The notes beneath the pieces are model-generated. The model did not search any database, was not told the DNA's origin, and worked only from the letters and a program-made list of their open reading frames with translations. A stretch of 64,000 nt of DNA from Adhaeribacter arboris (GTDB lineage: Bacteria > Bacteroidota > Bacteroidia > Cytophagales > Hymenobacteraceae): NCBI RefSeq assembly GCF_003023845.1, contig NZ_PYFT01000001.1, positions 6,634,001 to 6,698,000 of the forward strand, read 5' to 3'. Positions 1-64,000 of the stretch are shown here, piece by piece. The translations under genes were made by a program, and so were the position numbers. How positions within the stretch are numbered: the first letter of the stretch is position 1; each line of letters starts with the position of its first letter.

Positions 1-518
1 TGATAAAAAATTATGCGGAAAATTATCTTTTGCTGCTCGCTCAGAAAAACAGTTTCGGCATTGTGCCCTGGGGTTTATACGAAAAGAAAGATCCCGGCGG
101 AAGCCGAAAAGTCGGGGAGTATTGGTACCGCTACTTTATGGAGCCGCAACTGGAGTGGTGGGTGGGTATTAATTCTAATGTAGCTTCGGCGGGCATTGGA
201 CTTTTAAAAGCGGGTACTATTCTAAAAAACGACCAAATGAAGGCCGTCGCCCAAAAGCAACTGGACTGGATCTTGGGCGCCAATCCGTTCAACAGTTCTA
301 CCTTGGTAGGAGCAGGCTATAACCATCCGCCGCATTTCGGGGGTTCCTCTTTTCTGCCTAACACGCCCGTATTGCCCGGAGCCGTACTGAACGGTTTAGG
401 TGGCGACCCAACCGATATGCCTGTAATTGGTAAAGGCGATTGGCAGATTTCTGAATACTGGACGCCCATGGTGGCTCATACCTTGTGGTTACTGGCGGAA
501 TTAGGAGCGGTTAAATAA
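1..518 (+). CDS. Glycoside hydrolase family 9 (endoglucanase-like), C-terminal part
   Basis: C-terminal 172 codons of a GH9 enzyme; the frame is already open at base 3, so the start lies outside the window. GH9 enzymes cleave beta-1,4-glucans by inversion in an (alpha/alpha)6 barrel. Visible are WILGANPFNSS, the cleft stretch GYNHPPHF, and GDWQISEYWTP near the end, whose Glu sits where the family has its general acid. The protein ends in the usual last helix (LWLLAEL) with no dockerin, binding module or type IX sorting tail. The catalytic Asp pair would be upstream and cannot be checked. A second carbohydrate-active gene lies at 3954. Confidence 0.85.
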   Translation, partial: IKNYAENYLLLLAQKNSFGIVPWGLYEKKDPGGSRKVGEYWYRYFMEPQLEWWVGINSNVASAGIGLLKAGTILKNDQMKAVAQKQLDWILGANPFNSSTLVGAGYNHPPHFGGSSFLPNTPVLPGAVLNGLGGDPTDMPVIGKGDWQISEYWTPMVAHTLWLLAELGAVK

Positions 519-1355
519 TAAACAGTTAAGCTAGTAACGCTTAAGTCAGGAGATTATATAGCAGCATTTCTTACTAGTGGCTTCCTGAAAATTGAATTTT
601 AAAGGCAGTAGAAGCGAAGCAATATATATACTAAAAGCGTACCATTCAGGAAGTAAAAAGTAGCTTTCAAAACAAGGTCCTCTCTTTCTATATTTCTATA
701 AACCTGACTTAATAGCTACAAACCTGGTTGATGGCAGCCCAAACTTTGGTAATTATTTGAAAATGAAGTGGTAATGCGGGAATATACCCGTTCAAAAACC
801 TTGATTTCGCAGATATAAGTACATGGTTGAAGGCCGGCTTTATAAAAGCTTAATATTCCGTGAAAAATGAAGTTTAGGCAGAATTTGCTCTAACCATTAG
901 AGGAGCTACCGGTGGTAAATTTTTAGCAAAGCAAATTTCTTCTGAAAAATATTTAGGTTCATAGTTCTTTTACCTGTATCAAAGGCAACGAATATCCAAG
1001 TAAGTAATCTCAGATTAGTTTTATACAACACTTCAGGTTTAAAATCGCGTCATGAATAGATTGGGTAATTTCGGCTGCATATTACTTTATCTAAAAATAT
1101 TTTTAAGAATTAACGAATTATTTCTATAATTTATACTTATATATTAATATTTATTTATTAAATAGCATTAACTTTAGCTAATTCTTTAAGTAAACCAACA
1201 ATGATGAAGGCAGGCGTTTAAAGTATTTACTTCTTTGAACGAGAGGCATCTTGCTTATTAAAATTCTGCATTTCCGAACTACTTTCTTAAAAGCGAAACA
1301 AGCCTGTTCCTCCTTAAAAAACTGATCCACTGAATTTTCATACCCAACTAAACCC
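519..1355. other. Intergenic region without recognisable gene
   Basis: About 840 AT-rich bases between the GH9 tail and the GT14 gene. I see no plausible ORF, RNA gene, terminator hairpin or clean promoter box. Confidence 0.5.
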
Positions 1356-2210
1356 ATGAAAGTTGCGCACCTTATTCTTACTCATAATCAACCCAGACAC
1401 GTAGAGCGCCTGATTAAACAACTCCTGTACGCCGATGATGCTATCTTTATTCACGTGGACAAAAAAGCCGATCTTTCTTCTTATCATAGTTTAAAGAGTT
1501 ATAGAAATGTATTTTTTATTAACAACCGGGTAGCCGTTGACTGGGGTTCTTATAATGTTGTGGAGGCTACTTTGAATAGTTTTCAGGAAATGCTTCACGC
1601 CAGCGGCCAATACCAATATTTTAATTTGGTAAGCGGTGCTGATTATGCTTTACAAACTGCCGGAACTATTCATCAATTTTTAGAAGCTCATCCGGGCAAA
1701 GCTTTTATGAGTTATCAATTAATAAATGAGGAATGGCCGGAAGCCATACCCAGAATAACGGAGTACCACTTTAATAATTATCGGTTTCCGGGAAAGTACT
1801 TGCTACAAAAAATAATGAATAAAGTATTGGCGAAAAGAACCATGCCCAATGGCCTAATACCCGTGGGGCGTTCCCAATGGTTTACCATCTCCACGAATTG
1901 TGTGCAGTATATTTTAGAATATTGGGCCGCTCACCCGGCTTTAAGACGCTTTACTAAGCTTACTTGGGCGCCCGATGAATTTATATTTCAAACTATTCTT
2001 TATAATTCGGAATACAGGAAAGTTATGGTTAATGATAATTTACGCTACATCGATTGGTCGGAAGGAAAAGCAAGCCCCAAAACTTTTACCTTAAAAGATA
2101 AAAACCAACTAATAGCATCGGATAAATTTTACGCCAGAAAATTTGACTTAGAAAATTGCGGAGCTATTTTAGACTATCTTGATCAGAAACTTGCCTTAGT
2201 AACCAACTAA
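1356..2210 (+). CDS. GT14-type (core-2/I-branching-like) beta-glycosyltransferase
   Basis: 284-residue soluble protein matching the bacterial Branch / glycosyltransferase family 14 group, which includes beta-1,6-N-acetylglucosaminyltransferases and xylosyltransferase-like enzymes. Family marks: an N-terminal nucleotide-sugar fold beginning KVAHLILTHNQP, IFIHVDKKAD (residues about 30-40), VDWGSYNVVEA, and FNLVSGADYAL around 90. The C-terminal half carries WFTIS and APDEFIFQTIL, typical of the group. No signal peptide or membrane segment is visible, so it probably acts on the cytoplasmic face in glycan synthesis. The gene stands alone, and donor and acceptor cannot be told from sequence. Confidence 0.8.
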   Translation: MKVAHLILTHNQPRHVERLIKQLLYADDAIFIHVDKKADLSSYHSLKSYRNVFFINNRVAVDWGSYNVVEATLNSFQEMLHASGQYQYFNLVSGADYALQTAGTIHQFLEAHPGKAFMSYQLINEEWPEAIPRITEYHFNNYRFPGKYLLQKIMNKVLAKRTMPNGLIPVGRSQWFTISTNCVQYILEYWAAHPALRRFTKLTWAPDEFIFQTILYNSEYRKVMVNDNLRYIDWSEGKASPKTFTLKDKNQLIASDKFYARKFDLENCGAILDYLDQKLALVTN

Positions 2211-2410
2211 GATTATTGCCAACTATGCTACCCGGCAATATACAGCTGTTTATACTACTTTACTCGAGCATAATTGTTACTGATTAACAAATTTATAAAG
2301 AGCCGGTAATTAAGTAAGTTTGAAGGGGTATCATTTGAAACAATTATGTTTAATCGGGAAGAAGGATTTTAAAATTGAAAGCTAATACGGATCTTTCTCT
2401 AATTTAAAAA

Positions 2411-3187
2411 ATGAAAATAGCCACTTATAACGTTAATGGAATAAATGCCCGACTTCCGGTGCTGCTTCGCTGGCTCGAAGCTACTACGCCGGATGTAGTT
2501 TGTTTGCAGGAATTAAAAGCGCCGCAGGAAAAATTTCCCGCGCAGGCGATTGCCGATGTAGGCTACCATGGTATTTGGCATGGACAAAAAAGCTGGAACG
2601 GAGTGGCTATCCTGACACGAAACCTGGAAATAGAGGAAGTTCGACGAGCACTGCCTGGTGATGAAGAAGATGAGCAAAGTCGTTATTTAGAAGCAATAGT
2701 AAACAATATTCATATTGGCTGCCTCTACTTGCCCAATGGCAACCCTGCTCCCGGACCAAAATTTGATTATAAGCTGCGCTGGTTTGAGCGGCTAAATGCC
2801 CATGCCGCCACGCTTTTGGCCTTAGATAAACCCGTAGTATTAACCGGCGACTTTAATGTTATTCCAACCGAACTGGATGCTTACAAGCCGGAGCGTTGGG
2901 TGGAAGATGCCCTTTTCCGGCCGGAAAGCCGGTCCGCTTTTCAGGCGCTTGTCGGGCAAGGATGGACGGATGCCCTCCGGAAACTTTATCCAGACCAGAC
3001 AATTTATACCTTCTGGGATTATTTTAGGAATGCCTATGAGCGGAATGCCGGTTTACGCATTGATCATTTCCTGCTGAGTCCCCAACTCGACGGCCGTCTT
3101 ATTGCGGCGGGAGTGGATCATGCGGTACGAGGATGGGAGAAAACCAGTGATCATGCCCCCGTTTGGATTCAACTGGCTGAAGAATGA
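2411..3187 (+). CDS. xth: Exodeoxyribonuclease III (AP endonuclease)
   Basis: 258-residue endonuclease/exonuclease/phosphatase-fold enzyme of the Xth family, which cuts DNA 5' of abasic sites and trims 3' ends in base excision repair. Seen in order: KIATYNVNGINARL at the start, VVCLQELKAP with the metal-binding Glu, the stretch near GCLYLPNGNP, VVLTGDFNVIP with the active-site Asp and Asn, RIDHFLLSP, and TSDHAPVWI with the terminal catalytic Asp-His. Length is normal. It starts at an ATG about 200 bp after the preceding gene and appears monocistronic. Confidence 0.93.
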   Translation: MKIATYNVNGINARLPVLLRWLEATTPDVVCLQELKAPQEKFPAQAIADVGYHGIWHGQKSWNGVAILTRNLEIEEVRRALPGDEEDEQSRYLEAIVNNIHIGCLYLPNGNPAPGPKFDYKLRWFERLNAHAATLLALDKPVVLTGDFNVIPTELDAYKPERWVEDALFRPESRSAFQALVGQGWTDALRKLYPDQTIYTFWDYFRNAYERNAGLRIDHFLLSPQLDGRLIAAGVDHAVRGWEKTSDHAPVWIQLAEE

Positions 3188-3341
3188 TTAAAAAACTATT
3201 GCTTGGTATACAAGGCTGTATAGTATAAAAAGAATCCTTTCGCTTTTGGTTTTAAGGAGAAAAGTCCACCACCTCTACTTTATACGAATAGTAAAGCTTT
3301 CCGCATTTCTAAACCAAAAGAGCACTTTACATTAAAATTAC

Positions 3342-3764
3342 TTAAGGCTTCATCCGCGAATTGATAACCAGCACCTTTTCCCAGATAGCTTTATTTTGTT
3401 TTATAAAACGCAAGTGCACCGGATGAACCGAATAAAGCTTGATTTCTTCTTCGTTGCGGTAGGTACAGTAATGCATCACATCATACTCTGGTTTTTCAGT
3501 GAGATCGCCGTAAACCGTAGGACCCGCCTGATACGACAGAAGGTAGGAGATGCTATCTTTTAAATTAGCGAACCCGCGCATATGTTGTTGAATTTCTGCC
3601 GGAGTAGTGCCGGCTTTAAATTTAAAACAAACTATGCGTTGAATCTGGGCTTCTGCCGGTAAGTTTAGCGGACGGTACTGCTGCTTGGCGGTAGTAACTA
3701 TTTTAGGGCTACAAGCCGCAAGCAAAAGCAGATTTATAAAAATCAAGAATATGGTTATTTTCAT
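3342..3764 (-). CDS. Dabb-domain (dimeric alpha-beta barrel) lipoprotein
   Basis: 140-residue protein with an N-terminal hydrophobic stretch and a lipobox LLAAC (Cys at about 18), so probably an SPII lipoprotein. The rest matches the stress-responsive Dabb fold: IQRIVCFKFKAGTT with PAEIQQHMRGF, then a strand pair ending in DVMHYCTYRN and a C-terminal helix with VHLRFIKQ. Members form dimeric ferredoxin-like barrels, and their substrates are usually unknown. It converges with exonuclease III at 2411; no clear terminator hairpin separates them. Confidence 0.75.
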   Translation of the reverse strand: MKITIFLIFINLLLLAACSPKIVTTAKQQYRPLNLPAEAQIQRIVCFKFKAGTTPAEIQQHMRGFANLKDSISYLLSYQAGPTVYGDLTEKPEYDVMHYCTYRNEEEIKLYSVHPVHLRFIKQNKAIWEKVLVINSRMKP

Positions 3765-3953
3765 GCAGGGATTAATAAAGTAATGTTCCTGGTACTTGGC
3801 GGCAATAATAATTGTTTATTTTATCAATCAGGTATTCCACTCTTGAAAAAAACAGGAGCAGGAGATTAATAAACCAAACAATAACCCTAAAAAAACTTTT
3901 TTCCGGTAGAATTTAAAGAATCATTTGCTTTTCCATAACTATTTACAGACTAA

Positions 3954-5936
3954 ATGAAATTTCTAAGACACTTGTTATTAGCTTCTGTGTTCACGGTCTT
4001 TCAGGCAAAAGCTGCTTTACCGGTAATTCATATCTGGGAAACCCAGGAGTTAACTTTCGAAGCAAAAAATTCTTATAAAAATGCTTATACCGAGGTTACC
4101 GTTTGGATCGATTTAGCCGGACCCGGCTTTAACAAAAGAGTATATGGTTTTTGGGATGGGGCTACTACTTTTCGAGTGCGTTTAATCGCTACCCAGCCGG
4201 GCGCCTGGAAGTGGATAAGCGGTTCCAGCTCGAACGATCCCGGGCTCACGGGTAAGACCGGCTCCTTTACCGCTATTACCTGGAGTGAAAAAGAGAAGAA
4301 TGAAAATCCATTACGGCGAGGCTTTTTAAAACCTTCTGCTAACAATCACGCTTTAAATTATGCCGATGGTACGCCTTATTTTGCTATCGGAGATACCTGG
4401 TTCTCTTTAGGATCCAACCGGTTTAAGTGGTACAACGATGAGGTTAAAAGACCCATCGGTCCCCAGGCCGGCTTCAAAGATTATGTTCGTTTCCGGAAAG
4501 CACAAGGCTACAATTGGGTGAACATGATTGTGGCGTATCCTAACTGGAAGACGGATGATAGTTCCTGGCATATCGTGCTGCATGATTCGGCCAGAACTAC
4601 TTTACGCTCGGCGTGGGTGGAGTATGGAACGGGCAGTGCCAAAAATATGGACAATGAAGGTGGCCGGCCCTTTTTCTTTCCGGGGAAAGTGCCGGGCTAT
4701 GAAAATTATTTCCCGGATATGGACCGGATTAACCCGGAGTACTTCAAATACATCGATCGGAAAATAGCCTATCTCAATGCGCACGGGTTTATTCCTTTTA
4801 TGGAGGTTTCCCGGCGGGATGCCGGCCCGCTGTGGTATAAATACCATCGTTGGCCAGATTCTTATTCGCGATTTATACTATATGTCTACGCTCGTTATCA
4901 AGCTTATAATACCGTCCTCAGCCCCATTCATTTAGATATTATCCGGGAAACCATCCGCCCGGAAGATTATATGGCGGCCATTACCGCTATGGAAAAAGAA
5001 TACGGCCCTCCTCCCTTTGGGAATTTACTTTCGGCAAATGCAAACCCTTCCACCCTCGAGAACTGGGGCGAAGATTCCTGGGTAACGCTGCACCAGATTG
5101 GCAATAAAAGAGAGCATAATAATTACTGGTTCTTAACGGAAATTTACCACGCAAAAACGCCTAAACCGGCCTTAAACGGGGAGCCTTATTACGCTGGTTA
5201 CAAGGATGCCAGGGGAGGAGGGGGCAGAGATTACAGCAACGGCGCCGAAGGTGGCACGGAACGGGATAATGCTTTTGTCCGCTCCGGAATGTACGGTAGC
5301 TTTTTATCGGGTGGACTTGCCGGGCATGTGTACGGGGCCGAAGGAATATGGGGCGCGGACATTGAGCCGGCCGCTCCTATTCACCTGTGGGAAGCATTTC
5401 AATGGAAATCGGGAGCCGAGATGACTTATTTAAAAACTTTTGCTTTCTCTATTGGCAAACGCTACCAAGACCTTGTGCCCTTAGCCGACCTGGTTTCGCC
5501 CAACAAAAATTATAATATAGAAGGATATGAAGGCTGGGCCTATTGTGCCCGCACGCCGGACAAAAATATATTTCTGGCTTACTTTGAAAAAGGTTGCCCC
5601 GCATCCCAAATAAGGGGAGCACGGCTTAATAGTTGGTATCAGGCACAATGGTTTAATCCCCGGAACGGAACCTGGATAAATATCGCCGACGGAAAATTAG
5701 CGTCCAACAACATCGGGGTTATTCTATTGCCCGAATTCCCGGAAGATACGGATTGGGGACTGAAATTAATTTATAAAGGAACGCACAACCACAACCTAAT
5801 TTTACCAACCGTTTTGCCGGAAGTGGCAGAAAAAAAGCAGCTAAAAAATAAAATAAAGACAATGCTGACTTACGGGGTAGTAAGCTTTCTGATTGTTCTT
5901 ATGAGCTTGTTTTTTATAGGCAGGTTTAAACGTTAA
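3954..5936 (+). CDS. DUF5060/DUF4038 glycoside hydrolase-like protein with C-terminal membrane anchor
   Basis: 660 residues. Signal peptide (about 1-20), then a beta-sandwich typical of DUF5060 (about 25-105, containing VYGFWDGATTFRVR), then a DUF4038 (beta/alpha)8 barrel (about 120-500) with NPLRRGFLKPS and DGTPYFAIGDTWFSL, the entry motif of the apiosidase-like GH140-related group. A C-terminal beta domain follows, and residues about 635-657 form a hydrophobic helix ending in FKR. That tail suggests a periplasmic or surface enzyme held by its C-terminus, which is unusual for this group. Role in plant polysaccharide breakdown is inferred from family and the nearby GH9 gene. Confidence 0.75.
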   Translation: MKFLRHLLLASVFTVFQAKAALPVIHIWETQELTFEAKNSYKNAYTEVTVWIDLAGPGFNKRVYGFWDGATTFRVRLIATQPGAWKWISGSSSNDPGLTGKTGSFTAITWSEKEKNENPLRRGFLKPSANNHALNYADGTPYFAIGDTWFSLGSNRFKWYNDEVKRPIGPQAGFKDYVRFRKAQGYNWVNMIVAYPNWKTDDSSWHIVLHDSARTTLRSAWVEYGTGSAKNMDNEGGRPFFFPGKVPGYENYFPDMDRINPEYFKYIDRKIAYLNAHGFIPFMEVSRRDAGPLWYKYHRWPDSYSRFILYVYARYQAYNTVLSPIHLDIIRETIRPEDYMAAITAMEKEYGPPPFGNLLSANANPSTLENWGEDSWVTLHQIGNKREHNNYWFLTEIYHAKTPKPALNGEPYYAGYKDARGGGGRDYSNGAEGGTERDNAFVRSGMYGSFLSGGLAGHVYGAEGIWGADIEPAAPIHLWEAFQWKSGAEMTYLKTFAFSIGKRYQDLVPLADLVSPNKNYNIEGYEGWAYCARTPDKNIFLAYFEKGCPASQIRGARLNSWYQAQWFNPRNGTWINIADGKLASNNIGVILLPEFPEDTDWGLKLIYKGTHNHNLILPTVLPEVAEKKQLKNKIKTMLTYGVVSFLIVLMSLFFIGRFKR

Positions 5937-5995
5937 CTCCCATTTTTTGCCAAAATATTTTACAATTGTGCGCTGAAAAGTTTTATTATTTTAGA

Positions 5996-6589
5996 TTAGG
6001 GCATTTCGGCTAAACCATTATCTTTTGTAATCCAGTCCAGCAGCGCAATTAGAATATCAATGTTCCAGGTATTTTCAAAATAAAGATTCGTCCAAATGCT
6101 AGAATCGGCGCTATGATTGATAACCAGACGATCGTGTAATACTTCGTAATGCAGATTTTCCCAACCAATGTGTTTTTGTTGTTTGGTAAGTACCATGCCC
6201 TTTTTACTAATCTGGCAATTTCCTACGTGCACCGCTTTGCCGGCTAAAAGTAATTTCTTGTTTTCCGCCCAAATTTTATCCGTTGTCTTTTCCCAGATTT
6301 CTTCTGTAATCCGGTTACATAATTCCGTAAAGTAATCTAGGCTAAGGCCGAAGAAACTCTTGAAAACAAGATCTAGTTGTTGAGTCGGGGTTCTTAAGCC
6401 GATATAATACCTACGGCCAACAGAAAATCTATAGAAAACAATAATGTGAACGTCGTATATTATTTCCGTTATTTCTTCTCTTTGGATTTGCTTATTCTTG
6501 AATTGAATAGTAGTGCCGGTAATGCGTAAGAATTTATCTTTTTTGCCAAAAGAATTCACCTTTACCTTTTCATTCACGGTTGTAAGCAT
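5996..6589 (-). CDS. Hypothetical protein, PH-like fold suspected
   Basis: 197-residue soluble protein with no signal peptide or membrane helix, and I do not recognise it. The N-terminal half alternates short beta strands (FLRITGTTIQFKNKQI, IIYDVHIIVFYRFSVGRRYY), reminiscent of small bacterial PH-like domains. A helical part (about 85-110) follows, and a second strand-rich block with a similar rhythm (QISKKGMVLTKQQKHIGW) suggests two related domains. It converges with the gene at 3954. Function unknown. Confidence 0.6.
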   Translation of the reverse strand: MLTTVNEKVKVNSFGKKDKFLRITGTTIQFKNKQIQREEITEIIYDVHIIVFYRFSVGRRYYIGLRTPTQQLDLVFKSFFGLSLDYFTELCNRITEEIWEKTTDKIWAENKKLLLAGKAVHVGNCQISKKGMVLTKQQKHIGWENLHYEVLHDRLVINHSADSSIWTNLYFENTWNIDILIALLDWITKDNGLAEMP

Positions 6590-6669
6590 TTCAGGGTGAA
6601 TGAATGTGTGTCCACTAACCTATTGGGGCTGCTTGCAATCATTAAACTATTTCATTTATCTGCGGGAGA

Positions 6670-6951
6670 TTAAAGCAGTAATTTCTGCCACTCGGCATGC
6701 CGACGAACATACGCCGCTACCGCCGGACAAGAAGCAATAACTTTAAAATTATTATCTTGGGCGTATTGTAAACCTGCTTGAATCAACTCATTCGCAATTC
6801 CTTGGTTACGTAGTTCTTCGTCGACGTAGGTATGGGCAAAATCAATTACGTTTTCGCGCGGGGTCGAATACGCGAGTTCGCCGCCTTGCCCGTTAATATC
6901 AACGGTAAATTCCTGATCTTCGGTGTTATGTTTTACAGAGATGTTCGTCAT
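6670..6951 (-). CDS. Small GNAT-type N-acetyltransferase (YjdJ-like)
   Basis: 93-residue single-domain protein of the small Gcn5-related acetyltransferase group (YjdJ/Gtl3A-like). Marks: GGELAYS, the strand VIDFAHTYVDEELRNQGI with the acetyl-CoA loop residues R-N-Q-G-I-A, then VIASCPAVAAYVRRH, which is conserved in this family. Length is typical. The substrate is unknown. The ATG start is followed directly by a conserved NISVKHN strand. Confidence 0.85.
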   Translation of the reverse strand: MTNISVKHNTEDQEFTVDINGQGGELAYSTPRENVIDFAHTYVDEELRNQGIANELIQAGLQYAQDNNFKVIASCPAVAAYVRRHAEWQKLLL

Positions 6952-7063
6952 GGTTAGGATAGTAAAATAACTGTTAAGTTAGTACCCACTTTAAATTAAA
7001 AAGTTTTGCCGGAGAAAGGAAAAAAGGCTTTTTAAATAAACAGTATTAATCTGCGGAAGAAAT

Positions 7064-7381
7064 TTACGAATTTACCAGCAGTACCAGGAAAGGTAAAATT
7101 AAGGCCAAAGCAAACCAAAACCACCGCGTAATGTGGTGCTTGTATTTACGCGGTACAAAATTGTTAAGTACCAGCATGGCGCCAATTATAACGGCCAGGT
7201 AAAGTAAAATAAAATAAACTACCGAAACCCAGCGGGGCACAATTGTCGGATCTTTGGTATCCTGGGTGAAAGTTTGGTCAAACAAAAGATATTGCAAGCC
7301 AAAGTACAAAGCACTTTCAAAGGCAATAAAGTAAATGAATTGCAGCAGGTTCTCGAACAGAAATGAAAAAAACTTTTTCAA
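7064..7381 (-). CDS. Small integral membrane protein, unknown function
   Basis: 105 residues with three predicted transmembrane helices: about 10-33 (NLLQFIYFIAFESALYFGL), 51-72 (VSVVYFILLYLAVIIGAML) and 84-103. The short linker contains the basic stretch PRKYKHH. I recognise no family. It lies between an acetyltransferase and clpP on the same strand, with gaps over 100 bp, so co-transcription is doubtful. Confidence 0.6.
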   Translation of the reverse strand: MKKFFSFLFENLLQFIYFIAFESALYFGLQYLLFDQTFTQDTKDPTIVPRWVSVVYFILLYLAVIIGAMLVLNNFVPRKYKHHITRWFWFALALILPFLVLLVNS

Positions 7382-7483
7382 ACAGAAAGAATTGTGCCGC
7401 TAAGATAGGAGTTTTTAGTAAAAAAGAATTTTAGAAAAGTAGGTTGTCGTAAATGAATTGTCGCTAGTGCCAGGTATAAAAGT

Positions 7484-7528
7484 TTCGCCCAACCTCCCTG
7501 CTTTACAAAGATTGAAAGGTTGGGCGAA
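7484..7528 (-). terminator. Intrinsic terminator of clpP
   Basis: Perfect 12-bp inverted repeat (arms 7484-7495 and 7517-7528) with a 21-base loop. Read on the minus strand it follows the clpP stop by about 30 bases and is followed by ACTTTTATA, a short U tract. Confidence 0.7.
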
Positions 7529-7557
7529 GAAATGTTAATAATACTTTCGCTTATTTC

Positions 7558-8247
7558 TTACTGATACTTCTCTCTTACTAATATTTCATCAATGAGGCCG
7601 TACTCTTTGGCTTCATCGGCTTTTAACCAGTAATCGCGGTCGGAGGCATCATGGATTTCCTGGTAAGATTTGCCGCTGTGCGCGGCTATAATCTCGTATA
7701 ATTCCTGCCGCATTTTTAAAATTTGGCGGGCCGAGATTTCAATATCCGAAGCGGGACCTTGCGCGCCGCTCGAAGGTTGGTGCATCATAATCCGGGCGTG
7801 GGGCAAAGCGGAGCGTTTGTTTTTCGCGCCGCCGCACAATAATACCGAGCCCATTGAAGCCGCTAAACCCGTGCAAATGGTAGCCACATCGGGCCGGATA
7901 TACTGCATGGTGTCGTAAATACCTAAACCGGCATAAACCGAGCCACCCGGGCTGTTAATGTAGAGTAAGATATCTTTTTTAGCGTCAACCGATTCCAGGA
8001 AAAGCAATTGGGCCACAATAATGTTCGCAATATTATCATCTACCGCCGTACCTAAAAACACGATTCTATCGGCCATGAGCCGCGAAAAAACGTCTACTTC
8101 CCGGAAATTTACCGGCCTTTCCTCGATTACCGAACGAGTCATGTTCTCGATGGTAGGAACGTATTGATCAAATGCTAAACCATTTACATTTAAACCCCGC
8201 ACGGCAAACCGACGGAATTCTTTCTTGTTATAATCTGCGGGATACAT
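7558..8247 (-). CDS. clpP: ATP-dependent Clp protease proteolytic subunit
   Basis: 229 residues, slightly longer than usual because of a 35-residue N-terminal extension as found in Bacteroidota. ClpP forms a 14-subunit barrel that degrades substrates fed by ClpX or ClpC. The catalytic triad is visible: Ser131 in GLAASMGS, His156 in [10 protein letters not shown] and Asp205 in [20 protein letters not shown] forms the substrate-binding strand. clpX is not adjacent here. A hairpin terminator lies directly downstream. Confidence 0.96.
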
Positions 8248-8564
8248 AAGTTTATTGTTTTAAAAGTGAATGAATAGGACATGAAAATTCGGTACTAGTC
8301 AAAAATTGACTTGTAGCAGCTTACATCAAAAGTGTTATTTGGTAATCTTTAAAGAATGAAGGATACTAGAAACTGAGGCAACTACTTGGTATTTAAATAA
8401 TTTTGGCAGAGTAAGTAAGGTGTTATTCGGGCCAGGATAGTAGCTGTTTTAATAAGTTAAATTATTGATTTATCTAAATTTATATCGATGATAGAGCGGC
8501 AAGAATGGTGAATTACTTTTTTTAGGTTACTAATTTTAACAATATGTTTCAATAACTTATTATT
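8248..8564. other. Intergenic region upstream of clpP
   Basis: About 317 AT-rich bases presumably holding the minus-strand clpP promoter. I see no exact TAnnTTTG box and no gene. Confidence 0.4.
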
Positions 8565-8783
8565 TTATGAATATAAGCGTTGGTGGATAGCCTTTAACTC
8601 TTTCCGTAATTGTTCCCGACCAGCAACCCGCAAAGCTTGGTAGGCCAGCTTTTGTTGCGCCAGCGCTCGTTGCCAATCTAGGTCCCAGAGCAGCCGGATT
8701 TCTAGTTCTAAGGTTTGCTCTTCCGGAAGGTTATTTTTTAGATAATTTTCCAGTTGTTTTATCTCTTCCAGTTCTGGCCGCAT
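8565..8783 (-). CDS. Small charged protein downstream of a sigma factor
   Basis: 72-residue helical protein rich in Leu, Glu and Gln (EELEEIKQ-like start, then QALAQQKLAYQALRVAGREQL). It follows the sigma factor gene at 8879 on the same strand, 95 bp away. Short proteins of this kind often follow ECF sigma genes in Bacteroidota and resemble the cytoplasmic helices of anti-sigma factors without the membrane anchor. A regulatory role is inference from position only. Confidence 0.6.
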   Translation of the reverse strand: MRPELEEIKQLENYLKNNLPEEQTLELEIRLLWDLDWQRALAQQKLAYQALRVAGREQLRKELKAIHQRLYS

Positions 8784-8878
8784 ACTTGGTATAAGTTGTA
8801 GGTGTTACGTAATACGTTTCAAATTCCGGGCTAAAGTGGATGGTTCTATTTCAATTTAAAAACCCGGATAATCGAATC

Positions 8879-9445
8879 TTATCTAAAATGATGAACCGTT
8901 AAAGCAGCCAGTGATTTCCGCAGGCGTTCCAGGCATTTAAATTTTTGCACGCTGGCGCTGTGTACGCTGCGGTATTCGTGCTGTTGCGCAATAGCCGGCA
9001 TAGGTTGCCCAAAATAATAAAAAGCCACTAAAATATCCCGGCATTTATTCCCGAGTTGCTCCACAAAATAAATTAATTCCAGGGTGGGAGAGTCTGGCTC
9101 AGGGGAGTTAACTTCTTCGGCTACGTCCGTTTTTTCTATATTCCATTCCTCCCGACGTTGGCGTTTTTCCAGTTCGCGGCGCCACAGGTTTTTGCAAATT
9201 CCCATTAAGTAGGTAGTTACCGAAGCCGTGAGCGTAAGCTCTTCCAGCATTATTTTCTCGTAGAAAATTATTAGCGCTTCCTGCACTAAATCCTGGGCAT
9301 CTTCGGGGTAACCGCCGTGTTGTTTTACATAATGCAGTACCATGGGGTAAGCCCGGGCGTAAATCTTTTCGAGCGTTTTTTCCCGGTCAGCGATTAAAGA
9401 TTGTCGCCAATTGGTAACCGGGTGGGGATGAAGTATCGTCTGCAT
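8879..9445 (-). CDS. RNA polymerase sigma-70 family (ECF-type) factor
   Basis: 188 residues with sigma region 2 at about 30-95 (MVLHYVKQHGGYPEDAQDLV, then EALIIFYEKI and YLMGICKNLWRREL) and a region 4 helix-turn-helix at about 130-185. In region 4 the usual YRS-V-SA spacing is seen in HEYRSVHSASVQKFK, followed by CLERLR. This is the domain pair of ECF sigma factors, which direct RNA polymerase to a small regulon. No transmembrane anti-sigma gene is next to it; only the 72-residue gene at 8565 follows. Confidence 0.88.
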   Translation of the reverse strand: MQTILHPHPVTNWRQSLIADREKTLEKIYARAYPMVLHYVKQHGGYPEDAQDLVQEALIIFYEKIMLEELTLTASVTTYLMGICKNLWRRELEKRQRREEWNIEKTDVAEEVNSPEPDSPTLELIYFVEQLGNKCRDILVAFYYFGQPMPAIAQQHEYRSVHSASVQKFKCLERLRKSLAALTVHHFR

Positions 9446-10045
9446 ACGCTTTTTATGGTTTATCCGGATTTTAGTAAAATATCACCCTTCGATAAGTAAA
9501 ACTTACAAAATAAATTTTTGTTTAGGTTAAATAGCTAGTTGCATTACCGGTTTTATACTACCAAATTAAACTAGTTCTTACCTGCTTAAGCGCAGTATTA
9601 TAATTTACATTAGTAAGATTTTAAGTATTTAAGCTATTCTTTTTACCCATGAAAAGTTTTACTGTACTATACACGATAGCTGTATAAAAGCTACCACTCT
9701 GCAAGTACTGGATTTGGCAAAGCCGCAATGAATAAACTTTACCGTAAAATTTCTACCCGTTTTCGCTATTTATTTACTAAACTCAGTGATAGAAGCTACA
9801 AAAAATAAATTTTGTTGCTAATCTTTATCTGTTTAGGCTTAGCATCTTATGCTTATTCCTTATTAGTGCTTCCGGAAAATAATTATCTTGAGAGGTTGAT
9901 ATTTAATTGAACTTATTGTATACCTTAAGACTTAAATCTAAACGAATGCCGAATTGACCATTCCGGAAATGAAGCCTTCCGTTATTTACACCAAAAAATT
10001 CAAAAACATCTTCTACATACTAACTCCAAATAGTTGAAAATTAAT
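9446..10045. other. Divergent intergenic region between sigma factor and stressosome operon
   Basis: About 600 AT-rich bases that must hold the promoters of the sigma factor (minus) and of the stressosome operon (plus). I find no exact TAnnTTTG box, no repeat and no ORF worth calling. Confidence 0.4.
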
Positions 10046-10900
10046 ATGGAATCCCAAACGGCTGCCTCTCTTAAAAAGAATAAAAAGCAACTATTGGAAA
10101 CCTGGATGCAAAACCAGCTAGCAGATAACACGTTGCGCGATGATCTTATCTCGAATGAAGATCTGAATGCACAATCCGAAAATTTACTAACGGCTTTATT
10201 AAAGGCATTAGGCACAGGATCCTTAGAAATTGAGTCCGAGCAGTTTCAGCCGGTTACGGATATTTTAAGTGAACTTTCGATTACGCGCGCCCGCCAAGGT
10301 TTCTCGCCGCGGGAAACCAGTATGTTTGTGCTTAGCCTGAAAAAAGCATTTTATGAAATTCTGGAAAAAGAGTTACGGGATAATCCGAAGTTGCTTTACC
10401 AGGAATCGGTTGAGATAAATAATTTGCTGGATGGTTTAAGTATCATCACCATGGAAACCTTTATAAAAGGTCGGGAAGAGGTTATTTTACGGCAAACCGA
10501 TGAGATAAGTGAAATATCAACTCCGGTCATTCGGGTATGGGAAGGTATTTTGGCTTTGCCCATTATTGGTACCTTAGATAGCGCCCGTACGCAGGTAGTA
10601 ATGGAAAATTTACTCGAGAAAATTGTAGAAACGGGTAGCCGCATTGCTATTTTAGATATTTCGGGAGTGCCCGCCGTGGATTCTTTAGTAGCGCAACATC
10701 TAATTAAAACCGTGAGTGCAACTCGCCTGATGGGGGCCGAATGTATTATTAGTGGCATTCGCGCCGAAATTGCTCAAACAATTGTTCATTTGGGCATTGA
10801 TCTTTCTAACATTTCCACTAAAGCTTCTTTAGCCAGTGCGCTTAAATTAGCCTTTAGTATGCTCAACATCGAAGTACGCCGCACCAATAATAAGTTTTAA
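10046..10900 (+). CDS. RsbR-like stressosome co-antagonist (STAS domain)
   Basis: 284 residues from the ATG at 10046; a TTG at 10034 is also in frame. Residues about 10-145 form a helical N-terminal sensor domain of the RsbRD type (TWMQNQLADN, GFSPRETSMFVLSLKKAF). Residues about 160-278 form a STAS domain with ILDISGVPAVDSLVAQHL; Ser206 and Ser213 stand in the stretch that RsbT phosphorylates on Thr in Bacillus RsbR. RsbR and RsbS build the stressosome shell and release RsbT on stress. First gene of a tight five-gene operon; 9 bp separate it from rsbS. Confidence 0.9.
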   Translation: MESQTAASLKKNKKQLLETWMQNQLADNTLRDDLISNEDLNAQSENLLTALLKALGTGSLEIESEQFQPVTDILSELSITRARQGFSPRETSMFVLSLKKAFYEILEKELRDNPKLLYQESVEINNLLDGLSIITMETFIKGREEVILRQTDEISEISTPVIRVWEGILALPIIGTLDSARTQVVMENLLEKIVETGSRIAILDISGVPAVDSLVAQHLIKTVSATRLMGAECIISGIRAEIAQTIVHLGIDLSNISTKASLASALKLAFSMLNIEVRRTNNKF

Positions 10901-10909
10901 AGCTGAAAG

Positions 10910-11308
10910 ATGGATAGAATACCAATTCTGCGCATGGGTGGGTTTTTGCTCGTTACCATTCAGGTAGATTTATATGACCGTTTAGCGCTTACCTTAGAAA
11001 ATGATTTAATGGCAATGGTGAGCAAGATGGAAGCCCGCGGCGTGTTAATTGATATTTCGGCGGTGAGTATTGTTGATTCTTTTATGGGCCGCATCCTGGG
11101 CAATATTGCTTCCATGTCCCGAATTATGGACGCGGAAACCGTTGTCGTGGGTATGCAGCCGGCGGTAGCCATTACGCTGGTGGAGTTAGGCCTCACCTTG
11201 GCGGGGGTACACACCGCCTTAAATGTAGAGATGGGAATGGAACTTCTTCGTAAAAAAATTGGGCCGATACCAGATAACGAGGAAGATCTATATGATGATA
11301 TTATCTAA
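10910..11308 (+). CDS. RsbS-like stressosome scaffold (STAS domain)
   Basis: 132-residue single STAS domain. The key motif LIDISAVSIVDSFMGR (about 46-61) contains Ser57 in VDSF, equivalent to the serine of Bacillus RsbS that RsbT phosphorylates. The N-terminus RIPILRMGGFLLVTIQVDL is also typical of RsbS. A short acidic tail (DNEEDLYDDII) follows the domain. Its end overlaps the start of the RsbT-like kinase by 17 bases, which suggests translational coupling. Confidence 0.92.
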   Translation: MDRIPILRMGGFLLVTIQVDLYDRLALTLENDLMAMVSKMEARGVLIDISAVSIVDSFMGRILGNIASMSRIMDAETVVVGMQPAVAITLVELGLTLAGVHTALNVEMGMELLRKKIGPIPDNEEDLYDDII

Positions 11309-11705
11309 GGAAAATTTTGAGATTAAACGGGAACCAGACGTTATTTTGTTTCGCAATCGGGCTAAAGAATCAGCCGCAAAAATAGGAATGAGTCTGGTAG
11401 GGCAAACTAAATTGATTACTGCCGCCAGCGAACTCGTGCGCAACATGCTGCGCTATGCCAATGGGGGCACGGGTATTATTGAAGTAGTAATGAATAATAA
11501 TAAAAAAGGAATCCGGCTGACGTTTGCTGATACAGGACCGGGCATTAAAGATGTAAAACTGGCGCTACAAGATGGCTTTTCTACGGGTAAAAGTTTGGGT
11601 TTAGGTTTACCGGGGGCCAAACGGCTTTCGAACGAATTTAACATCCAAAGCGAGCCGGGCAAAGGTACCACCGTAACCATTATACGCTGGAAAGATGGAC
11701 TATAA
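11292..11705 (+). CDS. RsbT-like serine kinase (GHKL ATPase)
   Basis: About 137 residues starting at the ATG-ATG at 11292, inside the end of rsbS. HATPase_c_2 domain with the N box in AASELVRNMLRYANGG, G1 box FADTGPGI, and G2 region GFSTGKSLGLGLPGAKRL. RsbT phosphorylates RsbR and RsbS in the stressosome and, once released, activates a downstream partner. Downstream genes overlap by 11 bases. In Bacillus the partner is the phosphatase RsbU, for which I see no obvious homologue here. Confidence 0.92.
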   Translation: MMILSKENFEIKREPDVILFRNRAKESAAKIGMSLVGQTKLITAASELVRNMLRYANGGTGIIEVVMNNNKKGIRLTFADTGPGIKDVKLALQDGFSTGKSLGLGLPGAKRLSNEFNIQSEPGKGTTVTIIRWKDGL

Positions 11706-12720
11706 CCAGCATTTGCGGTTCGAACTTGTAGACCGCAGTTTTTTGAATATTGTTAAACGGGATATTGCCAAACTCGCCGAGAATTACGGTCATTCCGAAA
11801 CGGAAATTGGTAAAATAAACATCATCGTGGCCGAAATGGCTTCTAATCTGCTAAAACATACTCCCTCCGGCGGTGAAATTCTGGTAAAGCCGCTGGCCAA
11901 AGAAAACCAGATTACCGGTATCGAAATTTTAAGCCTGGATAATGGGCCCGGCATGAGCCACCCGCAGCAAATGCTGGAAGATGGCGTTTCTACGCACGGT
12001 TCCAGCGGCGAAGGATTAGGCGCCATTAAACGTTTATCCGATGAGTTTGATTTGTATTCTACGAAAGAGTCCGGTACGGTTTTACTAACGCGTTTGTACA
12101 AAAAGAATTATAAGCCTAAAATTAGCCAACGCAGTAAGTTTCAGATTTCGGCGGTAATGGTAGCGAAGCCCGGGGAAACCGTGTGCGGCGACGGCTGGAT
12201 GAAAATAGAGCAAAATGATTGTTGCTGCTTATTAATTGTGGACGGCTTAGGGCACGGCGAAAATGCCCATCAAGCAACTAAAGAAGCCATAGCGGCCTTT
12301 CAAAATCAAGTTTGTGCTTCACCGGCCCACGGTTTGCGCCAGATTCACGCGGATATTACGAGAACCCGCGGGGGGGTCATGAACTTGGCCGTGATTAACC
12401 CCGCCGAAAACGCTTTTACCTACTGCGGCATCGGCAATATAGCCGGCCGTCTTATTTCCGCGGAGGGCAGCAAGAGCATCATTTCGTATAACGGAATTGT
12501 TGGTCATAATATTCCGAATACCCTCCACGATCACCATTTGCCCTGGAATAATTCGTACGTATTTGTTCTTCATTCGGATGGATTAAAGAGTCGTTGGGAG
12601 CTTGCCCGGCATCCGGACTTACTGAAACATGACCCTAGTGTAATTGCAGCGGTGCTTTATAAAGAAGGAACCCGTAAAACCGATGATACTTTAGTAATTG
12701 TTGGCAAAACCCGAAGTTAA
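11695..12720 (+). CDS. Fusion of RsbT/RsbW-like ATPase and RsbX-like PP2C phosphatase
   Basis: 341 residues in two domains. Residues 1-135 are a GHKL ATPase domain (N box VAEMASNLLKHTP, G1 LDNGPGM, G2 SSGEGLGAIKRLSDEF). Residues about 145-340 are a SpoIIE/RsbX-type PP2C phosphatase with metal-binding residues in TVCGDGWM and LLIVDGLGHGENAH and the terminal DDTLVIVG. RsbX-like enzymes dephosphorylate RsbR/RsbS and reset the stressosome. Fusion to an ATPase domain is a known arrangement in non-Firmicute stressosome clusters. It overlaps the kinase gene by 11 bp and is 5 bp from the histidine kinase. Confidence 0.88.
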   Translation: MDYNQHLRFELVDRSFLNIVKRDIAKLAENYGHSETEIGKINIIVAEMASNLLKHTPSGGEILVKPLAKENQITGIEILSLDNGPGMSHPQQMLEDGVSTHGSSGEGLGAIKRLSDEFDLYSTKESGTVLLTRLYKKNYKPKISQRSKFQISAVMVAKPGETVCGDGWMKIEQNDCCCLLIVDGLGHGENAHQATKEAIAAFQNQVCASPAHGLRQIHADITRTRGGVMNLAVINPAENAFTYCGIGNIAGRLISAEGSKSIISYNGIVGHNIPNTLHDHHLPWNNSYVFVLHSDGLKSRWELARHPDLLKHDPSVIAAVLYKEGTRKTDDTLVIVGKTRS

Positions 12721-12725
12721 GGTTT

Positions 12726-14063
12726 ATGAAAAAGGACATTATTAAAATAAAAATTGAAAACGAGTTAGACGTAGTATTGTCCTATAAACGGTCGTTGCAA
12801 TTGGCGCAATTCTGTGGCTTGCCCTTGGCCAGTCAAACAAAGTTTGCTACCGCCGTTTCCGAAATTTGCCGCAATGTGCTGGAACACGTGGGGCACGGGC
12901 AAATTGCTTTTAATATCGTGGAAAAAGATAATAGTTCTTGTCTGGAAGCCTTAGTTAGCGATCGCGGTCGGGGAATTACTAACTTAGAACAATTACTGGA
13001 TCAAAATTATCAGCCATTATCCAATAAAGGTTGGGGAATTTATAATTCTAAGAAGCTGGTACAGTTATTTATCGAAAGCACCGGTGAAAAAGGAACGCAG
13101 GTAAAGTTACACAAAGCGATCCCGCCTAATCAACCGCCCATTAGTAAGGCCGTTATTCAAGGTTGGATAGACTATTTTACCCATGATACGAGCATTTCGC
13201 CTTACGCCGAAATCAAACACCAAAACATGCAATTATTGGAGTTGCTGGACCAATTACGACAAAAGAATCTGGAAGTAGAAGAGCAATTACAAGAAATTAA
13301 AAATTTAAATATTCAACTAGAAGCTTCCAACCAGGAGATTCATCTTTTGTTACAAGAGCGAAATAAAGTCAACGAAAAACTCACCACCATTAATCAGGAG
13401 TTAGACAAATTTGCGTATACTGTTTCGCATGATTTAAAATCTCCTTTGTTCAATATTTTTTCGTTAGCTAGTGTTCTGGAAGAAGAGGTGCAAGCCAACA
13501 ACCTTTCGGATTTAGCTACGCCCGTTAGTATGCTGAAGGAGCAAGCACAGGTAATGGAAAAGTTTATTTCTGATGTATTAGAATACTCAACGGCCGGCCG
13601 TTATAATGTTGCCCAAAGTAAGGTGAACTTAAATGCATTAATAAACAAAATTTTACTTTTTTTAGCGGTTCCCACCCATTTTGAAGTGGAAGTAGCCTCC
13701 GATCTTCCCACGCTACTCACCGAAGAAATTTACTTGCAACAGGTATTTAGTAATCTTATTAGCAATGCTATTAAGTATAACGACAAACCAAAAGGCCGCA
13801 TACAAATAAGCTGCCATCCGGAAGATGGGAGTTTGCACTTTTCTGTTACGGATAATGGTCCGGGAATCCCCTTGCATGATCAGGAGAATATTTTTAAACC
13901 TTATCAAACCGGAAGTAAACACCGCAATACCAGTACGGGTTTGGGCCTATCAATTGTGAGTAAAATCATTGAATCAAAGCAAAAAGCTTTTTGGGTAGAA
14001 TCAAACGGAACAAACGGTACTATTTTTCATTTTACCTGGCCCCTAGAAGAAGTAGTTAATTAA
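12726..14063 (+). CDS. Hybrid RsbT-like ATPase / histidine kinase
   Basis: 445 residues. Residues 1-130 form an RsbT/RsbW-like GHKL domain (VSEICRNVLEHVGHGQ, SDRGRGI). Residues about 155-225 are a coiled coil of Glu, Gln and Leu. Residues about 227-290 are HisKA with phospho-acceptor His in YTVSHDLKSPL, and residues about 330-440 are HATPase_c with SNLISNAIKYN, DNGPGIP and TGLGLSIVSKI. No membrane segment or sensory PAS domain is visible. As the last gene of the stressosome operon it probably is the output, linking the stressosome to a phosphorelay in place of Bacillus RsbU/SigB; that is inference. Confidence 0.88.
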   Translation: MKKDIIKIKIENELDVVLSYKRSLQLAQFCGLPLASQTKFATAVSEICRNVLEHVGHGQIAFNIVEKDNSSCLEALVSDRGRGITNLEQLLDQNYQPLSNKGWGIYNSKKLVQLFIESTGEKGTQVKLHKAIPPNQPPISKAVIQGWIDYFTHDTSISPYAEIKHQNMQLLELLDQLRQKNLEVEEQLQEIKNLNIQLEASNQEIHLLLQERNKVNEKLTTINQELDKFAYTVSHDLKSPLFNIFSLASVLEEEVQANNLSDLATPVSMLKEQAQVMEKFISDVLEYSTAGRYNVAQSKVNLNALINKILLFLAVPTHFEVEVASDLPTLLTEEIYLQQVFSNLISNAIKYNDKPKGRIQISCHPEDGSLHFSVTDNGPGIPLHDQENIFKPYQTGSKHRNTSTGLGLSIVSKIIESKQKAFWVESNGTNGTIFHFTWPLEEVVN

Positions 14064-14230
14064 AGACGTTTGCTATACTTAAAATGGAGGAATAACTCGA
14101 ATTTAGTACTGCGGTTATTATTGAATAAATAATCAAAAGAACAGTAGCAAACTGAAAATGGATTTTTAAAAAAGGTAGGAACTAATAAAACCAGCTTGTT
14201 TCCGGTAAGCGCCAATTTAAATTCATAGTT

Positions 14231-14629
14231 CTAACTAAAATGTTGGTCCATGATGTCGAGTAAAGCTTTTTTAGTAAGCGGTTTATTTATTATTCCCGCA
14301 ATGTTGGCTTGCTGCACTTTTTCCAGGTCGCGCGGGTTAAGCGAAGTAGTTAACATAATAATGACAATAGACTGTTTTTGGTCAAGATCTAGTTGTTGGT
14401 AAGCGCTGAGAAACTCAAACCCATCCATGATGGGCATATTGATATCTAAAAGAATAAGGGCGGGACAACTTTTACTCGGGCAGTTCTGTGAAATTACCGT
14501 GAGCGCTTCTAAACCGTTACGAGCTACCAACAATTTTTCGGTTACCGCTAATCTTTTAAAAAGCAATTCATTCAGGTAGTTGGCCGTTTCATCGTCATCT
14601 ACCAGTAACGTGCAGGCAATTTTATTCAT
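14231..14629 (-). CDS. Single-domain response regulator (CheY-like)
   Basis: About 132 residues from the ATG at 14629; an upstream in-frame ATG (14665) would overlap the kinase gene and adds unconserved residues. Receiver domain with the acidic pair in TLLVDDDETAN, phospho-acceptor Asp in ALILLDINMPIMDGFEFL, Thr in IIMLTTS and Lys in IINKPLTK. There is no output domain, so it acts by protein contact or as a phosphorelay intermediate. It follows the multi-PAS kinase at 14659 by 29 bp on the same strand, hence a probable pair. The nearby kinase at 12726 is a possible second partner. Confidence 0.9.
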   Translation of the reverse strand: MNKIACTLLVDDDETANYLNELLFKRLAVTEKLLVARNGLEALTVISQNCPSKSCPALILLDINMPIMDGFEFLSAYQQLDLDQKQSIVIIMLTTSLNPRDLEKVQQANIAGIINKPLTKKALLDIMDQHFS

Positions 14630-14658
14630 AGCAAGCAATACTTTGTAATCTGTTAAAA

Positions 14659-17600
14659 TTAACAATTAAGCGGAAAATGTACGTGAAAAGTTGCCCCTTC
14701 GTCTATTTTACTTTCCACCGTTATTTTACCCCCGGCATTTTCAATAATTTTCTTTACCATGTATAACCCAATGCCGGTGCCTTCTACGTGGTTGTGCAGC
14801 CGCTTAAACATGGCAAATAGCTTGTGTTCCTGAGCTAAATCTATTCCTAAACCGTTATCCTGTACCGACAATATTTGAAAGCTTTCGGTGCGGGTACAAA
14901 ATACCCGAACTTTTGGCAACCGGTTGGGCGAGTGGTATTTAATAGCGTTCGAAAGTAAATTGTAAACAATACTGCGCAGATTTTTTTCGGAGAAACGAAT
15001 AGTAGGGCAAAGATTTACGCTAATGTCAATTTGCGCCTTTGTTGCCTGAATAACCGGGGCTAAGTCTAACTGTACTGCTTTTAATAAATCTACCACGTTT
15101 ACCGGCAAAGCTTCTGGATTGTTTTCTTTTTGTAGTTTGGTGATTTCGGTTAAATGATCAATGGTACGTTTAAACCGCTGAACCGAATCTAAAATTAAGT
15201 CCATAGTGCGCTGGATAGTAGGTTCCTGCAAACTGGCGGGTGGTAAGTGGTCCAGCAAGGCTTCCATTAAGCCTTCAATGTTAAGGATAGGCGCTTTTAA
15301 GTCGTGCGAGGCGGTGTAAATAAAATTGTCTAAATCTATGTTTGTTCGTGTGAGCAGGTGGTTGGCTTGCCGTAGTTCTTCGTTGGCGCGGGCTAAATCT
15401 TCGGCCAAGGCTTTGGCTTGCTGCTCGCTTTCCTGGATTACTTTTTGAGCTTCAACCTGAGTGGTAACATCCGAAACCATGGTATAAAATCCTAAAACTT
15501 CACCATCCCGAACATCCGGCACATAACTGGTATGTATGTATTTGGTAAAATTCTCCCGGTATGGCATACGGGCTTCAAAGTCTAAGCGTTCTCCGGCTAA
15601 AGCCCGCTCTATGTACTTTTTTATATTCAAATAAGCTTCTTCGCCAACTACTTCCTTCGCGGAGCGGCCGATTAAATTTTCTGGCTTCTGGTGAAACCAG
15701 GCTTCATAGGCCAGGTTAACAAAACGATATTTTTCTTCCCGGTCCAAGTAACTAATTAACACCGGCAAAGCATCGGTAATCAGGCGTAGTTGCTGCGCGT
15801 TGGCTTCAATGGCTTGGCGGGCTTTTACCTGGTCCGTTACTTCGTAAGCAAAAGCAATAACTCCATCCACCGCTCCAGCTGCGTTGCGGCGAGCCTGGTA
15901 CGTAAACGTAAAATAAATATCTTCTAAGGGGCCTCCTTGGTGACGAGCCAACCGGAGCGGTAGTTCCCGGGCTACAAAAGTTTCCCCGGTTTGGTAAATA
16001 TTGTTTAAAATATTGACAATGGGTGTGCTCTCTAACTCGGGAAGTGCCTCTATTAAAGATTTACCCAATAGCGTTCTGCCCGGAAATATCTGCTGATAAG
16101 CCGGATTCACTAATTGAAAAACCAGTTCCGGCCCGTCCAGAATAACAATAGGGGCCGGTGCCTCCATAAATAAAGTGTGCAATAGTTCGCGTTGCTGGTC
16201 GGCTTCCCGGCGGGCAAGTACCTGTTCTGTTACATCGTAGGCAAAGACAGATATACCTACAATTTGTTCATTCTCCCGGTAAGCTTGGTAAGTAAAGTTA
16301 AAATAGATGTCTTGGGGCGGCATCCCTGCTTCCTGCTCAATGGCGAGCAATAGTTCGTTACCATAAAAAGTTTCCCCGGTTTGATAAACGCTATCCAGCA
16401 AAGCTACGAAGCCTTGCTCAACGGACTCCGGCTGCATTTCGGCAATGGTGCGGCCACGCATGGAGCGACCCGGAAAAAGCTGCTGATAAGCTTGGTTGTA
16501 ATACTCTACCCGGTGTTCTGGCCCGCGCAACAAGGCAATGCAGGCGGGAGTTTGCTCAAATACCTGGTAGAAAGTTTCCCGTTCCCGAGCGAGTTGCAGG
16601 GTGCGAGCCAAAACCTCAGCTTGTAAAGCATCCGCTTGTTGACGGGCTTTTACTTGGTCGGTTATTTCAAAGGCAAACACCAAAATACCATCCACCCGAC
16701 CTTGTTCATCGAAACGGGCTTGTTGAATGTAGTTGAAATAACGATCCTCCAGCGGACCATTTTCGTAGAGAGCAACCGGTATTAGTATGCTGTATTCTTC
16801 GTGCGTTTCGCCGGTATTATATACCTGTTGCAAGCTATGCCACGCAGGTTGGTTGGCAAGCTCCGGCAAGGCTTTCAGGAGCGGCTTGCCTAATAATTGG
16901 CGGCCGGGAAACATCTTCTGATAGCTTGGGTTCACCAACTCATACACCAAGTCCGGACCGTTTAAAATGCAAATAGCGGCCGGAGCCTGCATAAATAACC
17001 GTTCCAACCGCTGTTTTTGTTCTTCGGTTTCGGCCTGGGCAAGTTGCAAAGCGCGGGTGCGTTGATTTACCCGGTGCTCTAATTTCTGATTTAATTGTTG
17101 CAGCGCTTCCTGCGTATCGAGTAATTCGGCGTAATTATTATAATATTCTTCGTTGGTAGCAACTAATTCTTCGTTGGTGGTTTGCAGTTCTTCGTTAACG
17201 GCCTGTAATTCTTCGTTTAATTCCTGCACATGCTGGTGGCTATACTCTACCTGCCGCCGGGCCCGAACCTGGGCGGTTACTTCGTAGGCAAACACCAGAA
17301 TACCATCAATAGCCCCTGCTAAGTTGCGTGTGGGTTGGTAAATAAAATTGTAATAATTCTGACCCAAGTCGCCGCCCGAATTGTTGTGGTCGAGCTGAAC
17401 CAGCATTTCGTGGGCTTGGAAGGTCTCGCCGGTTTGGTACACTTTATCTAATAGCCCGAAAATAGGTTGTCCTACCAGTTCCGGCATGGCTTCCGCAATG
17501 GGTTTGCCCAGTAATGGCCGATTACCCACGAGTTGCTGATAAGCCGGATTTACCAGTTTAAATACGTGCCGGGGACCTTCAAAAATGCAAATCATGGCCG

Positions 17601-18126
17601 GGGCTTGCATAAAAGTATTATGCAGTTGTTCCCGTTGCAAATCGGCTTCGGCATAGGCCGCTTTTTCGCGCGCCTGACTTTCGCGCAAGGCTTGTTCCAC
17701 GGCCGTGCGGTCATGGTCAGAAGTATCGGAAAAACTCACCACCAAGCCTTCCCCGCTGCGTTGTGCTACTAGTTGAAAAAAATTGTCGAGCCCGTCGTAC
17801 TGGTAATTTACATCGTAGCGATCTAGTTTACCGGCTAAGTAAGTATCCCGGTAAAAAGCAAAAATGCCGGTGTTTTGCGCATGGGGGTATAATTGAAGAA
17901 AAGTTTGGCTAGGACGTTCGGGTAATTGCAGCATGCGCTGAGCTGCCTTGTTTAGCATCACGTACGCCAGATCGATAATTTCAGAAGCATCTGCGTTATA
18001 AACTGGTTTAAAGAAAATGACTCCGGTTAAAGATACCTCTAATAAGGTAGGAAGTAATTCTTCGAGCGGAAAGACAGCTCCTAAACTTTGATAAGATGCA
18101 TTGGGCTGGGCGGTGGAATCAAGCAT
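14659..18126 (-). CDS. Cytoplasmic multi-PAS sensor histidine kinase
   Basis: 1155 residues, no membrane segment. Residues about 20-145 hold a divergent PAS domain; then four closely related PAS repeats each begin near FMQAPAxICI and contain VNPAYQQ, a LLGKPLxEAxPEL stretch and VYQTGETF. Between the first and second of these lies a coiled coil (about 295-370). A sixth PAS (about 790-905) carries ITDALPVLISYLDRE and a PAC-like end. HisKA follows with acceptor His in YTASHDLKAPI (about 940), and HATPase_c with YNLLSNAIKYH, DNGLGI and GTGIGLYMVKKI. The four near-identical PAS domains suggest recent internal duplication. The signal is unknown. Confidence 0.92.
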   Translation of the reverse strand: MLDSTAQPNASYQSLGAVFPLEELLPTLLEVSLTGVIFFKPVYNADASEIIDLAYVMLNKAAQRMLQLPERPSQTFLQLYPHAQNTGIFAFYRDTYLAGKLDRYDVNYQYDGLDNFFQLVAQRSGEGLVVSFSDTSDHDRTAVEQALRESQAREKAAYAEADLQREQLHNTFMQAPAMICIFEGPRHVFKLVNPAYQQLVGNRPLLGKPIAEAMPELVGQPIFGLLDKVYQTGETFQAHEMLVQLDHNNSGGDLGQNYYNFIYQPTRNLAGAIDGILVFAYEVTAQVRARRQVEYSHQHVQELNEELQAVNEELQTTNEELVATNEEYYNNYAELLDTQEALQQLNQKLEHRVNQRTRALQLAQAETEEQKQRLERLFMQAPAAICILNGPDLVYELVNPSYQKMFPGRQLLGKPLLKALPELANQPAWHSLQQVYNTGETHEEYSILIPVALYENGPLEDRYFNYIQQARFDEQGRVDGILVFAFEITDQVKARQQADALQAEVLARTLQLARERETFYQVFEQTPACIALLRGPEHRVEYYNQAYQQLFPGRSMRGRTIAEMQPESVEQGFVALLDSVYQTGETFYGNELLLAIEQEAGMPPQDIYFNFTYQAYRENEQIVGISVFAYDVTEQVLARREADQQRELLHTLFMEAPAPIVILDGPELVFQLVNPAYQQIFPGRTLLGKSLIEALPELESTPIVNILNNIYQTGETFVARELPLRLARHQGGPLEDIYFTFTYQARRNAAGAVDGVIAFAYEVTDQVKARQAIEANAQQLRLITDALPVLISYLDREEKYRFVNLAYEAWFHQKPENLIGRSAKEVVGEEAYLNIKKYIERALAGERLDFEARMPYRENFTKYIHTSYVPDVRDGEVLGFYTMVSDVTTQVEAQKVIQESEQQAKALAEDLARANEELRQANHLLTRTNIDLDNFIYTASHDLKAPILNIEGLMEALLDHLPPASLQEPTIQRTMDLILDSVQRFKRTIDHLTEITKLQKENNPEALPVNVVDLLKAVQLDLAPVIQATKAQIDISVNLCPTIRFSEKNLRSIVYNLLSNAIKYHSPNRLPKVRVFCTRTESFQILSVQDNGLGIDLAQEHKLFAMFKRLHNHVEGTGIGLYMVKKIIENAGGKITVESKIDEGATFHVHFPLNC

Positions 18127-18461
18127 TCAATTAGGATGGATAAATCAATAGCTTAAGATACGTAAGATACCTGAATGAATAAAAAAATACGACAGCCGCT
18201 TGCTTCCGGTTTTAATGAAGGCATAGCCGTTGACAATCGTTACCGTTATAATTTAACCCGTAAACTTCCGGAATGTTTGGTACAGATTAATCAACTGAAG
18301 TATAAAGAGTAAATTTATGAAAGAGTAAGTTTCTCTTCCAGACGCGGGCGCATAAAAAATTATTTAAAAGAGCTAGGGTATAATTTTTTGCCTTTTCCTT
18401 TTTTGTAAAATAAATAATAGAAAATCTACATCCTGGTAGTAAAAATAACCGGATAGTAACT
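18127..18461. other. Intergenic region upstream of the multi-PAS kinase
   Basis: About 335 AT-rich bases between the sulfurtransferase stop and the kinase start (both minus strand). Presumed kinase promoter; no clear box, hairpin or gene. Confidence 0.4.
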
Positions 18462-19304
18462 TTAAACTTCGGTGGCAATGGGTTTATCATTCCTTGACCA
18501 CTCACTCCAGGAGCCAACGTATAATTGAGGTATTTCTAAGCCGGCCTGCGCCATGGCAACTAGAGTATGACAAGCCGTAACTCCGGAACCGCAGTGTACA
18601 ATTACCTGGTTAGCATTTTTATGGGCGAGTGCTTCCGAATACTTTGCTTTGAGTTCTTCAGCGGGCAAATAAAAGCCGTTTTGGTCTAAATTGGTACTAA
18701 ACGGAATATTTACGGCCCCCGGAATATGGCCCGCCACTAAATCAATCGGTTCTCTTTCGCCGCGGTAGCGCTCCGATTCCCGCACATCTATTACCAGATA
18801 ATCCGAACTTTGAGTCGCTTTTTCTACGTCGCTTAAAGTAGCCGTTGGTAATTGCCAGGTTTTAACGGGATAAGCTTCCCGGGCAAAGGCTGTATCTTCC
18901 GGTGCACTACTAGTAGGATAGCCAGCCGCAATGGCTGCTTCAAAGCCGCCATTTAAAACTTGTACTTTTTCGTGACCCGCGGCTTTTAGCATCCACCAGA
19001 ACCGCGCGGCGGCATTGGCGCCATTTTTATCGTCGTACACCACCACGTAGCTTTCCGGCCCAATTCCTAACCGGCCCAAAACTTCGGCAAAAAAACTTAC
19101 GTCGGGTAGAGGATGGCGGCCACCTTCGGCCGCAACGGCCTTTTTCTGCGAAAGCTCTTGCTCTAGGTCTACCAAGCGGGCACCTTGCAAATGCCGGGCC
19201 TGGTATTTTGCTTTTACTTCCGGCCCGGTCCGGGCATCTATCAGCACCAATTCCGGGTTTTGCTGTAGTAAAATTAATTCCGATGGGTGAATAACGGGCG
19301 TCAT
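18462..19304 (-). CDS. Sulfurtransferase with two rhodanese domains (3-mercaptopyruvate or thiosulfate type)
   Basis: 280 residues with two rhodanese modules. The N-terminal one (about 10-125) holds LVLIDARTGPEVKAKYQA and YVVVYDDKNGANAAARFWWML without an active Cys. The C-terminal one (about 155-275) has YLVIDVRESERYRGE and VIVHCGSGVTACHTL, whose Cys carries the persulfide. The CGSGVTA loop is that of mercaptopyruvate sulfurtransferases. It moves sulfur to thiol acceptors in the cytoplasm. Full length, apparently single-gene unit. Confidence 0.9.
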   Translation of the reverse strand: MTPVIHPSELILLQQNPELVLIDARTGPEVKAKYQARHLQGARLVDLEQELSQKKAVAAEGGRHPLPDVSFFAEVLGRLGIGPESYVVVYDDKNGANAAARFWWMLKAAGHEKVQVLNGGFEAAIAAGYPTSSAPEDTAFAREAYPVKTWQLPTATLSDVEKATQSSDYLVIDVRESERYRGEREPIDLVAGHIPGAVNIPFSTNLDQNGFYLPAEELKAKYSEALAHKNANQVIVHCGSGVTACHTLVAMAQAGLEIPQLYVGSWSEWSRNDKPIATEV

Positions 19305-19618
19305 GTTCTTATAGAATATGGTTAGATAGACGAAAGTACATATTTTATCTGAAGCGTTTATTCGGAGAGTGGCCTAGTTTAGAGTAAATTTCCTTTTAGC
19401 CGCTTTTATTAGTTGATAGGCTTGTATAGGAAGTATGTCTGTGATTAAAAATTTCTGGTCAAGTTACTTCTACCCATACGGTTGAGACAGTTTTTTCTAC
19501 GAGTGAACCGGAATAGTAAACGGGTGAGGCTACCTGGTGTTTACTTGCCCATTCTTTACTTATTTCTTTGTAATCAAATAACGCTTCAAGTCAGGAAAAC
19601 TATAAAACTAAAATTACT
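19305..19618. other. Divergent intergenic region
   Basis: About 314 bases between the minus-strand sulfurtransferase and the plus-strand membrane protein. On the minus strand, TACTTTCG at 19332-19339 is one base off the TAnnTTTG box. Nothing else is seen. Confidence 0.35.
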
Positions 19619-20209
19619 ATGAACAACAAAACACTCGGAATATTAGCTCTAGTGGGTGCCCCGTTCTATTTTATTGGGATGTACACAGAACATGGCTTGT
19701 ACCCAAACTTAAACGAAACCTGGTTTACCGGAGCCTGGGCTCTTACGTATATGCTCGGCTGGATGTGTAGCATTGTCGCCTTGCAACGCTTGAAAGTTAC
19801 CGGAAATACTAGGTTTGGTAGAGGAATATTGTGGGTTGTGTTAGGGACTTTAACGCTGGCTAATATGTACAACTTAGCTCAACTAGTGCTTCCCACGCAT
19901 TTATTTCGCTACTTTATATTTTTAGATGCTTTCTGGCCCATGAGTAATTTAATGATGCTGGTAATTGGTATTACCGCTTTCGGGAGCAAGCGTTTAAAGG
20001 GGTGGAAGCGTTTTGTCCCCTTGCTAGTTGGTTTTTGGTTTCCCGTATCCGTACCGGCGGTTTTTCTATTTGGTCAGACCTTTCTTGGATTTATGATTGG
20101 AGGAGTTTATTCTATTATTGCCTGGCCGCTGTTGGCTGTTATGATCCTTACTACTAAACCGGAGCACCAAACCAAATTAATGCTTACAAAAAAATACCAA
20201 GCAGTTTAA
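19619..20209 (+). CDS. Polytopic membrane protein, unknown function
   Basis: 196 residues with about six hydrophobic helices (near 7-24, 40-57, 70-90, 100-122, 130-152 and 156-176). Loops are short and the C-terminus is basic (MLTKKYQ). No catalytic motif is visible and I do not recognise the family. It is flanked by about 300 bp and 500 bp of non-coding DNA and appears to be transcribed alone. Confidence 0.65.
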   Translation: MNNKTLGILALVGAPFYFIGMYTEHGLYPNLNETWFTGAWALTYMLGWMCSIVALQRLKVTGNTRFGRGILWVVLGTLTLANMYNLAQLVLPTHLFRYFIFLDAFWPMSNLMMLVIGITAFGSKRLKGWKRFVPLLVGFWFPVSVPAVFLFGQTFLGFMIGGVYSIIAWPLLAVMILTTKPEHQTKLMLTKKYQAV

Positions 20210-20708
20210 ATTAAAATTATTTTTTGCATCTATCCTTTCTATTCTTAACGGTCATTTTTCCGGGCAGTTTTAACAGAAGTTGTTCTAAAAATGAACAATT
20301 GTTCTCAAAACCGGACACTTTTTGCCCAAGAGTTAATTCCCAATATTGCTTCTGGCGCCAATCAGACTATTTTTCAAGTTTGGCATACAGGTTGTAAAAA
20401 TTAGAACGAAACCAGGAAAAAACTTTATTATAAAAGTAAATGAAGGAATACTTAATGCATACCCACCAATTAGGGCAAGTACTTATACAGGCGTCAGTAT
20501 TTTGCTTTATAAACATTCAAGTAAAGTATAGAACGCAACTAAGCAGTACTACCCATAAAAATGAGCAGTGCAGCTTATTTCCTTAGGGTAGTTCGTGGTA
20601 GTACCTTTGTCATGTTCTTAAAACAAAGCACTTACCGAACATAGAAAACAACTTAATCATCCAAATAACTTAGAAAACAATTCATCCATCCTTAACTCTC
20701 AACTGAAA
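20210..20708. other. Intergenic region upstream of a small lipoprotein gene
   Basis: About 500 bases. A short open frame at 20346-20531 has no recognisable protein character and I do not call it. A TACCTTTG box at 20602-20609 is a candidate promoter for the gene at 20709. Confidence 0.4.
20602..20609 (+). promoter_or_regulatory. Candidate Bacteroidota -7 box
   Basis: TACCTTTG fits the TAnnTTTG consensus and lies about 100 bp upstream of the lipoprotein gene at 20709. No good -33 TTTG is seen at the usual distance, so this is tentative. Confidence 0.35.
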
Positions 20709-21014
20709 ATGAAAAAGATTACCCAAGTAGCCGCTGTTGTCTTATTAACTGTATCGATGTCGAGCTGTGCTACCGTATTTGGTGGCAAAGTAACCCAGTA
20801 CCAGAAAACCCGCCCGGCCGATGGTCAGCCCCAACGCGAAATCCGGGTCGGGGCTTTAGTGGCCGACGTGCTGCTTTTCTGGCCCGGCTTAGCCATTGAC
20901 TTTGCTACTGGCGCCATCTACAAGCCCCAAGCGAAAACCAGTACTGCCACCAACACTAATTCTAACGCGAACACTGGTTCTAACTCTACTACTAACGCGA
21001 AAGCCAGCAACTAA
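20709..21014 (+). CDS. Small lipoprotein, unknown function
   Basis: 101 residues with an SPII signal (VSMSSC, Cys at about 19) followed by ATVFGGKVTQYQKTRPADG. A short hydrophobic helix (ADVLLFWPGLAIDFATGAIY) occupies about 58-77. The C-terminus is a low-complexity Asn/Thr/Ser tail of about 25 residues. The set resembles small Bacteroidota outer-membrane-associated lipoproteins. It is followed 117 bp later by a secreted protein at 21131, perhaps in one transcript. Confidence 0.65.
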   Translation: MKKITQVAAVVLLTVSMSSCATVFGGKVTQYQKTRPADGQPQREIRVGALVADVLLFWPGLAIDFATGAIYKPQAKTSTATNTNSNANTGSNSTTNAKASN

Positions 21015-21130
21015 CATCTTTCCAGGGGAGCACACCCGTAAGTTGGCTCCCTTTTTCTTTCTTCGTGCTAGTCTTTTTTCTTACTTCTAACTCTCAACTT
21101 CTAACTCTAAACTTTTACTTCTTCCCTCCG

Positions 21131-21787
21131 ATGAAAACCTTTTGTACGCTCCTGTTATTCTTCTTTGCTACTACCCTGATGAGCCCAGCCCAGGTGCTGC
21201 TCGGGGAAGGTTCTAAACAAATCTTTGCCAGTCCCCAACTTGCCTCGGCCATTCAGCAACACCAAACCGTGGCTATTCTGCCCTTTACCGCCAAGATCAC
21301 CTACCGCAAACCACCCAAGAACTTCAACCCCCAAGCCCACCAGGAACAAGAAACTACTTTAGCCCAAAATATTCAGAGTAGCCTGTATACCTACCTGCTG
21401 CGCAAAGCCAAGTCGTACTCGGTTACGTTCCAGGAGGTGGAGAAAACCAACAGCTTACTCAAAAAAGCGGGCATGTACGGCAAGTTAGAGGAGTTTACGA
21501 GAGAGGAGATCGCCAAAGCCTTGGGCGTGGATGCGGTAATCAGCGGGAAGTTCGACATGGAGCAGACCCGTTCGGACGGGGCGGCTTTCGCCACGGCCGT
21601 GGTATTCGGGGGCTATGCGGGGAAGACCGGTTCGGGTTCTTTAACCATGACCCTCCACAACGGACAGGATGGAGAGCTGTTGTGGCGCTTTTTCAAGACC
21701 ATGGACGATGATTTTACCTCTGCTACCGATGACTTAGTTGAACGCATGATGCGCAAAGTCTCCCGTAATTTCCCCTATGCTATTTAA
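21131..21787 (+). CDS. Secreted CsgG/LpoB-like protein
   Basis: About 218 residues from the ATG at 21131, where a signal peptide starts directly (KTFCTLLLFFFATTLMSP). The mature part has TVAILPFTAKITY, TLAQNIQSSLYTYLLRK, then REEIAKALGVDAVISGKFD, the sequence rhythm of the CsgG/FlgO/LpoB group, which form periplasmic or outer-membrane assembly or regulatory proteins. A Gly-rich stretch (VFGGYAGKTGSGSL) follows. No lipobox Cys is seen at the cleavage site, which argues against a true CsgG pore. Confidence 0.6.
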   Translation: MKTFCTLLLFFFATTLMSPAQVLLGEGSKQIFASPQLASAIQQHQTVAILPFTAKITYRKPPKNFNPQAHQEQETTLAQNIQSSLYTYLLRKAKSYSVTFQEVEKTNSLLKKAGMYGKLEEFTREEIAKALGVDAVISGKFDMEQTRSDGAAFATAVVFGGYAGKTGSGSLTMTLHNGQDGELLWRFFKTMDDDFTSATDDLVERMMRKVSRNFPYAI

Positions 21788-21876
21788 GTCTTTTCTCCCG
21801 GAAGGATAAAAAAATAAAGTATATACTGTAAAATAAACTTCTTCATACATTTAACAATCCAATCCATCCCATTTTT

Positions 21877-21884
21877 TAAATTTG
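21877..21884 (+). promoter_or_regulatory. Candidate Bacteroidota -7 box for the YceI gene
   Basis: TAAATTTG fits TAnnTTTG and lies 93 bp before the YceI start. No clear -33 element. Confidence 0.35.
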
Positions 21885-21976
21885 CCAGCCTATCCGGTAT
21901 AATTCAGAAATACCAATCTGGATTTAAAGCTTTACCGGATAGGCTTTTACCTAAAATTCTGTTACTACGAAGCCCC

Positions 21977-22588
21977 ATGAAAACCATTATTTTAAGTTTA
22001 CTGGCATTTTATAGTTTACTTATTTCAAGCTTTACGAAAGATCCGGTAAAGTACAATTATACGCTGAATACAGATAAATCAATCGTAGAATGGTCCGGCG
22101 CAAGTCCCAAAGTTACCCACCAGGGCTCTTTCGAGGTAACCTGCGAAGGAATAGAAGTGGTGGACGGCCAGGTGAAAAGCGGTACTTTTGTAATTCCGAT
22201 TGCTTCCATTAAAAACTTTGACTTACCCAAAGCACTTAAGCCGGTTTTATTGAAGCATTTAAAAAGCGAGGATTTCTTTAACCTGGCTTTATATCCCGAA
22301 GCAAAGTTTAGTATCACGGAAGTAATGCCGTTAAATAGTGTTCCGGAAGGAGCCGTAACCGGCGCCAAAGCCCAGGTTACCGGCGATTTTACGCTCTTAG
22401 GTAAAACCAACTCGATAACCTTTCCGGCTAAAATTGATTTACTGGAAAACAACCTGGCGGTAGAAGCTACTTTTATGCTGGATCGTACCCAGTGGGGCAT
22501 GAACCACGCCGCCGATCCGGAGCTTAAAAACCGTCATATTTACCCGGAAGTAGCTATTCACCTGAAGGTTGCGGGAAATAGAAATTAA
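21977..22588 (+). CDS. YceI family periplasmic lipid-binding-type protein
   Basis: 203 residues: signal peptide (about 1-19), then a YceI lipocalin-like barrel. Marks are YTLNTDKSIVEWSG at the first strand, GSFEVTCEGIEV, SGTFVIPIASI, FFNLALYPEAKFSI, VTGDFTLLGKTNSITFPA and MLDRTQWGMNH near the end. YceI proteins bind isoprenoid chains, and several are periplasmic and stress-linked. The Bacteroidota version is often membrane-peripheral. Full length; it converges with the large secreted gene across a shared terminator. Confidence 0.9.
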   Translation: MKTIILSLLAFYSLLISSFTKDPVKYNYTLNTDKSIVEWSGASPKVTHQGSFEVTCEGIEVVDGQVKSGTFVIPIASIKNFDLPKALKPVLLKHLKSEDFFNLALYPEAKFSITEVMPLNSVPEGAVTGAKAQVTGDFTLLGKTNSITFPAKIDLLENNLAVEATFMLDRTQWGMNHAADPELKNRHIYPEVAIHLKVAGNRN

Positions 22589-22757
22589 GGCGGAAAGTAA
22601 TAATAGTAACAACTATTGCAATCTAAATAGAAAGCGTTAAGCTTTTACATACTCAAAACCGAAAACAATAACTGAATTTGTAAAATCTTGGCGTAATGTA
22701 TCTACCCTGATAAAACTTAATTTAATAACTCTTTCTTTCATTGTTGTACTAAAAAAA

Positions 22758-22786
22758 GGCTAGTAGTGTTCTGTTTACTACTAGCC
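22758..22786. terminator. Bidirectional intrinsic terminator
   Basis: Perfect 10-bp stem GGCTAGTAGT / ACTACTAGCC (22758-22767, 22777-22786), preceded by seven A and followed by CTTTTTTTT-like tract, so it can end transcription from both the YceI gene and the minus-strand gene at 22794. Confidence 0.85.
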
Positions 22787-22793
22787 TCTTTTT

Positions 22794-25700
22794 TTAACTT
22801 GTTTTTATTACCTTATATCGCTTGGCTTTGCGGCCGTTGCCAATAATTAAAATATATACTCCCGGGCAAACTTCTTTCCCTATAGTTATGGTTTGTTTAA
22901 CCTTGGTAGCTTCATTAATCAATAGTACTCTGCCATACAAATCTACTAGTTTGATAGGCAGAAAAGCTTGTTTGTTGTTTTGTAGTTGCAGGGTTAGTTC
23001 TTGGGTAAAGGGGTTAGGAAAGTAATTTACCCGTAAACCATCGTTTGCCAATTCTGCTTCGGTTAAATTACTGGCCGATGCAAGGGCAAAGGATTGATTA
23101 ACTACTGAAAAAGTTATAACAAGGGCGGCGCCTACTGTTCCACTTCCTCCCGCTGAAGAAGGGGTAGCAGTTAAGGTATAGCTGCCTACGGCGGGCGTCC
23201 AGCTGTTGTAGTTTCCGCTTACATCGCCAAACAGAGCATAGGGCGCCCCTGTTTCGGTAGTATTTTTAGTTTGGGGGCCGGTTAATGCCATTTTCACGCT
23301 ACCCACCTTAGCCGGATTGGTATTGGCTCGGATGTTCAGGGTTTTTAAAGTAGCAATATTGATAACATCGTTGTTTACCAAGTTGCGGATAGGTTGTTCA
23401 TTGGAGGCATTTATTAAAGTAAAGCTTACTACTTGTTGGCCGCCCGATGATTGAGTAAAGGTAGCGGTTACGTTTTTATTACCGTTCATGGTTACCACCA
23501 ACGGGTTAGTAGAACCGGTGGCGGCTCCGCTCCAACCACTAAACTGGTAACCGGAGGCTGGTGTAGCCGTGAGCGTAACCGTGCTGCCGCTGGCGTAACT
23601 GGTTTGGTTTGGACTTTTGCTTACGGTTCCATTGCCAGAAGTATTTACCGTTAGGGTATAGAAGGTGCTGGCCGGAGTGAAATTAGCCGTAATGTTTTTG
23701 TTACTGTTCATGTTTACGATTAATGGATTAGTAGTACCGGTGGCATTGCCGCTCCAACCACTAAACTGGTACCCAACTGCCGGAGTCGCTGTAAGCGTTA
23801 CATTGGTACCATTGTCATAGCTCGTCTGGTTCGGGTTTTTGGTTACGGTACCGTTGCTTGCGTTAACCGTTAAACTGTAAGAGGTGGAGGAGGGCTGATT
23901 GATAACAGAGAAACTTACGGATAACGGAGAACCCACCGTGCCGCTACTATTAGACCCGGAATAGGGAGTACCCAAAATAGTGTAATTTCCTACTGCCGGA
24001 ACCCAAGCCGTATAGTTACCGTTGCTTTCCCCAAAAACTGCGTAAGGTGCCGTGTTTTCGGTCCGGGTAAGGGTTTGTTGACCACTAACTTTAAAAACCA
24101 CACTGCCCACCACCGATGGGTTGGTCGTAGCCCGGACATTCAGGTTTTTAGTGGGTAGAGCGGCTAAGTTTATGGTGGCTCCGTTGGTTACTAGTTGAAT
24201 ATCCCTTTCGGTATCAGCATTTACCAGGTAATACTCCACTAATGTTTGGGAAGAGGTACCGTTTACAATGCTAAAATTAATACTTAGTTCCGTACCTACT
24301 GTTCCACTTCCGTTTTCGCCGGAGTAGGGTTTAGCGGTTAAATTGTAATTGCCCGTAGCCGGAGCCCAGGCATTATAATCATTACCATTTCTCCCGAACA
24401 GGGCATAAGGGGCGGAACTTTCGGTTTGGTTATGGCTTTGCTTTCCGGTTAAATTTAGTATCACACTTCCTACCGTAGCTGGAAAAGTTACCGCCCGAAT
24501 ATTTATGTTTTTAGTGCCCAACTCGGCCAAATCAACGATTGAACCATCGTGTAAAGATTCAATTTCCGCATCCGTATCGGCATTAATTAATTCATAACTT
24601 GTTACCCGTTGCCCGGCGGTGTTGCAGTTGGGGTATAATCTTACTTCATCCTGACCCGTTAAGCCATCATCATCGGTTACCGTTAAAATAACGCGGTAGT
24701 AGTACGTATCACCGTCGCAACCAACCGGATCTAAAGTGGTAGTGGTTTCGGGATTAGTATCAAAGGGCTCCGCATGTTCGTGGTCGCCGTGGTGCAAAAT
24801 AGTTTGCCACCTATACGCGAGCGAAGTACTGCTTTGTTCCAGATCAGTTACCGTTGCCCGTAAATTATATGTAGTTTCACCGGTTAAAGGGTATTGAGTA
24901 TTATTCACCGGGCTGGTAATGGTAACCTGAGGGGGAGTGTTGTTATTTATAGAAATGGTGAGGGTGGCATTGTCTGTAGCCCCCTGGGTATCGGTAACGG
25001 TAAGGGTTACCGTATATTTAATGGGAGTATCACTGGTAAAAGTATGCGAAGGATTCGCTTCGGTACTGGTAGTTCCATCGCCAAAATTCCAAGCGTAGGT
25101 TAAGGTTTGCCCTTCGGGATCCGTTGACTTATTACCGGTAAATTGTACCGTGAGCGGACTCGTGCCATTTAATTTATCGGCGGAAGCTACTGCATTCGGC
25201 TCATTGTTTACACTGTTATAAGTTACGCGGCGGATTTCGGAAGGATAGTTTACGTAATAAATGCCGTTTTGCGTGGGGTTAATTGCCATGCATACCACTA
25301 TGGCGCCGCTGTTAATAAAATTTGTAACGGCCACTGGTTTTTCGCTGCTATTTACCGTTATCGACCGAATCCAGCCTCCCACGTAATCGCCGAAAAAGAA
25401 TTTATCTTTGTAAATATCCGGAAAATCATCGTGCGTGTAAAATAGTCCGGCAGTAGAAGAGTTGCCCCCAAACTGCGAGCCGGAAACCGGTGAGTCCGCA
25501 GCGCCAATGTCGGTAACGGTAGCCGTTTGCCCGTTAAAAGTACCGGTTCGGGATGGACCGGCATTATCGTGTTTCCAATCAATAATTGGCCGGCTGTGCA
25601 CGAAGGTTTTAATAGAACTTGGAATTGCCTGGCTGGTATTACAGGGGTTAGTAAAACTAGCTGAGCCGCTTGCATTTTCCTGTTTTATTAAATCCTGAAA

Positions 25701-27011
25701 ATTAAAATACGGCTGGTTACACCCATTAATGCCGTACAAAGGATTAGGAGCATGGTAGTTAGGTATTTTAATGTCCGGGTAAGAAGGGTGTAGGGTTAAA
25801 CCTTCGTAAATGGGCCAGCCAAAGTTCATTCCGGGTCGCGTAATTATATCTACTTCTTCGTAAGTCTGGTGCCCCACATCGCCTGCGTAAAGAATGCCCG
25901 GATTGCCATCAGTAGGATTGGTACTGCCGGTGCCGGGTTTTAGAACCAGGCGAAAAGGGTTGCGTAACCCCAAAGCATAAACTTTAGAGCGAATAGAGTA
26001 AGGGTTTCCGGGTTCAAAAAAAGGATTGCTGGAGATTCCGTTCCCGGTTTCAGGATCAACCCGCAGGATTTTACCGTTGTAACTTTCCAGTAACTGGGCC
26101 CGGAAAGCGCCCACATTTTCTTCTGGCGTAATAATGCCATCTGATTTCGCAAGCGCGATGTAAGTTTCGTTGTTAATTCCGGGGTTATTGGAAGCAGCAT
26201 CGCCGGCCGAAATAAGTAAGGTTCCGTCGCGGCCAAATACCAGGCTGCCCACCCCATGAATATTTTGAACAGAAGGAATACCTGTAGTTTTAGTTGCCCC
26301 AATTAAAATTTTCCGGCTGCTTACATTTACCTGGTAACCACTTTCGGAGCGGGAAGCAGTATAGCGGGTTAAACGGCCAATAGTAGCATTATTTTCGTTG
26401 GTGGTAGAACTGTAAGCGCTGGTGCCGAACTTGGTAAGATAGTGGCGGTCGACGTTATATAGTAAATAAAAGTAGCCATTAGATTCAAAGTTCGGGTGTA
26501 GGGCAAAACCTAGTAAACCTAAATCACCGTACGAGCCTACTTCTTCGCTTATGTCAACAAATATTTTTTTCTGGTTGTTTTCTACTACATACACTTTGCC
26601 GGTGCGTTCCCACACAAACATTTGGCTGCCATCCGAATTAAAGCAGAGTCCCACGGCCTGGTTCCACTGCGACGAAATAGTTCGGGAAGTAAAACCACCC
26701 GGCGGTGTTTGGGCAAAAACAGAGGAGCGAGCTATTACAATGAGTAAGGAAAAAAGTAAAATAAGTGGCGTCGACTTTACCGCCAGATGTAGCAATTGGG
26801 ACCTTTTATATGCTTCCGATTTTTTGGGGTATTGTTGACCTATTCGCAAAGTTCTTTTTTTTGGGTATACTTTTTTTTGGAGATTGGTGAAGCTGGAAAT
26901 AAGGAAGAAGTGATAAGATGTTAACATAACAGTATGATTTAGTTGGGGTGGAGTTAGGCAGATATTATAAAACAATCGGCGGATTAGCCGTGCGAAAAAG
27001 TGTTCCTTCAT
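22794..27011 (-). CDS. Secreted GSDH-like (PQQ-type) sugar dehydrogenase protein with PKD, InlB-B repeats and T9SS tail
   Basis: Up to 1405 residues. The signal segment is at about 78-100 (PLILLFSLLIVIARSSVFAQ), far from the first Met, so translation may really start at the ATG 26927 or at a TTG (26795) preceded by AAAGG. Then: glucose/sorbosone dehydrogenase beta-propeller (about 105-600; GFALHPNFESNGYFYLLY, GSLVFGRDGTLLISAGD), PKD (about 610-690), three about 118-residue repeats sharing SVxLxLTGxQ and APYALFG, with two tandem InlB B-type repeats between the second and third, and a type IX C-terminal sorting domain (YFPNPFTQ, DLYGRVL). Probably a cell-surface or secreted carbohydrate-acting protein. 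Confidence 0.82.
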   Translation of the reverse strand: MKEHFFARLIRRLFYNICLTPPQLNHTVMLTSYHFFLISSFTNLQKKVYPKKRTLRIGQQYPKKSEAYKRSQLLHLAVKSTPLILLFSLLIVIARSSVFAQTPPGGFTSRTISSQWNQAVGLCFNSDGSQMFVWERTGKVYVVENNQKKIFVDISEEVGSYGDLGLLGFALHPNFESNGYFYLLYNVDRHYLTKFGTSAYSSTTNENNATIGRLTRYTASRSESGYQVNVSSRKILIGATKTTGIPSVQNIHGVGSLVFGRDGTLLISAGDAASNNPGINNETYIALAKSDGIITPEENVGAFRAQLLESYNGKILRVDPETGNGISSNPFFEPGNPYSIRSKVYALGLRNPFRLVLKPGTGSTNPTDGNPGILYAGDVGHQTYEEVDIITRPGMNFGWPIYEGLTLHPSYPDIKIPNYHAPNPLYGINGCNQPYFNFQDLIKQENASGSASFTNPCNTSQAIPSSIKTFVHSRPIIDWKHDNAGPSRTGTFNGQTATVTDIGAADSPVSGSQFGGNSSTAGLFYTHDDFPDIYKDKFFFGDYVGGWIRSITVNSSEKPVAVTNFINSGAIVVCMAINPTQNGIYYVNYPSEIRRVTYNSVNNEPNAVASADKLNGTSPLTVQFTGNKSTDPEGQTLTYAWNFGDGTTSTEANPSHTFTSDTPIKYTVTLTVTDTQGATDNATLTISINNNTPPQVTITSPVNNTQYPLTGETTYNLRATVTDLEQSSTSLAYRWQTILHHGDHEHAEPFDTNPETTTTLDPVGCDGDTYYYRVILTVTDDDGLTGQDEVRLYPNCNTAGQRVTSYELINADTDAEIESLHDGSIVDLAELGTKNINIRAVTFPATVGSVILNLTGKQSHNQTESSAPYALFGRNGNDYNAWAPATGNYNLTAKPYSGENGSGTVGTELSINFSIVNGTSSQTLVEYYLVNADTERDIQLVTNGATINLAALPTKNLNVRATTNPSVVGSVVFKVSGQQTLTRTENTAPYAVFGESNGNYTAWVPAVGNYTILGTPYSGSNSSGTVGSPLSVSFSVINQPSSTSYSLTVNASNGTVTKNPNQTSYDNGTNVTLTATPAVGYQFSGWSGNATGTTNPLIVNMNSNKNITANFTPASTFYTLTVNTSGNGTVSKSPNQTSYASGSTVTLTATPASGYQFSGWSGAATGSTNPLVVTMNGNKNVTATFTQSSGGQQVVSFTLINASNEQPIRNLVNNDVINIATLKTLNIRANTNPAKVGSVKMALTGPQTKNTTETGAPYALFGDVSGNYNSWTPAVGSYTLTATPSSAGGSGTVGAALVITFSVVNQSFALASASNLTEAELANDGLRVNYFPNPFTQELTLQLQNNKQAFLPIKLVDLYGRVLLINEATKVKQTITIGKEVCPGVYILIIGNGRKAKRYKVIKTS

Positions 27012-27839
27012 CTATTAGGGAAATAAGAGCAACACGGGCCAGAAAGGAAGAACTAAATCAGCCAATTAAGTAATTAATACTGACTTAATCAACGAGAAGA
27101 AAAGGAGATAGTAAATCACTCGTATGGTTTACTGGTTCCCTGCGAATAAAAGTATTAGATTACGGATGTAGTTGTAAAATTTTTATAAAAACAGATTTAA
27201 TTCAGAACAAATTAAATGAGCGTCTATTTTTCTAAATAGTTACACACAACTTTATGCGTGCTATTATCAGGAGCCAGAATATTCTTAAATTAGTTATACA
27301 ATGTCCTAAATTATTGTTTAATATAAATAATAATCTTAATAATAGTAAGAACTCTACTTTAAATTTTAACTAATATTTTTATTTTCATTTTAACCTACTT
27401 ATAAGTATTGGGTACCGGTTAAAAATCTGTAGTAAATACATGATTCGGATTGTATAACTATTTGTTTGGCAGTAATTTAGCTGTATTTAAACCGCTAAGG
27501 CGGGTGAAACACTAGTTTGTGTGGAAGGACACTAAGCCACTAAGTAGACTACAGGCCTCTAAAATTTAACTAAAACTATATTCGGACCGATTACGGCTGA
27601 ACAGCCTTTTCTTTTATGGAGCCGTAAGCAAAGTTAAAAACTAGGGGAATTATACTTTACTTCCGGGTAAAACACCACGAAAGATACAAACAGCAGTAAA
27701 CAACCTAACGGAGCTACTTTACGTGTGGAAAAAACTTTTTGCGGTAGTTGGAGGTATGGCTAGCCGGAAAAGCTGAAGCGAAAAATCCGTTGCTTAATCC
27801 GGGATTTTACCTGACTATTTTTTTTGAACAAGGCTCCGA
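27012..27839. other. Intergenic region without gene
   Basis: About 830 very AT-rich bases upstream of the large secreted gene. Short repeats such as GGACACTAAGCCACTAAG near 27527 occur but no ORF or RNA gene is recognised. Confidence 0.45.
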
Positions 27840-28133
27840 TTAGAAGCTGCGGCGCAACGGATATAATTTATGCATCCACCAACTTAAACTGCTCTGAAAA
27901 GCTTTTGCCGGTAAGCTTTGCTTATAACCAGTTCGTATTTGCGGTATTATTTTAATAACTAAAAAAGTGCCTATTTCAAAGGTATTTAAAGCAGAAGTAT
28001 AGGCTTCTAGTATGCTAGGGAAGTCTCCATAAACCCGCTGGCCTTTTATAACTAAGAAGCTATTGGGATACAGCTTCGCTAACCGGTACTGATTTTTTTG
28101 AAAAAAAGTTAATTCTTCTTCTAAAAGTGACAT
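27840..28133 (-). CDS. DUF5678-like small protein
   Basis: 97 residues. The first 60 match the DUF5678 pattern: a short helix FFQKNQYRLAKLYPNSFLVI, then GQRVYGDFPSILEAYTSAL and a strand GTFLVIKII. These small soluble proteins are widespread and of unknown function, often loosely associated with toxin-antitoxin or retropepsin-like genes. The C-terminal 35 residues (basic and aromatic, ending LYPLRRSF) are unlike the usual tail. It stands alone between two non-coding stretches. Confidence 0.65.
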   Translation of the reverse strand: MSLLEEELTFFQKNQYRLAKLYPNSFLVIKGQRVYGDFPSILEAYTSALNTFEIGTFLVIKIIPQIRTGYKQSLPAKAFQSSLSWWMHKLYPLRRSF

Positions 28134-28529
28134 TATTTACGCCGGGTTTTTAAAGCTAAAAAATGCATAAAGGGCTATCTCTATTCTTATTGGCCAGTAC
28201 TATGCCGGTTAACCGTAATTACGAATGAATGGTGCTATACTTCTCGTAGACAGTCAATTATGATTTAAAATAAGGTTGTTTGATAAATTAAAACTTAGGA
28301 AAAACTTTCCATTATGGCAGGCTTTTTTCATTTTGGCAGGCTGATTCTGTCTCTAAGCGTTTATAGCTAGTAACTAATTGATTGGGTGCGGTTTGAATAC
28401 TAATCAACAACCTGTGGAAAATTTAACTTTGGCGATGGCTAGCTTCCTAAAGAAGTATTTTTCATCTTAGAATTAGAAAGTCTGGTGAAATGGAAGGAAT
28501 ACCCGGTTTTTTAAGAACTCAGAAATTAC
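28134..28529. other. Intergenic region
   Basis: About 396 bases between divergent genes. It contains an imperfect direct repeat of CATTNTGGCAGGCT at about 28309-28345 and a candidate -7 box at 28424; nothing else stands out. Confidence 0.4.
28424..28431 (+). promoter_or_regulatory. Candidate Bacteroidota -7 box
   Basis: TAACTTTG fits TAnnTTTG, 99 bp upstream of the exonuclease gene. A TTTG at 28392-28395 lies too far upstream (28 bp) for the normal spacing. Confidence 0.35.
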
Positions 28530-29249
28530 ATGTTCGCACAGCTTAAACTGGAAGACCTGCTTTTTATTGACATTGAAACGGTTCCCGGGCAACCCAGCTA
28601 TGCCGATCTCGATGAACGTTTCCAGGAATTGTGGGCCATTAAATCCCGGCAATTAGCTAAAATCGAACCCGATCCGGCAGATATCTACGAACGAGCGGGC
28701 CTGTATGCAGAGTTCGGGAAAATTGTGTGCATTTCCATGGGCATTTTGCGGGAAACCAACGATGGCCGCTATACTATGCGCCTGAAGTCGTTTAGTAATG
28801 CCAACGAAAAAGAATTACTCGAAGACTTATGCGCGTTACTTAATACCAAATTTACCGGTAAGAGCCATTGTTTGTGCGGCCATAACATCCGCGAATTTGA
28901 TATTCCGTACTTGTGCCGCCGCATGTTGGTAAACGATATTTGCATCCCCAAACTGGTAGACTGTACGGGCCTAAAACCCTGGGAAATTTCGCACCTGGAT
29001 ACCATGCATCTTTGGCGCTTCGGCGATAGCCGCAGCTTTGTATCCTTAGATTTGCTGGCCGCTCTTTTTAACATTCCCAGTCCTAAAAACGATATAAACG
29101 GTGCGGAGGTAGGCCGGGTATTTTACGAAGAAGGCGACTTAAACCGGATCAGCCGGTATTGTGAGCAGGACGTGGTTACCGTAGCCCAATTATTACTGCG
29201 GTTCAAAAGTTTACCCATGCTCCGGCCCGAAGATATCCAATATACGTAA
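28530..29249 (+). CDS. Predicted 3'-5' exonuclease, PolB exonuclease-like (DnaQ fold)
   Basis: 239-residue soluble protein. The three exonuclease motifs are visible: Exo I LLFIDIETVPG (Asp14, Glu16), Exo II in CGHNIREFDIPYLCRRM, and Exo III YCEQDVVTVAQL with the final Asp. It matches the predicted 3'-5' exonuclease group related to the exonuclease domain of family B polymerases, found as a stand-alone protein in Bacteroidota. No polymerase domain is attached. Likely acts in DNA or RNA end trimming; its pathway is not established. Confidence 0.88.
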   Translation: MFAQLKLEDLLFIDIETVPGQPSYADLDERFQELWAIKSRQLAKIEPDPADIYERAGLYAEFGKIVCISMGILRETNDGRYTMRLKSFSNANEKELLEDLCALLNTKFTGKSHCLCGHNIREFDIPYLCRRMLVNDICIPKLVDCTGLKPWEISHLDTMHLWRFGDSRSFVSLDLLAALFNIPSPKNDINGAEVGRVFYEEGDLNRISRYCEQDVVTVAQLLLRFKSLPMLRPEDIQYT

Positions 29250-29337
29250 ATAGCTTGATTTAAGCTTGTCCTAAATTCCTGTAAACGGCGGGCGTTAGGG
29301 TTTAATTATGTAACCAATCGATTTAAAAGAAATAAAA

Positions 29338-29358
29338 AATCCGGTCAAAAACCGGATT
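29338..29358. terminator. Terminator hairpin between convergent genes
   Basis: Perfect 8-bp stem AATCCGGT / ACCGGATT with a 5-base loop, preceded by an A-rich run and followed by CTTATAAT. It lies between the converging exonuclease and receptor genes. Confidence 0.65.
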
Positions 29359-29429
29359 CTTATAATGAGAAAATTGACTACAAAATTTTTCTATCTACCT
29401 CTACCACTAAAGGGAAGAGGTAGATGCGA

Positions 29430-31871
29430 TTAATTGTTACCGCCACCAGCCCGGTTTAATTCTTCCAGGTTGGTGTTGCGTTTCTTTTCTTCGAATTTAG
29501 CTCCTTTGTTAAACCGATAACGTAAGTTTACCCGTAAGCTGCGGGAGCCAAAGTATTGGTCGAACTCGTTGATGTTGCCGTTGTAATTAGCCTTACCAAT
29601 AATTTGTTGGCCCCGGAAAATATCATTTACATTCACCGAGAATTCTAATTTTTCGTTCAGGAACGAGCGTTTTAGACCCACATCCAATCCCCAGAGGGCC
29701 GAAATCCGGTACAAGGCATAGGCTCCAGGCCCTTGGTAGAAGGCGTTTAACTCTAGCCGCACTTTTTTCGGTAATTGAATATTCTGCGTGGATTGCCCGT
29801 AGTAACTTAATTGCTTATTCCGCAGCGACCGTTCTTTTTGTTCAATGGTATAATCCTGGTAAGCCACGTTAAAAGTATTGTTCATGTCCCAGTTTTTCGA
29901 GATTTTAATGGGTAATACCAAATTACTGTTCACGTTCTCGTAACGTTTTACGTTGGTATTCATAAACACCGTGCGGTTTAGTTCCGGAAATTGTTCCGGC
30001 ACCTCGGCAATAAAGTCGGTAGTTACGGCGTAGCCGATTTTAAAAATATACTTCGATTTTAAAGTTTGCGTCACTTCAAATGAATTGGTATAGGCGGGCC
30101 GCAAACTGGGGTTCCCCTGGGCGTAAGTATAGGGGTCGATGTAGAACACAAACGGGTTCAAACTTTCGTAGCGCGGCCGGTTAATGCGGCGGCTGTAGTT
30201 GTACGATATCTGGTAATCTTTGCTGATGTTGTGCATCAGGAAAATACTGGGGAAAAGATTCAGGTAATGGCGTTTAAAGGTGGTATTGGTGGTAAGCAGG
30301 TTGCCATCGCCCAGGGTTTGTTCGGCGCGTAAACCACTTTGCAAGCTCCATTTCTCGCTTAGTTTGGTATTAAAGTTCGCGTAAGCCGCAAATATTTTTT
30401 CTTTGTAAATAAAATGGTTGCTCTTTAAAACATCCGGTACATTTACATTATCTACCTTATAAAAGAACCTTAAATCGTTATCGGAAACTACCCGGCTGGC
30501 TTTCGCGCCCAGTTCCATCTTGGTATCCTTTGAAAAAGGTTTGGTAAAATCAATTTTAGCCGAAAAGATATTATAGTCGGAAGGGTTATCGCTGCCCGGT
30601 AAAACCAACCGGGAATTATCGTTATTTAGCTGCTGGTATAAATTAGTAAACCGCGACTTTCCATTATTATTGATCATGACGTAATCCACATCGGCCGATA
30701 AGGTAGTACCAGCCGTATCAAGTTTACCCATATAATGGCCGTTAAACTTGTAATTAGAAAACTGACCATTAATTAAATTAGTAGCATTAATGAGCGAATC
30801 TGTTTCGGGATTGCCATTGGAGGTGAACGTCCGCGTTTTAAATTCGCTGTTAAAATCTTGGTAATACAGGTTTGTCGTTACGCCTACGCTGTGCTTATCG
30901 GTAATATCGTAATCGGTGCTTAACCGCAGTGAAGGCACCTGGCGCACATCTTCTTGCCGGGCGTTAGAATACTGCCGGCTGCTACTGGTACTGGTATTAA
31001 ATTCCCGGTTAAAAATGGCATTCCGGTAAAATACCCGGCGCGCCGCGTCAAAGTTTGCCGAGGTGTTCCATTTTCCTTTTTTATAATTCAGGGTACCACC
31101 GGTACTATAGCCCGACATGCCGTTGTAGAAATTGCCTACGTACACGCTGCCATTCACCCCGGTTAGATTATTTTTTTTCAGATTAATGTTTAAAATACCG
31201 GCATTGCCTTCGGCATCGTACTTAGCAGAGGGATTGGTAATAATTTCAATGTCTTTTAAATTTTCCGCCGACATACCTTGCAACATGGTTTGCAGTTCTT
31301 TCCCGGAGAGATAAGTAAGTTTACCATCAATCATAATCTGAATGCCGCCTTTGCCATTTAACTGAATGTTACCGTCCTGGTCAATAAACACTCCCGGCGA
31401 TTTGGCCAGTACATCGTAAGCGGTGCTGCCGGCAGCCAGAGCGGTACCTTCTACGCTTACCACCATTTTATCGGCCTGGGCTACTACTTTGGGCCGCATC
31501 GATTGTACCGTAACTTCTTTCAGAAGCTTGGCATCTTCCTGCACGGTTATAGTGCCAAAATCCTTGGCAAATTCGGCGCTGGTTACTTCAAACGGACTAG
31601 AGTCGAAGTTAGTAAAACCAATGGCGGTAATGCGCAACAGGTACGTGCCCGCCGCTGGGGTTTTAATCACGAAAGCGCCTTGGTCGTTGGTGGTAACACC
31701 GGTAACTACTTTGCTCGTGGTGGTTTGCACTACGGCCACGCTGGCAAAAGGTACAGCGCCCCCTTTCGCGTCTTTCACGCTGCCGGTTAACTGGCCATTG
31801 GTTTGGGCTTGCGTTATTTGAGAAAAAAACAACAGAAAAACAATTCCTAAAATGCAGTACAATTTCTTCAT
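29430..31871 (-). CDS. TonB-dependent receptor-like outer membrane beta-barrel protein
   Basis: 813 residues. Signal peptide (about 1-22), carboxypeptidase-D regulatory-like beta-sandwich (about 25-110; LTGSVKDAKGGAVPFASVAV), plug domain (about 125-225; AYDVLAKSPGVFIDQDGNI, IEIITNPSAKYDAEGNAGI), then a beta-barrel of the outer-membrane family-3 type to the end. The plug motif PSAKYDAEGNAGILN is characteristic of this subgroup, which lacks an adjacent SusD. No TonB box is obvious. The ligand is unknown; no SusD or sigma/anti-sigma gene is adjacent. Confidence 0.88.
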   Translation of the reverse strand: MKKLYCILGIVFLLFFSQITQAQTNGQLTGSVKDAKGGAVPFASVAVVQTTTSKVVTGVTTNDQGAFVIKTPAAGTYLLRITAIGFTNFDSSPFEVTSAEFAKDFGTITVQEDAKLLKEVTVQSMRPKVVAQADKMVVSVEGTALAAGSTAYDVLAKSPGVFIDQDGNIQLNGKGGIQIMIDGKLTYLSGKELQTMLQGMSAENLKDIEIITNPSAKYDAEGNAGILNINLKKNNLTGVNGSVYVGNFYNGMSGYSTGGTLNYKKGKWNTSANFDAARRVFYRNAIFNREFNTSTSSSRQYSNARQEDVRQVPSLRLSTDYDITDKHSVGVTTNLYYQDFNSEFKTRTFTSNGNPETDSLINATNLINGQFSNYKFNGHYMGKLDTAGTTLSADVDYVMINNNGKSRFTNLYQQLNNDNSRLVLPGSDNPSDYNIFSAKIDFTKPFSKDTKMELGAKASRVVSDNDLRFFYKVDNVNVPDVLKSNHFIYKEKIFAAYANFNTKLSEKWSLQSGLRAEQTLGDGNLLTTNTTFKRHYLNLFPSIFLMHNISKDYQISYNYSRRINRPRYESLNPFVFYIDPYTYAQGNPSLRPAYTNSFEVTQTLKSKYIFKIGYAVTTDFIAEVPEQFPELNRTVFMNTNVKRYENVNSNLVLPIKISKNWDMNNTFNVAYQDYTIEQKERSLRNKQLSYYGQSTQNIQLPKKVRLELNAFYQGPGAYALYRISALWGLDVGLKRSFLNEKLEFSVNVNDIFRGQQIIGKANYNGNINEFDQYFGSRSLRVNLRYRFNKGAKFEEKKRNTNLEELNRAGGGNN

Positions 31872-32262
31872 AGTGGTTTAGTTTGGAAAGGGATGGTTAC
31901 CCACAAAGCGCCAGCTTCTACTATTGTACCAATCTTAAATTTATATTATAACTTGTTGATAGTCAATGAGATGATAAATTTAAAGGGTGCGTTCGGCTGT
32001 ACGATTTCGGGCAGTTGTGTAATATTTTCGTACACTACCCAAAAGCTAGCGACGGGTTTTTACTCCGTCTGAAAAAAAAATTAGATGTTTGCGATTGCCG
32101 AATTTTCTCTAGGCCAGAAAGCACAGAACAAGCTAGGCTGGTATTCAACATTCATTTGTACTAGCTTTTAAGGTATTTGCTGCGGAAAGAAAAAGCTGTA
32201 AATGCGGATGAATGGAAAAAATGAATAGAAGTAGTTATTTTTACCCGCCATTAAATAAAGCC
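31872..32262. other. Divergent intergenic region upstream of the receptor
   Basis: About 390 bases with a 7-bp inverted repeat TGTACGA (31998-32004) / TCGTACA (32028-32034), centred about 145 bp upstream of the receptor start, a possible operator. No gene seen. Confidence 0.4.
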
Positions 32263-32649
32263 ATGCAAATTGAAGACCTAAGAAATATTGCCTTAAACCT
32301 AAAAGGATCCACCGAAGATATAAAATGGGAAGACCATTTGTGTTTTACTATTGGGGGTAAAATGTATTTAGTAACTTCGCCCGACCAGGTACCTTCTACG
32401 GCTTCCTTTAAAGTTACTCCCGAGGAATATGAAGCATTATTAGCTCAACCGGGTTTTCAAAAGCATTCGCATTTGGCCCGCTACCATTGGGTACACCTGA
32501 ATGATTTGAACCGGTTATCCAAAAATGAATGGCAACACTTTATCCGGCAATCTTACGAATTAGTAGCAGCGAAACTGCCGAAGAAAGTGAAAAAAGAATT
32601 AAATATTTTAATCGATTCTGAAAATCGAGAGCCGGGAACTGGAATTTAA
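32263..32649 (+). CDS. MmcQ/YjbR family DNA-binding protein
   Basis: 128 residues from the ATG at 32263; earlier in-frame ATGs (32212 and 32221) add residues without family character. The protein shows the YjbR alpha-beta fold: KGSTEDIKWEDHLCFTIGGK, FKVTPEEYEALLAQPGF and the conserved ARYHWVHLNDLNRLSKNEW near 70-100. Family members have a CyaY-like DNA-binding fold; cellular function is not settled. It is followed by a strong terminator hairpin. Confidence 0.88.
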   Translation: MQIEDLRNIALNLKGSTEDIKWEDHLCFTIGGKMYLVTSPDQVPSTASFKVTPEEYEALLAQPGFQKHSHLARYHWVHLNDLNRLSKNEWQHFIRQSYELVAAKLPKKVKKELNILIDSENREPGTGI

Positions 32650-32676
32650 ATTTTAAAATTTCGGATAGGCTAAGCG

Positions 32677-32710
32677 GAAAAAGCGGTGAAGTAAGTTTTA
32701 CCGCTTTTTC
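32677..32710. terminator. Bidirectional intrinsic terminator
   Basis: Perfect 11-bp stem GAAAAAGCGGT / ACCGCTTTTTC with a 12-base loop, with TTTT just after. It lies between the converging YjbR-like and ankyrin genes. Confidence 0.8.
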
Positions 32711-32765
32711 TTTTAAGCTAGTTTCAGAAAAATAAAGTTGGTTAGAATCGGCACTTTTGAAAAAA

Positions 32766-33254
32766 TTATTTTTGCAGAAAAGGAATAGCTTCCTCGTTGC
32801 CCTGACCAATGGCCATGTCTAAGGCGGTAAGTCCCCGGCTATCGCGAATGGTAAGGTCGGCACCGGCTTCCGTTAGTATTTTAACCAGTTTGTTCCGGCC
32901 GAACATGGTCGCAAACATTAAGGCGGTTCCCCCGCTGCCATTCTGGATATTTAAATCGGCACCGTGTTGGATGAGCAAATGGGCAATATCGGCGTAGCCT
33001 TTAAAACTTACGCCCATTAAAGCAGTATTGCCGGCAAAATCCTGTTTGTTTACGTCGGCACCCGCCGCAATAAAAATTTTGGCGGCTTCCAGATGCTCTT
33101 CGTAGGTAGCTAAAATTAAAGGAGTAAAACCCCGGCCGTTCTGTACGTCCACATCCACGGTTTTCTGGTCAAGTATTTCCTGAATAAAAGCGATATCGCC
33201 GCGCCGGGCCGCATCAAAAAGCAAATCAGAAGGTTCCGAAGAATAAAATGACAT
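32766..33254 (-). CDS. Ankyrin-repeat protein
   Basis: 162 residues, almost entirely ankyrin repeats (four to five units of about 33 residues: GFTPLILATYEEHLEAAKIF, GNTALMGVSFKGYADIAHLL, GGTALMFATMFGRNKLVKIL, GLTALDMAIGQGNEEAIPFL). No signal peptide, so a cytoplasmic protein-binding scaffold. The partner is unknown; similar small ankyrin proteins in Bacteroidota often accompany catalase genes, but none is here. Confidence 0.9.
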   Translation of the reverse strand: MSFYSSEPSDLLFDAARRGDIAFIQEILDQKTVDVDVQNGRGFTPLILATYEEHLEAAKIFIAAGADVNKQDFAGNTALMGVSFKGYADIAHLLIQHGADLNIQNGSGGTALMFATMFGRNKLVKILTEAGADLTIRDSRGLTALDMAIGQGNEEAIPFLQK

Positions 33255-33841
33255 ATTTTAAAAGTATTAAGTAAAATCATCTGGCTGGCTTGGGGTAAAA
33301 GCAAAACCAGCTATTTTCTGAAACGTGAAATTAATAAATGAACCTGAGACTAGGTAGGATTACTTGTTTTGTTTCGGTTTTAACTGGTTTGATTAGACTT
33401 TGATTTGCTTAATCTTTGGTATAGATTTTATAATCGGGAAGTTTCAGTTTCTGGCGTGAAAGCTTTTAAATCCTTCCTTTACTGAACCTTATGCGGAAGA
33501 ACAGTATCCTGTTTGCCTCATGGCCGGCGGGCCTCGTTTGGCTCTCTCGGGCGGTCTAAGCTTGTTTTCCTTCTTGCGTCGGAATGCTGCCGCACCACAG
33601 CCTTAGAAGGCCCTCCATAGCCAAACGGGTGTCAGATGTGAGTAGCTTCTGGGTTTGCCACCTTATGTGGCTTGTTTTTACTTAATAGAATATAAAAATC
33701 AACAGGAAACTGTCATTTTATGTCTGTGGAGATATCTAAATGGTATCGTTTAACTTATTAATTCAGGCTCTAAAAATGGGCTTTAAGCAAAGGGTAATTT
33801 CTCCTACCTTTCTAACCATACTTAAATGAGACTAACCTATA
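33255..33841. other. Intergenic region holding a structured element
   Basis: About 590 bases between two minus-strand genes. Mostly AT-rich, but 33490-33640 is markedly GC-richer and contains a long imperfect hairpin, listed separately. Confidence 0.5.
33535..33627. ncRNA. Possible structured RNA or palindromic repeat
   Basis: Three collinear pairing blocks: CGTTTGGCT (33535-33543) with AGCCAAACG (33619-33627), GGGC (33549-33552) with GCCC (33610-33613), and TCTAAG (33555-33560) with CTTAGA (33602-33607), enclosing a loop of about 40 bases. Base composition differs from its AT-rich surroundings. It may be a small RNA or an intergenic palindromic repeat; the strand cannot be chosen. Confidence 0.35.
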
Positions 33842-35077
33842 TTATTTAAATGCGGCTTGTGTTTGCTCCAGAGAAATGCCGAGTAATTCTTCGGCAATCT
33901 GGTTTAAAGCGGTTGTATCGCCGGTAAAATGGAAGACGCTGTGCTGGTGGTGGAGCGTTTGGCCAGGTGATAAAAAAGCGGCCGGCGATACACTTTCGAG
34001 TTCGTAAAAGGGGCCCATTTGGCTGCCGTCGGTTAGTGGTCCGTCGTTATAAGCGTTCACGGCATCGCCGTGAAAGGGATTTTGCTGCGTGTTCCACGCT
34101 TGGTTCAGGTAAGTAGCGGTTTTAATAACTTCAAATTGAATAATTGTTAATACATTATTCTGGGCATCGTAACTACCCGCAATAGGTTTCGCTCTTTCCG
34201 GTCCCAAACCTAATTTGCCGCGGGTTTTTCCATCGGCTTTAAATAACAATACGTCCTTCTTAAATTTAATCCGATCGGCAGGAATCTCGCCAAAGTAATC
34301 GGTAGTAGCAATTTTAGTAGTACCTTTTGTTTCGTGCGGAATAATAATGGTAGTTTGCGGCGAAGGATTAAACATATCCAACAGCCACAAACAAGGAGCG
34401 CCGGTTATTTTCGTCCAAGCTTGCTCACCTGTATTGGTAATAGCGTTATTGGAAGTAAAACCCACCGTTTGCAAATTACCGGTTACTTTTACCGGGAGCA
34501 TTTCTTCAATGTCGGCATTTTCCAAGATTTGAATTCGCCGGGTTAAACGGGTTTTTAATTCAGTGCCGGCGTAGTTTAAAAACGTGGCTTCTTTCTGCAT
34601 TGAAGCCGAGCGCTTATTCTGAGAAATAATGTTCCAACTTTCGGTATCAATGGCCGGAGGAGTAACCCAATTAGCAAATTCCATGGGTACGCCGGGTTTA
34701 AAATACAAAGAGAATTTATTGCCTTCCGGACCTAGCCAAAGCCGGTTCTCGCCGCCGTAGGCGCTCATGTGCGGATCTTTAGGAGCAGTAAATGCTTTGT
34801 AGTTAATCCAGCCAAAACTTTTACCGTTTAAACCGTTCGCCGTAGAAGTAAAAACCTTGCCCTGGTATTTGGCCGATACTAATACTTGGGCCTGGCCGCT
34901 CTCATTTTTTAAAACCAGCACCCTGTCGTGGTTTTGCAGGAAATTTAAATCGTAGCCAAAAGAACCAGGCTGGTAAGCTGCCGGAGTTTTTTCGGTTTGT
35001 TTAATTTCTTTCGGCTGACAAGAAGAAAACCAGAAGATACTACCCATAAAAAAAGGTAAAAAGTAGTTGCTACGCAT
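33842..35077 (-). CDS. DUF6786-like lipoprotein
   Basis: 411 residues with an SPII signal (FWFSSC, Cys at about 20). The mature part is a large all-beta protein with YGGENRLWLGPEGNKFSLYF, PMEFANWVTPPAIDTESW and TGAPCLWLLDMFNPSP, matching the DUF6786 group found near carbohydrate-use genes in Bacteroidota and resembling galactose-mutarotase-like folds. A periplasmic sugar-processing role is inferred only. It has its own transcription unit. Confidence 0.72.
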   Translation of the reverse strand: MRSNYFLPFFMGSIFWFSSCQPKEIKQTEKTPAAYQPGSFGYDLNFLQNHDRVLVLKNESGQAQVLVSAKYQGKVFTSTANGLNGKSFGWINYKAFTAPKDPHMSAYGGENRLWLGPEGNKFSLYFKPGVPMEFANWVTPPAIDTESWNIISQNKRSASMQKEATFLNYAGTELKTRLTRRIQILENADIEEMLPVKVTGNLQTVGFTSNNAITNTGEQAWTKITGAPCLWLLDMFNPSPQTTIIIPHETKGTTKIATTDYFGEIPADRIKFKKDVLLFKADGKTRGKLGLGPERAKPIAGSYDAQNNVLTIIQFEVIKTATYLNQAWNTQQNPFHGDAVNAYNDGPLTDGSQMGPFYELESVSPAAFLSPGQTLHHQHSVFHFTGDTTALNQIAEELLGISLEQTQAAFK

Positions 35078-35433
35078 CGGCTTGCGGGTTTAAGAATTTA
35101 AGTATTAAACTATCCAGAATTAAAATAATCTACCTGTAAAATTTAGACTGAATCGGTTCTTCGGTAAATAAAAGTCAGTAATTACTTAAAAAATTTATTT
35201 TTTACTAGCCTGCTTCCGTTAATTTAAACTTATCTATTCTACTAGCCGCAAAAGAGTTTATTTATGAAGGTATTTAATTTTGAAACTGGTAAGCAGAAGT
35301 GGTAAAACAAGCCTGAAAATTTGAAACCAGCCATTAAGAAATTCAAAAAAGATTCTGGCAAATACCTGCAATATTTAGCATGTTTTTGTAGTATTGATGT
35401 TTCTGCTGATAATACAGCTAATTTGTTACCCGC
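35078..35433. other. Divergent intergenic region
   Basis: About 356 AT-rich bases between the DUF6786 gene and the efflux operon. It must hold both promoters; no exact box or repeat seen. Confidence 0.35.
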
Positions 35434-36842
35434 ATGTTATTAAAAAGTAGTTTTCGGTCTGCGTGCATTTTGTTGGTTCTGTTTTTTGGGAGTGGTAAGG
35501 CCAATAGTCAAAACAAAGTATTATCCTTAAAAGAGGCTCTGGAAATTGGTTTAGCGAATTATGGTACGCTAAAAGCCAAAACAAATTACGTTCATGCCGC
35601 CGAAGCGGTCGTGAGACAAAGCCAAAGAGAGTACCTGCCGGATGTAAGTATTTCTGGACAACATGATTATGGTACTATCAACGGCCAAAACGGCGCATTT
35701 TACGGATTTCGGGGTTTAAATTCTTCTTCTTCGGGCCCCCCTTTGCAAACGCAAAACTGGAATGCGGCCTTTGGCTCTTTGTACCTGGCCAACATTAGCT
35801 GGGATTTCTTTTCTTTTGGCAAAGCACACGAAAAAATAGCAGTAGCGAAGGCTTCCCGGGAACAAGACGAATCGGATTTAGGGCAGGAACAATTTCAGCA
35901 CCAGGTGCGGGTAGCTAGTGCTTATTTAAACTTACAGGCCGCCCAACGGCTTACCCGGTCGCAGGAGAGGAACCTGGAGCGAACTTTGGCTTTAAAACGG
36001 GTGGTAGTGGCCCGGGCGAAGAACGGTTTAAATCCGGGCGTCGATTCCTCCTTGGCCAATGCCGAAGTATCTAACGCTAGAATAGCCCTTACCCGGGCCA
36101 GAGATACCGAGCAGGAGCAAGGAAATCAATTAGCCCAGCTTTTAGGAGTGCCGGGGCAAAACTTTCTTTTGGATAGTATTTTTATAACTAAAATTCCGGT
36201 TGCCTTTGGCCAAAATGCTTCCTTACAATCCGACAACCATCCGGTATTATCTTTTTACCGCAACCGGGTTAATTTGAGCCACCAACGCGAAAGATATTTT
36301 CGCACGTTTCAGTATCCTACTTTTTCTTTTTTAGTGTGCTGCAAGGGCGCGGTTCCGGGTTTCGTTACGATTATAATGGTACTAATGCGGAGGCTTATTC
36401 TAAAAGCTTTCGGGAAGGGGTGGTGCCCACCCGGGGCAATTACCTGGTAGGCGTAGGGATGGTCTGGAATTTAATCAGTTCGTTACGGGTGCAGCAACAA
36501 GTGCAGAGCCAGCAATTTACCTCCCAGGCTTTACAGGACGAATATACTTTGGTCAACCAACGCTTACAGGCGCAATTAGCCTTAGCCGAATCCAAAATTC
36601 AGAATGCCTTGAGTAACTACCGCGAAGCGCCGGTTCAAATTCAGGCGGCCTCAACGGCTTACCAGCAGAAAAACGTCTTGTACACCAACGGTTTAGCCAC
36701 CATAGTAGATATTACCCAAACCTTGTACAGTTTAAATCGGGCCGAAATAGACCGGGATATTGCCAACAGTAACGTTTGGCAAGCGCTCTTGTTAAAAGCC
36801 GCTGCCACCGGCGACTTAGGGATATTCACGAGCGAGTTTTAG
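35434..36842 (+). pseudogene. TolC-like outer membrane efflux protein, frameshifted
   Basis: Two overlapping frames (35434-36450 and 36336-36842) together encode one TolC-family channel of about 469 residues. The first frame holds the signal peptide, NKVLSLKEALEIGL and the first helical repeat; it goes off frame at QYPTFSFL. The second resumes with VLQGRGSGFRYDY and the second repeat to the end. Adding one T to the T run at 36327-36332 restores PTFSFFSVLQGRGSGF. It heads an efflux operon with RND pump and adaptor. This may be a real loss of function or a sequencing error in a homopolymer. Confidence 0.88.
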
Positions 36843-36844
36843 GT

Positions 36845-36997
36845 AAGTAATAGGTTTTAAGTTATACGTTGTACGTTTTCTAAGGGTTTGATAATCAACT
36901 AAGTAACCGACTAAAAAATAGATATAAATTACGTGTCGCGTAAATATTAATACAGAGTATTTTGAAAACGTACAACTTAAAACCTATCACCTACTTA
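36845..36997. repeat. Imperfect inverted repeat in the efflux operon
   Basis: Left arm 36845-36880 and right arm 36964-36997 pair over about 30 positions sharing TAGGTTTTAAGTT and GTACGTTTTC. About 80 AT-rich bases lie between. It sits between the TolC-like and RND genes, resembling a miniature inverted-repeat element or a large cruciform. Confidence 0.5.
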
Positions 36998-37044
36998 TCT
37001 GATAATGAATTATTGATTACTTTACTTTTTTCAGGATACCAAAT

Positions 37045-40000
37045 ATGGATTTAATTAGGAGTGCGCTGAGAAAACCCATTACTGTAATGGTAATGGTGGC
37101 CGGGCTGTTTTTCTTTGGTATTAATGCTATCCGCAACATTAAAATAGATATTTTTCCGGACCTGAATCTGCCGGTAATTTATATTTCGCACCCTTTTGGA
37201 GGTTATACCCCGACCCAGATGGAAGCTTACTTCGGTAAACAGTATGTAAATTTAATGTTGTATGTAGCCGGGGTAAAAAGTATCGAAACCCGTAATATTC
37301 AAGGCTTAACGCTCATGAAACTGACCTTTTACGAGGGCACGAACATGGCTCAGGCAGCCGCAGAAGTTACTGCTTTCACCAACCGGGGACAAGCTCTTTT
37401 CCCGCCCGGGTCGCAACCGCCGTTTATTATGCGTTTCGATGCCTCTACTTTGCCGGTGGGGCAACTGGTTTTAAGCAGCCCCATCCGCTCGAACAACGAG
37501 CTGCAGGATATGGCCAATACGTATATACGCGCCTCGTTTACCTCTATCCCGGGTTTGGTAACGCCCGCGCCGTTCGGGGGAAACGTACGTTCTATTGTGA
37601 TTAAAGTAGACCCCCAACTTCTTCGCTCTCATAATTTAACCGCCGACCAGGTAGTGTTAGCGATGCGCGAAAATAACCAGAACTCGCCGGCGGGAAATGT
37701 TCGGATTGGGAATTATAATTATTTAACTCCTACCAATACTTCCATTAAACGGGTGCAGGATTTCGAAAATATACCCATTTATAAAGGCGCTATCCATAAC
37801 GTATTTTTGCGCGATGTGGCTACCATAGAAGATGCCGCGGATGTTACCACTAGTTATGCCTTGGTAAATGGAAAACGTTCGGTTTACCTGGCTATCACCA
37901 AGTCGGCGGATGCCTCTACCTGGGAGGTCGTGCAAAATCTGAAAAAAGCTTTACCCCGCTTCCAGAACCAATTGCCACCCGACGTAAAACTTTCTTATGA
38001 GTTCGATCAATCGGTTTACGTGATTAATTCGGTGAAGAGTTTAATTACCGAAGGAGCTATTGGCGCGGTGTTAACCGGACTCATGGTATTACTTTTCCTG
38101 GGCGATAGGAGAGGAGCCTTGATTGTAATCCTTACTATACCTACTTCCATTATTGCCGGGGTATTGTTTCTGCATCTTTTCCATCAAACCATTAATATCA
38201 TGACTCTGAGCGGCTTGTCGCTAGCCATTGGTATTCTGGTAGATGAATCGACGGTTACCATTGAAAATATCCACCAGCACCTGGACATGGGAAAACCGAA
38301 AGCCTTGGCAATCTGGGATGCCTGCCAGGAGATTGCGTTTCCTAAATTATTGATTCTGTTTTGCATTCTCGCGGTATTTGCCCCGGCATTCACCATGAAA
38401 GGCATACCCGGCGCTTTATTTTTGCCGCTGGCCTTAGCTATTGGTTTTTCCATGATTACCTCGTACCTGTTGGCGCAAACCTTTGTGCCCATTATGGCTA
38501 ACTGGCTGATGAAAGATCCGCATAAAACCAATCATGCTTTAACCACAGTGGCCGGAAGTAGTAAATCCGTTCCGGGGGGAGAGGAAGATACCTGGGATCA
38601 GAAAAAAGTTTTGTTAGAACCTAGTAAAGACGGTAAACTGGATCGATTTGAAAAATTTCGGTTACATTTTCTGCACTGGATAGAACGTATGTTGCCCTAC
38701 CGGAAAGTAATTGTGCTGGCCTACGTTTTCCTAGCCATTGGCATCTCGGCTTTCTTACTAACTATTATTGGCCGGGATATTTTACCGAAGGTTAACAGCG
38801 GGCAGTTCCAGGTACGGTTGCGAGCCCCCGATGGCACCCGCATTGAGCGCACCGAAGCTAAATTAGTAAAAACCTTAGGCGTACTCGAAAACCTGGTGGG
38901 CAAAGAAAATATTGATATTACCTCAGCTTTTGTGGGGCAGCACCCCGGACAATATTCTACCGCTCCCATTTATTTGTTTATGAGCGGGCCCCAGGAAGCG
39001 GTATTACAGGTAAATCTAAGCGAAGACTACCACGTAGATATGGATGAGCTGAAAGAAAGATTCCGGCGGCAAATAAAAGCTACCATGCCGGAAATGCAAT
39101 TATCTTTTGAACCCATTGAATTAACGGATAAAATTTTAAGTCAGGGTTCCCCGACACCTATTGAAGTCAGGATTTCGGGTAAGAATAAAAAGTTAAATGA
39201 AGAATACGCGCTCAAAATAACGCGTAAACTAAAGGGAATAGCTTATTTACGCGACGTGCAAATTGGGCAAGCCATTAAGTATCCAACTTTAAATATTAAC
39301 ATCGACCGGAACCGGGCCTCAGCTTTAGGGTTGAGTATTTCGGATATTTCCCGTTCCCTGGTCGCATCTACGTCGTCTTCCCGGTTTATTGAGAAAAATG
39401 TGTGGGTGGATGAAAAAGCAAACCAGACGTACAGCGTGCAGGTAGAAGTGCCGGAATACAACATGGCCAGTATCAATGATATCCGGGAAATTCCGCTCAT
39501 GAGTAACCGGTCCCGCCCGGTTTTAAGTGATGTCGCCGATATTGAACCGGCTACCTCTTACGGCGAAAACGATAATTTGGGAGCTTTGCCGGTAATTTCG
39601 GTAACGGCTAATTTAAATCAAACCGATCTGGGTACTGCTTCCTCGGATGTGGCAGCGGCCATTCAAACATTGGGCGAATTACCCCGGGGCTTAACCATTG
39701 AATTAAAAGGTTTAAGCCAAACTTTAAACGAAACACTGGATAGCCTGCAGTCTGGTTTATTAGTGGCTATTATCGTTATTTTCCTGATGTTGGCGGCTAA
39801 TTTTCAATCGTTTAAAGTTTCGTTAGTGGTTTTATCTACGGTGCCGGCGGTAATTTTAGGTTCTTTGCTGTTGCTGCTCTTAACCGGCTCTACGCTTAAC
39901 TTACAATCGTACATGGGCATGATTATGTCGGTGGGAGTATCGGTGTCTAACGCGGTGCTGCTCGTAACCAATGCCGAACATTTACGGCGTCATAACGGCG

Positions 40001-40299
40001 ATGCGGTAGAGTCGGCGAAAGAAGCGGCGGCTCTGCGGCTACGTCCAATTCTAATGACCAGTTTGGCTATGGTAGCGGGTATGATTCCGATGGCTTCGGG
40101 TTTAGGCGAAGGTGGGGATCAGGCTTCTCCTTTGGGGCGGGCGGTAATTGGCGGGTTAATTGCCTCCACCTTGGCGGCCTTGCTTATTTTACCCCTGGTT
40201 TTTGCCTGGATTCAAGGGAATTCCAGCACCCAATCGGTATCCTTAGATCCGGAAGATAAAGAGAGTAAATATTATATTCCTTCCTTGCATGAGAGTTAA
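37045..40299 (+). CDS. RND family efflux pump, inner membrane subunit
   Basis: 1084 residues, normal for AcrB/CzcA-type transporters. Twelve membrane helices in the usual plan: one near 12-30, a group near 335-490, a second set from about 555 and 900-1050. Seen: KIDIFPDLNLPVIYI after TM1, GILVDESTVTIENI in TM4 with the proton-relay region, and RLRPILMTSLAMVAGMIPMA near the C-terminus. It drives efflux by proton antiport with the adaptor encoded next (11-bp overlap) and an outer-membrane channel whose gene upstream is frameshifted. The substrate (drug or metal) cannot be told; the intramembrane residues do not clearly mark heavy-metal type. Confidence 0.93.
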   Translation: MDLIRSALRKPITVMVMVAGLFFFGINAIRNIKIDIFPDLNLPVIYISHPFGGYTPTQMEAYFGKQYVNLMLYVAGVKSIETRNIQGLTLMKLTFYEGTNMAQAAAEVTAFTNRGQALFPPGSQPPFIMRFDASTLPVGQLVLSSPIRSNNELQDMANTYIRASFTSIPGLVTPAPFGGNVRSIVIKVDPQLLRSHNLTADQVVLAMRENNQNSPAGNVRIGNYNYLTPTNTSIKRVQDFENIPIYKGAIHNVFLRDVATIEDAADVTTSYALVNGKRSVYLAITKSADASTWEVVQNLKKALPRFQNQLPPDVKLSYEFDQSVYVINSVKSLITEGAIGAVLTGLMVLLFLGDRRGALIVILTIPTSIIAGVLFLHLFHQTINIMTLSGLSLAIGILVDESTVTIENIHQHLDMGKPKALAIWDACQEIAFPKLLILFCILAVFAPAFTMKGIPGALFLPLALAIGFSMITSYLLAQTFVPIMANWLMKDPHKTNHALTTVAGSSKSVPGGEEDTWDQKKVLLEPSKDGKLDRFEKFRLHFLHWIERMLPYRKVIVLAYVFLAIGISAFLLTIIGRDILPKVNSGQFQVRLRAPDGTRIERTEAKLVKTLGVLENLVGKENIDITSAFVGQHPGQYSTAPIYLFMSGPQEAVLQVNLSEDYHVDMDELKERFRRQIKATMPEMQLSFEPIELTDKILSQGSPTPIEVRISGKNKKLNEEYALKITRKLKGIAYLRDVQIGQAIKYPTLNINIDRNRASALGLSISDISRSLVASTSSSRFIEKNVWVDEKANQTYSVQVEVPEYNMASINDIREIPLMSNRSRPVLSDVADIEPATSYGENDNLGALPVISVTANLNQTDLGTASSDVAAAIQTLGELPRGLTIELKGLSQTLNETLDSLQSGLLVAIIVIFLMLAANFQSFKVSLVVLSTVPAVILGSLLLLLLTGSTLNLQSYMGMIMSVGVSVSNAVLLVTNAEHLRRHNGDAVESAKEAAALRLRPILMTSLAMVAGMIPMASGLGEGGDQASPLGRAVIGGLIASTLAALLILPLVFAWIQGNSSTQSVSLDPEDKESKYYIPSLHES

Positions 40300-41437
40300 T
40301 TTTTTAAAGAATAGCCATATAACTGGTAAGTTACTTTTAGGCGGTGGAGTAGTTCTGATGTCGCATTTATTTGCGTGTCATTCCACGAACAGTAAGGCCG
40401 AAGAAAAGCCGGAAGTTGTAGCCACGCCCGCCATCGAGACCATCCCGCTAAAAAAAGGAAAAATTGCTTCGGCGATGCAAATACCCGGCGAATTAGTGCC
40501 CTACCAGCAGGTAGATTTATATGCCAAGGAGAATAGTTACGTGCGCAAAATTTTGGTAGACGTGGGTTCGGAAGTAAAGCAAGGGCAGTTGCTCGTAAGC
40601 CTGGAAGCTCCCGAATTAAATTCCCGCCTAACCGAAACGCAATCGAGGTTACAATCGCAGGAAGCTTTGTATACCGCCAGTAAAGCTAACTATGACCGCT
40701 TATTGGAAACCAGTAAAACGCCCGGTACTATTTCGCCAAACGATCTGGACCAAGCCCTCGCCCGAAAAAATTCCGATTTAGCCCAACTGGAAGCAGCCCG
40801 GGCGGCTTACCAGTCCGTGGTAGCTACCCGCAATTATTTAGAAATAAGAGCGCCATTTAACGGGGTAATTACCGAGCGCAACGTGAGTCCCGGGGCTTAC
40901 GTTGGGCCGTCGGGTAAAGGTTCTGAGTTTCCGTTGCTGGTTTTGCAGGAAGAGAAAAAGCTGCGCTTAGTAGTAGCGGTACCGGAAATGTATACCGGCT
41001 TGTTAAACCCCCAGGACGAAGTAACTTTCACCGTAAAATCGCTGCCCAACGAAGAATTTAAAGCGAAGGTAAAACGCATGGCCGGCGCCCTGGATTCTAG
41101 GTTACGGGCGGAACGCCTGGAAATGGATGTGGTAAATAATAAGCGTAAACTTTTACCCGGTATGTACGCGGAGGTGAATATACCTTTACCCGCCAAAGAC
41201 AGCACTTTTGTGGTACCTGCCAGCGCCGTGGTTTCTTCTACCGAGAAAATATTTGTTATTAAAGTAGAGCACAACAAAGCGCGGTGGGTAGAAGTACAAA
41301 AAGGTCGCGCCGCCGAGGAAATAGTGGAGATTTACGGTAAATTAAATACGGGCGATCAGTTAGTAGCCGTGGCAAGCGACGAAATCCGCGATGGTTCGGT
41401 GCTCAATAATGTTAAAATGGCAAAAGCAGGGCAATAA
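40289..41437 (+). CDS. RND efflux periplasmic adaptor (membrane fusion) protein
   Basis: 382 residues, start overlapping the pump gene by 11 bases, so translationally coupled. N-terminal signal with lipobox HLFAC. The lipoyl hairpin halves are VRKILVDVGSEVKQGQLLVSLEAPELNS and RAPFNGVITERNVSPGAYVG (described in parts), separated by a coiled coil of about 85 residues. Beta-barrel and membrane-proximal domains follow, ending VASDEIRDGS. It bridges the RND pump and the outer membrane channel. Confidence 0.92.
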   Translation: MRVNFLKNSHITGKLLLGGGVVLMSHLFACHSTNSKAEEKPEVVATPAIETIPLKKGKIASAMQIPGELVPYQQVDLYAKENSYVRKILVDVGSEVKQGQLLVSLEAPELNSRLTETQSRLQSQEALYTASKANYDRLLETSKTPGTISPNDLDQALARKNSDLAQLEAARAAYQSVVATRNYLEIRAPFNGVITERNVSPGAYVGPSGKGSEFPLLVLQEEKKLRLVVAVPEMYTGLLNPQDEVTFTVKSLPNEEFKAKVKRMAGALDSRLRAERLEMDVVNNKRKLLPGMYAEVNIPLPAKDSTFVVPASAVVSSTEKIFVIKVEHNKARWVEVQKGRAAEEIVEIYGKLNTGDQLVAVASDEIRDGSVLNNVKMAKAGQ

Positions 41438-41603
41438 TACCCCATAGTATTAATTGCCTTCCATCAGGTTGATTTAAAAAATTGCTTCAACAGCGGTTTT
41501 TCAAAACCCGGTGGGTTTCATATCCTGCGTTATAGCAGCTACTTGAAACGATTGGGTATAATACCTCTAGTAATTTTCTTTTGTAAAAAAGGCAACTAAA
41601 ATA

Positions 41604-41638
41604 CGATCTACTAAAACTTGCCGCGTTTTAGTAGATCG
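41604..41638. terminator. Strong hairpin between efflux operon and array module
   Basis: Perfect 14-bp stem CGATCTACTAAAAC / GTTTTAGTAGATCG with a 7-base loop TTGCCGC. It lies downstream of the adaptor gene (plus) and of the zinc-ribbon gene (minus). U tracts are weak, so terminator function is probable rather than certain. Confidence 0.55.
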
Positions 41639-41728
41639 GGATTAAATAGCATTTATTTTTTCTCTTGTCTTAATCGGAATAGGCAAGATAAGTTTTTCGG
41701 AAAGAATTTGGGAAAGTAATAGAAGCTC

Positions 41729-42115
41729 TCAGCCTCCGGGCGGTTGCATGTATGGTTGCCCATTCACAATAAGTATTTTCTCCTCGGGCAGCAGCAAATA
41801 ACCGTAATCATAACAGAACAGGTAAGTATGCCCCTTCTGGGTCCGGTACTGATGGGTGAAGTACCGCATATCAAATCCTTGCTGTACCAGAAAGTCTACC
41901 CGGGTCGTTGTCTTTCCCCAGGGACTTGCTTTCTTGAGAATGTTGCGGTTCTGGCGCAACGCGCGGTTTATTTCCTGGAGTAGCTGCTCGGCTCCATTCT
42001 TTCTCCGCTTTTGGTTATTGTCTTGCGAACGGCACTGGTCCGAGCAGTACTTCTTATCACTTCTTCCTTTGATAGCTTGCCCACATACCAGACAAGCGGC
42101 CGCTTTTGGTTCCAT
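41729..42115 (-). CDS. Zinc-ribbon (DUF2116-like) protein divergent from the recombinase
   Basis: 128 residues. N-terminal zinc finger with CLVCGQAIKGRSDKKYCSDQC (Cys pairs about 8-11 and 24-29), a linker of basic helix, then a small domain with DFLVQQGFDMRYFTHQYRTQ and CYDYGYLLLPEEKI. DUF2116-type proteins are common in Bacteroidota and their role is unknown. It is transcribed away from the recombinase, sharing a 110-bp region with a 21-bp inverted repeat. A DNA-binding or regulatory role is inference. Confidence 0.7.
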   Translation of the reverse strand: MEPKAAACLVCGQAIKGRSDKKYCSDQCRSQDNNQKRRKNGAEQLLQEINRALRQNRNILKKASPWGKTTTRVDFLVQQGFDMRYFTHQYRTQKGHTYLFCYDYGYLLLPEEKILIVNGQPYMQPPGG

Positions 42116-42121
42116 TATCTT

Positions 42122-42175
42122 TTAACCGATTAATAAACGTTTAGAAACGGATATAAACGTTTATTAATCGGTTAA
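42122..42175. promoter_or_regulatory. 21-bp perfect inverted repeat at the recombinase promoter
   Basis: Arms 42122-42142 (TTAACCGATTAATAAACGTTT) and 42155-42175 are exact reverse complements, separated by 12 bases. Each arm contains the self-palindrome AAACGTTT. The right arm ends 15 bases before the recombinase -7 box (42191), so it covers the expected -33 zone. Likely an operator or recombinase-binding site. Confidence 0.7.
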
Positions 42176-42190
42176 GGTAAAAAGAGAGGC

Positions 42191-42198
42191 TACTTTTG
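42191..42198 (+). promoter_or_regulatory. Candidate promoter of the array recombinase
   Basis: TACTTTTG fits TAnnTTTG, 28 bases upstream of the GTG start at 42226. The -33 zone lies in the right arm of the inverted repeat and shows no clean TTTG. Confidence 0.5.
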
Positions 42199-42225
42199 TC
42201 ATTTATAGCTGAATAAGTCCTGAAG

Positions 42226-43668
42226 GTGGCTCTTTTTCCTACTTTGTATTTAAATCCTCTGGAACATCAGGGGAAAACCTTTATTAAGTTCTGGCATAAA
42301 CCCCAGCCTGCCGTGCGCCAGCGCTTACAAGCCGCGCCCTGGATTAAATACAGTCAGACGTATAAGTGCTTCGTTATGCCGCACACTCCTACGGCCATTG
42401 CGCAGACGTATAGCCATTTTGCCGGGGTAGCAACCGTGAGTACCCGCTACCTCTACCGGCCTAAACGCCTGCGGCCCAGCGAAGAAACAACTGTTCTGGC
42501 AGTTGTTCCTGCTGCCGAGCCGCTGGCCAAAGTAGCTGATTTAACGGTCGTTCGTTTAATTCCGCTGCTTCATCAAGGAAAAACCTGTATCCGGCTGAGT
42601 TACCCTTATCATCCGGAAATTACAAAGCGTCTGAAACAAAATCCCATTTGTCAGTGGCTGGCCGAGAGCCAATGTTTTGTGGTTAAAGTAAATCCGGAGC
42701 ACCTGCACCGGCTATTGGATGAACTGGCCGGAATAGCCCAGCTTTGGCTCTGTCAGACGCTGCAAGTAAAAGAAGTTTCTTTGCTGAAAAGGCTTTGGGA
42801 GCAAAGCTACCAGCAACCAGCTCTCTTTATTTCCTGTCCTTTGCCTTACCTGGAGCAGCTCTTTCTCTTAAACTATAGTCCCAACACCATCCGCACGTAT
42901 CATTCATTATTACTGCGGTTCCTGAACGGGCATGCCGCGAAGGGCTTGGAACAGATCAACTCTTTTACCGAACAACAGATTAATCAATATCACCGGGGTA
43001 TGGTGCAAAGCAAGCAGTACTCCTGTTCACTTATCAACCAAAGTATTAATGCCGTGAAATTTTACTACCACCGGGTAGTCGGCCGCCCGGAAGTAAACCT
43101 GAATCAGGTAGAACGGCCGGAAAAACCCGAGAAGTTGCCCGGTGTGCTCAGTAAAGCGGAAGTAGCCCAGATTCTGGCAGCGACCGATAATTTAAAACAT
43201 CGTTGTATGTTGCAGCTCTTGTACGCGGGAGGACTTCGGATTAGTGAAGTGATTCACTTGAAAATCACCGATGTACAATCCCAAAGGAATTTGTTGCTCA
43301 TTCGGGGAGGCAAGGGTAAGAAAGACCGTACCACCCTGCTTTCGCAAAAATTGTTACAAAGCCTAAGGGAGTATTACAAGGTGTACCGGCCCCAAATTTG
43401 GTTATTTGAAGGGCAGTTTGGCGGGCAGTACACGACCGATAGCCTCCGGCATGTTTTTAATGCCTGCGTGCAGAAAGCTGCCATTAAGACTAAAGCGACA
43501 CCGCACACCTTGCGGCATAGCTTTGCGACCCATTTACTCGAATCAGGCACCGATTTACGCTACATTCAAGCTTTGTTGGGGCACCGTAACAGCAAAACCA
43601 CGGAAATCTATACCCATATTACCACCCATGCGCTGGAAAAAATTCAGAGTCCGTTGGATAGTTTATAA
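42226..43668 (+). CDS. Tyrosine recombinase heading the cassette array
   Basis: 480 residues from a GTG (next Met is far inside). Two related N-terminal repeats (about 8-72 and 108-173), both with PLxHQGKTxI and CFV; then a SAM-like core-binding domain (about 205-290) and a catalytic domain (about 300-480). Catalytic residues: Arg338 in GGLRISE, Lys near 362, His427 and Arg430 in PHTLRHSF, His453 in LLGHRN, Tyr462 in EIYTHI; it ends SPLDSL, as IntI and many Xer-like proteins do. The IntI-specific insertion between the Lys and HxxR boxes is absent, so it is not a classical integron integrase. It reads toward the array. Confidence 0.9.
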   Translation: MALFPTLYLNPLEHQGKTFIKFWHKPQPAVRQRLQAAPWIKYSQTYKCFVMPHTPTAIAQTYSHFAGVATVSTRYLYRPKRLRPSEETTVLAVVPAAEPLAKVADLTVVRLIPLLHQGKTCIRLSYPYHPEITKRLKQNPICQWLAESQCFVVKVNPEHLHRLLDELAGIAQLWLCQTLQVKEVSLLKRLWEQSYQQPALFISCPLPYLEQLFLLNYSPNTIRTYHSLLLRFLNGHAAKGLEQINSFTEQQINQYHRGMVQSKQYSCSLINQSINAVKFYYHRVVGRPEVNLNQVERPEKPEKLPGVLSKAEVAQILAATDNLKHRCMLQLLYAGGLRISEVIHLKITDVQSQRNLLLIRGGKGKKDRTTLLSQKLLQSLREYYKVYRPQIWLFEGQFGGQYTTDSLRHVFNACVQKAAIKTKATPHTLRHSFATHLLESGTDLRYIQALLGHRNSKTTEIYTHITTHALEKIQSPLDSL

Positions 43669-43780
43669 ACTTTACTATATATTAGCTTCTGTATAATGGT
43701 ATTTAGTATGAAAATAGTAGTTCTTTTTCCAAAATACAGAAAATACCAGGTAAACAGGAAGATTATTCCTCCGTACATAG

Positions 43781-43821
43781 TGCTGATAACCGGAACAGTT
43801 CCGTATATCTGCTAGTTAGGC
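43781..43821 (+). other. attI-like insertion point of the array
   Basis: The first core site GTTAGGC (43815-43821) starts 147 bp after the recombinase stop. It has no RYYYAAC partner in an attC fold, only TGATAAC (43784-43790) and a short palindrome CGGAAC-A-GTTCCG (43791-43803). That asymmetry is what an attI rather than an attC would show. Confidence 0.55.
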
Positions 43822-44380
43822 GTAATAGGAAAAATTTGGGCTGGGAAGGAGTGGCTAAACAACTGAAATATAGCCATAAAAGCAGAAAATTAGGAGTTTC
43901 AACCCGTCTTTGACAGCTAGGTCAAAGAAGAAAAAACAGGAAAAAAGACCGGATTAAAACCGTTTTTAAGGAAGGTATTTTACCTGTTTTTGGTACTTGT
44001 TAGAATAACAATACCTGGTTGAAACGAATAAAAAATGGCTTTTATTGCCTGCTAAAAAAAAGTTTAGCCCCGTTTTTACCTCTTTTGGCCAGCCCTTTAT
44101 GGGTGTTTTATAAAAATAAAGGAGCGGGTGACTTCTCTTAGCCTCGCCTAAATGAAATCATCCCGCCTTTAGTTTTATTTCTTCATTTTTAGGAAAACGT
44201 TTGTTTCTCTTTAAAAAGCAGAGAAACCTAAAGAAGGGGAAAGCGGTAAATTTTTCCTACTATAAAGGGTAGTTCTTAAAAAATCAGCTACTTTACCTAA
44301 AAAAAGAACTACCCCGCCTAACTACACCTAAAAGACACCAAACCCCAGCCAATTGGACAAGGCGTCTTTTAGCCTTGTTC
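43815..44380 (+). mobile_element. Cassette 1: ORF-less, hairpin-rich (copy A)
   Basis: No plausible ORF. Hairpins at CTTTGAC/GTCAAAG (43908-43927), imperfect 44118-44131/44158-44170, GTTTCTCT/AGAGAAAC (44203-44227) and GGGTAGTTCTT/AAGAACTACCC (44267-44314), then attC. Its start GTTAGGCG and 3' CGCCTAAC match 8 of 8. A second copy lies at 52683. It may be a structured RNA, a promoter cassette or a terminator cassette. Confidence 0.75.
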
Positions 44381-44387
44381 GTTATGC
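44316..44387 (+). repeat. attC of cassette 1
   Basis: 72 bp: R'' GCCTAAC (44316-44322), stem ACCTAAAAGAC ... GTCTTTTAGCC, R' GTTATGC (44381-44387). Confidence 0.8.
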
Positions 44388-44415
44388 CCAATTATAAAAC
44401 ATTTATATACTCTTA

Positions 44416-45045
44416 ATGAAAACAGTTTATTTTTCGCTCATTATTCTACTTTTTTCTTCTCAATCGATTTTAGCTCAGAAAAGTAAACCATTAAATCCTA
44501 AAGGAATTTATTCCGAAATTAAGGTAGCTAAGCAGAATAAAATGATCCAGGAGCTTATTGATACTAAAACAAGTGCTAGCTCGATCGAAACAATATTCAA
44601 TAATATAAACCAGTATAATCCTCCAGTCTTGTATGTCTTTTCCCAAGCCTTGTTTGTTAACGGAGAATTACAAACAGGTATTGACTGGTATTTATTTGCT
44701 CAACTAAATGCTTTATATGATGCTAATCGGTGTTCTGATAAAACGGCAAGACAAGCAACAACTATTTTAGAATCTAAATTTAGGCCCGCTTATGAGGATT
44801 ATATTAAATCAAATAAACAGGCATACCTTGAAAGTATAGACAAAGTAGTTATGCTATTTAATAAAATCCCGCAGGACTATGATATAAGATGGATTAATCT
44901 TCATGGAATGGATGCAGTTACTACTTCACTAAGTGACGAAAAAGAAAATAAAAATGATTTAAGTTTACCTAAAGAGTCTTGGCCTGAAATAAAAGAAAAA
45001 ACAATTGGGCAATTTATTGAGGCAAATAGAAATAGTGTTAAATAA
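44416..45045 (+). CDS. Cassette 2: secreted protein, unknown
   Basis: 209 residues; signal peptide (TVYFSLIILLFSSQSILAQ, cleavage near 20). The mature part is mostly helical, with VLYVFSQALFVNGELQTGIDWYLFAQLNALYDANRC, shown here in parts, looking like Sel1/TPR-type repeats, and a Cys. No catalytic motif is recognised. The cassette starts at GTTATGCCC (44381), and the same nine bases recur inverted (GGGCATAAC) at its 3' end. Confidence 0.7.
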   Translation: MKTVYFSLIILLFSSQSILAQKSKPLNPKGIYSEIKVAKQNKMIQELIDTKTSASSIETIFNNINQYNPPVLYVFSQALFVNGELQTGIDWYLFAQLNALYDANRCSDKTARQATTILESKFRPAYEDYIKSNKQAYLESIDKVVMLFNKIPQDYDIRWINLHGMDAVTTSLSDEKENKNDLSLPKESWPEIKEKTIGQFIEANRNSVK

Positions 45046-45053
45046 ATAACTGG

Positions 45054-45119
45054 GCATAACACAATGTATAAAAAACCCTTGCTTCGCAGCAGGCTTTTCA
45101 TACACGCGGCCCGTTGGCA
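45054..45119 (+). repeat. attC of cassette 2
   Basis: 66 bp: GCATAAC ... GTTGGCA. Inner stem ATGTATAAAA / TTTTCATACA around CTTGCTTCGCAGCAGG. Related to the attC at 51638 and 56729. Confidence 0.85.
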
Positions 45120-45148
45120 GAAATTGAATAAGAAATTTTAAATACAAA

Positions 45149-45559
45149 ATGTATAAATTATATAGTACAGGCTTAATAGCACTGCTAATTACTTTTTGTT
45201 CCTGTGCGGAGCAAGGTTCATTGCAACATGATATTAAGCCTTTACTTTTTGGGAAATATGTAGATTATACTAAGAACAGAAAGTGCGAAATTGTTGAGAG
45301 ATCCCTCAACTTCAATAGTGATAGCACATTTAGCTTCCGCACCACTTGTCTAGTTGATACATCAAGGGTGACTTCGGCATTTCCAAAAAGATTCGAAGGA
45401 ACAGTAAAAAATTTAAATGATAGTACTATTATACTAAAGGTTGAGGATAAGATTTACGGTATATATAAGATTTTGTCCGATACAACATTAGAATTACAAT
45501 CTGAAAATACTTACAAACCTGTTTATACTAAGATGAAACATTACCTTGTGGCTGAATAA
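45149..45559 (+). CDS. Cassette 3: lipoprotein, unknown
   Basis: 136 residues. SPII signal with ITFCSC (Cys near 20). The mature part reads as a small beta protein with LNFNSDSTFSFRTTC and LNDSTIILKVEDKIYGIYKI, like lipocalin-like DUF domains, but I do not assign a family. Starts 36 bp after its core site and stops 42 bp before the attC. Cassette start GTTGGCAG matches its 3' CTGCCAAC. Confidence 0.7.
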   Translation: MYKLYSTGLIALLITFCSCAEQGSLQHDIKPLLFGKYVDYTKNRKCEIVERSLNFNSDSTFSFRTTCLVDTSRVTSAFPKRFEGTVKNLNDSTIILKVEDKIYGIYKILSDTTLELQSENTYKPVYTKMKHYLVAE

Positions 45560-45604
45560 AGAAGCAAAACCAACAAGAAGTGAATGTACAGGAAAATCAA
45601 CTCC

Positions 45605-45670
45605 TGCCAACAAAGCACATAAGTTATACTTCGGCTCCGCCTCGCCCACCTTATGTACAAACCGTTGGGG
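45605..45670 (+). repeat. attC of cassette 3
   Basis: 66 bp: TGCCAAC ... GTTGGGG. Stem ACATAAGTTATAC region pairs with CTTATGTAC; loop rich in CGGCTCCGCCTCG. Confidence 0.8.
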
Positions 45671-45742
45671 GAAATAAAAAACAAATTTTATGGAAAATAG
45701 ATGGTTCTTCCATCCTATATAATAACCATAAAAACCGTTGCA

Positions 45743-45961
45743 ATGATGAACAAAGGAAAAAAAACAACCGTGAATGTGTTCAAACACCTAGTACTTGTGC
45801 CACTTTTAACGACTTTTGTCTTTACGGCTTGTCAAGATAAAAAGGACGACCTAGTGCCAACCACCAAAACAAAGCCTGTTGATGAAATACGTGTAGAGGA
45901 AGAGATACCAAATACAGTAGTTGAAGAGGAAACTGTAATACCCACTGTAGTCGAAAAATAA
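45743..45961 (+). CDS. Cassette 4: small lipoprotein with acidic repeats
   Basis: 72 residues from ATGATG at 45743. SPII signal (LVPLLTTFVFTAC, Cys near 30). The mature part is a short acidic tail with repeats VEEEIPNTV and VEEETVIPTV. Directly after the TAA the same frame reads EISDVAVEK before the next stop, as if one more repeat unit had been cut off. Function unknown. Cassette start GTTGGGGG matches CCCCCAAC at its 3' end. Confidence 0.6.
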   Translation: MMNKGKKTTVNVFKHLVLVPLLTTFVFTACQDKKDDLVPTTKTKPVDEIRVEEEIPNTVVEEETVIPTVVEK

Positions 45962-46075
45962 GAGATATCAGATGTAGCAGTTGAAAAATAATGATTCTAA
46001 AAGGAATAAAGTAATTTCCAGAGCTTTTTTGAGTACCAAAATAAATACTACCTTATATAAATAAAATATTAACTC

Positions 46076-46128
46076 CCCCAACCATACCTAAAAACCACTT
46101 TGCACTTTTTAGCTAAGGAGCGTTGGGC
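46076..46128 (+). repeat. attC of cassette 4
   Basis: 53 bp, short type: CCCCAAC, stem CCTAAAAACC / GCACTTTTTAG, GTTGGGC at 46122-46128. Confidence 0.82.
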
Positions 46129-46570
46129 GTAATAGATTAAAAAATAAAATATTAGCTTTTAAATCATTTGAGTAGAATTTACCTGAGTTTTATTTGTATT
46201 AGCATAATGTTACTTTCATGTACTTCAAAGGTCGATTGTGAATACCTAGCAAATAGACTTTCTTCAGCAGAATGCAATATTATTGTTATTGAGGAGCCAA
46301 ATATAGGAAGAAGTTTCAGGCTTTGGGGTGTAAACCCTACTACTAAATACAGGGAGACTTATTATGATGAAGAAGCTTGGTACGTGTCTTTTGGTCATAA
46401 AATTGCCATTGGTGATACAGTAGTTAAAAATCCGGGAGAACTAAAGTTTTATATCCATAAAAAGGATACTGTCTTAGTTTATCCTTTTCAATGTGGTGAG
46501 AAAGTATACGAGTGAAATTACTACAGCCCAACCACGCCTAAAAACCACTCCGCGCTTTTTAGCCCAGAAC
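46122..46570 (+). mobile_element. Cassette 5 (identical to cassette 18)
   Basis: 449 bp unit repeated base-for-base at 54741-55189. Identity starts at the core site and ends inside the next core (GTTA, then TAT here versus GGC there), as expected of site-specific cassette insertion. Confidence 0.9.
46168..46515 (+). CDS. Cassette 5: lipoprotein, unknown
   Basis: 115 residues read from a TTG at 46168; the first ATG (46207) would leave only MLLSC, too short for a signal, so the TTG is preferred. SPII signal ISIMLLSC (Cys near 18), then VDCEYLANRLSSAECNIIV, two further Cys and a beta-rich end (YRETYYDEEAWYVSFGHKI). No family recognised. The same protein is encoded at 54787. Confidence 0.7.
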   Translation: MSRIYLSFICISIMLLSCTSKVDCEYLANRLSSAECNIIVIEEPNIGRSFRLWGVNPTTKYRETYYDEEAWYVSFGHKIAIGDTVVKNPGELKFYIHKKDTVLVYPFQCGEKVYE

Positions 46571-46577
46571 GTTATAT
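46526..46577 (+). repeat. attC of cassette 5
   Basis: 52 bp: GCCCAAC, stem GCCTAAAAACC / GCGCTTTTTAGCCC, GTTATAT. Same short type as the attC at 46076. Confidence 0.85.
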
Positions 46578-46585
46578 GCACCTTT

Positions 46586-47383
46586 ATGACGACAGAGCAA
46601 TACGACATAAAAACTAACATCGAAATCGGACAACAGATTTTCGAGAACTTACCCAACGACATTAGACCAGGTTGGGCTGGACTTGTTTTGTCTCGTTTTG
46701 ACCATTACATAAAAGATATTCCGACTTCTATTCTCGAACTTTATCCAATTATTGAAAACAAAGACCGTTGGAAAGAAGCACACGGACTGTTTACAAAAAT
46801 CCGAGTATTCGGACTTGAAAATAAAAATTATAAACCTGAACACTATTTAAGACTTGCAGAACTCGTTGCAAAAGTAACTTATAATGCTTCAGGACAACCC
46901 GCTCCATTTGACAGCGATAGTGGACACTATATTGCAAGTTCCGCCCTCAAAACGACCGAACATTTTGACGACAATCGACTTGAAGAAGAAGTTAAATCTG
47001 CAATCCTGTTATTTAGTCGCAACAAAAAATTCAAAGACAACTTAACAGCAGCTAAGGACTTTTTACTTTACAAAAAAATTGACGACATTCTATGGTTTGA
47101 TTGGGACCCAATCGGTGTTAATGACATGGCACCAAGAGACGAATACCAAGGCTACGTTCCTGAAATATTGGGACTTGTAAAAGCAAACGCAGGGAGACAA
47201 GAAATTGCAAAAAGACTTCACAAACTTGAAACAGAGAATATGGGAATGAGTGGAACAATTGAAAACTGTTTGACCATTGCAGACAAAATATTAGAAACAA
47301 CAGCCGAAAGAAAAGCTGAATATAACAGCACCTTGCCAAAAGCGGGGCGTTCGTGGTGGCAGAAACTTTTCGGCTCCGAATAA
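46586..47383 (+). CDS. Cassette 6: DUF1871-like protein
   Basis: 265 residues from the ATG at 46586, nine bases after the core; the frame is open further upstream, but that part lies in the attC. Soluble, no signal. N-terminal helical domain (TTEQYDIKTNIEIGQQIFEN), and a C-terminal stretch LWFDWDPIGVND ... RDEYQGYVPEILGL ... EIAKRL with the WDPIG and DEY marks of DUF1871-like proteins. Ends RSWWQKLFGSE. Its R'' partner is not found, so this cassette may no longer excise. Confidence 0.68.
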   Translation: MTTEQYDIKTNIEIGQQIFENLPNDIRPGWAGLVLSRFDHYIKDIPTSILELYPIIENKDRWKEAHGLFTKIRVFGLENKNYKPEHYLRLAELVAKVTYNASGQPAPFDSDSGHYIASSALKTTEHFDDNRLEEEVKSAILLFSRNKKFKDNLTAAKDFLLYKKIDDILWFDWDPIGVNDMAPRDEYQGYVPEILGLVKANAGRQEIAKRLHKLETENMGMSGTIENCLTIADKILETTAERKAEYNSTLPKAGRSWWQKLFGSE

Positions 47384-47395
47384 ACATTAGTATTA

Positions 47396-47452
47396 GCTTG
47401 ACAGGTTTGTGCTTCGAAAGCCCCGCCTTCGGCAAGCTGCAAAACGTTACCT
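47396..47452 (+). repeat. Degenerate attC between cassettes 6 and 7
   Basis: R' GTTACCT (47446) is good, but no GCATATAAC-like R'' partner for cassette 6 exists. GCTTGAC at 47396 is a poor substitute. A partial stem TGCTT.../AAGCTGCAAAAC remains. Confidence 0.5.
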
Positions 47453-47464
47453 GCAAGGCATAGT

Positions 47465-48037
47465 ATGAAAAATAGCTTCGGAAACATTTTTTCAATTTTG
47501 ACATGCTTGCTTCTGTTAAGTGCGGCGACAGAAAGCTTTGCATGCACCTGCGCTGGTAAGGACAAGCTAACAACAGAAAATGGATATGCCTCTGTAAATG
47601 TTGTTGTAAAAGGAACAGTCATAAGCGTTTCCGACTACAATTATTATGACACAGCAGGACTTTCACTTACAGGCTTAAAGTTCGACCCGAAATTGTATAC
47701 CTACATGATTAGGAAATATAAAGCCTATAGAATTGCTATTACCAACAATTTCAAGCCAGAATTATCACTTTCCGATACATTAACTGTTATTACTGGACAA
47801 GGGGGAGGCGACTGCGGATTTGAATTTGAAATTGGGAAAGAATACATCGTCTATAGTGATAGATGGACAGAAAGAGAAATTGTAGAATCAATAAGGAAGA
47901 GACGTACTAAAAGAAGTTTAAAAGAAGTTGCTCGTGAAAATGTGTTTTACACGGACATTTGCAGTTTGACTCAAGAAGCAAATGCAACAGAACTTAAAAA
48001 ATTAGAAAGTATAAAATTAAAAAAGCCCAGCAGGTAA
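47465..48037 (+). CDS. Cassette 7: TIMP/netrin-like secreted protein
   Basis: 190 residues. Signal peptide (about 1-26) ends at ESFACTCAG, so the mature protein begins with Cys-x-Cys, the N-terminal signature of tissue-inhibitor-of-metalloprotease-like (NTR) proteins. NVVVKGTVISVSDYNYYD, LTVITGQGGGDCGFEFEIGKEYIVY and a later Cys fit the netrin-type OB fold. Bacterial members are common in Bacteroidota, role unknown. Cassette start GTTACCTGC matches its 3' GCAGGTAAC over nine bases. Confidence 0.75.
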   Translation: MKNSFGNIFSILTCLLLLSAATESFACTCAGKDKLTTENGYASVNVVVKGTVISVSDYNYYDTAGLSLTGLKFDPKLYTYMIRKYKAYRIAITNNFKPELSLSDTLTVITGQGGGDCGFEFEIGKEYIVYSDRWTEREIVESIRKRRTKRSLKEVARENVFYTDICSLTQEANATELKKLESIKLKKPSR

Positions 48038-48098
48038 CACTTTATAAATGCCAGCTTCGGCCGACTGCCTCGCCGCCGTTTATACTAGTCCGTTAGTG
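48030..48098 (+). repeat. attC of cassette 7
   Basis: 69 bp: GCAGGTAAC ... GTTAGTG, stem CTTTATAAATG... / CGTTTATACTAG, loop with CTTCGGCCGACTGCCTCG. Confidence 0.85.
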
Positions 48099-48139
48099 GC
48101 AATTCATTCGTGACATCAAAAACATTTTAAAATAATATT

Positions 48140-48232
48140 ATGCAAGCTTCAGAAACGCCAAGAATTCCAAGAGTAGTCATAATCACCTTAGTTGTTGTCG
48201 TGGTGATATTATGTTATTTACTCTTTAGATAA
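48140..48232 (+). CDS. Cassette 8, gene a: 30-residue membrane peptide
   Basis: 30-codon ORF starting ATG CAA GCT. Residues 1-11 are polar (QASETPRIPR), residues 12-29 form one hydrophobic helix (VVIITLVVVVVILCYLLF), last residue Arg. The stop is two bases before the ATG of the next gene, so the two are coupled. It resembles single-pass small membrane proteins, but coding status is unproven. Confidence 0.45.
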   Translation: MQASETPRIPRVVIITLVVVVVILCYLLFR

Positions 48233-48234
48233 GT

Positions 48235-48828
48235 ATGAAAAGAGAAACCATCGTACTGCTTCTCACAATTCTAATTGTGATTTTAGGAGTTGGGACGCTA
48301 TTCAAATACAATATTCTAACTTTTCAAAAGCTGGCTACTAATAAAGATTTAATCGGCGTATTCAAGGACATCATAACAATTATAGCGCTAATTGTTGGTG
48401 CCTTGCTTTCTTACTTTAGATTTTTCAGCGGGAGAACATTTTCAACGAAAGCAGATATTGAACTTGAAGCTGTCTTGATTGAAACTCCAACGAAGTCCAT
48501 AATGCACGCTTTGACAGTTTCAATCATCAATAAAGGTAGTCTTACAATTTGGGAGCCGGAGGCTATATTATCTGTTCAAGAATACACAGAGAATGGTGCT
48601 CAAGAAGAAGTTGTATATGAACAGTTTTTACGGACATCCTACTTCAGAAAAGGAGAAAAGGGAGACGTTGTTATTGACGCAGGAGAAAAAGCATATTTTA
48701 CTTTTTTGCAAGAGTTCAACCTTTCGACTTGGGCTGTGACATATACAGCAGAGATTAGAAATGATAGAGGACGAATATGGCAAAAAGCTATAACGGTGGA
48801 AAACAAAGCAAAAAGTGCAAAGTCATAA
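48235..48828 (+). CDS. Cassette 8, gene b: membrane protein, unknown
   Basis: 197 residues. Two membrane helices: about 5-24 (TIVLLLTILIVILGVGTLF) and 44-65 (DIITIIALIVGALLSYF). The rest (about 75-195) is soluble, beta-rich and probably immunoglobulin-like (VSIINKGSLTIWEPEA). It may form a complex with the peptide encoded just upstream. No family recognised. Cassette start GTTAGTGGCA matches TGCCACTAAC at the 3' end (10 bases). Confidence 0.65.
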   Translation: MKRETIVLLLTILIVILGVGTLFKYNILTFQKLATNKDLIGVFKDIITIIALIVGALLSYFRFFSGRTFSTKADIELEAVLIETPTKSIMHALTVSIINKGSLTIWEPEAILSVQEYTENGAQEEVVYEQFLRTSYFRKGEKGDVVIDAGEKAYFTFLQEFNLSTWAVTYTAEIRNDRGRIWQKAITVENKAKSAKS

Positions 48829-48849
48829 AACACTTTGGCAAAGAAAACT

Positions 48850-48983
48850 GCCACTAACAGTGTGTTTATAAAATTGTGGCTGGACGTCACGCATTTGACT
48901 ATAAATCGCTATTTTGGTTTTGTGGTTAATTGAACCTGACGTTTTTCAATTGCCACAACTTCATAAACACTTTAACGTTAGCG
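48850..48983 (+). repeat. attC of cassette 8 (long type)
   Basis: 134 bp: GCCACTAAC ... GTTAGCG. Outer stem AGTGTGTTTATAAAATTGTGGC / GCCACAACTTCATAAACACT (given in parts) and a terminal structure of about 80 bases, similar in size to Vibrio repeats. Near-identical to the attC at 50301. Confidence 0.85.
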
Positions 48984-48995
48984 ATAATTAATAAA

Positions 48996-49706
48996 ATGAA
49001 ATTGCTCTATCAATTTATTTTCTTGTTGATGCTTTATGGTTGCAGCCAACCACATCAAGAAAAAAGAGATGTATCCAATGATAAAAAATCAGCGGTTGGA
49101 TTTTCTGGACTCACTGAATTTGCGGTTGATAGCTCTAGCACTTTTGACAAGAATAGAAATACACAAATTTCAATAGAAATACCTGTTTCTGGAATTCAAG
49201 AATTAGACGAACAAATAAAAGCTGAGATAGATAAACAGAAAGTTGAGTTCATCAAAAGCATAGACGAGCTGATTAAAGAAGACCGCGATATTTTAACTAC
49301 GGTTAATAGCGACTTTTCCGTTGACCTCATTTCTGCTTACAATGACAAGAATCTAATAAGTTACTGTTTTATCATTTCCTATTATCATGGAGGAGCGGCT
49401 CATCCTATGACAATGTATAACTCTTTTAACTTTGACAAAAAAGAAAAGAAACTGATAAGCTTTACCGATTATTTTAATGTGAAAACTCAAAATGATAGTA
49501 TATGGTTTTTGACAATTATTAACAAAGCAATTGACATAGATAATGTAAAGGCTACATCATTAAATGAGATTGATTTTAATATAGAGAAAGATACTATCTC
49601 TTTCAATTTTGATGACTATGAAATAGCCAGTTATGCAGAAGGAATCATTCAAGGCAGAATTAAGAAGTCGGTGTTATCAGAAAAAATTAAAAATAACTAT
49701 CGCTAA
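48996..49706 (+). CDS. Cassette 9: DUF3298/RsiV-like lipoprotein
   Basis: 236 residues from the ATG at 48996, 19 bp after the core. SPII signal MLYGC. A DUF4163-type region (STFDKNRNTQISIEIPVSG, then ELDEQIKAEIDK) is followed by a DUF3298-like C-terminal domain: YYHGGAAHPMTMYNSFNFD, LISFTDYF and FNFDDYEIASYAEG. In other bacteria this fold binds lysozyme or lies in peptidoglycan deacetylases (PdaC). Role here unknown, possibly envelope protection. Cassette start GTTAGCGATA matches TATCGCTAAC (10 bases). Confidence 0.75.
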   Translation: MKLLYQFIFLLMLYGCSQPHQEKRDVSNDKKSAVGFSGLTEFAVDSSSTFDKNRNTQISIEIPVSGIQELDEQIKAEIDKQKVEFIKSIDELIKEDRDILTTVNSDFSVDLISAYNDKNLISYCFIISYYHGGAAHPMTMYNSFNFDKKEKKLISFTDYFNVKTQNDSIWFLTIINKAIDIDNVKATSLNEIDFNIEKDTISFNFDDYEIASYAEGIIQGRIKKSVLSEKIKNNYR

Positions 49707-49768
49707 CAAAACCTAAACGTCAGCCTTCGGCCGATGGCCTCGTCCGTCGTTTAGCAGAGCCGTTAGCT
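49701..49768 (+). repeat. attC of cassette 9
   Basis: 68 bp: CGCTAAC, stem CTAAACGTCAGC... / CGTCGTTTAGCAG, GTTAGCT. Very similar stem to the attC at 52622. Confidence 0.88.
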
Positions 49769-49778
49769 GCCATTTTTT

Positions 49779-50297
49779 ATGCCTCTAAAAACATTTACTT
49801 TTCTATTTCTTTTAACCCTGACAGCCAGTTGCAATAGTTTTGAAAATAAATTCTATAAAAAAATCCAAGAAGGCGAAATAAATTCGATTAAGAGTAAAAA
49901 ATCGGTAATGTTTGACCTCAGTTCTTTAACAGATTTTGACTGGGATAGTGTTCTCATTATACATGGGAATGAAAGTGTCCCTGTAAATGCTGAACAAATA
50001 GAAGTTGACTTAAAAAGGACAACAACTGATTTGCCAACACTAACAGACCGTTTTTATTTTCTACAGAAAGACAAGAAAGTCATTGTCAAGGAAATTGAAA
50101 GTATGATTTTTCATGACCCAGACGTTAATATTGAGTTTTGCTTAATTGATACGACGAATTATAGACCTTGGCTTTCACGGGACGAGTGTAAATTCAGGTT
50201 AATGTCAAATAGTAAAAGAGTAAGTCACGGAGGAATATTTCTTTTCCCACCTTGTAGAACTTGGGTGACGGAGAAAAGTTTGAAAGTATTCGAGTAA
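49779..50297 (+). CDS. Cassette 10: lipoprotein, unknown
   Basis: 172 residues. SPII signal LTASC (Cys near 18). Short mature protein with FDLSSLTDFDWDSVLIIHGN, a Cys at the CLIDTT stretch and a final HGGIFLFPPCRTWVTEKSL. No known family. ATG starts 17 bases after the core. Cassette start GTTAGCTGCC matches GGCAGCTAAC over ten bases. Confidence 0.7.
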   Translation: MPLKTFTFLFLLTLTASCNSFENKFYKKIQEGEINSIKSKKSVMFDLSSLTDFDWDSVLIIHGNESVPVNAEQIEVDLKRTTTDLPTLTDRFYFLQKDKKVIVKEIESMIFHDPDVNIEFCLIDTTNYRPWLSRDECKFRLMSNSKRVSHGGIFLFPPCRTWVTEKSLKVFE

Positions 50298-50300
50298 AAC

Positions 50301-50435
50301 GGCAGCTAACAGTGTGTTTATAAAATTGTGGCGGGACGTTAGGCATTCGACTATAAATCGCTATTTTGCTTTTGTGGTTAATTGAAACTGACGTTTTTCA
50401 AATGCCACAACTTCATAAACACTTTAACGTTAGAC
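50301..50435 (+). repeat. attC of cassette 10 (long type)
   Basis: 135 bp: GGCAGCTAAC ... GTTAGAC. Same long stem and terminal structure as at 48850, with a handful of substitutions. Confidence 0.85.
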
Positions 50436-50447
50436 GAAAATCACAAT

Positions 50448-51014
50448 ATGAAATATTTGTTAACATGTTTCATTATTATAGCAATTCAGAGCTGTATATC
50501 GGTTAGTCTTGGCAATAGGTCTCGCTGGCAGAATATAAAAGAGCAGGATAGTAGGACTGCCCAACAAAAGAAAATGCCTATTGACAGAAGGCCTAATGTA
50601 TGTGTCAGTTTAATAAACAATCAGAGGAACTTGGTGTTACCATTCTTTTTTATCGATATAGATAGAAAGAATTATTATGTTCAATTTGATATTGAAACCT
50701 ACAATAATGACTTTGCGGTTTTGGACTCAATCAATTATGAAATTAAAAGCCAAGAAGGCACCGTGCTTTATAGAGGTACTGGTCACCCTAAAGATAAAAG
50801 AATTGATATAATTGAGGAAAGCAAGTACGCCTACCAAGCTTCTGTATCTACAGACTCTGATTTAGAATTTGACAAGAAAATACGGGAGGACTTGTTGATA
50901 CAGTTTATCCTGCATTTAAGGGATAATGAGGGCAAACCCATTCTCGAAAAATATCTACTGCCGCTAAAAGGCGAAAAACCCAAATGGTTTAGAATAGGCT
51001 CTATTTTAGGATAA
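50448..51014 (+). CDS. Cassette 11: lipoprotein, unknown
   Basis: 188 residues from the ATG at 50448, 19 bp after the core; the frame extends upstream into the attC, which is unlikely to be translated. SPII signal IAIQSC. Mature part with LPFFFIDIDRKNYYVQFDI and EIKSQEGTVLYRGTGHPK, a beta-rich protein of unknown family. Cassette start GTTAGAC matches GTCTAAC at its 3' end. Confidence 0.68.
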   Translation: MKYLLTCFIIIAIQSCISVSLGNRSRWQNIKEQDSRTAQQKKMPIDRRPNVCVSLINNQRNLVLPFFFIDIDRKNYYVQFDIETYNNDFAVLDSINYEIKSQEGTVLYRGTGHPKDKRIDIIEESKYAYQASVSTDSDLEFDKKIREDLLIQFILHLRDNEGKPILEKYLLPLKGEKPKWFRIGSILG

Positions 51015-51022
51015 AAATCATT

Positions 51023-51091
51023 GTCTAACATTGTGGAAACACCATGCTTCGGCCAACGGCCTCGCACACCGTTTCCACGAGACCGTTATAT
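51023..51091 (+). repeat. attC of cassette 11
   Basis: 69 bp: GTCTAAC, stem TTGTGGAAACACC / GTTTCCACGAG, GTTATAT. Confidence 0.85.
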
Positions 51092-51113
51092 GCCATTTAA
51101 AAAAATATAAATC

Positions 51114-51632
51114 GTGAAGAACCAATATCTACAATTAGTCAATTATACCATCATTGTAATATTGTTTTCTTGCCAATCTAAGTCGATTCCCTCAAAACTT
51201 ATTCTAAAGAGAGACAACAAGACTTCTCTCTATGCATACTTTGACGAAAAAGGCAACAAAGTTTTGGGCAACTACTTTGCTGCTTATACCGACACCATTA
51301 CAGAATATGGAATTGTTTCTGACTCTGGCTTCGTTCTAATCGATAAAACAGGGAAACATATCTATAAAATTTACCCATTTGACAATGGTCCTGATTATAC
51401 TAGTGAAGGGATATATAGAATTATAAAAGAAGGGAAAATTGGGTACGTAGATTCAGTAACCTCAAAAGTTTTAATTGAACCTAAGTTCGGCTGTGCATAT
51501 CCTTTCGAGAACGGTAAAGCGAAGGTAAGTCTTAATTGTAGAACGGTAAAAGCATTTCCTGGAGATGAGCATTCAACCTGGGAAAGCGAAGAATGGTTTT
51601 ACGTGGATAAGACAGGTAAAATTGTAGAATAA
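51114..51632 (+). CDS. Cassette 12: WG-repeat-like lipoprotein
   Basis: 172 residues from a GTG at 51114. SPII signal VILFSC. Mature part with repeating YAYFDEKGNKVLGNYFAAY, FVLIDKTGKHIY, KIGYVDSVTSKVLIEPKF and FYVDKTGKIVE: the beta-hairpin rhythm of WG/KWG repeats, which occur in Bacteroidota surface proteins. Three or four units are present. Cassette start GTTATATGC matches GCATATAAC. Confidence 0.72.
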   Translation: MKNQYLQLVNYTIIVILFSCQSKSIPSKLILKRDNKTSLYAYFDEKGNKVLGNYFAAYTDTITEYGIVSDSGFVLIDKTGKHIYKIYPFDNGPDYTSEGIYRIIKEGKIGYVDSVTSKVLIEPKFGCAYPFENGKAKVSLNCRTVKAFPGDEHSTWESEEWFYVDKTGKIVE

Positions 51633-51637
51633 AAACA

Positions 51638-51703
51638 GCATATAACACTGTATATGAAAAACCCTTGCTCCGCTGCACGCTTTTCATATACTAACCGTTG
51701 TGG
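51638..51703 (+). repeat. attC of cassette 12
   Basis: 66 bp: GCATATAAC, stem TGTATATGAAAA / TTTTCATATACTA, GTTGTGG. Confidence 0.88.
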
Positions 51704-51712
51704 TACATTAAA

Positions 51713-52144
51713 ATGACAGAAGAACAAAAATATTTACCTTCCGAAATCATAAATAAGTCAACTTTAAACAGTCACGAATATGGCTGGAAAAGAAAAGATT
51801 TTAAAGAAGTTGTAGACTACGCTGTAAAAGCTGGACTTGGAGTAGTAGGTGGACAAGTTCAGTTTATGTTTCCTGATGGAACGTGTGAACTGTACTGGCA
51901 CAAGTATGATACGAAAGAAAAACTAGCAGGTGAAAGTTGGTTAAGTTACTGTGAAAGAACTAAACAGGAATGTCTTGAGCAGTTTGAAGCTCTACCTAAT
52001 AACCTAAGGTTAATAGAAGAAGGAATAGAAAAATTTAGGTTCTTAAGAGAGAAATCTGAACAAGGAGTAGAACTTGAAAACTACTTGATATTCATTCTTT
52101 ACTTTGATAACTCTGAAACAGAGATAGCTAAAAAGGAAAAATAA
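51713..52144 (+). CDS. Cassette 13: hypothetical soluble protein
   Basis: 143 residues from the ATG at 51713; the GTG at 51698 lies inside the core site. No signal peptide. Features: HEYGWKRKDFKEVVDYAVKA, GQVQFMFPDGTCELYWHKYD, GESWLSYCERTKQECLEQF. The mixed alpha-beta, acidic protein resembles small polyimmunity-type or integron-cassette hypothetical proteins, but I cannot assign a family. Cassette start GTTGTGGTA matches TACCACAAC. Confidence 0.65.
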   Translation: MTEEQKYLPSEIINKSTLNSHEYGWKRKDFKEVVDYAVKAGLGVVGGQVQFMFPDGTCELYWHKYDTKEKLAGESWLSYCERTKQECLEQFEALPNNLRLIEEGIEKFRFLREKSEQGVELENYLIFILYFDNSETEIAKKEK

Positions 52145-52149
52145 CGATA

Positions 52150-52203
52150 CCACAACAACACCTTTACGGTAGCTACGCCACCGCAAAGCCCAGAACGTTG
52201 TGC
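52150..52203 (+). repeat. attC of cassette 13
   Basis: 54 bp, short type: CCACAAC, stem CTTTACGGTAGC... / CCGCAAAG, GTTGTGC. Confidence 0.78.
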
Positions 52204-52223
52204 GGCATTAAAAACAAGAGAAA

Positions 52224-52616
52224 GTGAATAAAATTTATAATATTTTTCTGGATAACATAAAAATTGGAACAACTCAGTTTGAAAAGGCAGATGCTCCAAT
52301 GGGAATTGTATTCGGACTTATTGACTTTATAGACTCTAAATTTGGATATGATTTCATTAAAAGTTATTGCCTTAAAAACCAAATTGATATAGTTGCAGAT
52401 TATCCTGAGAATAAACTGATTTCAACAACTTCGATTAAAGGATTAAAGGTTACAAATACTAATGGTGTTGAAATTAAAGGTTCAGGGAATCAAATAGATG
52501 GAATGGATAGCGAAGGATTTGAAATTATAATTGAAGGAATCTCTTATCCATTTTATGGTGAAGAATTTTCTAATCATGTAAAGGAAGAAAAAAACAGGTA
52601 TAAAAATAAAAAATAA
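52224..52616 (+). CDS. Cassette 14: hypothetical soluble protein
   Basis: 130 residues from a GTG at 52224 with AAGAGAAA upstream. N-terminal half IFLDNIKIGTTQFEKADAPMG and VFGLIDFIDSKFGYDFIKSY; C-terminal half with FEIIIEGISYPFYGEEF. No signal and no known family. The length and lone-gene layout are like many integron cassette proteins. Cassette start GTTGTGCG matches CGCACAAC. Confidence 0.62.
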   Translation: MNKIYNIFLDNIKIGTTQFEKADAPMGIVFGLIDFIDSKFGYDFIKSYCLKNQIDIVADYPENKLISTTSIKGLKVTNTNGVEIKGSGNQIDGMDSEGFEIIIEGISYPFYGEEFSNHVKEEKNRYKNKK

Positions 52617-52621
52617 CGCAC

Positions 52622-52689
52622 GCACAACAAAAACTAAACGTCAGCCTTCGGCCGACGGCCTCGCCCGTCGTTTAGCAGAGACGTTAAGG
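52622..52689 (+). repeat. attC of cassette 14
   Basis: 68 bp: GCACAAC, stem CTAAACGTCAGC / CGTCGTTTAGCAG, GTTAAGG. Confidence 0.85.
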
Positions 52690-53273
52690 CGTAATAGGAA
52701 AAATTTGGGCTGGGAAGGAGTGGCTAAACAACTGAAATATAGCCATAAAAGCAAAAAATTAGGAGTTTCAACCCGTCTTTGACAGCTAGGTCAAAGAAGA
52801 AAAAACAGGAAAAAAGACCGGATTAAAACCGTTTTTAAAGACCGGATTAAAACCGTTTTTAAGGAAGGTATTTTACCTGTTTTTGGTACTTGTTAAAATA
52901 ACAATACCTGGTTGAAACGAATAAAAAATGGCTTTTATTGCCTGCTAAAAAAAAGTTTAGCCCCGTTTTTACCTCTTTTGGCCAGCCCTTTATGGGTGTT
53001 TTATAAAAATAAAGGAGCGGGTGACTTCTCTTAGCCTCGCCTAAATGAAATCATCCCGCCTTTAGTTTTATTTATTCATTTTTAGGAAAACGTTTGTTTC
53101 TCTTTAAAAAGCAGAGAAACCTAAAGAAGGGGAAAGCGGTAAATTTTTCCTACTATAAAGGGTAGTTCTTAAAAAATCAGCTACTTTACCTAAAAAAAGA
53201 ACTACCCCGCCTAACTACACCTAAAAGACACCAAACCCCAGCCAATTGGACAAGGCGTCTTTTAGCCTTGTTC
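52683..53273 (+). mobile_element. Cassette 15: ORF-less, hairpin-rich (copy B of cassette 1)
   Basis: Same as 43815-44380 except a 24-bp tandem duplication (52815-52838, 52839-52862), one extra A in the core (GTTAAGG) and about three substitutions. All four hairpins persist. Its 3' GCCTAAC therefore fits cassette 1's start better than its own. Confidence 0.8.
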
Positions 53274-53280
53274 GTTGTGT
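53209..53280 (+). repeat. attC of cassette 15
   Basis: 72 bp, identical to the attC at 44316 up to the core, which is GTTGTGT here. Confidence 0.82.
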
Positions 53281-53293
53281 GTCATTTTGAAGA

Positions 53294-53833
53294 ATGGAAA
53301 TAATTCATAAATATCTATCACCTGATGACCTCAATCTCATTCAGAAGTTAGTAGGTGAAAAAATTGACCTTCTATATTGCAAAGAGCTTTATGTAGATGT
53401 TAGTTCTACTATCATTGAATCTCACCATTTCTCCTTGAGCTGTAATAAAAGCTACATAAACTTTCAGAATCATGAAAAAGGGAATGAAGATTATAGTTAC
53501 TATGAATTTAGCATAACTGAATCAGATACTCCATTAAGAATCAAGAGAGAAGAATCTGGGGCAATGCGGGGAGGTTCGCATGTGCGCTTGCCTGCAAGTA
53601 GGATAATCAGAATCGACTTGTTTGAGGACAAGGCCGAAGAGGAATGGAATAGTAAAGGAAGAGAGTTAATAACTGTTAAATATGATTCTGCCTTCGTCTT
53701 CCACCTATCGAATGGAGCAAAGTTTCTACTTGGAGTTTCAGAATCAATAACTGAGTTCACTCAGTTCATCTGGGATGGACAAGAGTTAATTGATAGGCTA
53801 GAAGGCTTAATAAAAAGAAAAGAGTGGAAATAA
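53294..53833 (+). CDS. Cassette 16: hypothetical soluble protein
   Basis: 179 residues from an ATG at 53294. N-terminal helix IIHKYLSPDDLNLIQKLVGE, then strands and SCNKSYINFQNHEKGNED, and SESITEFTQFIWDGQELID near the end. No signal peptide, no recognised family. Stop is 7 bp before the attC. Cassette start GTTGTGTG matches CACACAAC. Confidence 0.65.
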   Translation: MEIIHKYLSPDDLNLIQKLVGEKIDLLYCKELYVDVSSTIIESHHFSLSCNKSYINFQNHEKGNEDYSYYEFSITESDTPLRIKREESGAMRGGSHVRLPASRIIRIDLFEDKAEEEWNSKGRELITVKYDSAFVFHLSNGAKFLLGVSESITEFTQFIWDGQELIDRLEGLIKRKEWK

Positions 53834-53840
53834 AACCGTC

Positions 53841-53907
53841 ACACAACAACGTGTAAACGCCAACATCGGCCAATGGCCTCGCCGCCGTTTACACAAGTCC
53901 GTTGGGC
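53841..53907 (+). repeat. attC of cassette 16
   Basis: 67 bp: ACACAAC, stem CGTGTAAACGCC / CCGTTTACACAAG, GTTGGGC. Loop CATCGGCCAATGGCCTCG. Confidence 0.85.
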
Positions 53908-53943
53908 ACAATGTGAAATGATAAAAAAAGCTGAAGAATTTTG

Positions 53944-53951
53944 TATATTTG
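53944..53951 (+). promoter_or_regulatory. Promoter box directly before cassette 17 gene
   Basis: TATATTTG fits TAnnTTTG and ends three bases before the GTG at 53955, so the transcript would be nearly leaderless. No clear -33 TTTG at the usual distance. Confidence 0.5.
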
Positions 53952-53954
53952 GTA

Positions 53955-54482
53955 GTGAACAAATCAACAGAATATCTTCAGGACTTTGAAGTTGACAAGC
54001 TGACAAATTCCCTGGAAAATAGAATAACCAAAGACAGCTTTCCAACAGAGATAACTTTCCTGACTAAGAACGACTTAAAAACCATTACTAAGAAGAATGG
54101 CTGGGCTTTCAACTGGAAAGCAGAATTTACTTTAAATGACAGGGAAGTTTACAAACTAACCATTGTAAATAACCCGACCATCATTCAAGGACTGGTAAGC
54201 TTGACAATAAAACCCGACCATGTTTTCCTAAACTTACTGGAAAGTGCCCCTTTTAACATCGGACAAAATAAAGTATATGCTGGTGTTCCAGGCAATTTAG
54301 TTGCTTTTGCCTGCAAACTTTCCTTCGGAAGAGGCGGAGACGGCTTTGTTTCCTTTCAGGCTAAAACCAAACTTATCGACCATTACGTTAAAACATTAGG
54401 AGCCCTGCATGCGGGCGGTCATCTAATGGTAATCGATGCGCTTGCTGCACAGAAATTAATTGACAAATATTTTAAATCTTAA
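53955..54482 (+). CDS. Cassette 17, gene a: GNAT-like acetyltransferase, possible toxin
   Basis: 175 residues from the GTG at 53955. The C-terminal half looks like a GNAT fold: VYAGVPGNLVAFACKLSFG (acetyl-CoA loop region), GFVSFQAKTKLIDHYVKTLGA, and AAQKLIDKYF. The N-terminal half (LTKNDLKTITKKNGWAFNWK) is unassigned. The next gene, 4 bases on, encodes a 58-residue helical protein, as in GNAT toxin or modifier modules. Own -7 box just upstream. Toxin role is inference. Confidence 0.6.
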   Translation: MNKSTEYLQDFEVDKLTNSLENRITKDSFPTEITFLTKNDLKTITKKNGWAFNWKAEFTLNDREVYKLTIVNNPTIIQGLVSLTIKPDHVFLNLLESAPFNIGQNKVYAGVPGNLVAFACKLSFGRGGDGFVSFQAKTKLIDHYVKTLGALHAGGHLMVIDALAAQKLIDKYFKS

Positions 54483-54486
54483 GACT

Positions 54487-54663
54487 ATGGGACTAATAAG
54501 AGAACCGGATGATATTAACTTAAATATTCAAAGTAAGCCTTTGACTCGGGAAGAAGAAGAAAGGTTAAGCCAATTCATTAAAGAGCGGAAACAGGAAATA
54601 GAAAAAAAGAAACACTTTGCCCAACAAAAGCTTTATGGCAGCCGGGCTGCACGGCGGAATTAA
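54487..54663 (+). CDS. Cassette 17, gene b: small partner (antitoxin-like)
   Basis: 58 residues from the ATG at 54487. Reads GLIREPDDINLNIQSKPLT, then a helix EEERLSQFIKERKQEIEKKK and a basic end GSRAARRN. Similar small proteins with a (P/K)PLT-EE pattern follow GNAT-like genes in other bacteria. Four bases separate it from gene a, indicating coupling. Probable partner or antidote. Confidence 0.55.
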   Translation: MGLIREPDDINLNIQSKPLTREEEERLSQFIKERKQEIEKKKHFAQQKLYGSRAARRN

Positions 54664-54689
54664 AGCTTATCTTTTCTACTTAGCAATTT

Positions 54690-54747
54690 TGTATTGACAC
54701 TAATCTCAAGTAAATTCCCGGCCGACCACAAAGCCTAACCGTTGGGC
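54690..54747 (+). repeat. Degenerate attC between cassettes 17 and 18
   Basis: R' GTTGGGC (54741) is intact, but no GCCCAAC-type R'' partner for cassette 17 exists; only AAGCCTAACC precedes the core. Confidence 0.45.
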
Positions 54748-55189
54748 GTAATAGATTAAAAAATAAAATATTAGCTTTTAAATCATTTGAGTAGAATTTA
54801 CCTGAGTTTTATTTGTATTAGCATAATGTTACTTTCATGTACTTCAAAGGTCGATTGTGAATACCTAGCAAATAGACTTTCTTCAGCAGAATGCAATATT
54901 ATTGTTATTGAGGAGCCAAATATAGGAAGAAGTTTCAGGCTTTGGGGTGTAAACCCTACTACTAAATACAGGGAGACTTATTATGATGAAGAAGCTTGGT
55001 ACGTGTCTTTTGGTCATAAAATTGCCATTGGTGATACAGTAGTTAAAAATCCGGGAGAACTAAAGTTTTATATCCATAAAAAGGATACTGTCTTAGTTTA
55101 TCCTTTTCAATGTGGTGAGAAAGTATACGAGTGAAATTACTACAGCCCAACCACGCCTAAAAACCACTCCGCGCTTTTTAGCCCAGAAC
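54741..55189 (+). mobile_element. Cassette 18 (identical to cassette 5)
   Basis: Exact 449-bp copy of 46122-46570, next to a different upstream sequence and a different following core (GTTAGGC). Confidence 0.9.
54787..55134 (+). CDS. Cassette 18: lipoprotein, second copy
   Basis: Same 115-residue TTG-start lipoprotein as at 46168, with no substitution. SPII signal ISIMLLSC. The identity, including non-coding ends, points to recent duplication or repeated capture. See 46168 for details. Confidence 0.7.
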   Translation: MSRIYLSFICISIMLLSCTSKVDCEYLANRLSSAECNIIVIEEPNIGRSFRLWGVNPTTKYRETYYDEEAWYVSFGHKIAIGDTVVKNPGELKFYIHKKDTVLVYPFQCGEKVYE

Positions 55190-55196
55190 GTTAGGC
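55145..55196 (+). repeat. attC of cassette 18
   Basis: 52 bp, as at 46526, but ending GTTAGGC. Confidence 0.85.
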
Positions 55197-55209
55197 ACAA
55201 TTGTAAATA

Positions 55210-55887
55210 ATGAAAAGAAAAACTACAATACTTTATTTACTTCTCATAGTGTTATCGTGGTCTTGCGAAAGCACCCAATCTAAAGTACAAACTTCTCCAG
55301 AATCTCAAGAAGAAACTATCTCGCAAATCGATACTTTGAATGCGGTCAAAATTGGCCATTATTGGGCAAAACCAAAAGAAAGTTTTGAATTCAACACCCT
55401 TGGGGAGAGTAAAGGCGATACAATTACTTTCGTTACCTGTTCTGACTATGTTTTCTCACCATTTGGGGAGGTGAACAATAAAACTCAACTAAGAACAAGT
55501 CTCCTAAAAAACTTTTCCATGGTAGACAGGATTGATACATTGGATAACGAAGCATTCGAGTTCCAGATATTGACCCTCAAAAACAGCCGATTGATATTAT
55601 TTTTCGACGATAGTTCAGAAGGGTCTAGGGGTTCCTACATTCACAAAGGTGAAATCATGGATACTGAAGTCAATCTTTCTGACAACGTTAAAATAGGAAT
55701 GAGCAAGAAAGACTTCATCATGACTTTCTTCGATAACTTTCCAGATGAGGCACTGAGTACCTACAACCACTTTGTCTTTGAGTCATGCGTCACGGATATT
55801 TGGCACACCTATACTTTTACTGGCGACAAATTACAATCGATAAAATTTACAACTGACAGTTATTGGGTAGTAGATTACATGAAATAA
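55210..55887 (+). CDS. Cassette 19: lipoprotein, unknown
   Basis: 225 residues. SPII signal VLSWSC (Cys near 18). Mature protein with YWAKPKESFEFNTLGESKGD, IMDTEVNLSDNVKIGMSKKD and WHTYTFTGDKLQSIKF. The second half (IGMSKKDFIMTFFDNF) resembles SmpA/BamE-like or DUF-type beta-hairpin modules, but weakly. Cassette start GTTAGGCAC matches GTGCATAAC at 8 of 9 bases. Confidence 0.66.
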   Translation: MKRKTTILYLLLIVLSWSCESTQSKVQTSPESQEETISQIDTLNAVKIGHYWAKPKESFEFNTLGESKGDTITFVTCSDYVFSPFGEVNNKTQLRTSLLKNFSMVDRIDTLDNEAFEFQILTLKNSRLILFFDDSSEGSRGSYIHKGEIMDTEVNLSDNVKIGMSKKDFIMTFFDNFPDEALSTYNHFVFESCVTDIWHTYTFTGDKLQSIKFTTDSYWVVDYMK

Positions 55888-55898
55888 AAAACAACAGT

Positions 55899-55966
55899 GC
55901 ATAACAAGGTATAAAAGTCAGCTTCGGCCGACGGCCTTGCCAACCGTTTATACGAGGGCGTTATAT
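55899..55966 (+). repeat. attC of cassette 19
   Basis: 68 bp: GCATAAC, stem GGTATAAAAGTCAGC / CCGTTTATACGAG, GTTATAT. Confidence 0.82.
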
Positions 55967-56029
55967 GCCATTTTCAATGAAAGTGCTTCAGGATAGTACC
56001 TATTTCTGATTAAACTTCTTTCAAGGCGG

Positions 56030-56060
56030 TTTCACTTTAGTGCAACTTTTTCTATCTTTG
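56030..56060 (+). promoter_or_regulatory. Promoter of the cassette 20 toxin-antitoxin pair
   Basis: TTTC (56030-56033), 19 bases, then TATCTTTG (56053-56060), close to the TTTG-N19-TAnnTTTG consensus. The -7 box ends four bases before the GTG start, again nearly leaderless. Confidence 0.6.
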
Positions 56061-56064
56061 CTTT

Positions 56065-56415
56065 GTGGATAATAAAAAGAAGCACCGAAACATCATTTTC
56101 TATAAGAACTACTTTGAGGAATTCTTTATAAAACAGCGGGACAAGGTGAAGGATAAAATTATCTGGACTTTCGACTTGATAGAAAATCTTCCTAGAGTTC
56201 CGGAAACATATCTCAAGCATATGGAGAACACGGAAGGGCTCTTTGAGATTCGGGTTCAGCACGGAAGCGACATCTACCGGATTTTCTGCTTCTTCGACCA
56301 AGGCCAGTTAGTTGTTTTAGCCAATGGCTTTCAATAGAAAACACAGAAAACACCCAAGCAAGAAATTGAGAAGGCATTAAAAATTAAAGAAGAATATGAA
56401 AGCAGAAGAAAATAA
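56065..56415 (+). pseudogene. Cassette 20: RelE/HigB (Gp49-like) toxin interrupted by an amber stop
   Basis: GTG start at 56065. 90 residues match the phage Gp49/HigB toxin group: KHRNIIFYKNYFEEFF, KDKIIWTFDLIENLPRVPE, LFEIRVQHGSDIYRIFCFF, LVVLANGFQ. At 56335 comes TAG, then the same frame continues with KTQKTPKQEIEKAL to a TAA at 56413, the normal family tail, in a total of 116 codons. Relatives have Lys at the TAG position, so AAG to TAG is likely. The mRNase would lack its last 25 residues, and may be inactive. Confidence 0.85.
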
Positions 56416-56419
56416 CATT

Positions 56420-56701
56420 ATGACACTTGACCAGTTTAAGGACAAGCATTATGGAAAAATAGGCACTAAAAAACGGGATGAGTTGCAAGCAGGATACGAA
56501 AACTTCAAAATAGGAGCCTTGATTCAAGAAGCCCGCCTGGAAAAAGGCTTGGCACAAGCCGAACTTGCGGCAAAAGTAGGCACCACCAAATCCTATATTT
56601 CTAAAATCGAAAACAATCTCAAAGAAGTACGCCTGTCAACATTAAAAAAAATTATAGAACTCGGTTTGGGAGGACACTTAGAACTTTCCATTAAACTTTA
56701 A
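56420..56701 (+). CDS. Cassette 20: HigA/Xre-type antitoxin
   Basis: 93 residues from the ATG at 56420 (an ATG at 56396 overlapping the toxin end is also possible). LDQFKDKHYGKIGTKKRDEL, then helix-turn-helix in AQAELAAKVGTTKSYISKIENN, as in Xre-family antitoxins of HigBA type in Bacteroidota. It would bind the toxin and repress the pair's promoter. Intact, unlike its toxin. Confidence 0.88.
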   Translation: MTLDQFKDKHYGKIGTKKRDELQAGYENFKIGALIQEARLEKGLAQAELAAKVGTTKSYISKIENNLKEVRLSTLKKIIELGLGGHLELSIKL

Positions 56702-56728
56702 CTGCCTGAAAAGGAAAATAAAAACCAC

Positions 56729-56792
56729 ATATAACCAGGTATATACAAAACCCTTACTCCGCTACGGGCTCTGCATATACTAACCGTTGTAG
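56729..56792 (+). repeat. attC of cassette 20
   Basis: 64 bp: ATATAAC, stem GGTATATACAAAA / CTGCATATACTA, GTTGTAG. Confidence 0.83.
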
Positions 56793-56804
56793 CGCATTAG
56801 AATA

Positions 56805-57254
56805 ATGAATGAAAATCTACTAAAGTTTGAAGTCATTTGGAAAGATGAGGATATAATTGAATTGCAGATTTCAGCAAACAACGGCCGATACTCAGGTGTG
56901 ACGGAAGTTTACGAAGTGTCTGATAGTTTACTGGAATTTGTAAACGAGCTCAAAGGTTTTCCTTTTGGAAAAGATAGACTAACTCATTCTTGCGGGGAAA
57001 AGTATAGTTACGCTTATTTTGAAATGGATTTCTATAAGATTAGTCAATCAGGGATATGTGGAGTTCTTATCACAATGGAAGAAAACGTCTCGACAGAATA
57101 CCGAAAAGAAGAAAAAGACAAACTCTCAATGGAATTAACTGTTGAGCCAAATGCCATCGATATTTTCTGCAAGGAGTTAAAAACGCTTGCTGAAAGAGAA
57201 GAAGGAATTGCTGAATTAAAAGGTATAGTAAAATATTCCAACAACATAATCTAA
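56805..57254 (+). CDS. Cassette 21: hypothetical, immunity-like
   Basis: 149 residues, soluble. FEVIWKDEDIIELQISANNG, FVNELKGFPFG, SYAYFEMDFYKISQSGICGV and IDIFCKELKTLAEREEG. Alpha-beta pattern resembling small polymorphic-toxin immunity proteins (Imm-type) that recur in integron arrays, but no specific family is assigned. Stop is ten bp before the truncated attC. Confidence 0.6.
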   Translation: MNENLLKFEVIWKDEDIIELQISANNGRYSGVTEVYEVSDSLLEFVNELKGFPFGKDRLTHSCGEKYSYAYFEMDFYKISQSGICGVLITMEENVSTEYRKEEKDKLSMELTVEPNAIDIFCKELKTLAEREEGIAELKGIVKYSNNII

Positions 57255-57264
57255 AAATAACGCA

Positions 57265-57300
57265 CTACAACCACGTGTAAACGCCCTGCTTCGGCAACCT
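57265..57300 (+). repeat. Truncated attC ending the array
   Basis: Left half only: CTACAAC (57265-57271), CGTGTAAACGCC, CTTCGGC, then unrelated sequence. The R' half is missing, so the array ends here. Confidence 0.7.
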
Positions 57301-57450
57301 TAAACCCAGTCCTGCAGGCGGGTATAGGACAATGGAATAGCCCTCTTTTTAGGAAAAAGAGAAAACATTCAAATATCCTACATCCTAAAATTACCTTAAG
57401 CATCGGGTAAAATGGAAGCAATAATTAACGATAAATACCCGCAGAAACTG

Positions 57451-57458
57451 TAATTTTG
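57451..57458 (+). promoter_or_regulatory. Candidate promoter of topoisomerase III
   Basis: TAATTTTG fits TAnnTTTG, 40 bases before the TTG start. Confidence 0.45.
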
Positions 57459-57498
57459 GTGGTAGTACCGGCCGTTTGTGTTACCTTAAAATGAAAAG

Positions 57499-59952
57499 TT
57501 GAAAGTTTGTATTGCAGAAAAACCCAGTGTTGCTCGCGAAATTGCGCAGGTAATTGGGGCTAAAAGTAAAAAAGAGGGTTATTTCGAAGGGAATGGCTAC
57601 CAGGTAACCTGGACCTTCGGGCACTTTTGCCAGTTGCGCGAACCCGAAGATTACCGCCCCGAGTGGAAGCGTTGGAGCATTCACGAATTACCCATGATAC
57701 CAGATAACTTTGGGATAAAATTACTGCAAAACAAAGGCGTAGAACAGCAATTTAAAATTATAAAAAAATTGCTCGAAACGGCCACCATGGTCATTAATTG
57801 CGGTGATGCCGGCCAGGAAGGGGAGGTAATTCAACGCTGGGTACTCACTGAAGCCAAATACCGGAAACCTTTTAAGCGATTATGGATTTCTTCGCTTACC
57901 GAAGAAGCAATCCGGCAGGGATTTCAAAATTTAAAAGAAGGCTCGGAGTTTGATTTGCTTTACCAGGCCGGTAAGAGTCGGGCCATTGGCGACTGGCTTT
58001 TGGGAATTAATGCTACCCGTTTGTTTACGATTAAATACGCCCAGGGGCGGCAATTATTATCGTTGGGTCGGGTGCAAACGCCTACCCTGGCCATGATTGT
58101 AAACCGGTACCACGAAATTCAGAATTTTAAACCCGAGCCTTTCTGGGAACTAAAAACCATTTATCGGGAAACCGTTTTTGCCAGTACAGCCGGGAAATTT
58201 TTACAGGAAGAAAAAGGCCAGGCTATCCTGGAAGCAGTAAAGCAAGAAGAACTAACCATTACCGATATTGAAATTAAAAAAGCAGTCGAAAGTCCGCCCC
58301 GATTGTTCGATTTAACTTCGCTCCAGATTGAGTGTAATAACAAAATGGGCTTATCGGCCGACGAAACCTTAAAAACGGTACAAAGCTTATATGAGAAAAA
58401 AGTAGTTACGTACCCCCGGGTCGATACCACTTTCTTACCCGATGACATGTATCCTAAAATTCCCGGCATTCTGCAAGGTTTAACGGCTTACCGTACCTTT
58501 ACCGAACCTTTGCTGCAAACCAAGATTCGAAAAACCGCCAAAAACTTTAATAACAATAAGGTAACTGACCACCACGCCATTATTCCTACGGGCGCTGCGG
58601 CAGGCAATTTATACGGTCCCGAAGCGGGCGTATACGATACCATTGTCCGGCGTTTTCTGGCTGCTTTTTACCCGGATTGTATCGTGAGCAATACTACCGT
58701 AACCGGTGAAGCCGCCAAGCATACTTTCCGGGCCAAAGGGCGGCAAATTATAGAACCCGGCTGGCGGGTAGTATACGGCAAAGAAGAAGAAACGAAAAAG
58801 CCGGCGGCAGAAGCCAGCTCCGAGGAAAAAGAAGAAGAAAATACCGTATTACCCACCTTCGAAAAAGGAGAACATGGACCTCACGAACCCATATTGGACC
58901 GAAAGATGACCAGTCCGCCCAAAGAATATACCGAAGCAACTTTGTTGCGCACCATGGAAACGGCGGGTAAACAAATGGAAGACGAAGATTTGAAAGAAGC
59001 ATTAAAGGAAAATGGCATTGGTCGGCCATCTACCCGGGCAGCAATTATCGAAACCTTGTTTAAGCGAGAGTATATCCGGAAAGAAAAAAAGAAAATTTTA
59101 CCCACCCAAATGGGGATTGACCTGATTGGTATAATTAAAAATCCCACCTTGAAATCGCCGGAGTTAACCGGGCACTGGGAAAAAAAGTTGCGGCAAATTG
59201 AGAACGGAAATTTCCCGCCGGAAGCATTCTTGACCGAGTTAAAAACCTTGGTGCAGGAAATGGTACGGGAAGTAAAAAGCGATCGCACCGTACTGGCCAT
59301 TGAAACTAAACTGGTAACGGCCGCCGAAACTACCACTAAACCAACTGCTAAATCCGGAGAAAGCAAACAAAGAAATGCACCTGATAAAGCTACTAGCCCA
59401 AGTTTTGGGCCGTGTCCGGCGTGTAAAACCGGGCATGTTATAAAAGGTTCGCAGGCATACGGCTGTTCCCGCTGGAAAGAAGGTTGCACTTTCCGGTTAC
59501 CGATTACTTTCGGGGAAAAAGAAATTCCCGGAAAAGCCATTCAAGCTTTACTGGCCAAAGGCAAAACGCCAGTTCTAAAAAATTTGATTTTACCAGCACC
59601 GGCCGGTAAAACAGATGCGCAACTAATTTTAGACGAGAACTTAACCTTACAAGCCCAACCCGTAGAAAAAAAGTTGGCGACCGATCCTTTTGCGAAATGC
59701 CCCAAGTGCCAGTCAGGTAAAATTTTAAAAGGGAAGGCGGCTTATGGCTGCAGCCGTTTCCGGGAAGGTTGTTCTTTTGTGGTTCCTTTTGTTGTTGCGG
59801 GTAAAACGTTATCGGAGAAAAATGTAGTGGATATTCTGGTAAAAGGGAAAACTCCCAAGTTAAAAGGATTTACATCAACTAAAACCGGGAATAAATTTGA
59901 GGCGGTATTAAAAATGAACGAAGAAGGTAAAATAATATTTAAATTTGATTAA
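57499..59952 (+). CDS. topB: DNA topoisomerase III (type IA)
   Basis: 817 residues. A TTG at 57499 is the only sensible start: it opens directly into KVCIAEKPSVAREIAQVIGA, the family's N-terminus, and the nearby ATG (57491) is cut by TGA. Toprim acidic residues in EKPSVA and INCGDAGQEGEV; active-site Tyr305 in VTYPRVDTTFLP; the stretch GIGRPSTRAAIIE near 510; two C-terminal Cys-rich repeats (about 635 and 730, each CPxC followed by YGCSR). It relaxes and decatenates DNA. Full length. Confidence 0.94.
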   Translation: MKVCIAEKPSVAREIAQVIGAKSKKEGYFEGNGYQVTWTFGHFCQLREPEDYRPEWKRWSIHELPMIPDNFGIKLLQNKGVEQQFKIIKKLLETATMVINCGDAGQEGEVIQRWVLTEAKYRKPFKRLWISSLTEEAIRQGFQNLKEGSEFDLLYQAGKSRAIGDWLLGINATRLFTIKYAQGRQLLSLGRVQTPTLAMIVNRYHEIQNFKPEPFWELKTIYRETVFASTAGKFLQEEKGQAILEAVKQEELTITDIEIKKAVESPPRLFDLTSLQIECNNKMGLSADETLKTVQSLYEKKVVTYPRVDTTFLPDDMYPKIPGILQGLTAYRTFTEPLLQTKIRKTAKNFNNNKVTDHHAIIPTGAAAGNLYGPEAGVYDTIVRRFLAAFYPDCIVSNTTVTGEAAKHTFRAKGRQIIEPGWRVVYGKEEETKKPAAEASSEEKEEENTVLPTFEKGEHGPHEPILDRKMTSPPKEYTEATLLRTMETAGKQMEDEDLKEALKENGIGRPSTRAAIIETLFKREYIRKEKKKILPTQMGIDLIGIIKNPTLKSPELTGHWEKKLRQIENGNFPPEAFLTELKTLVQEMVREVKSDRTVLAIETKLVTAAETTTKPTAKSGESKQRNAPDKATSPSFGPCPACKTGHVIKGSQAYGCSRWKEGCTFRLPITFGEKEIPGKAIQALLAKGKTPVLKNLILPAPAGKTDAQLILDENLTLQAQPVEKKLATDPFAKCPKCQSGKILKGKAAYGCSRFREGCSFVVPFVVAGKTLSEKNVVDILVKGKTPKLKGFTSTKTGNKFEAVLKMNEEGKIIFKFD

Positions 59953-60045
59953 TTTAGATTTTTAGAACAAATAGCTAAGTAGTTGGTTTTGTATGTAATG
60001 GAACAGGTATTTACCTGATAATGAAGCTTCCCTTATGCCTACTAT

Positions 60046-60873
60046 ATGCGCGCCCTATTCCTGCATTGGTGCCGGTTGCTCCTGCTCAGTTGCGGGTACC
60101 TTTTACTTAATAGTTGTGAACAAATTGACTTTAGTCCTTACCAGGTAATTCTAGAATCAGAGCAAAGGGATCTGAACAAAAAGAACCTGGCCCGGATTGC
60201 CGCTCTGTCCTTGCAACCACAGGATACACTACGATTCGGCCTGATTTCGGATAACCAACGGTTCTACAATGAACTGGAAGATGTGGTAAAGGCTTTGAAT
60301 GCTTATTCTGCCCAGGAAAAACGCTTGCATTTTGTCATAAACTGCGGCGACCTCACCGATTTTGGTTTGCAGGAAGAATACGTGTGGCAGTTAAACCGCA
60401 CCAAAAAACTGAAAATGCCTTATCTAGCCATTATTGGTAATCACGATTGTGTCGCCAACGGTAAAAAAATATACCAAGCCATGTACGGGCCAATGGATTT
60501 TACTTTTGAGATAGCCGGCAGTAAATTCGTGGTTCTGAACACCAACTCGTTGGAATTCAGTTATCCCGTCCCGGAAATGGAGTATATGCGGCAGACAATG
60601 GCTAACTCGCACGAGTACCGGAATTTGTTTGTTCTCAGTCACGTACCACCCTTTGATACTGATTTTAATAAAGACCTAAAAGCCGAATTTGCTCAATTGC
60701 TCCGGATCCATCAGGTTCCTTATTCTATTCACGGCCACCAGCATAATTTTAGTTTTAGCCAGCCTTTTCAGGACGGGCAGGATTATTTAGTGGTAGATAC
60801 GATTCAAAACCGCAATTTTATAGTAGTAACGGTGGTAGGTAAACAGGTTAGCTTTCAGAAAATTGATTTTTAA
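60046..60873 (+). CDS. Calcineurin-like metallophosphoesterase lipoprotein
   Basis: 275 residues. Hydrophobic N-terminus with LLNSCEQ, a lipobox. Metal-binding motifs of calcineurin-type phosphoesterases: a first block at LRFGLISDNQRF (Asp and Asn variants), FVINCGDLTDFG, YLAIIGNHDCV, LSHVPPFD and SIHGHQHNFS. It acts in the periplasm or at the outer membrane. The first block has DNQ instead of DxH, which is worth noting. Substrate unknown. Five bp before the next gene. Confidence 0.85.
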   Translation: MRALFLHWCRLLLLSCGYLLLNSCEQIDFSPYQVILESEQRDLNKKNLARIAALSLQPQDTLRFGLISDNQRFYNELEDVVKALNAYSAQEKRLHFVINCGDLTDFGLQEEYVWQLNRTKKLKMPYLAIIGNHDCVANGKKIYQAMYGPMDFTFEIAGSKFVVLNTNSLEFSYPVPEMEYMRQTMANSHEYRNLFVLSHVPPFDTDFNKDLKAEFAQLLRIHQVPYSIHGHQHNFSFSQPFQDGQDYLVVDTIQNRNFIVVTVVGKQVSFQKIDF

Positions 60874-60878
60874 ATCAG

Positions 60879-61490
60879 ATGAAAACTTCTTATTTTCTTT
60901 ATTTTTTGTTTGCTTACCTGATGTGCTTTCCTTTTTGTGGCTTTGCGCAGGAATGGCAGACTATCTACGCGAAAAGGAAGTGGTACTTACCGGATCATAC
61001 GGTAGTACAATTTGCCGGGAATATTGGTTTTTTAGCTGTTGGCCCCGGGTATTCTTTGGCTCAAGATAAAATTAACCTAGACATTCTGTATGGGTATACG
61101 CCAAGCTTTGAAGCCGAAACCAGTATTCATACCTTAACCGGAAAATTCATTTACTCTCCCTGGCAAAATAGAATTAAGCCGGGTTACATTTGGGAGCCAC
61201 TTAAATTTGGCGCCGGCGTTAGTTATTCTCTGGGGTCTCAATTTTATACCACCTTACCCCGGCATTACCCCGATGGCTATTATTTCTGGCCGACCAGTTT
61301 CCGGCTGACTCCTTTTGTGGGTACCTCCATAAGTAAAGCAGTAGGAAATTCTAATTCCTTAATTAAACAAGTGCAAGGCTACACCGAGGCAGGAACCCAC
61401 GATTTAGCCATATTGAGCCTTACCACTAACAAAGCTCTTTCACCCTGGGATATTATAAGCTTTGCCTTTGGCGTTAAACTTAAATTTTAG
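60879..61490 (+). CDS. Probable outer-membrane beta-barrel protein
   Basis: 203 residues, five bp after the phosphoesterase gene. Signal peptide (YFLYFLFAYLMCFPF, GFAQ at the cleavage site). The mature part alternates strands with aromatic ends: VQFAGNIGFLAVGPGYS, INLDILYGYTPS, FGAGVSYSLGSQFYTTLP, IISFAFGVKLKF. That last aromatic strand fits an outer-membrane beta-barrel. Family not recognised. Probable co-transcription with 60046. Confidence 0.65.
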   Translation: MKTSYFLYFLFAYLMCFPFCGFAQEWQTIYAKRKWYLPDHTVVQFAGNIGFLAVGPGYSLAQDKINLDILYGYTPSFEAETSIHTLTGKFIYSPWQNRIKPGYIWEPLKFGAGVSYSLGSQFYTTLPRHYPDGYYFWPTSFRLTPFVGTSISKAVGNSNSLIKQVQGYTEAGTHDLAILSLTTNKALSPWDIISFAFGVKLKF

Positions 61491-61601
61491 TCTTTTAAAA
61501 CATCTTTTAGCTGTATTTCCGGAAAAACCGTATGCCTAATATTTGCCAAATTAATGTGGTACACGGGAGGTAAAAAACTGCCGGCAAATTCAAATATAAT
61601 C

Positions 61602-61823
61602 ATGCAACCGTTAGGTAAATACCTCTTTTTTTTGGGATTGATTTTAGTTGGCGTCGGTTTACTGTTGTGGGCGGCGGGTAACCGGTTGAACTGGTTTGGC
61701 CATTTACCCGGCGATATCCGTTTCGAGAAACCAAACTTTAAATTTTACGCGCCGCTTACGAGTATGTTGTTGGTTAGTGTTCTCTTGAGTTTGCTTTTAT
61801 GGCTAATTCGGCGTTTCTTTTAG
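61602..61823 (+). CDS. DUF2905 small membrane protein
   Basis: 73 residues from the ATG at 61602; an ATG at 61554 adds nothing typical. Two membrane helices (about 5-23, KYLFFLGLILVGVGLLLWA; and 47-69) flank the conserved loop LNWFGHLPGDIRFEKPNFKFYAPLTS, given in part. That is DUF2905. Function unknown. Confidence 0.9.
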   Translation: MQPLGKYLFFLGLILVGVGLLLWAAGNRLNWFGHLPGDIRFEKPNFKFYAPLTSMLLVSVLLSLLLWLIRRFF

Positions 61824-61962
61824 TAGTTTTTGTTTAAAAATTATTTTTCTCACCAATCCATTAAAGCTTTTGTATTTTTTCCTAATCTATTGTTATAAAA
61901 TATTGTTTTAAAAAGCTTTGTTTAAATCTTTCAAATACATCTGACTAACTTTACAGAAACCT

Positions 61963-63732
61963 ATGATACTCAGCGGTGGGCGCCTTGTACTGATTATTGG
62001 TATTTTCTTTCTTTTTATTTCCTGTGACCGGCAAAAAGTAAAAGAATCGGGAGAGGTTACTACCCCGGAACAACAATTCACCGAAATAAAAGCTAATTTA
62101 TTAGAAAAAATCTGGCGATTAAATCCGGAGTGGGCTACCTCCGTGGGGTACCATAAATACGATAATGTACTGGTAATTCCTACGCCGGAGCGCCTAAAAG
62201 GGGAAGTGGCTTCTTACCGTTCCATGCTCCAGGACTTGCACCAAATAAACCGCACCGCTTTACCACTGGATAATCAAACCGATTACCAAATGCTCGAAAG
62301 TTTTTTTAACGGGCGCATTTGGTACGCTACGGTTCTAAAACCAGGAGAATGGAACCCCGCAGAATATAATATTGGAGGCGGTGTTGCCGAAATTCTGAAT
62401 GGCCGCTACGATAGTTTAACCAACCGGTTGCGCAGTATTTCTTTAAAAATTGAACAAGTAGTGCCTTATTACGAGGCGGCTAAAAACAATATTAAAGAGC
62501 CAACCTTGGAGCACACCCAACTCGCCATTTTGCAAAATAAAGGTGCTTTAACGGTATTAGAAGAGGTAGCAGATTCGGTAAAGATTGCCCGGTTAAAACC
62601 TTTTGAAAAAGATTTCCTGCGGTCCCGGATTGCTACGGCCAAAATTGAAGTTAATAGTTACATTGATTTTTTGCAGCAGGAAAAATTACCCTTGCTCCGG
62701 AAAAAACAAGGACGAAGTTTCCGGATTGGTAAGGAGCTTTTTGCGCAAAAATTTAAATACGACATTCAATCGGGTTATACTGCCGAGCAGGTTTATCAGA
62801 AAGCTTTGCAGCACAAAGAATACCTGCACCGCCAAATGCTAGCCATTACGCAAAAACTCTGGCCAATTTATTTCCCCGATAAGCCACTGCCTTCCGGATT
62901 GCCGGGAGTAAAACAGTTATTAGGAAAACTAGCGGAGCAACATGTTCGGCGTGATTCTTTCTTAATCGCCATTAAAGCCCAGATTCCGCAACTGGTAAAG
63001 TTTGTAAATACTAAAAAATTATTAACCCAGGATCCTAGCAAACCGCTCGTAGTTCGACCCACTCCGGAATACATGCGCGGAATAGCCGGGGCTTCTATTT
63101 CGGCTCCTGGCCCTTACGACAAAAATGCCGATACGTATTACAATGTTACCCCATTAACGCATTACAGCGCCGCCGAAGCAGAAAGTTACTTGCGGGAATA
63201 TAATAAATATCAATTACAAATTTTAAACATTCACGAAGCTATACCCGGCCACTACACCCAACTTATTTACGCTAACAAATCTCCTTCGCTTATAAAAGCT
63301 GTTTTAGGAAACGGGGCCATGGTAGAAGGCTGGGCGGTGTACGCCGAACGAATGATGCTCGAACAAGGCTACGGTAATAATGCCCCCGAAATGTGGCTTA
63401 CCTGGTACAAATGGAATTTGCGCGTAACGCTTAACGCTATTTTAGATTACAGCGTACACGTGCTGGGTATGACCGAAAAAGAAGTCCTTGCCCTGCTGGT
63501 AAACGAAGGTTTTCAGGAAGAAGCCGAAGCGCGCGAAAAGTGGAAACGGGCTACTCTGTCGCAGGTGCAATTATCCAGCTATTTTACCGGTTATACCGAA
63601 ATTTATGATCTGCGCGAAGAAATCCGGAAAAAACAAAAAGATAAATTTAATTTAAAACAGTTTCACGAAAAGTTCTTAAGTTACGGGAGTGCTCCGGTGC
63701 GCTACATCCGGGCCTTAATGCTTCAAAAGTAA
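61963..63732 (+). CDS. DUF885 lipoprotein, predicted metallo-carboxypeptidase
   Basis: 589 residues. SPII signal FFLFISC. DUF885 domain from about 40 to 580 with the metal-binding HEAIPGHYTQL motif near 430 and a downstream EGWAVYAERM, giving HExxxH plus Glu. These proteins are putative zinc carboxypeptidases of the M32-related kind, exported and probably processing peptides. Length normal. It begins about 140 bp after DUF2905 and ends at a terminator hairpin. Confidence 0.87.
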   Translation: MILSGGRLVLIIGIFFLFISCDRQKVKESGEVTTPEQQFTEIKANLLEKIWRLNPEWATSVGYHKYDNVLVIPTPERLKGEVASYRSMLQDLHQINRTALPLDNQTDYQMLESFFNGRIWYATVLKPGEWNPAEYNIGGGVAEILNGRYDSLTNRLRSISLKIEQVVPYYEAAKNNIKEPTLEHTQLAILQNKGALTVLEEVADSVKIARLKPFEKDFLRSRIATAKIEVNSYIDFLQQEKLPLLRKKQGRSFRIGKELFAQKFKYDIQSGYTAEQVYQKALQHKEYLHRQMLAITQKLWPIYFPDKPLPSGLPGVKQLLGKLAEQHVRRDSFLIAIKAQIPQLVKFVNTKKLLTQDPSKPLVVRPTPEYMRGIAGASISAPGPYDKNADTYYNVTPLTHYSAAEAESYLREYNKYQLQILNIHEAIPGHYTQLIYANKSPSLIKAVLGNGAMVEGWAVYAERMMLEQGYGNNAPEMWLTWYKWNLRVTLNAILDYSVHVLGMTEKEVLALLVNEGFQEEAEAREKWKRATLSQVQLSSYFTGYTEIYDLREEIRKKQKDKFNLKQFHEKFLSYGSAPVRYIRALMLQK

Positions 63733-63771
63733 AGTAAAAATGAAAGCGTTGAGGGTGCGGCCACTTCAATG

Positions 63772-63807
63772 ATACCACCAGAATATAGCCGTATATTCGG
63801 GTGGTAT
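63772..63807 (+). terminator. Terminator after the DUF885 gene
   Basis: 15-bp stem with one mismatch: ATACCACCAGAATAT (63772-63786) and ATATTCGGGTGGTAT (63793-63807), followed by TTAAATTTTTAT. Confidence 0.75.
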
Positions 63808-63856
63808 TTAAATTTTTATACGCTTGCTAAATTGATTTTGGCGGCAGTTTGGGTTT

Positions 63857-64000
63857 ATGTTCTTTCTACTTTCCAAGGTTTTATTTTATGTAGCCTTGCC
63901 CGTTATTTGGCTGGCAGGTCTTTTACTTTTTGCCGTATTCACCAAACGGGATCGCTATCGACGAGTAGTCTTAAAGCTGGCAGCTATTCTGTTCCTTGTT
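63857..64000 (+). CDS. YdcF/DUF218-like protein, N-terminal part
   Basis: First 48 codons from an ATG at 63857; the rest is beyond the window. Two membrane helices are visible (about 8-27, VLFYVALPVIWLAGLLL; and from about 40), with TKRDRYRR between them. This is the N-terminus typical of ElyC/SanA/YdcF-family proteins, which act on envelope glycans or vancomycin-sensitive wall synthesis. The assignment rests on the N-terminus only. Confidence 0.5.
   Translation, partial: MFFLLSKVLFYVALPVIWLAGLLLFAVFTKRDRYRRVVLKLAAILFLV

Follow-up and report, generated by a model that had tools for sequence, protein, structure and literature searches.

A cassette array in Adhaeribacter arboris resembling a complete integron, with a tyrosine recombinase outside the IntI clade as its probable integrase

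The analysed stretch of Adhaeribacter arboris DNA (the window, 64,000 nucleotides of contig NZ_PYFT01000001.1) very probably contains, judging from its sequence, a complete integron that relies, as its integrase, on the adjacent tyrosine recombinase, a non-IntI enzyme devoid of the I2 domain (Table 1). The platform, consisting of a recombinase gene, an attI-like site and head-to-tail cassettes in one direction, is conserved in the loci compared. Its cassettes are bounded at the core and bear the signature of inserted circles, and the recombinase clade is linked to attC-like sites in other Bacteroidia. Recombination itself we infer, and mobility is visible only as whole-cassette copies. A sequence-only reading had leaned towards a recombinase of another lineage that adopted attC-type recombination, and the position, co-occurrence and attI evidence supports it.

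The array has 21 GTT cores, the first at 43815 and the last at 56786, which mark off 20 complete cassettes (449-885 nt) and a truncated 21st. The attC-like sites of the array lie on one strand, and the cassettes that they delimit are arranged head-to-tail in the same direction. The number of cores agrees with the 21 head-to-tail cassettes proposed initially, but the last cassette is incomplete. The proposal that every cassette is a short plus-strand ORF did not hold for cassette 1 and its copy, which have no clear ORF, or for cassette 20, the two ORFs of which might form a toxin-antitoxin-like pair. Some cassettes are duplicated. A 454-nt stretch with the cassette at 46122-46570 is repeated at 54740-55193 with 100% identity, the cassette at 43815-44380 is repeated at 52683-53273 with a 24-nt indel and few substitutions, and other loci of this genome carry core-to-core copies of whole cassettes (500/500 and 732/732 nt, for example). 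In the 80 loci L052-L131, no match to a window cassette reached E 1e-20 and half length.

Table 1. Features of the recombinase locus and its cassette array, with positions in the window
Feature	Position	Strand	Basis or remark
Zinc-ribbon-like protein, 128 aa, divergent from recombinase	41729..42115	-	Pfam DUF2116, 26.6 bits, just under the cut-off of 26.8
Perfect inverted repeat, 22 nt, 10-nt loop	42122..42175	.	Between the two divergent genes
Non-IntI tyrosine recombinase, 480 aa, intact	42226..43668	+	Pfam, NCBIfam, alignment, AlphaFold models
attI-like site, ends TA|GTT	43760..43821	+	Conserved behind recombinase in close loci
Cassette 1	43815..44380	+	Lacks a clear ORF; further copies at 52683-53273 and at three loci elsewhere in the genome
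attC of cassette 1	44314..44389	+	R1 61.6 bits; among R1's own 16 source sites
Cassettes 2-18	44381..55189	+	Own-R'' test; covariance model R1
Cores of cassettes 2-10	44381, 45113, 45664, 46122, 46571, 47446, 48092, 48977, 49762	+	
Cores of cassettes 11-18	50429, 51085, 51697, 52197, 52683, 53274, 53901, 54741	+	Next core 55190
Long attC-like site, cassette 6	47315..47457	+	R'' match 10/12; absent from R1 hits
Long attC-like site, cassette 8	48847..48988	+	Own-R'' test; absent from R1 hits
Long attC-like site, cassette 10	50299..50440	+	Own-R'' test; absent from R1 hits
Long attC-like site, cassette 17	54614..54752	+	Own-R'' test; absent from R1 hits
Cassette 19	55190..55959	+	Own-R'' test
Cassette 20	55960..56785	+	ORFs 56065-56337 (Gp49-like) and 56396-56701 (HTH_3); Pfam
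Cassette 21	56786..57300	+	R'' at 57260-57271; distal half of attC (R') absent; truncated array end

When each cassette start is compared with the reverse complement of its own R'', the matches sum to 200 over the 21 cassettes, whereas permutations gave a mean of 159.3 (sd 3.9) and a maximum of 176 in 20,000. Over 20 cassettes, R'' pairing amounts to 190 for the own start and 150 for the next core; cassette 15 is the exception, its best match not being at its own R''. Pairing of a cassette start with its own distal R'' is as expected of inserted circles. The same signature was found in close loci (142 pairs, 5.94 of 9 versus 2.98 shuffled), far loci (22 pairs, 5.86 versus 3.07) and phylum-wide loci (43 pairs, 6.00 versus 3.00). 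R-box pairing was excluded from the site score in these homologous loci, and 0 of 5,000 shuffles reached the observed values.

The stems of 16 window sites are backed by compensatory changes, which none of 500 shuffles equalled on four of the five measures used and 143 of 500 equalled on the fifth. The attC stems covary and contain little fixed sequence. The covariance model R1, built from 16 window attC sites, retrieved these source sites in the window and nothing else, missing the sites of cassettes 6, 8, 10 and 17. R2, a second model also derived from these sites, gave one partial match only on a class 1 integron and a cyanobacterial integron region (11.3 bits, E 5.9). As R1 and R2 fail on the class 1 control, they are specific to this attC family and unusable as general attC models. 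The sequence-only reading would have been refuted by a covariance model that rejects the palindromes as attC; the home-made models support them but derive from these very sites, and Rfam at gathering thresholds has no match in the window. Across the phylum, where 16 candidates were scored in each genome, R2 gave hits at E 1e-5 in 2 of 296 genomes and missed sites that a model-free scan detects in 23 of the 30 loci fetched, 28 of which, including these 23, have over 1 kb of downstream sequence. That scan, whose score thresholds were chosen by us and whose scoring differs slightly between runs, detected 20 sites on the plus and 3 on the minus strand of the array, and one on each strand in the rest of the window. 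Single-strand folding of individual sites gave modest energies. The sites are nearly symmetric; their symmetric mismatch is mostly pyrimidine-pyrimidine (purine-purine on the bottom strand) and, according to the model-fitted alignment, appears to sit near the position of the bulged base in IntI sites.

These features suggest how the system might operate. The recombinase would bind the inverted repeats of attI as a duplex and the attC of the cassette as a folded single strand, one strand would be exchanged within the core, and replication would resolve the product. It would act without the I2 domain of IntI, and its N-terminal repeats, which are weakly HARP/XPB-like, may take over structure recognition. 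Alternatively, the recombinase might treat cassettes in the way Xer or phage integrases treat their substrates and move them as plain duplex DNA, with the hairpins having another purpose or recombining as extruded double-strand crosses. The near symmetry of the sites would suit such a process, as would the lack of I2, the domain that, according to PMC4792948, makes room for bulged bases in folded attC, and the PDB search with the recombinase, in which XerA was the best match by E-value although IntI4 (2a3v) had a higher TM-score. We nevertheless consider it unlikely, because covarying stems with little fixed sequence and own-R'' pairing point to recognition of a folded strand.

The putative integrase is composed of N-terminal repeats (residues ~6-72 and 107-175), a SAM-like domain and a catalytic domain; R338, K363/K365, H427, R430, H453 and Y462 are invariant in 12 aligned proteins. 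Against the IntI profile TIGR02249 it reached 201.4 bits in two stretches, below the curated cut-off of 265, and a genome search with the profile returned it as separate pieces of 116.5 and 91.2 bits. At the place of the extra domain of IntI (I2), it lacks ~41 residues. Its catalytic lysine motif and box II are 66 residues apart (65-66 among the 78 family members, 76 of which were measured), as opposed to 107-108 in IntI (16 measured of 17), which bears out the earlier claim that the IntI-specific insertion is missing. In a tree of 79 rows, a branch supported at 100/100 has the 17 IntI rows on one side and the window protein on the other, and 60 rows of the recombinase family and its phylum homologues are set apart from IntI (99/88). 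Membership of the recombinase in IntI was therefore set aside on the grounds of the cut-off, the missing insert and the tree. Rooting is uncertain, since both Xer sequences of the host sit on long branches and their grouping with IntI may, by the tree program's own warning, be spurious. The family might still descend from within IntI and have lost the I2 insert secondarily, in line with its similar role, its score of 201 bits and a C-terminal SPxD stretch that looks alike among the sequences compared. The separation in the tree, with the reservation about its root, and the uniform spacing within each group argue against this scenario, which we regard as quite improbable.

The HARP profile PF07443 (gathering score 25) gave no hit for the window recombinase N-terminus and a sub-threshold hit (18.2 bits, E 0.0018) for one of six other N-termini. 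Foldseek with the N-terminal model had no match at E 0.001 or better; its top rows, reverse transcriptases with TM near 0.2, were disregarded. A second structure comparison ranked XPB first, with Z 5.7-6.3, in a range under 8 that may reflect a common arrangement. The best match, with the N-terminal half of XPB, spans 56 residues at rmsd 2.2 and has Z 6.3, and the absence of HARP entries among the matches listed excludes nothing. The repeats possibly share the fold of HARP/XPB damage-recognition domains, but the match is weak and its sequence support is that one sub-threshold Pfam hit.

The attI-like site includes an exact match to GATAANCGGAANNNNTCCGTNTATCNNNTAGTT at 43785-43817. The host genome harbours 18 such copies (at most 3 mismatches; none in a backward control), 15 of which have a same-strand attC within the following 3.5 kb, and 60 of the 76 R1 hits in this genome are outside the window. 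Homologous loci diverge after TAGTT, i.e. at the GTT of the conserved attI; at locus L088 the junction is GTG, not GTT, and two contigs (L052 and L053) stop precisely at attI. The same first cassettes were found, in the loci aligned, behind different attI sites. At L066 and L069 the first cassette is identical over 592 nt (100%), with only 23% identity in the 120 nt before it, and at L076 and L083 it is 99% identical over 159 nt, with 38% identity in the preceding sequence. On sequence grounds, the attI next to the integrase gene thus represents a likely entry point of cassettes. The genome has a single intact member of this recombinase family, on which its remaining attI platforms probably depend in trans.

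In 78 homologous loci, 224 of 225 R1 hits are downstream of the recombinase, all on its strand, and the sole upstream hit came from about twice as much sequence as was available downstream. R1 sites are present in 40 of the 43 close loci with at least 1 kb downstream (0/14 with less). Homologues that regularly lack arrays would have spoken against the original proposal, but this is not the pattern in these loci. R2 adds sites at L066 and, weakly, at L056; L094 is ambiguous. The co-occurrence that the sequence-only reading had suggested looking for was also found, although confounded by genus: 66 of the 72 recombinase-bearing genomes of the host's family have attC hits, or 65/65 without seven genomes of genus g5 with C-terminal-only matches (45-48%). 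Conversely, 12 of the 77 attC-bearing family genomes have no such recombinase, indicating that arrays can exist without it. The linkage extends to distant homologues across Bacteroidia and to plasmids, whose copies have the same layout and suggest that these integrons spread. The phylum-wide model-free scan detected 45 sites downstream on the plus strand (none there in 7 of 30 loci), versus a background of 19 downstream on the minus strand and 16 and 13 upstream on the plus and minus strands, respectively. Given the 224 of 225 hits downstream on the recombinase strand, the co-occurrence in 66 of 72 genomes and the conserved attI, it is not tenable that the recombinase sits beside a CALIN by chance.

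A true IntI elsewhere in the genome had been named as a finding that would undermine the proposal. One does exist at 1.66 Mb, megabases from the window, and it is the sole host-genome match above the IntI cut-off (297 bits versus 265), but it is a pseudogene with one in-frame TAG and no R1 site in the surrounding 40 kb. IntI acting from it was set aside. It might instead have built the arrays before decaying, which would make the recombinase a bystander and the window array a CALIN. A stop-free IntI ORF homologous to the pseudogene occurs in genome G024 with attC hits and no recombinase hit, and arrays without an adjoining recombinase exist elsewhere. However, 148 of 150 genomes of the host's family have no IntI match at E 1e-40, yet 77 have attC hits. 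Moreover, the recombinase is found at the attI end of the arrays repeatedly across loci, whereas in the 10 fetched IntI loci of the phylum the sites are mostly upstream on the opposite strand (19 versus 6, 4 and 2 elsewhere; 3 of 10 have none there). A decayed IntI as the builder thus appears very unlikely. As GC-rich hairpins that follow genes, the palindromes might be taken for terminators or for repeats scattered through a genomic island, but this can practically be dismissed, since it is contradicted by the pairing with their own cassette starts, by the attI junctions and cassette boundaries, and by copies at several loci that run from core to core.

The proposed integron shares with classical ones an attI-like platform, a GTT core, the attC boxes R'', L'', L' and R', the circle signature, unidirectional cassettes and a toxin-antitoxin-like cassette. 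It differs by its non-IntI integrase without the IntI insert, which is transcribed towards the array with a different attI at its 3' end, by the apparent symmetric mismatch in place of a bulged base in the model-fitted alignment, by a conserved zinc-ribbon neighbour, and by its 18 attI-like sites in one genome. Treponema chromosomal integrons also have an integrase gene oriented as the cassettes, termed atypical in the relevant part of PMC3607928; they are described there as integron integrase systems, whereas the present enzyme lies outside the IntI clade. As an attC cluster with no IntI nearby, the array would, like most of the dispersed arrays here, be scored as a CALIN (the term used in a section of PMC9024848), yet a non-IntI recombinase and attI-like sites are present. 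The enzyme has the catalytic core of XerA, XerC and XerD, recombinases that phages such as CTX also use (PMC4792948), and likewise no I2, but it differs in its linkage to cassette arrays and attI and in its extra N-terminal repeats.

More broadly, it seems reasonably probable that a second kind of integron, separately evolved or early-branching, is widespread in Bacteroidia, in which cassettes are captured at attI by a clade of I2-less integrases whose N-terminal domain recognises structure and which can serve many dispersed attI platforms of one genome in trans, and that recombination of folded attC needs neither I2 nor bulged bases. Passages of PMC4792948 present integron recombination as I2-dependent, with I2 not identified outside integron integrases, and call the co-evolution of I2 and the bulged bases of attC a chicken-egg paradox. 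A recombinase family that seemingly runs attC arrays without I2 makes this question testable and would allow the workings and origin of integrons to be re-examined. If we are correct, Bacteroidia integrons are far from rare and have been overlooked by IntI-based searches; in a survey of complete genomes (PMC9024848), a single species of Bacteroidetes is named as having a complete integron, alongside Chlorobi and Ignavibacteriae. We recognised no description of such systems in the literature searched, in which subscription journals and bioRxiv are thinly covered, and earlier publication is possible.

Lastly, the 3' end of the recombinase gene is 146 nt before the first core, against 147 bp given initially. 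Of the 56 close loci, 55 encode a zinc-ribbon homologue no farther than 1.5 kb upstream, as do 61 of the 77 loci for which over 600 bp of upstream sequence is available. The type of SOS box reported for this family, CTAA-N5-TTAG (PMC8565304), is absent within 400 nt upstream in all 78 loci including the window; other regulation could exist. The longest perfect arms of the intergenic inverted repeat range from 6 to 24 nt among the 20 close loci listed. By eye, a stretch similar to TATATTAG, a conceivable cassette promoter, recurs after the stop codon of the recombinase gene.

By their sequence, the cassettes of the window are genuine integron-type cassettes. Of the 21 head-to-tail cassettes claimed in the sequence-only reading, all 21 cores were recovered and 20 cassettes are complete, but the last one is truncated. 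A covarying three-stem structure is common to 16 window attC sites. Integron cassettes integrate as circles, and hence each cassette start is expected to pair with the distal R'' box of the same cassette rather than with that of its neighbour. For the window cassettes, the summed matches of this own-R'' pairing amounted to 200, compared with 159.3 +/- 3.9 in permutations (maximum 176 in 20,000), and the starts of 20 cassettes scored 190 with their own R'' boxes versus 150 with the next ones, cassette 15 being an exception. A 454-nt stretch is present twice in the array at 100% identity. The first cassette of the window (43815-44380) has no clear ORF; its second copy is found at 52683-53273, with a 24-nt indel between the copies.

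Features of the array locus and of related sites in the host genome. Positions refer to the window (bases 6634001-6698000 of the 7.04-Mb contig C1; genome of 7.25 Mb, two contigs) unless G000:C1, the same contig of the host genome, is specified.
Feature	Position	Strand	Size	Remarks
HlyD-type gene				flank of the array locus, one side
Zinc-ribbon-like gene	41729-42115	minus		divergent neighbour of the recombinase
Perfect inverted repeat	42122-42175		22 nt, loop 10 nt	upstream of the recombinase
Tyrosine recombinase	42226-43668	plus	480 aa	between inverted repeat and cassette array
Topoisomerase gene				flank of the array locus, other side
attI-like sites (examples)	G000:C1 125197, 2836643, 2976556, 5674179			loci L219, L229, L245, L246
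IntI pseudogene	G000:C1:1659408-1660301			1.66 Mb; loci L001, L017, L018; 297 bits

That the recombinase does not stand beside the array by coincidence was borne out by 78 homologous loci, extracted with their surroundings from the best 80 of 270 relatives. With R1, an attC covariance model trained on the 16 window sites, we detected 225 matches at E 0.01, every one on the recombinase strand, of which 224 are downstream of the recombinase (362 kb searched) and one upstream (715 kb), a distribution that argues firmly against chance adjacency. The 57 loci with at least 55% identity belong to Pontibacter, Rufibacter, Adhaeribacter, Botryobacter and Sabulibacter, and the other 21 are more distant. 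Among the close loci, R1 sites were present in 40/43 whose downstream sequence spans 1 kb or more and in 0/14 with a shorter one. A model-free scan using the R''/L''/L'/R' geometry alone (threshold 15 for the 21 distant loci) found, downstream in the distant loci, 25 sites on the recombinase strand and 2 on the opposite strand, and upstream 1 and 0. For 30 phylum-wide loci, the scan carries background, since sites fell in all four side and strand classes (45 on the recombinase strand and 19 on the opposite strand downstream, 16 and 13 upstream). The own-start test, in which R-box pairing lies outside the site score, nonetheless gave 6.00 of 9 versus 3.00 for shuffled pairs phylum-wide (43 pairs), a signal as clear as that of the close loci. 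The zinc-ribbon-like neighbour is kept in 55/56 close loci; based on this conservation, it may be a regulator or an accessory factor. Several relatives also have long inverted repeats upstream of the recombinase, with different sequences.

A recurrent site 3' of the recombinase gene ends with TA|GTT, beyond which the loci diverge; automated anchoring misplaced it in L093, L098 and L104, where it was recognized by eye, and L088 has GTG instead of GTT at the junction. L066 and L069 share their first cassette, with 592 nt in agreement after the G and 23% identity in the 120 nt before, and L076 and L083, which are both platforms in a single genome, are 99% identical over 159 nt and 38% before. The same first cassette thus stands behind different attIs. 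Two contigs of one Pontibacter genome (L052, L053) stop exactly at the attI GTT, as if assembly had broken on alternative cassettes. In the host genome, the GATAANCGGAANNNNTCCGTNTATCNNNTAGTT pattern occurs 18 times with up to three mismatches, and its backward control 0 times; 15/18 of these attI-like sites are followed within 3.5 kb by attC on the same strand, versus 0/18 on the opposite strand. Upstream of several of them, additional copies of the attI motif lie in inverted orientation. With 150 of 1,744 candidates scored, R1 identified at least 76 attC sites in the host genome (E up to 1), of which the window holds 16.

In the host genome, a single intact member of the window recombinase's family was found; a paralogue with 39% identity some 46 kb away contains stops. 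One recombinase may serve many attI platforms, or most platforms may be relics. We favour the single enzyme because of near-identical copies of whole cassettes outside the window, full length from core to core with differing flanks: cassette 13 at two loci directly behind an attI-like site (500/500 nt), cassette 2 at one (732/732 nt), cassette 1 at three (95-99.8% identity) and cassette 4 at one (99.8%).

The recombinase falls short of the cut-offs of two profiles: it reaches 201 of the 265 bits required by the IntI model and 208 of the 220 bits required by a XerA-type one, the NCBI name of which contains the words 'integron integrase'. As proposed in the sequence-only reading, it is devoid of the IntI-specific insertion: its catalytic lysine motif and box II are 66 residues apart. 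This distance is 65-66 in family members (76 of 78 measured) and 107-108 in IntI (16 of 17 measured). The catalytic residues are invariant among 12 aligned proteins. In a tree of 79 rows, with uncertain rooting and two long-branched host Xer proteins, IntI form one side of a branch (support 100/100), and 60 rows comprising the recombinase family and phylum homologues are on another (99/88). On these sequence comparisons the recombinase is not an IntI, three defining tests for IntI having come out negative.

In 150 family genomes, for which 32 candidates were scored per genome and attC counts are lower bounds, attC matches (E 1e-3) were found in 77, recombinase matches (E 1e-60) in 72, and both in 66. 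Among the 72, seven genus-g5 genomes show 45-48% matches confined to the C-terminal part and were excluded post hoc. With these set apart, attC matches are present in 65/65 recombinase genomes; 12 genomes have attC matches without such a recombinase, and 73 have neither. The association is confounded by genus. An IntI at E 1e-40 was present in 2/150 family genomes, the host and G024. The host gene is a true IntI elsewhere in the genome, which had been regarded as a potential objection, but it is a pseudogene with one in-frame TAG immediately before box II, and R1 found no attC in the surrounding 40 kb; it is unconvincing as the origin of the arrays. The geometry scan gave four scattered matches on both strands within 10 kb on each side. 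The G024 homologue (L022) is stop-free and reads YSLRH, by eye, where other enzymes have HxxRH. Outside Bacteroidia, true IntI are common in the phylum: one exceeds the cut-off in 85 of 296 genomes, and the host's class contributes only the host itself and G186 to the 86 genomes matched at E 1e-60. Ten such IntI loci (L179-L188) mostly behave classically: upstream, 19 sites lie on the opposite strand and 6 on the same strand (downstream 4 and 2); 3/10 loci lack upstream sites on the opposite strand.

We regard cassette boundaries, attI junctions, cassette copies and linkage as demonstrated, and propose that the recombinase would join duplex attI with folded attC inside the core. In classical integrons, it is the I2 domain of the integrase that makes room for bulged bases of folded attC and hinders the second cleavage (PMC4792948); unlike these enzymes, the window recombinase has no I2 insert. 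When 150 sites were aligned by fitting to the model, a symmetric 1x1 position appeared beside the L boxes, pyrimidine-pyrimidine in 124/150 and purine-purine as read on the bottom strand. We infer that this mismatch corresponds in place to the bulged base of IntI sites. For the N-terminal 200 residues of the recombinase, a pair of similar alpha-beta repeats is predicted (pLDDT 88.5), whose four top structural matches are XPB N-terminal domains (Z 5.7-6.3, rmsd 2.1-2.4, 54-56 residues), although Z below 8 may reflect a common arrangement. One of these XPB structures is a complex with forked DNA, and one homologue has a sub-threshold match to HARP. HARP is a relative of the XPB domain, and both bind branched DNA. 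As a guess, the repeats might take the place of I2 in recognizing folded attC.

Judged by its anatomy, the locus works like an integron. The same platform is found on two complete plasmids, Pontibacter kalidii pls1, where transfer genes adjoin the array, and Rufibacter tibetensis plasmid 1 (L130, L131). A further home-made attC model (R2) has matches downstream of both recombinases, with one palindromic site matched on both strands; both enzymes are annotated merely as tyrosine-type recombinase/integrase. We recognized no earlier account of such systems in the literature searched, the coverage of which is incomplete, and there is a real chance that integron recombination had a separate origin here.

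As for the cargo, Pfam gave nothing at E 0.01 for 7/10 cassette proteins scanned, and one of the 10 harbours a WG repeat. One cassette codes for two proteins (genes at 56065-56701), Gp49 and HTH_3, which look like a toxin-antitoxin pair.

Follow-up and report, generated by a model that had tools for sequence, protein, structure and literature searches.

The gene at positions 42226 to 43668 of the window, by which we mean the whole 64,000-nucleotide stretch of Adhaeribacter arboris DNA that was analysed, appears to encode the recombinase of an integron-like cassette-capture platform, in which HARP-like N-terminal domains probably supply the recognition of folded DNA. We put the probability of this reading at roughly 85%. 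Cassette capture is well supported by the sequences described below, while catalysis by the recombinase, bottom-strand chemistry and the role of the HARP-like domains are what we infer from them. The gene and the domains of its product are as follows.

42226-43668, + strand, integron-like tyrosine recombinase gene (open reading frame of 480 aa, GTG start)
42241-42441, + strand, N-terminal HARP-like domain, copy 1 (residues 6-72)
42544-42750, + strand, N-terminal HARP-like domain, copy 2 (residues 107-175)
42832-43095, + strand, core-binding SAM-like domain (residues 203-290; Pfam PF13495 and PF02899)
43132-43665, + strand, catalytic domain (residues 303-480; Pfam PF00589 at 5e-42; structure matches to 2a3v and 5hxy)

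Within the full recombinase, Pfam assigned residues 210-288 to the core-binding domain and 307-466 to the catalytic domain, and gave no match before residue 200. Alignment placed the catalytic set at R338, K363, H427, R430, H453 and Y462; an earlier reading of this DNA from sequence only had named the same residues except for the lysine, which it put one position too early at K362. The same reading was correct in giving SPLDSL as the C-terminus, an SPLD end that alignment also found in IntI, and in stating that the catalytic region lacks the IntI insertion, a segment of ∼50 residues between the Lys box and HxxR. The AlphaFold model of the full protein had a mean pLDDT of 86, and a structural search with it returned XerA (5hxy, Z 24.1) as the best match and IntI (2a3v) at Z 22.4. 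The top NCBIfam score was that of NF040815, at 208 bits under a cut-off of 220. TIGR02249 scored 201.4 bits, below its curated cut-off of 265, and aligned to the protein as two stretches only, which flank the missing insertion.

The enzyme could be an ordinary but divergent IntI that lost the insertion and gained N-terminal domains. We consider this quite unlikely. The common SPLD terminus and the TIGR02249 score speak for such an origin, and in both trees that we built IntI and the recombinase family are joined to the exclusion of Xer and archaeal XerA (100/98), with thin sampling outside. However, that score falls short of the cut-off, and the 12 IntI rows of a 69-row tree formed one clade (100/100) with no member of the recombinase family inside it; in a 65-row tree with further outgroups IntI was again a separate clade (100/99). 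The recombinase thus has the position outside IntI on which the sequence-only reading had staked its claim. The attC type and the gene orientation are also unlike those of IntI loci in the same phylum. Membership in IntI was rejected on the position outside the 100/100 clade, the absence of the insertion and the low TIGR02249 score.

Two copies of a small N-terminal domain had been proposed at about residues 8-72 and 108-173, and alignment, a single profile and a common predicted fold all agree with this. The alignment of copy 1 with copy 2 scored 90, compared with a mean of 23 (sd 4.5) for shuffled sequences, and none of 2000 shuffles reached 90. A single profile found both copies (residues 8-69, E 7e-25; residues 109-171, E 6e-24), and in the AlphaFold model both have the order b-b-a-b-b-a-b over residues 6-72 and 107-175. 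Profile searching also agreed that the domain is absent from IntI. Among 41 N-domain copies of the family, Pfam HARP (PF07443) matched six, with a best value of 5.2e-5, and DUF5710 matched seven; the first window copy that was scanned gave no Pfam match of its own, and the HARP match of the window protein rests on its relatives' copies. When a profile of the N-domain copies was compared with the PDB, the one chain under E 1 was the HARP domain of SMARCAL1 (4o66, E 0.0056). Since the full-length structural search was silent on the N-domains, copy 2 was folded separately (pLDDT 94.5). Foldseek with this model ranked 4o66 second, a weak match (E 0.13, probability 0.85), and VIA re-alignment of copy 2 with HARP was weak and partial (Z 4.1, 49 residues, 2.2 Å). 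On the VIA list CASTOR1 (Z 7.0) and XPB (Z 5.8) both stood above HARP, and we prefer HARP because of the sequence profile rather than the fold list. The domain therefore resembles HARP by sequence profile and, weakly, by predicted fold, and we call it HARP-like, not HARP.

Folded attC sites are rich in junctions of the kinds that HARP binds. By analogy, we hypothesize that the HARP-like domain helps to recognise folded attC, taking the part that the insertion plays in IntI. The guess of the sequence-only reading that the extra domain might recognise folded single strands fits the HARP-like match. Human HARP/SMARCAL1 binds to forks, to Holliday junctions and to junctions of single with double strands, and does not stably bind plain single or double strands; it carries one or two HARP domains, depending on the lineage (PMC4035279). 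The N-domain may not be strictly required, because a few recombinases in which none was detected (L063, L091) also have nearby sites.

The region upstream of the recombinase gene contains two further features.

41729-42115, - strand, divergent gene for a small treble-clef (DUF2116-like) protein (Pfam DUF2116 at E 6e-6, just short of the cut-off)
42122-42175, no strand assigned, palindrome (22-nt arms, both perfect) separating the divergent gene from the integrase gene (from upstream-sequence comparison)

By eye, homologous loci have a similar Cys-rich divergent reading frame at the same place. Comparison of upstream regions showed that many homologues carry long palindromes in the same position but of quite different sequence, and the palindrome is possibly a fast-changing operator. 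This bears on a second use for the N-terminal domains, to which we assign a substantial minority chance: they may be unconnected with folded attC and instead bind the attI arms or the upstream palindrome, for arm-binding or for autoregulation. Many mobile-element integrases have N-terminal arm-binding domains (PMC8138268), and a large palindrome does precede the gene in many relatives. Against this, the sequence matches of the N-domain are to HARP and DUF5710, HARP proteins favour junctions and forks over plain duplex (PMC4035279), and the sequence of the palindrome is not conserved. Recognition of folded DNA is the role that we favour for these domains.

Scans for terminators and consensus sigma-70-type promoters gave results at chance level, with a consensus that does not cover Bacteroidota promoters. 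The statement that the gene reads toward the array held: the boundary G of the first cassette is at 43815, 147 nt past the stop codon, and read-through transcription from the recombinase gene into the cassettes is possible. The attI site, the array and those cassettes with copies elsewhere are listed here.

43768-43817, + strand, attI CCTCCGTACATAGTGCTGATAACCGGAACAGTTCCGTATATCTGCTAGTT, containing an inverted repeat; relatives share the site up to TAGTT and diverge beyond it
43816-57300, + strand, cassette array with 20 recognisable attC; mostly single-gene cassettes, in the same direction as the integrase
43816-44381, + strand, cassette 1 (566 bp, no evident ORF; five genome copies)
44382-45113, + strand, cassette 2 (100% identical copy at L123:12952-13683)
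46123-46571, + strand, cassette 5 (identical to cassette 18, 54742-55190)
51698-52197, + strand, cassette 13 (100% identical copies at L123:5229-5728, right behind the third attI described below, and in L126)

The attI site lies ∼100-150 bp past the recombinase stop codon. About 50 bp ending in TAGTT are kept in loci of Pontibacter, Rufibacter and Botryobacter, and similarity stops where unrelated first cassettes start, which is what an attI should look like. As expected of an integron platform, the site adjoins the integrase gene; it is conserved in relatives and occurs twice more in the genome. Every cassette begins with GTTR and a variable stretch (GTTRnnn), and the cassette's own attC opens at its 5′ end with the reverse complement of that start, usually over 8-10 nt; this complementarity is the signature of a formerly circular cassette. 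Chains of such complementary cassette ends linked 10 cassettes in the array, compared with 0-1 in shuffled sequence. The tandem cassettes with attC, the complementary outer boxes and the foldable bottom strand are likewise those of an integron platform. Cassette 20 (56065-56701) contains, by eye, two genes resembling a RelE/HigB-type toxin and an XRE antitoxin. Such a pair is a common array-stabilising cassette.

The attC sites of the array are listed below.

44315-44388, - strand, attC 1
45053-45120, - strand, attC 2
45604-45671, - strand, attC 3
46075-46129, - strand, attC 4
46525-46578, - strand, attC 5
47319-47453, - strand, attC 6, long type
48031-48099, - strand, attC 7
48851-48984, - strand, attC 8, long type
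49700-49769, - strand, attC 9
50303-50436, - strand, attC 10, long type
51022-51092, - strand, attC 11
51639-51704, - strand, attC 12
52149-52204, - strand, attC 13
52621-52690, - strand, attC 14
53208-53281, - strand, attC 15
53840-53908, - strand, attC 16
54618-54748, - strand, attC 17, long type
55144-55197, - strand, attC 18
55898-55967, - strand, attC 19
56728-56793, - strand, attC 20

In an alignment of 45 short attC sites from the window and from Hymenobacteraceae relatives, 12 of 13 predicted stem pairs change on both sides with pairing kept. A chance array of palindromes was ruled out on this covariation and on the 10 linked cassettes. The bottom strand is predicted to be more stable than the top strand for all 20 attC sites of the window and for 68 of 72 sites in the short and long alignments together. 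At one stem position, between covarying pairs, there is a G-T wobble (36/39 short and 26/27 long attC), which becomes a C-A mismatch when the top strand folds; the wobble may therefore serve as a strand mark. The outer arms of each attC pair only within their own cassette.

It is unlikely that the attC sites are recombined as plain double-stranded palindromes without folding, in the fashion of Xer or Cre. The attI does resemble a double-stranded site with an inverted repeat, and the core of the enzyme is similar to XerA. However, the stem sequences vary while their pairing is kept, the outer arms are specific to a cassette, and one strand conserves a non-Watson-Crick G-T pair; together we take these as signs of selection on a folded strand. 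Recombination of folded attC thus remains the preferred reading.

Copies of the cassettes elsewhere in the genome indicate that they move as units. Cassette 1 occurs in five copies with exact borders between G and TT and with unrelated flanks; cassettes 1, 2, 5 and 13 all recur with exact borders, and the flank comparison covers cassette 1. A second attI, at C1:2836674 (L122, G000:C1:2830000-2845000), has cassette 1 in first place and an adjoining IS-type transposase gene. A third, at C1:125187 (L123, G000:C1:120000-138000), is followed by cassette 13 of the window at 100% identity. No integrase was detected at either array. Both keep attI and a palindrome-like upstream segment without the gene, and may therefore depend on the enzyme of the window. 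Short-type attC sites number 76 in the genome, in 24 clusters, and the search for recombinases of this type gave one intact enzyme; this enzyme thus probably acts in trans on all three attI sites, and the cassette copies suggest that it has probably done so recently. A paralogue with a single N-domain and two internal stops (G000:C1:6723295-6724326, - strand; L002, L061) lies ∼25 kb right of the window end.

Relatives of the recombinase at E up to 1e-40 were found in 96 of 296 Bacteroidota genomes. Full-length relatives with two N-domains occur in Pontibacter, Rufibacter, Botryobacter, Nafulsella and Cesiribacter. Most of the relatives examined have one copy of the domain, and two copies are also present in L035 and L056. 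Since L056 has two copies and its sister L045 one, with two again in L035, the doubling arose more than once. In Pontibacter kalidii the same two-N-domain recombinase, with several attC cassettes downstream, is located at 20-28 kb of plasmid NZ_CP111080.1 (L111), possibly a mobile integron of the same type. This 74-kb plasmid carries conjugation-type (tra) genes and heavy-metal efflux genes.

We also examined whether attC sites accompany these relatives. The short-site model (R1) was built from sites of the window and of Hymenobacteraceae only, and it found attC downstream of single-domain relatives in genomes outside its building set. With the long-site model (R2) in the regions around relatives, 121 of 122 matches, at 30 loci, lay downstream on the strand expected for arrays that run in the same direction as the gene. 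Arrays were present at 28 of the 32 loci whose recombinase has an N-domain; the four loci without sites are L085, L094, L093, which is at a contig end, and L061, the pseudogene of the present genome. Among genomes that have a relative, 49 of 53 carried long-type sites; among those with no detected recombinase, 36 of 95 did (p 2e-11). Because R2 includes sites found with R1, these linkage counts are independent only in part, and the strand agreement is the stronger evidence. The co-directional layout is the rule for the family, and the recombinase of the window is not a single oddity: its layout, missing insertion and N-domain are common to a phylum-wide family.

This linkage also bears on a bystander role for the recombinase, as an Xer-like or phage-type enzyme, with the cassettes moved now or formerly by IntI or another enzyme, which we regard as highly improbable. 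The genome does contain XerC/D-like proteins and an IntI-type pseudogene (G000:C1:1659408-1660301, - strand; L127), which scores 297 bits, over the TIGR02249 cut-off, and some genomes carry attC sites without a detected recombinase. However, this IntI copy has one internal TAG, and the attC models found no match in the 9 kb around it. The recombinase family adjoins an array in 30 loci, with spacing and attI conserved in close relatives; on the array linkage and the conserved attI the Xer version of this explanation was dropped. The models also fail to match the attC of Bacteroidota IntI loci, with one exception (L130) among eight IntI regions. At that locus (G005:C1:1202000-1220000) attC of the R2 type adjoin a true IntI, and their strand is the one reading toward the gene, which hints at mixed arrays. 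Bona fide IntI is present in Bacteroidota: in 22 of 61 genomes a protein scores above the TIGR02249 cut-off. Three loci with clear cassette chains (L131, L132, L134) were read for direction, and in each of them IntI is divergent, with the array on its upstream side. Going by the loci compared, Bacteroidota thus have two kinds of integrase, which differ also in the type of their sites and in their layout.

We propose that circular cassettes insert at attI (43768-43817), downstream of the gene, by recombination with their attC, and that inserted cassettes would build an array reading in the direction of the recombinase. The attC substrate would probably be the folded bottom strand, as in classical integrons, with its orientation seemingly marked by the stem G-T wobble rather than by the protruding bases that the IntI extra domain reads. 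One or two N-terminal HARP-like domains would probably provide folded-DNA recognition to an enzyme without that extra domain, and a single intact copy of the recombinase would serve at least three attI sites in the genome.

IntI is defined by its additional domain, both in the literature and in the standard software for calling integrases, and this domain has been described as necessary for integron recombination (PMC9668308, PMC2426708, PMC8138268). It has further been called essential to integron function, with incomplete conservation in the integron-like subgroup (PMC8138268). The only complete integron that IntegronFinder 2.0 reported from Bacteroidetes proper was in Salinibacter ruber (PMC9024848), and reverse orientation alone is already known from Spirochaetota (PMC9668308). 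To judge by its sequences, the present system works in an integron-like manner yet fails the test that defines IntI. Our search of open-access PMC papers found no description of the recombinase family. We rate as evenly balanced the broader proposal of a second, Bacteroidota-wide kind of integron, which would recombine folded sites without the "essential" IntI domain by means of one or two junction-reading HARP-like domains, and which would have been overlooked because surveys define integrons by the IntI domain. If the family does run real integrons, the gap in this phylum would be partly an artefact of the search, and a major bacterial phylum would hold a cassette pool of its own, part of it on a plasmid that carries conjugation genes. 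The family would also offer a natural experiment on how an enzyme learns to read folded DNA, whether through an insertion within the protein or through extra domains at its N-terminus.

In SMARCAL1, as in the recombinase, one small domain, or two side by side, borders a DNA-processing enzyme at its N-terminal end. HARP is fused there to an SNF2 motor and the HARP-like domain here to a recombinase; the similarity is weak and the fold match partial. XerA and NF040815, the top structural match and the top NCBIfam score, share with the present enzyme a core-binding and a catalytic domain without the insertion. It differs from them in its score below the cut-off (208 versus 220), its N-terminal domains and its linked cassette array. 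The integrons of Spirochaetota have an integrase reported to be reverse-oriented relative to that of ordinary integrons (PMC9668308), but they are set apart by their description as IntI, i.e. with the specific domain. Classical integrons, such as class 1 and the Vibrio superintegron with their IntI, have in common with the present system an attI, tandem single-gene cassettes, attC hairpins with complementary ends, a bottom-strand bias and arrays of mostly unknown genes. In contrast, the recombinase here lies outside the IntI clade, lacks the IntI insertion and has HARP-like N-domains, and its gene is co-directional with the array, with attI at its 3′ end and attC marked by a G-T wobble.
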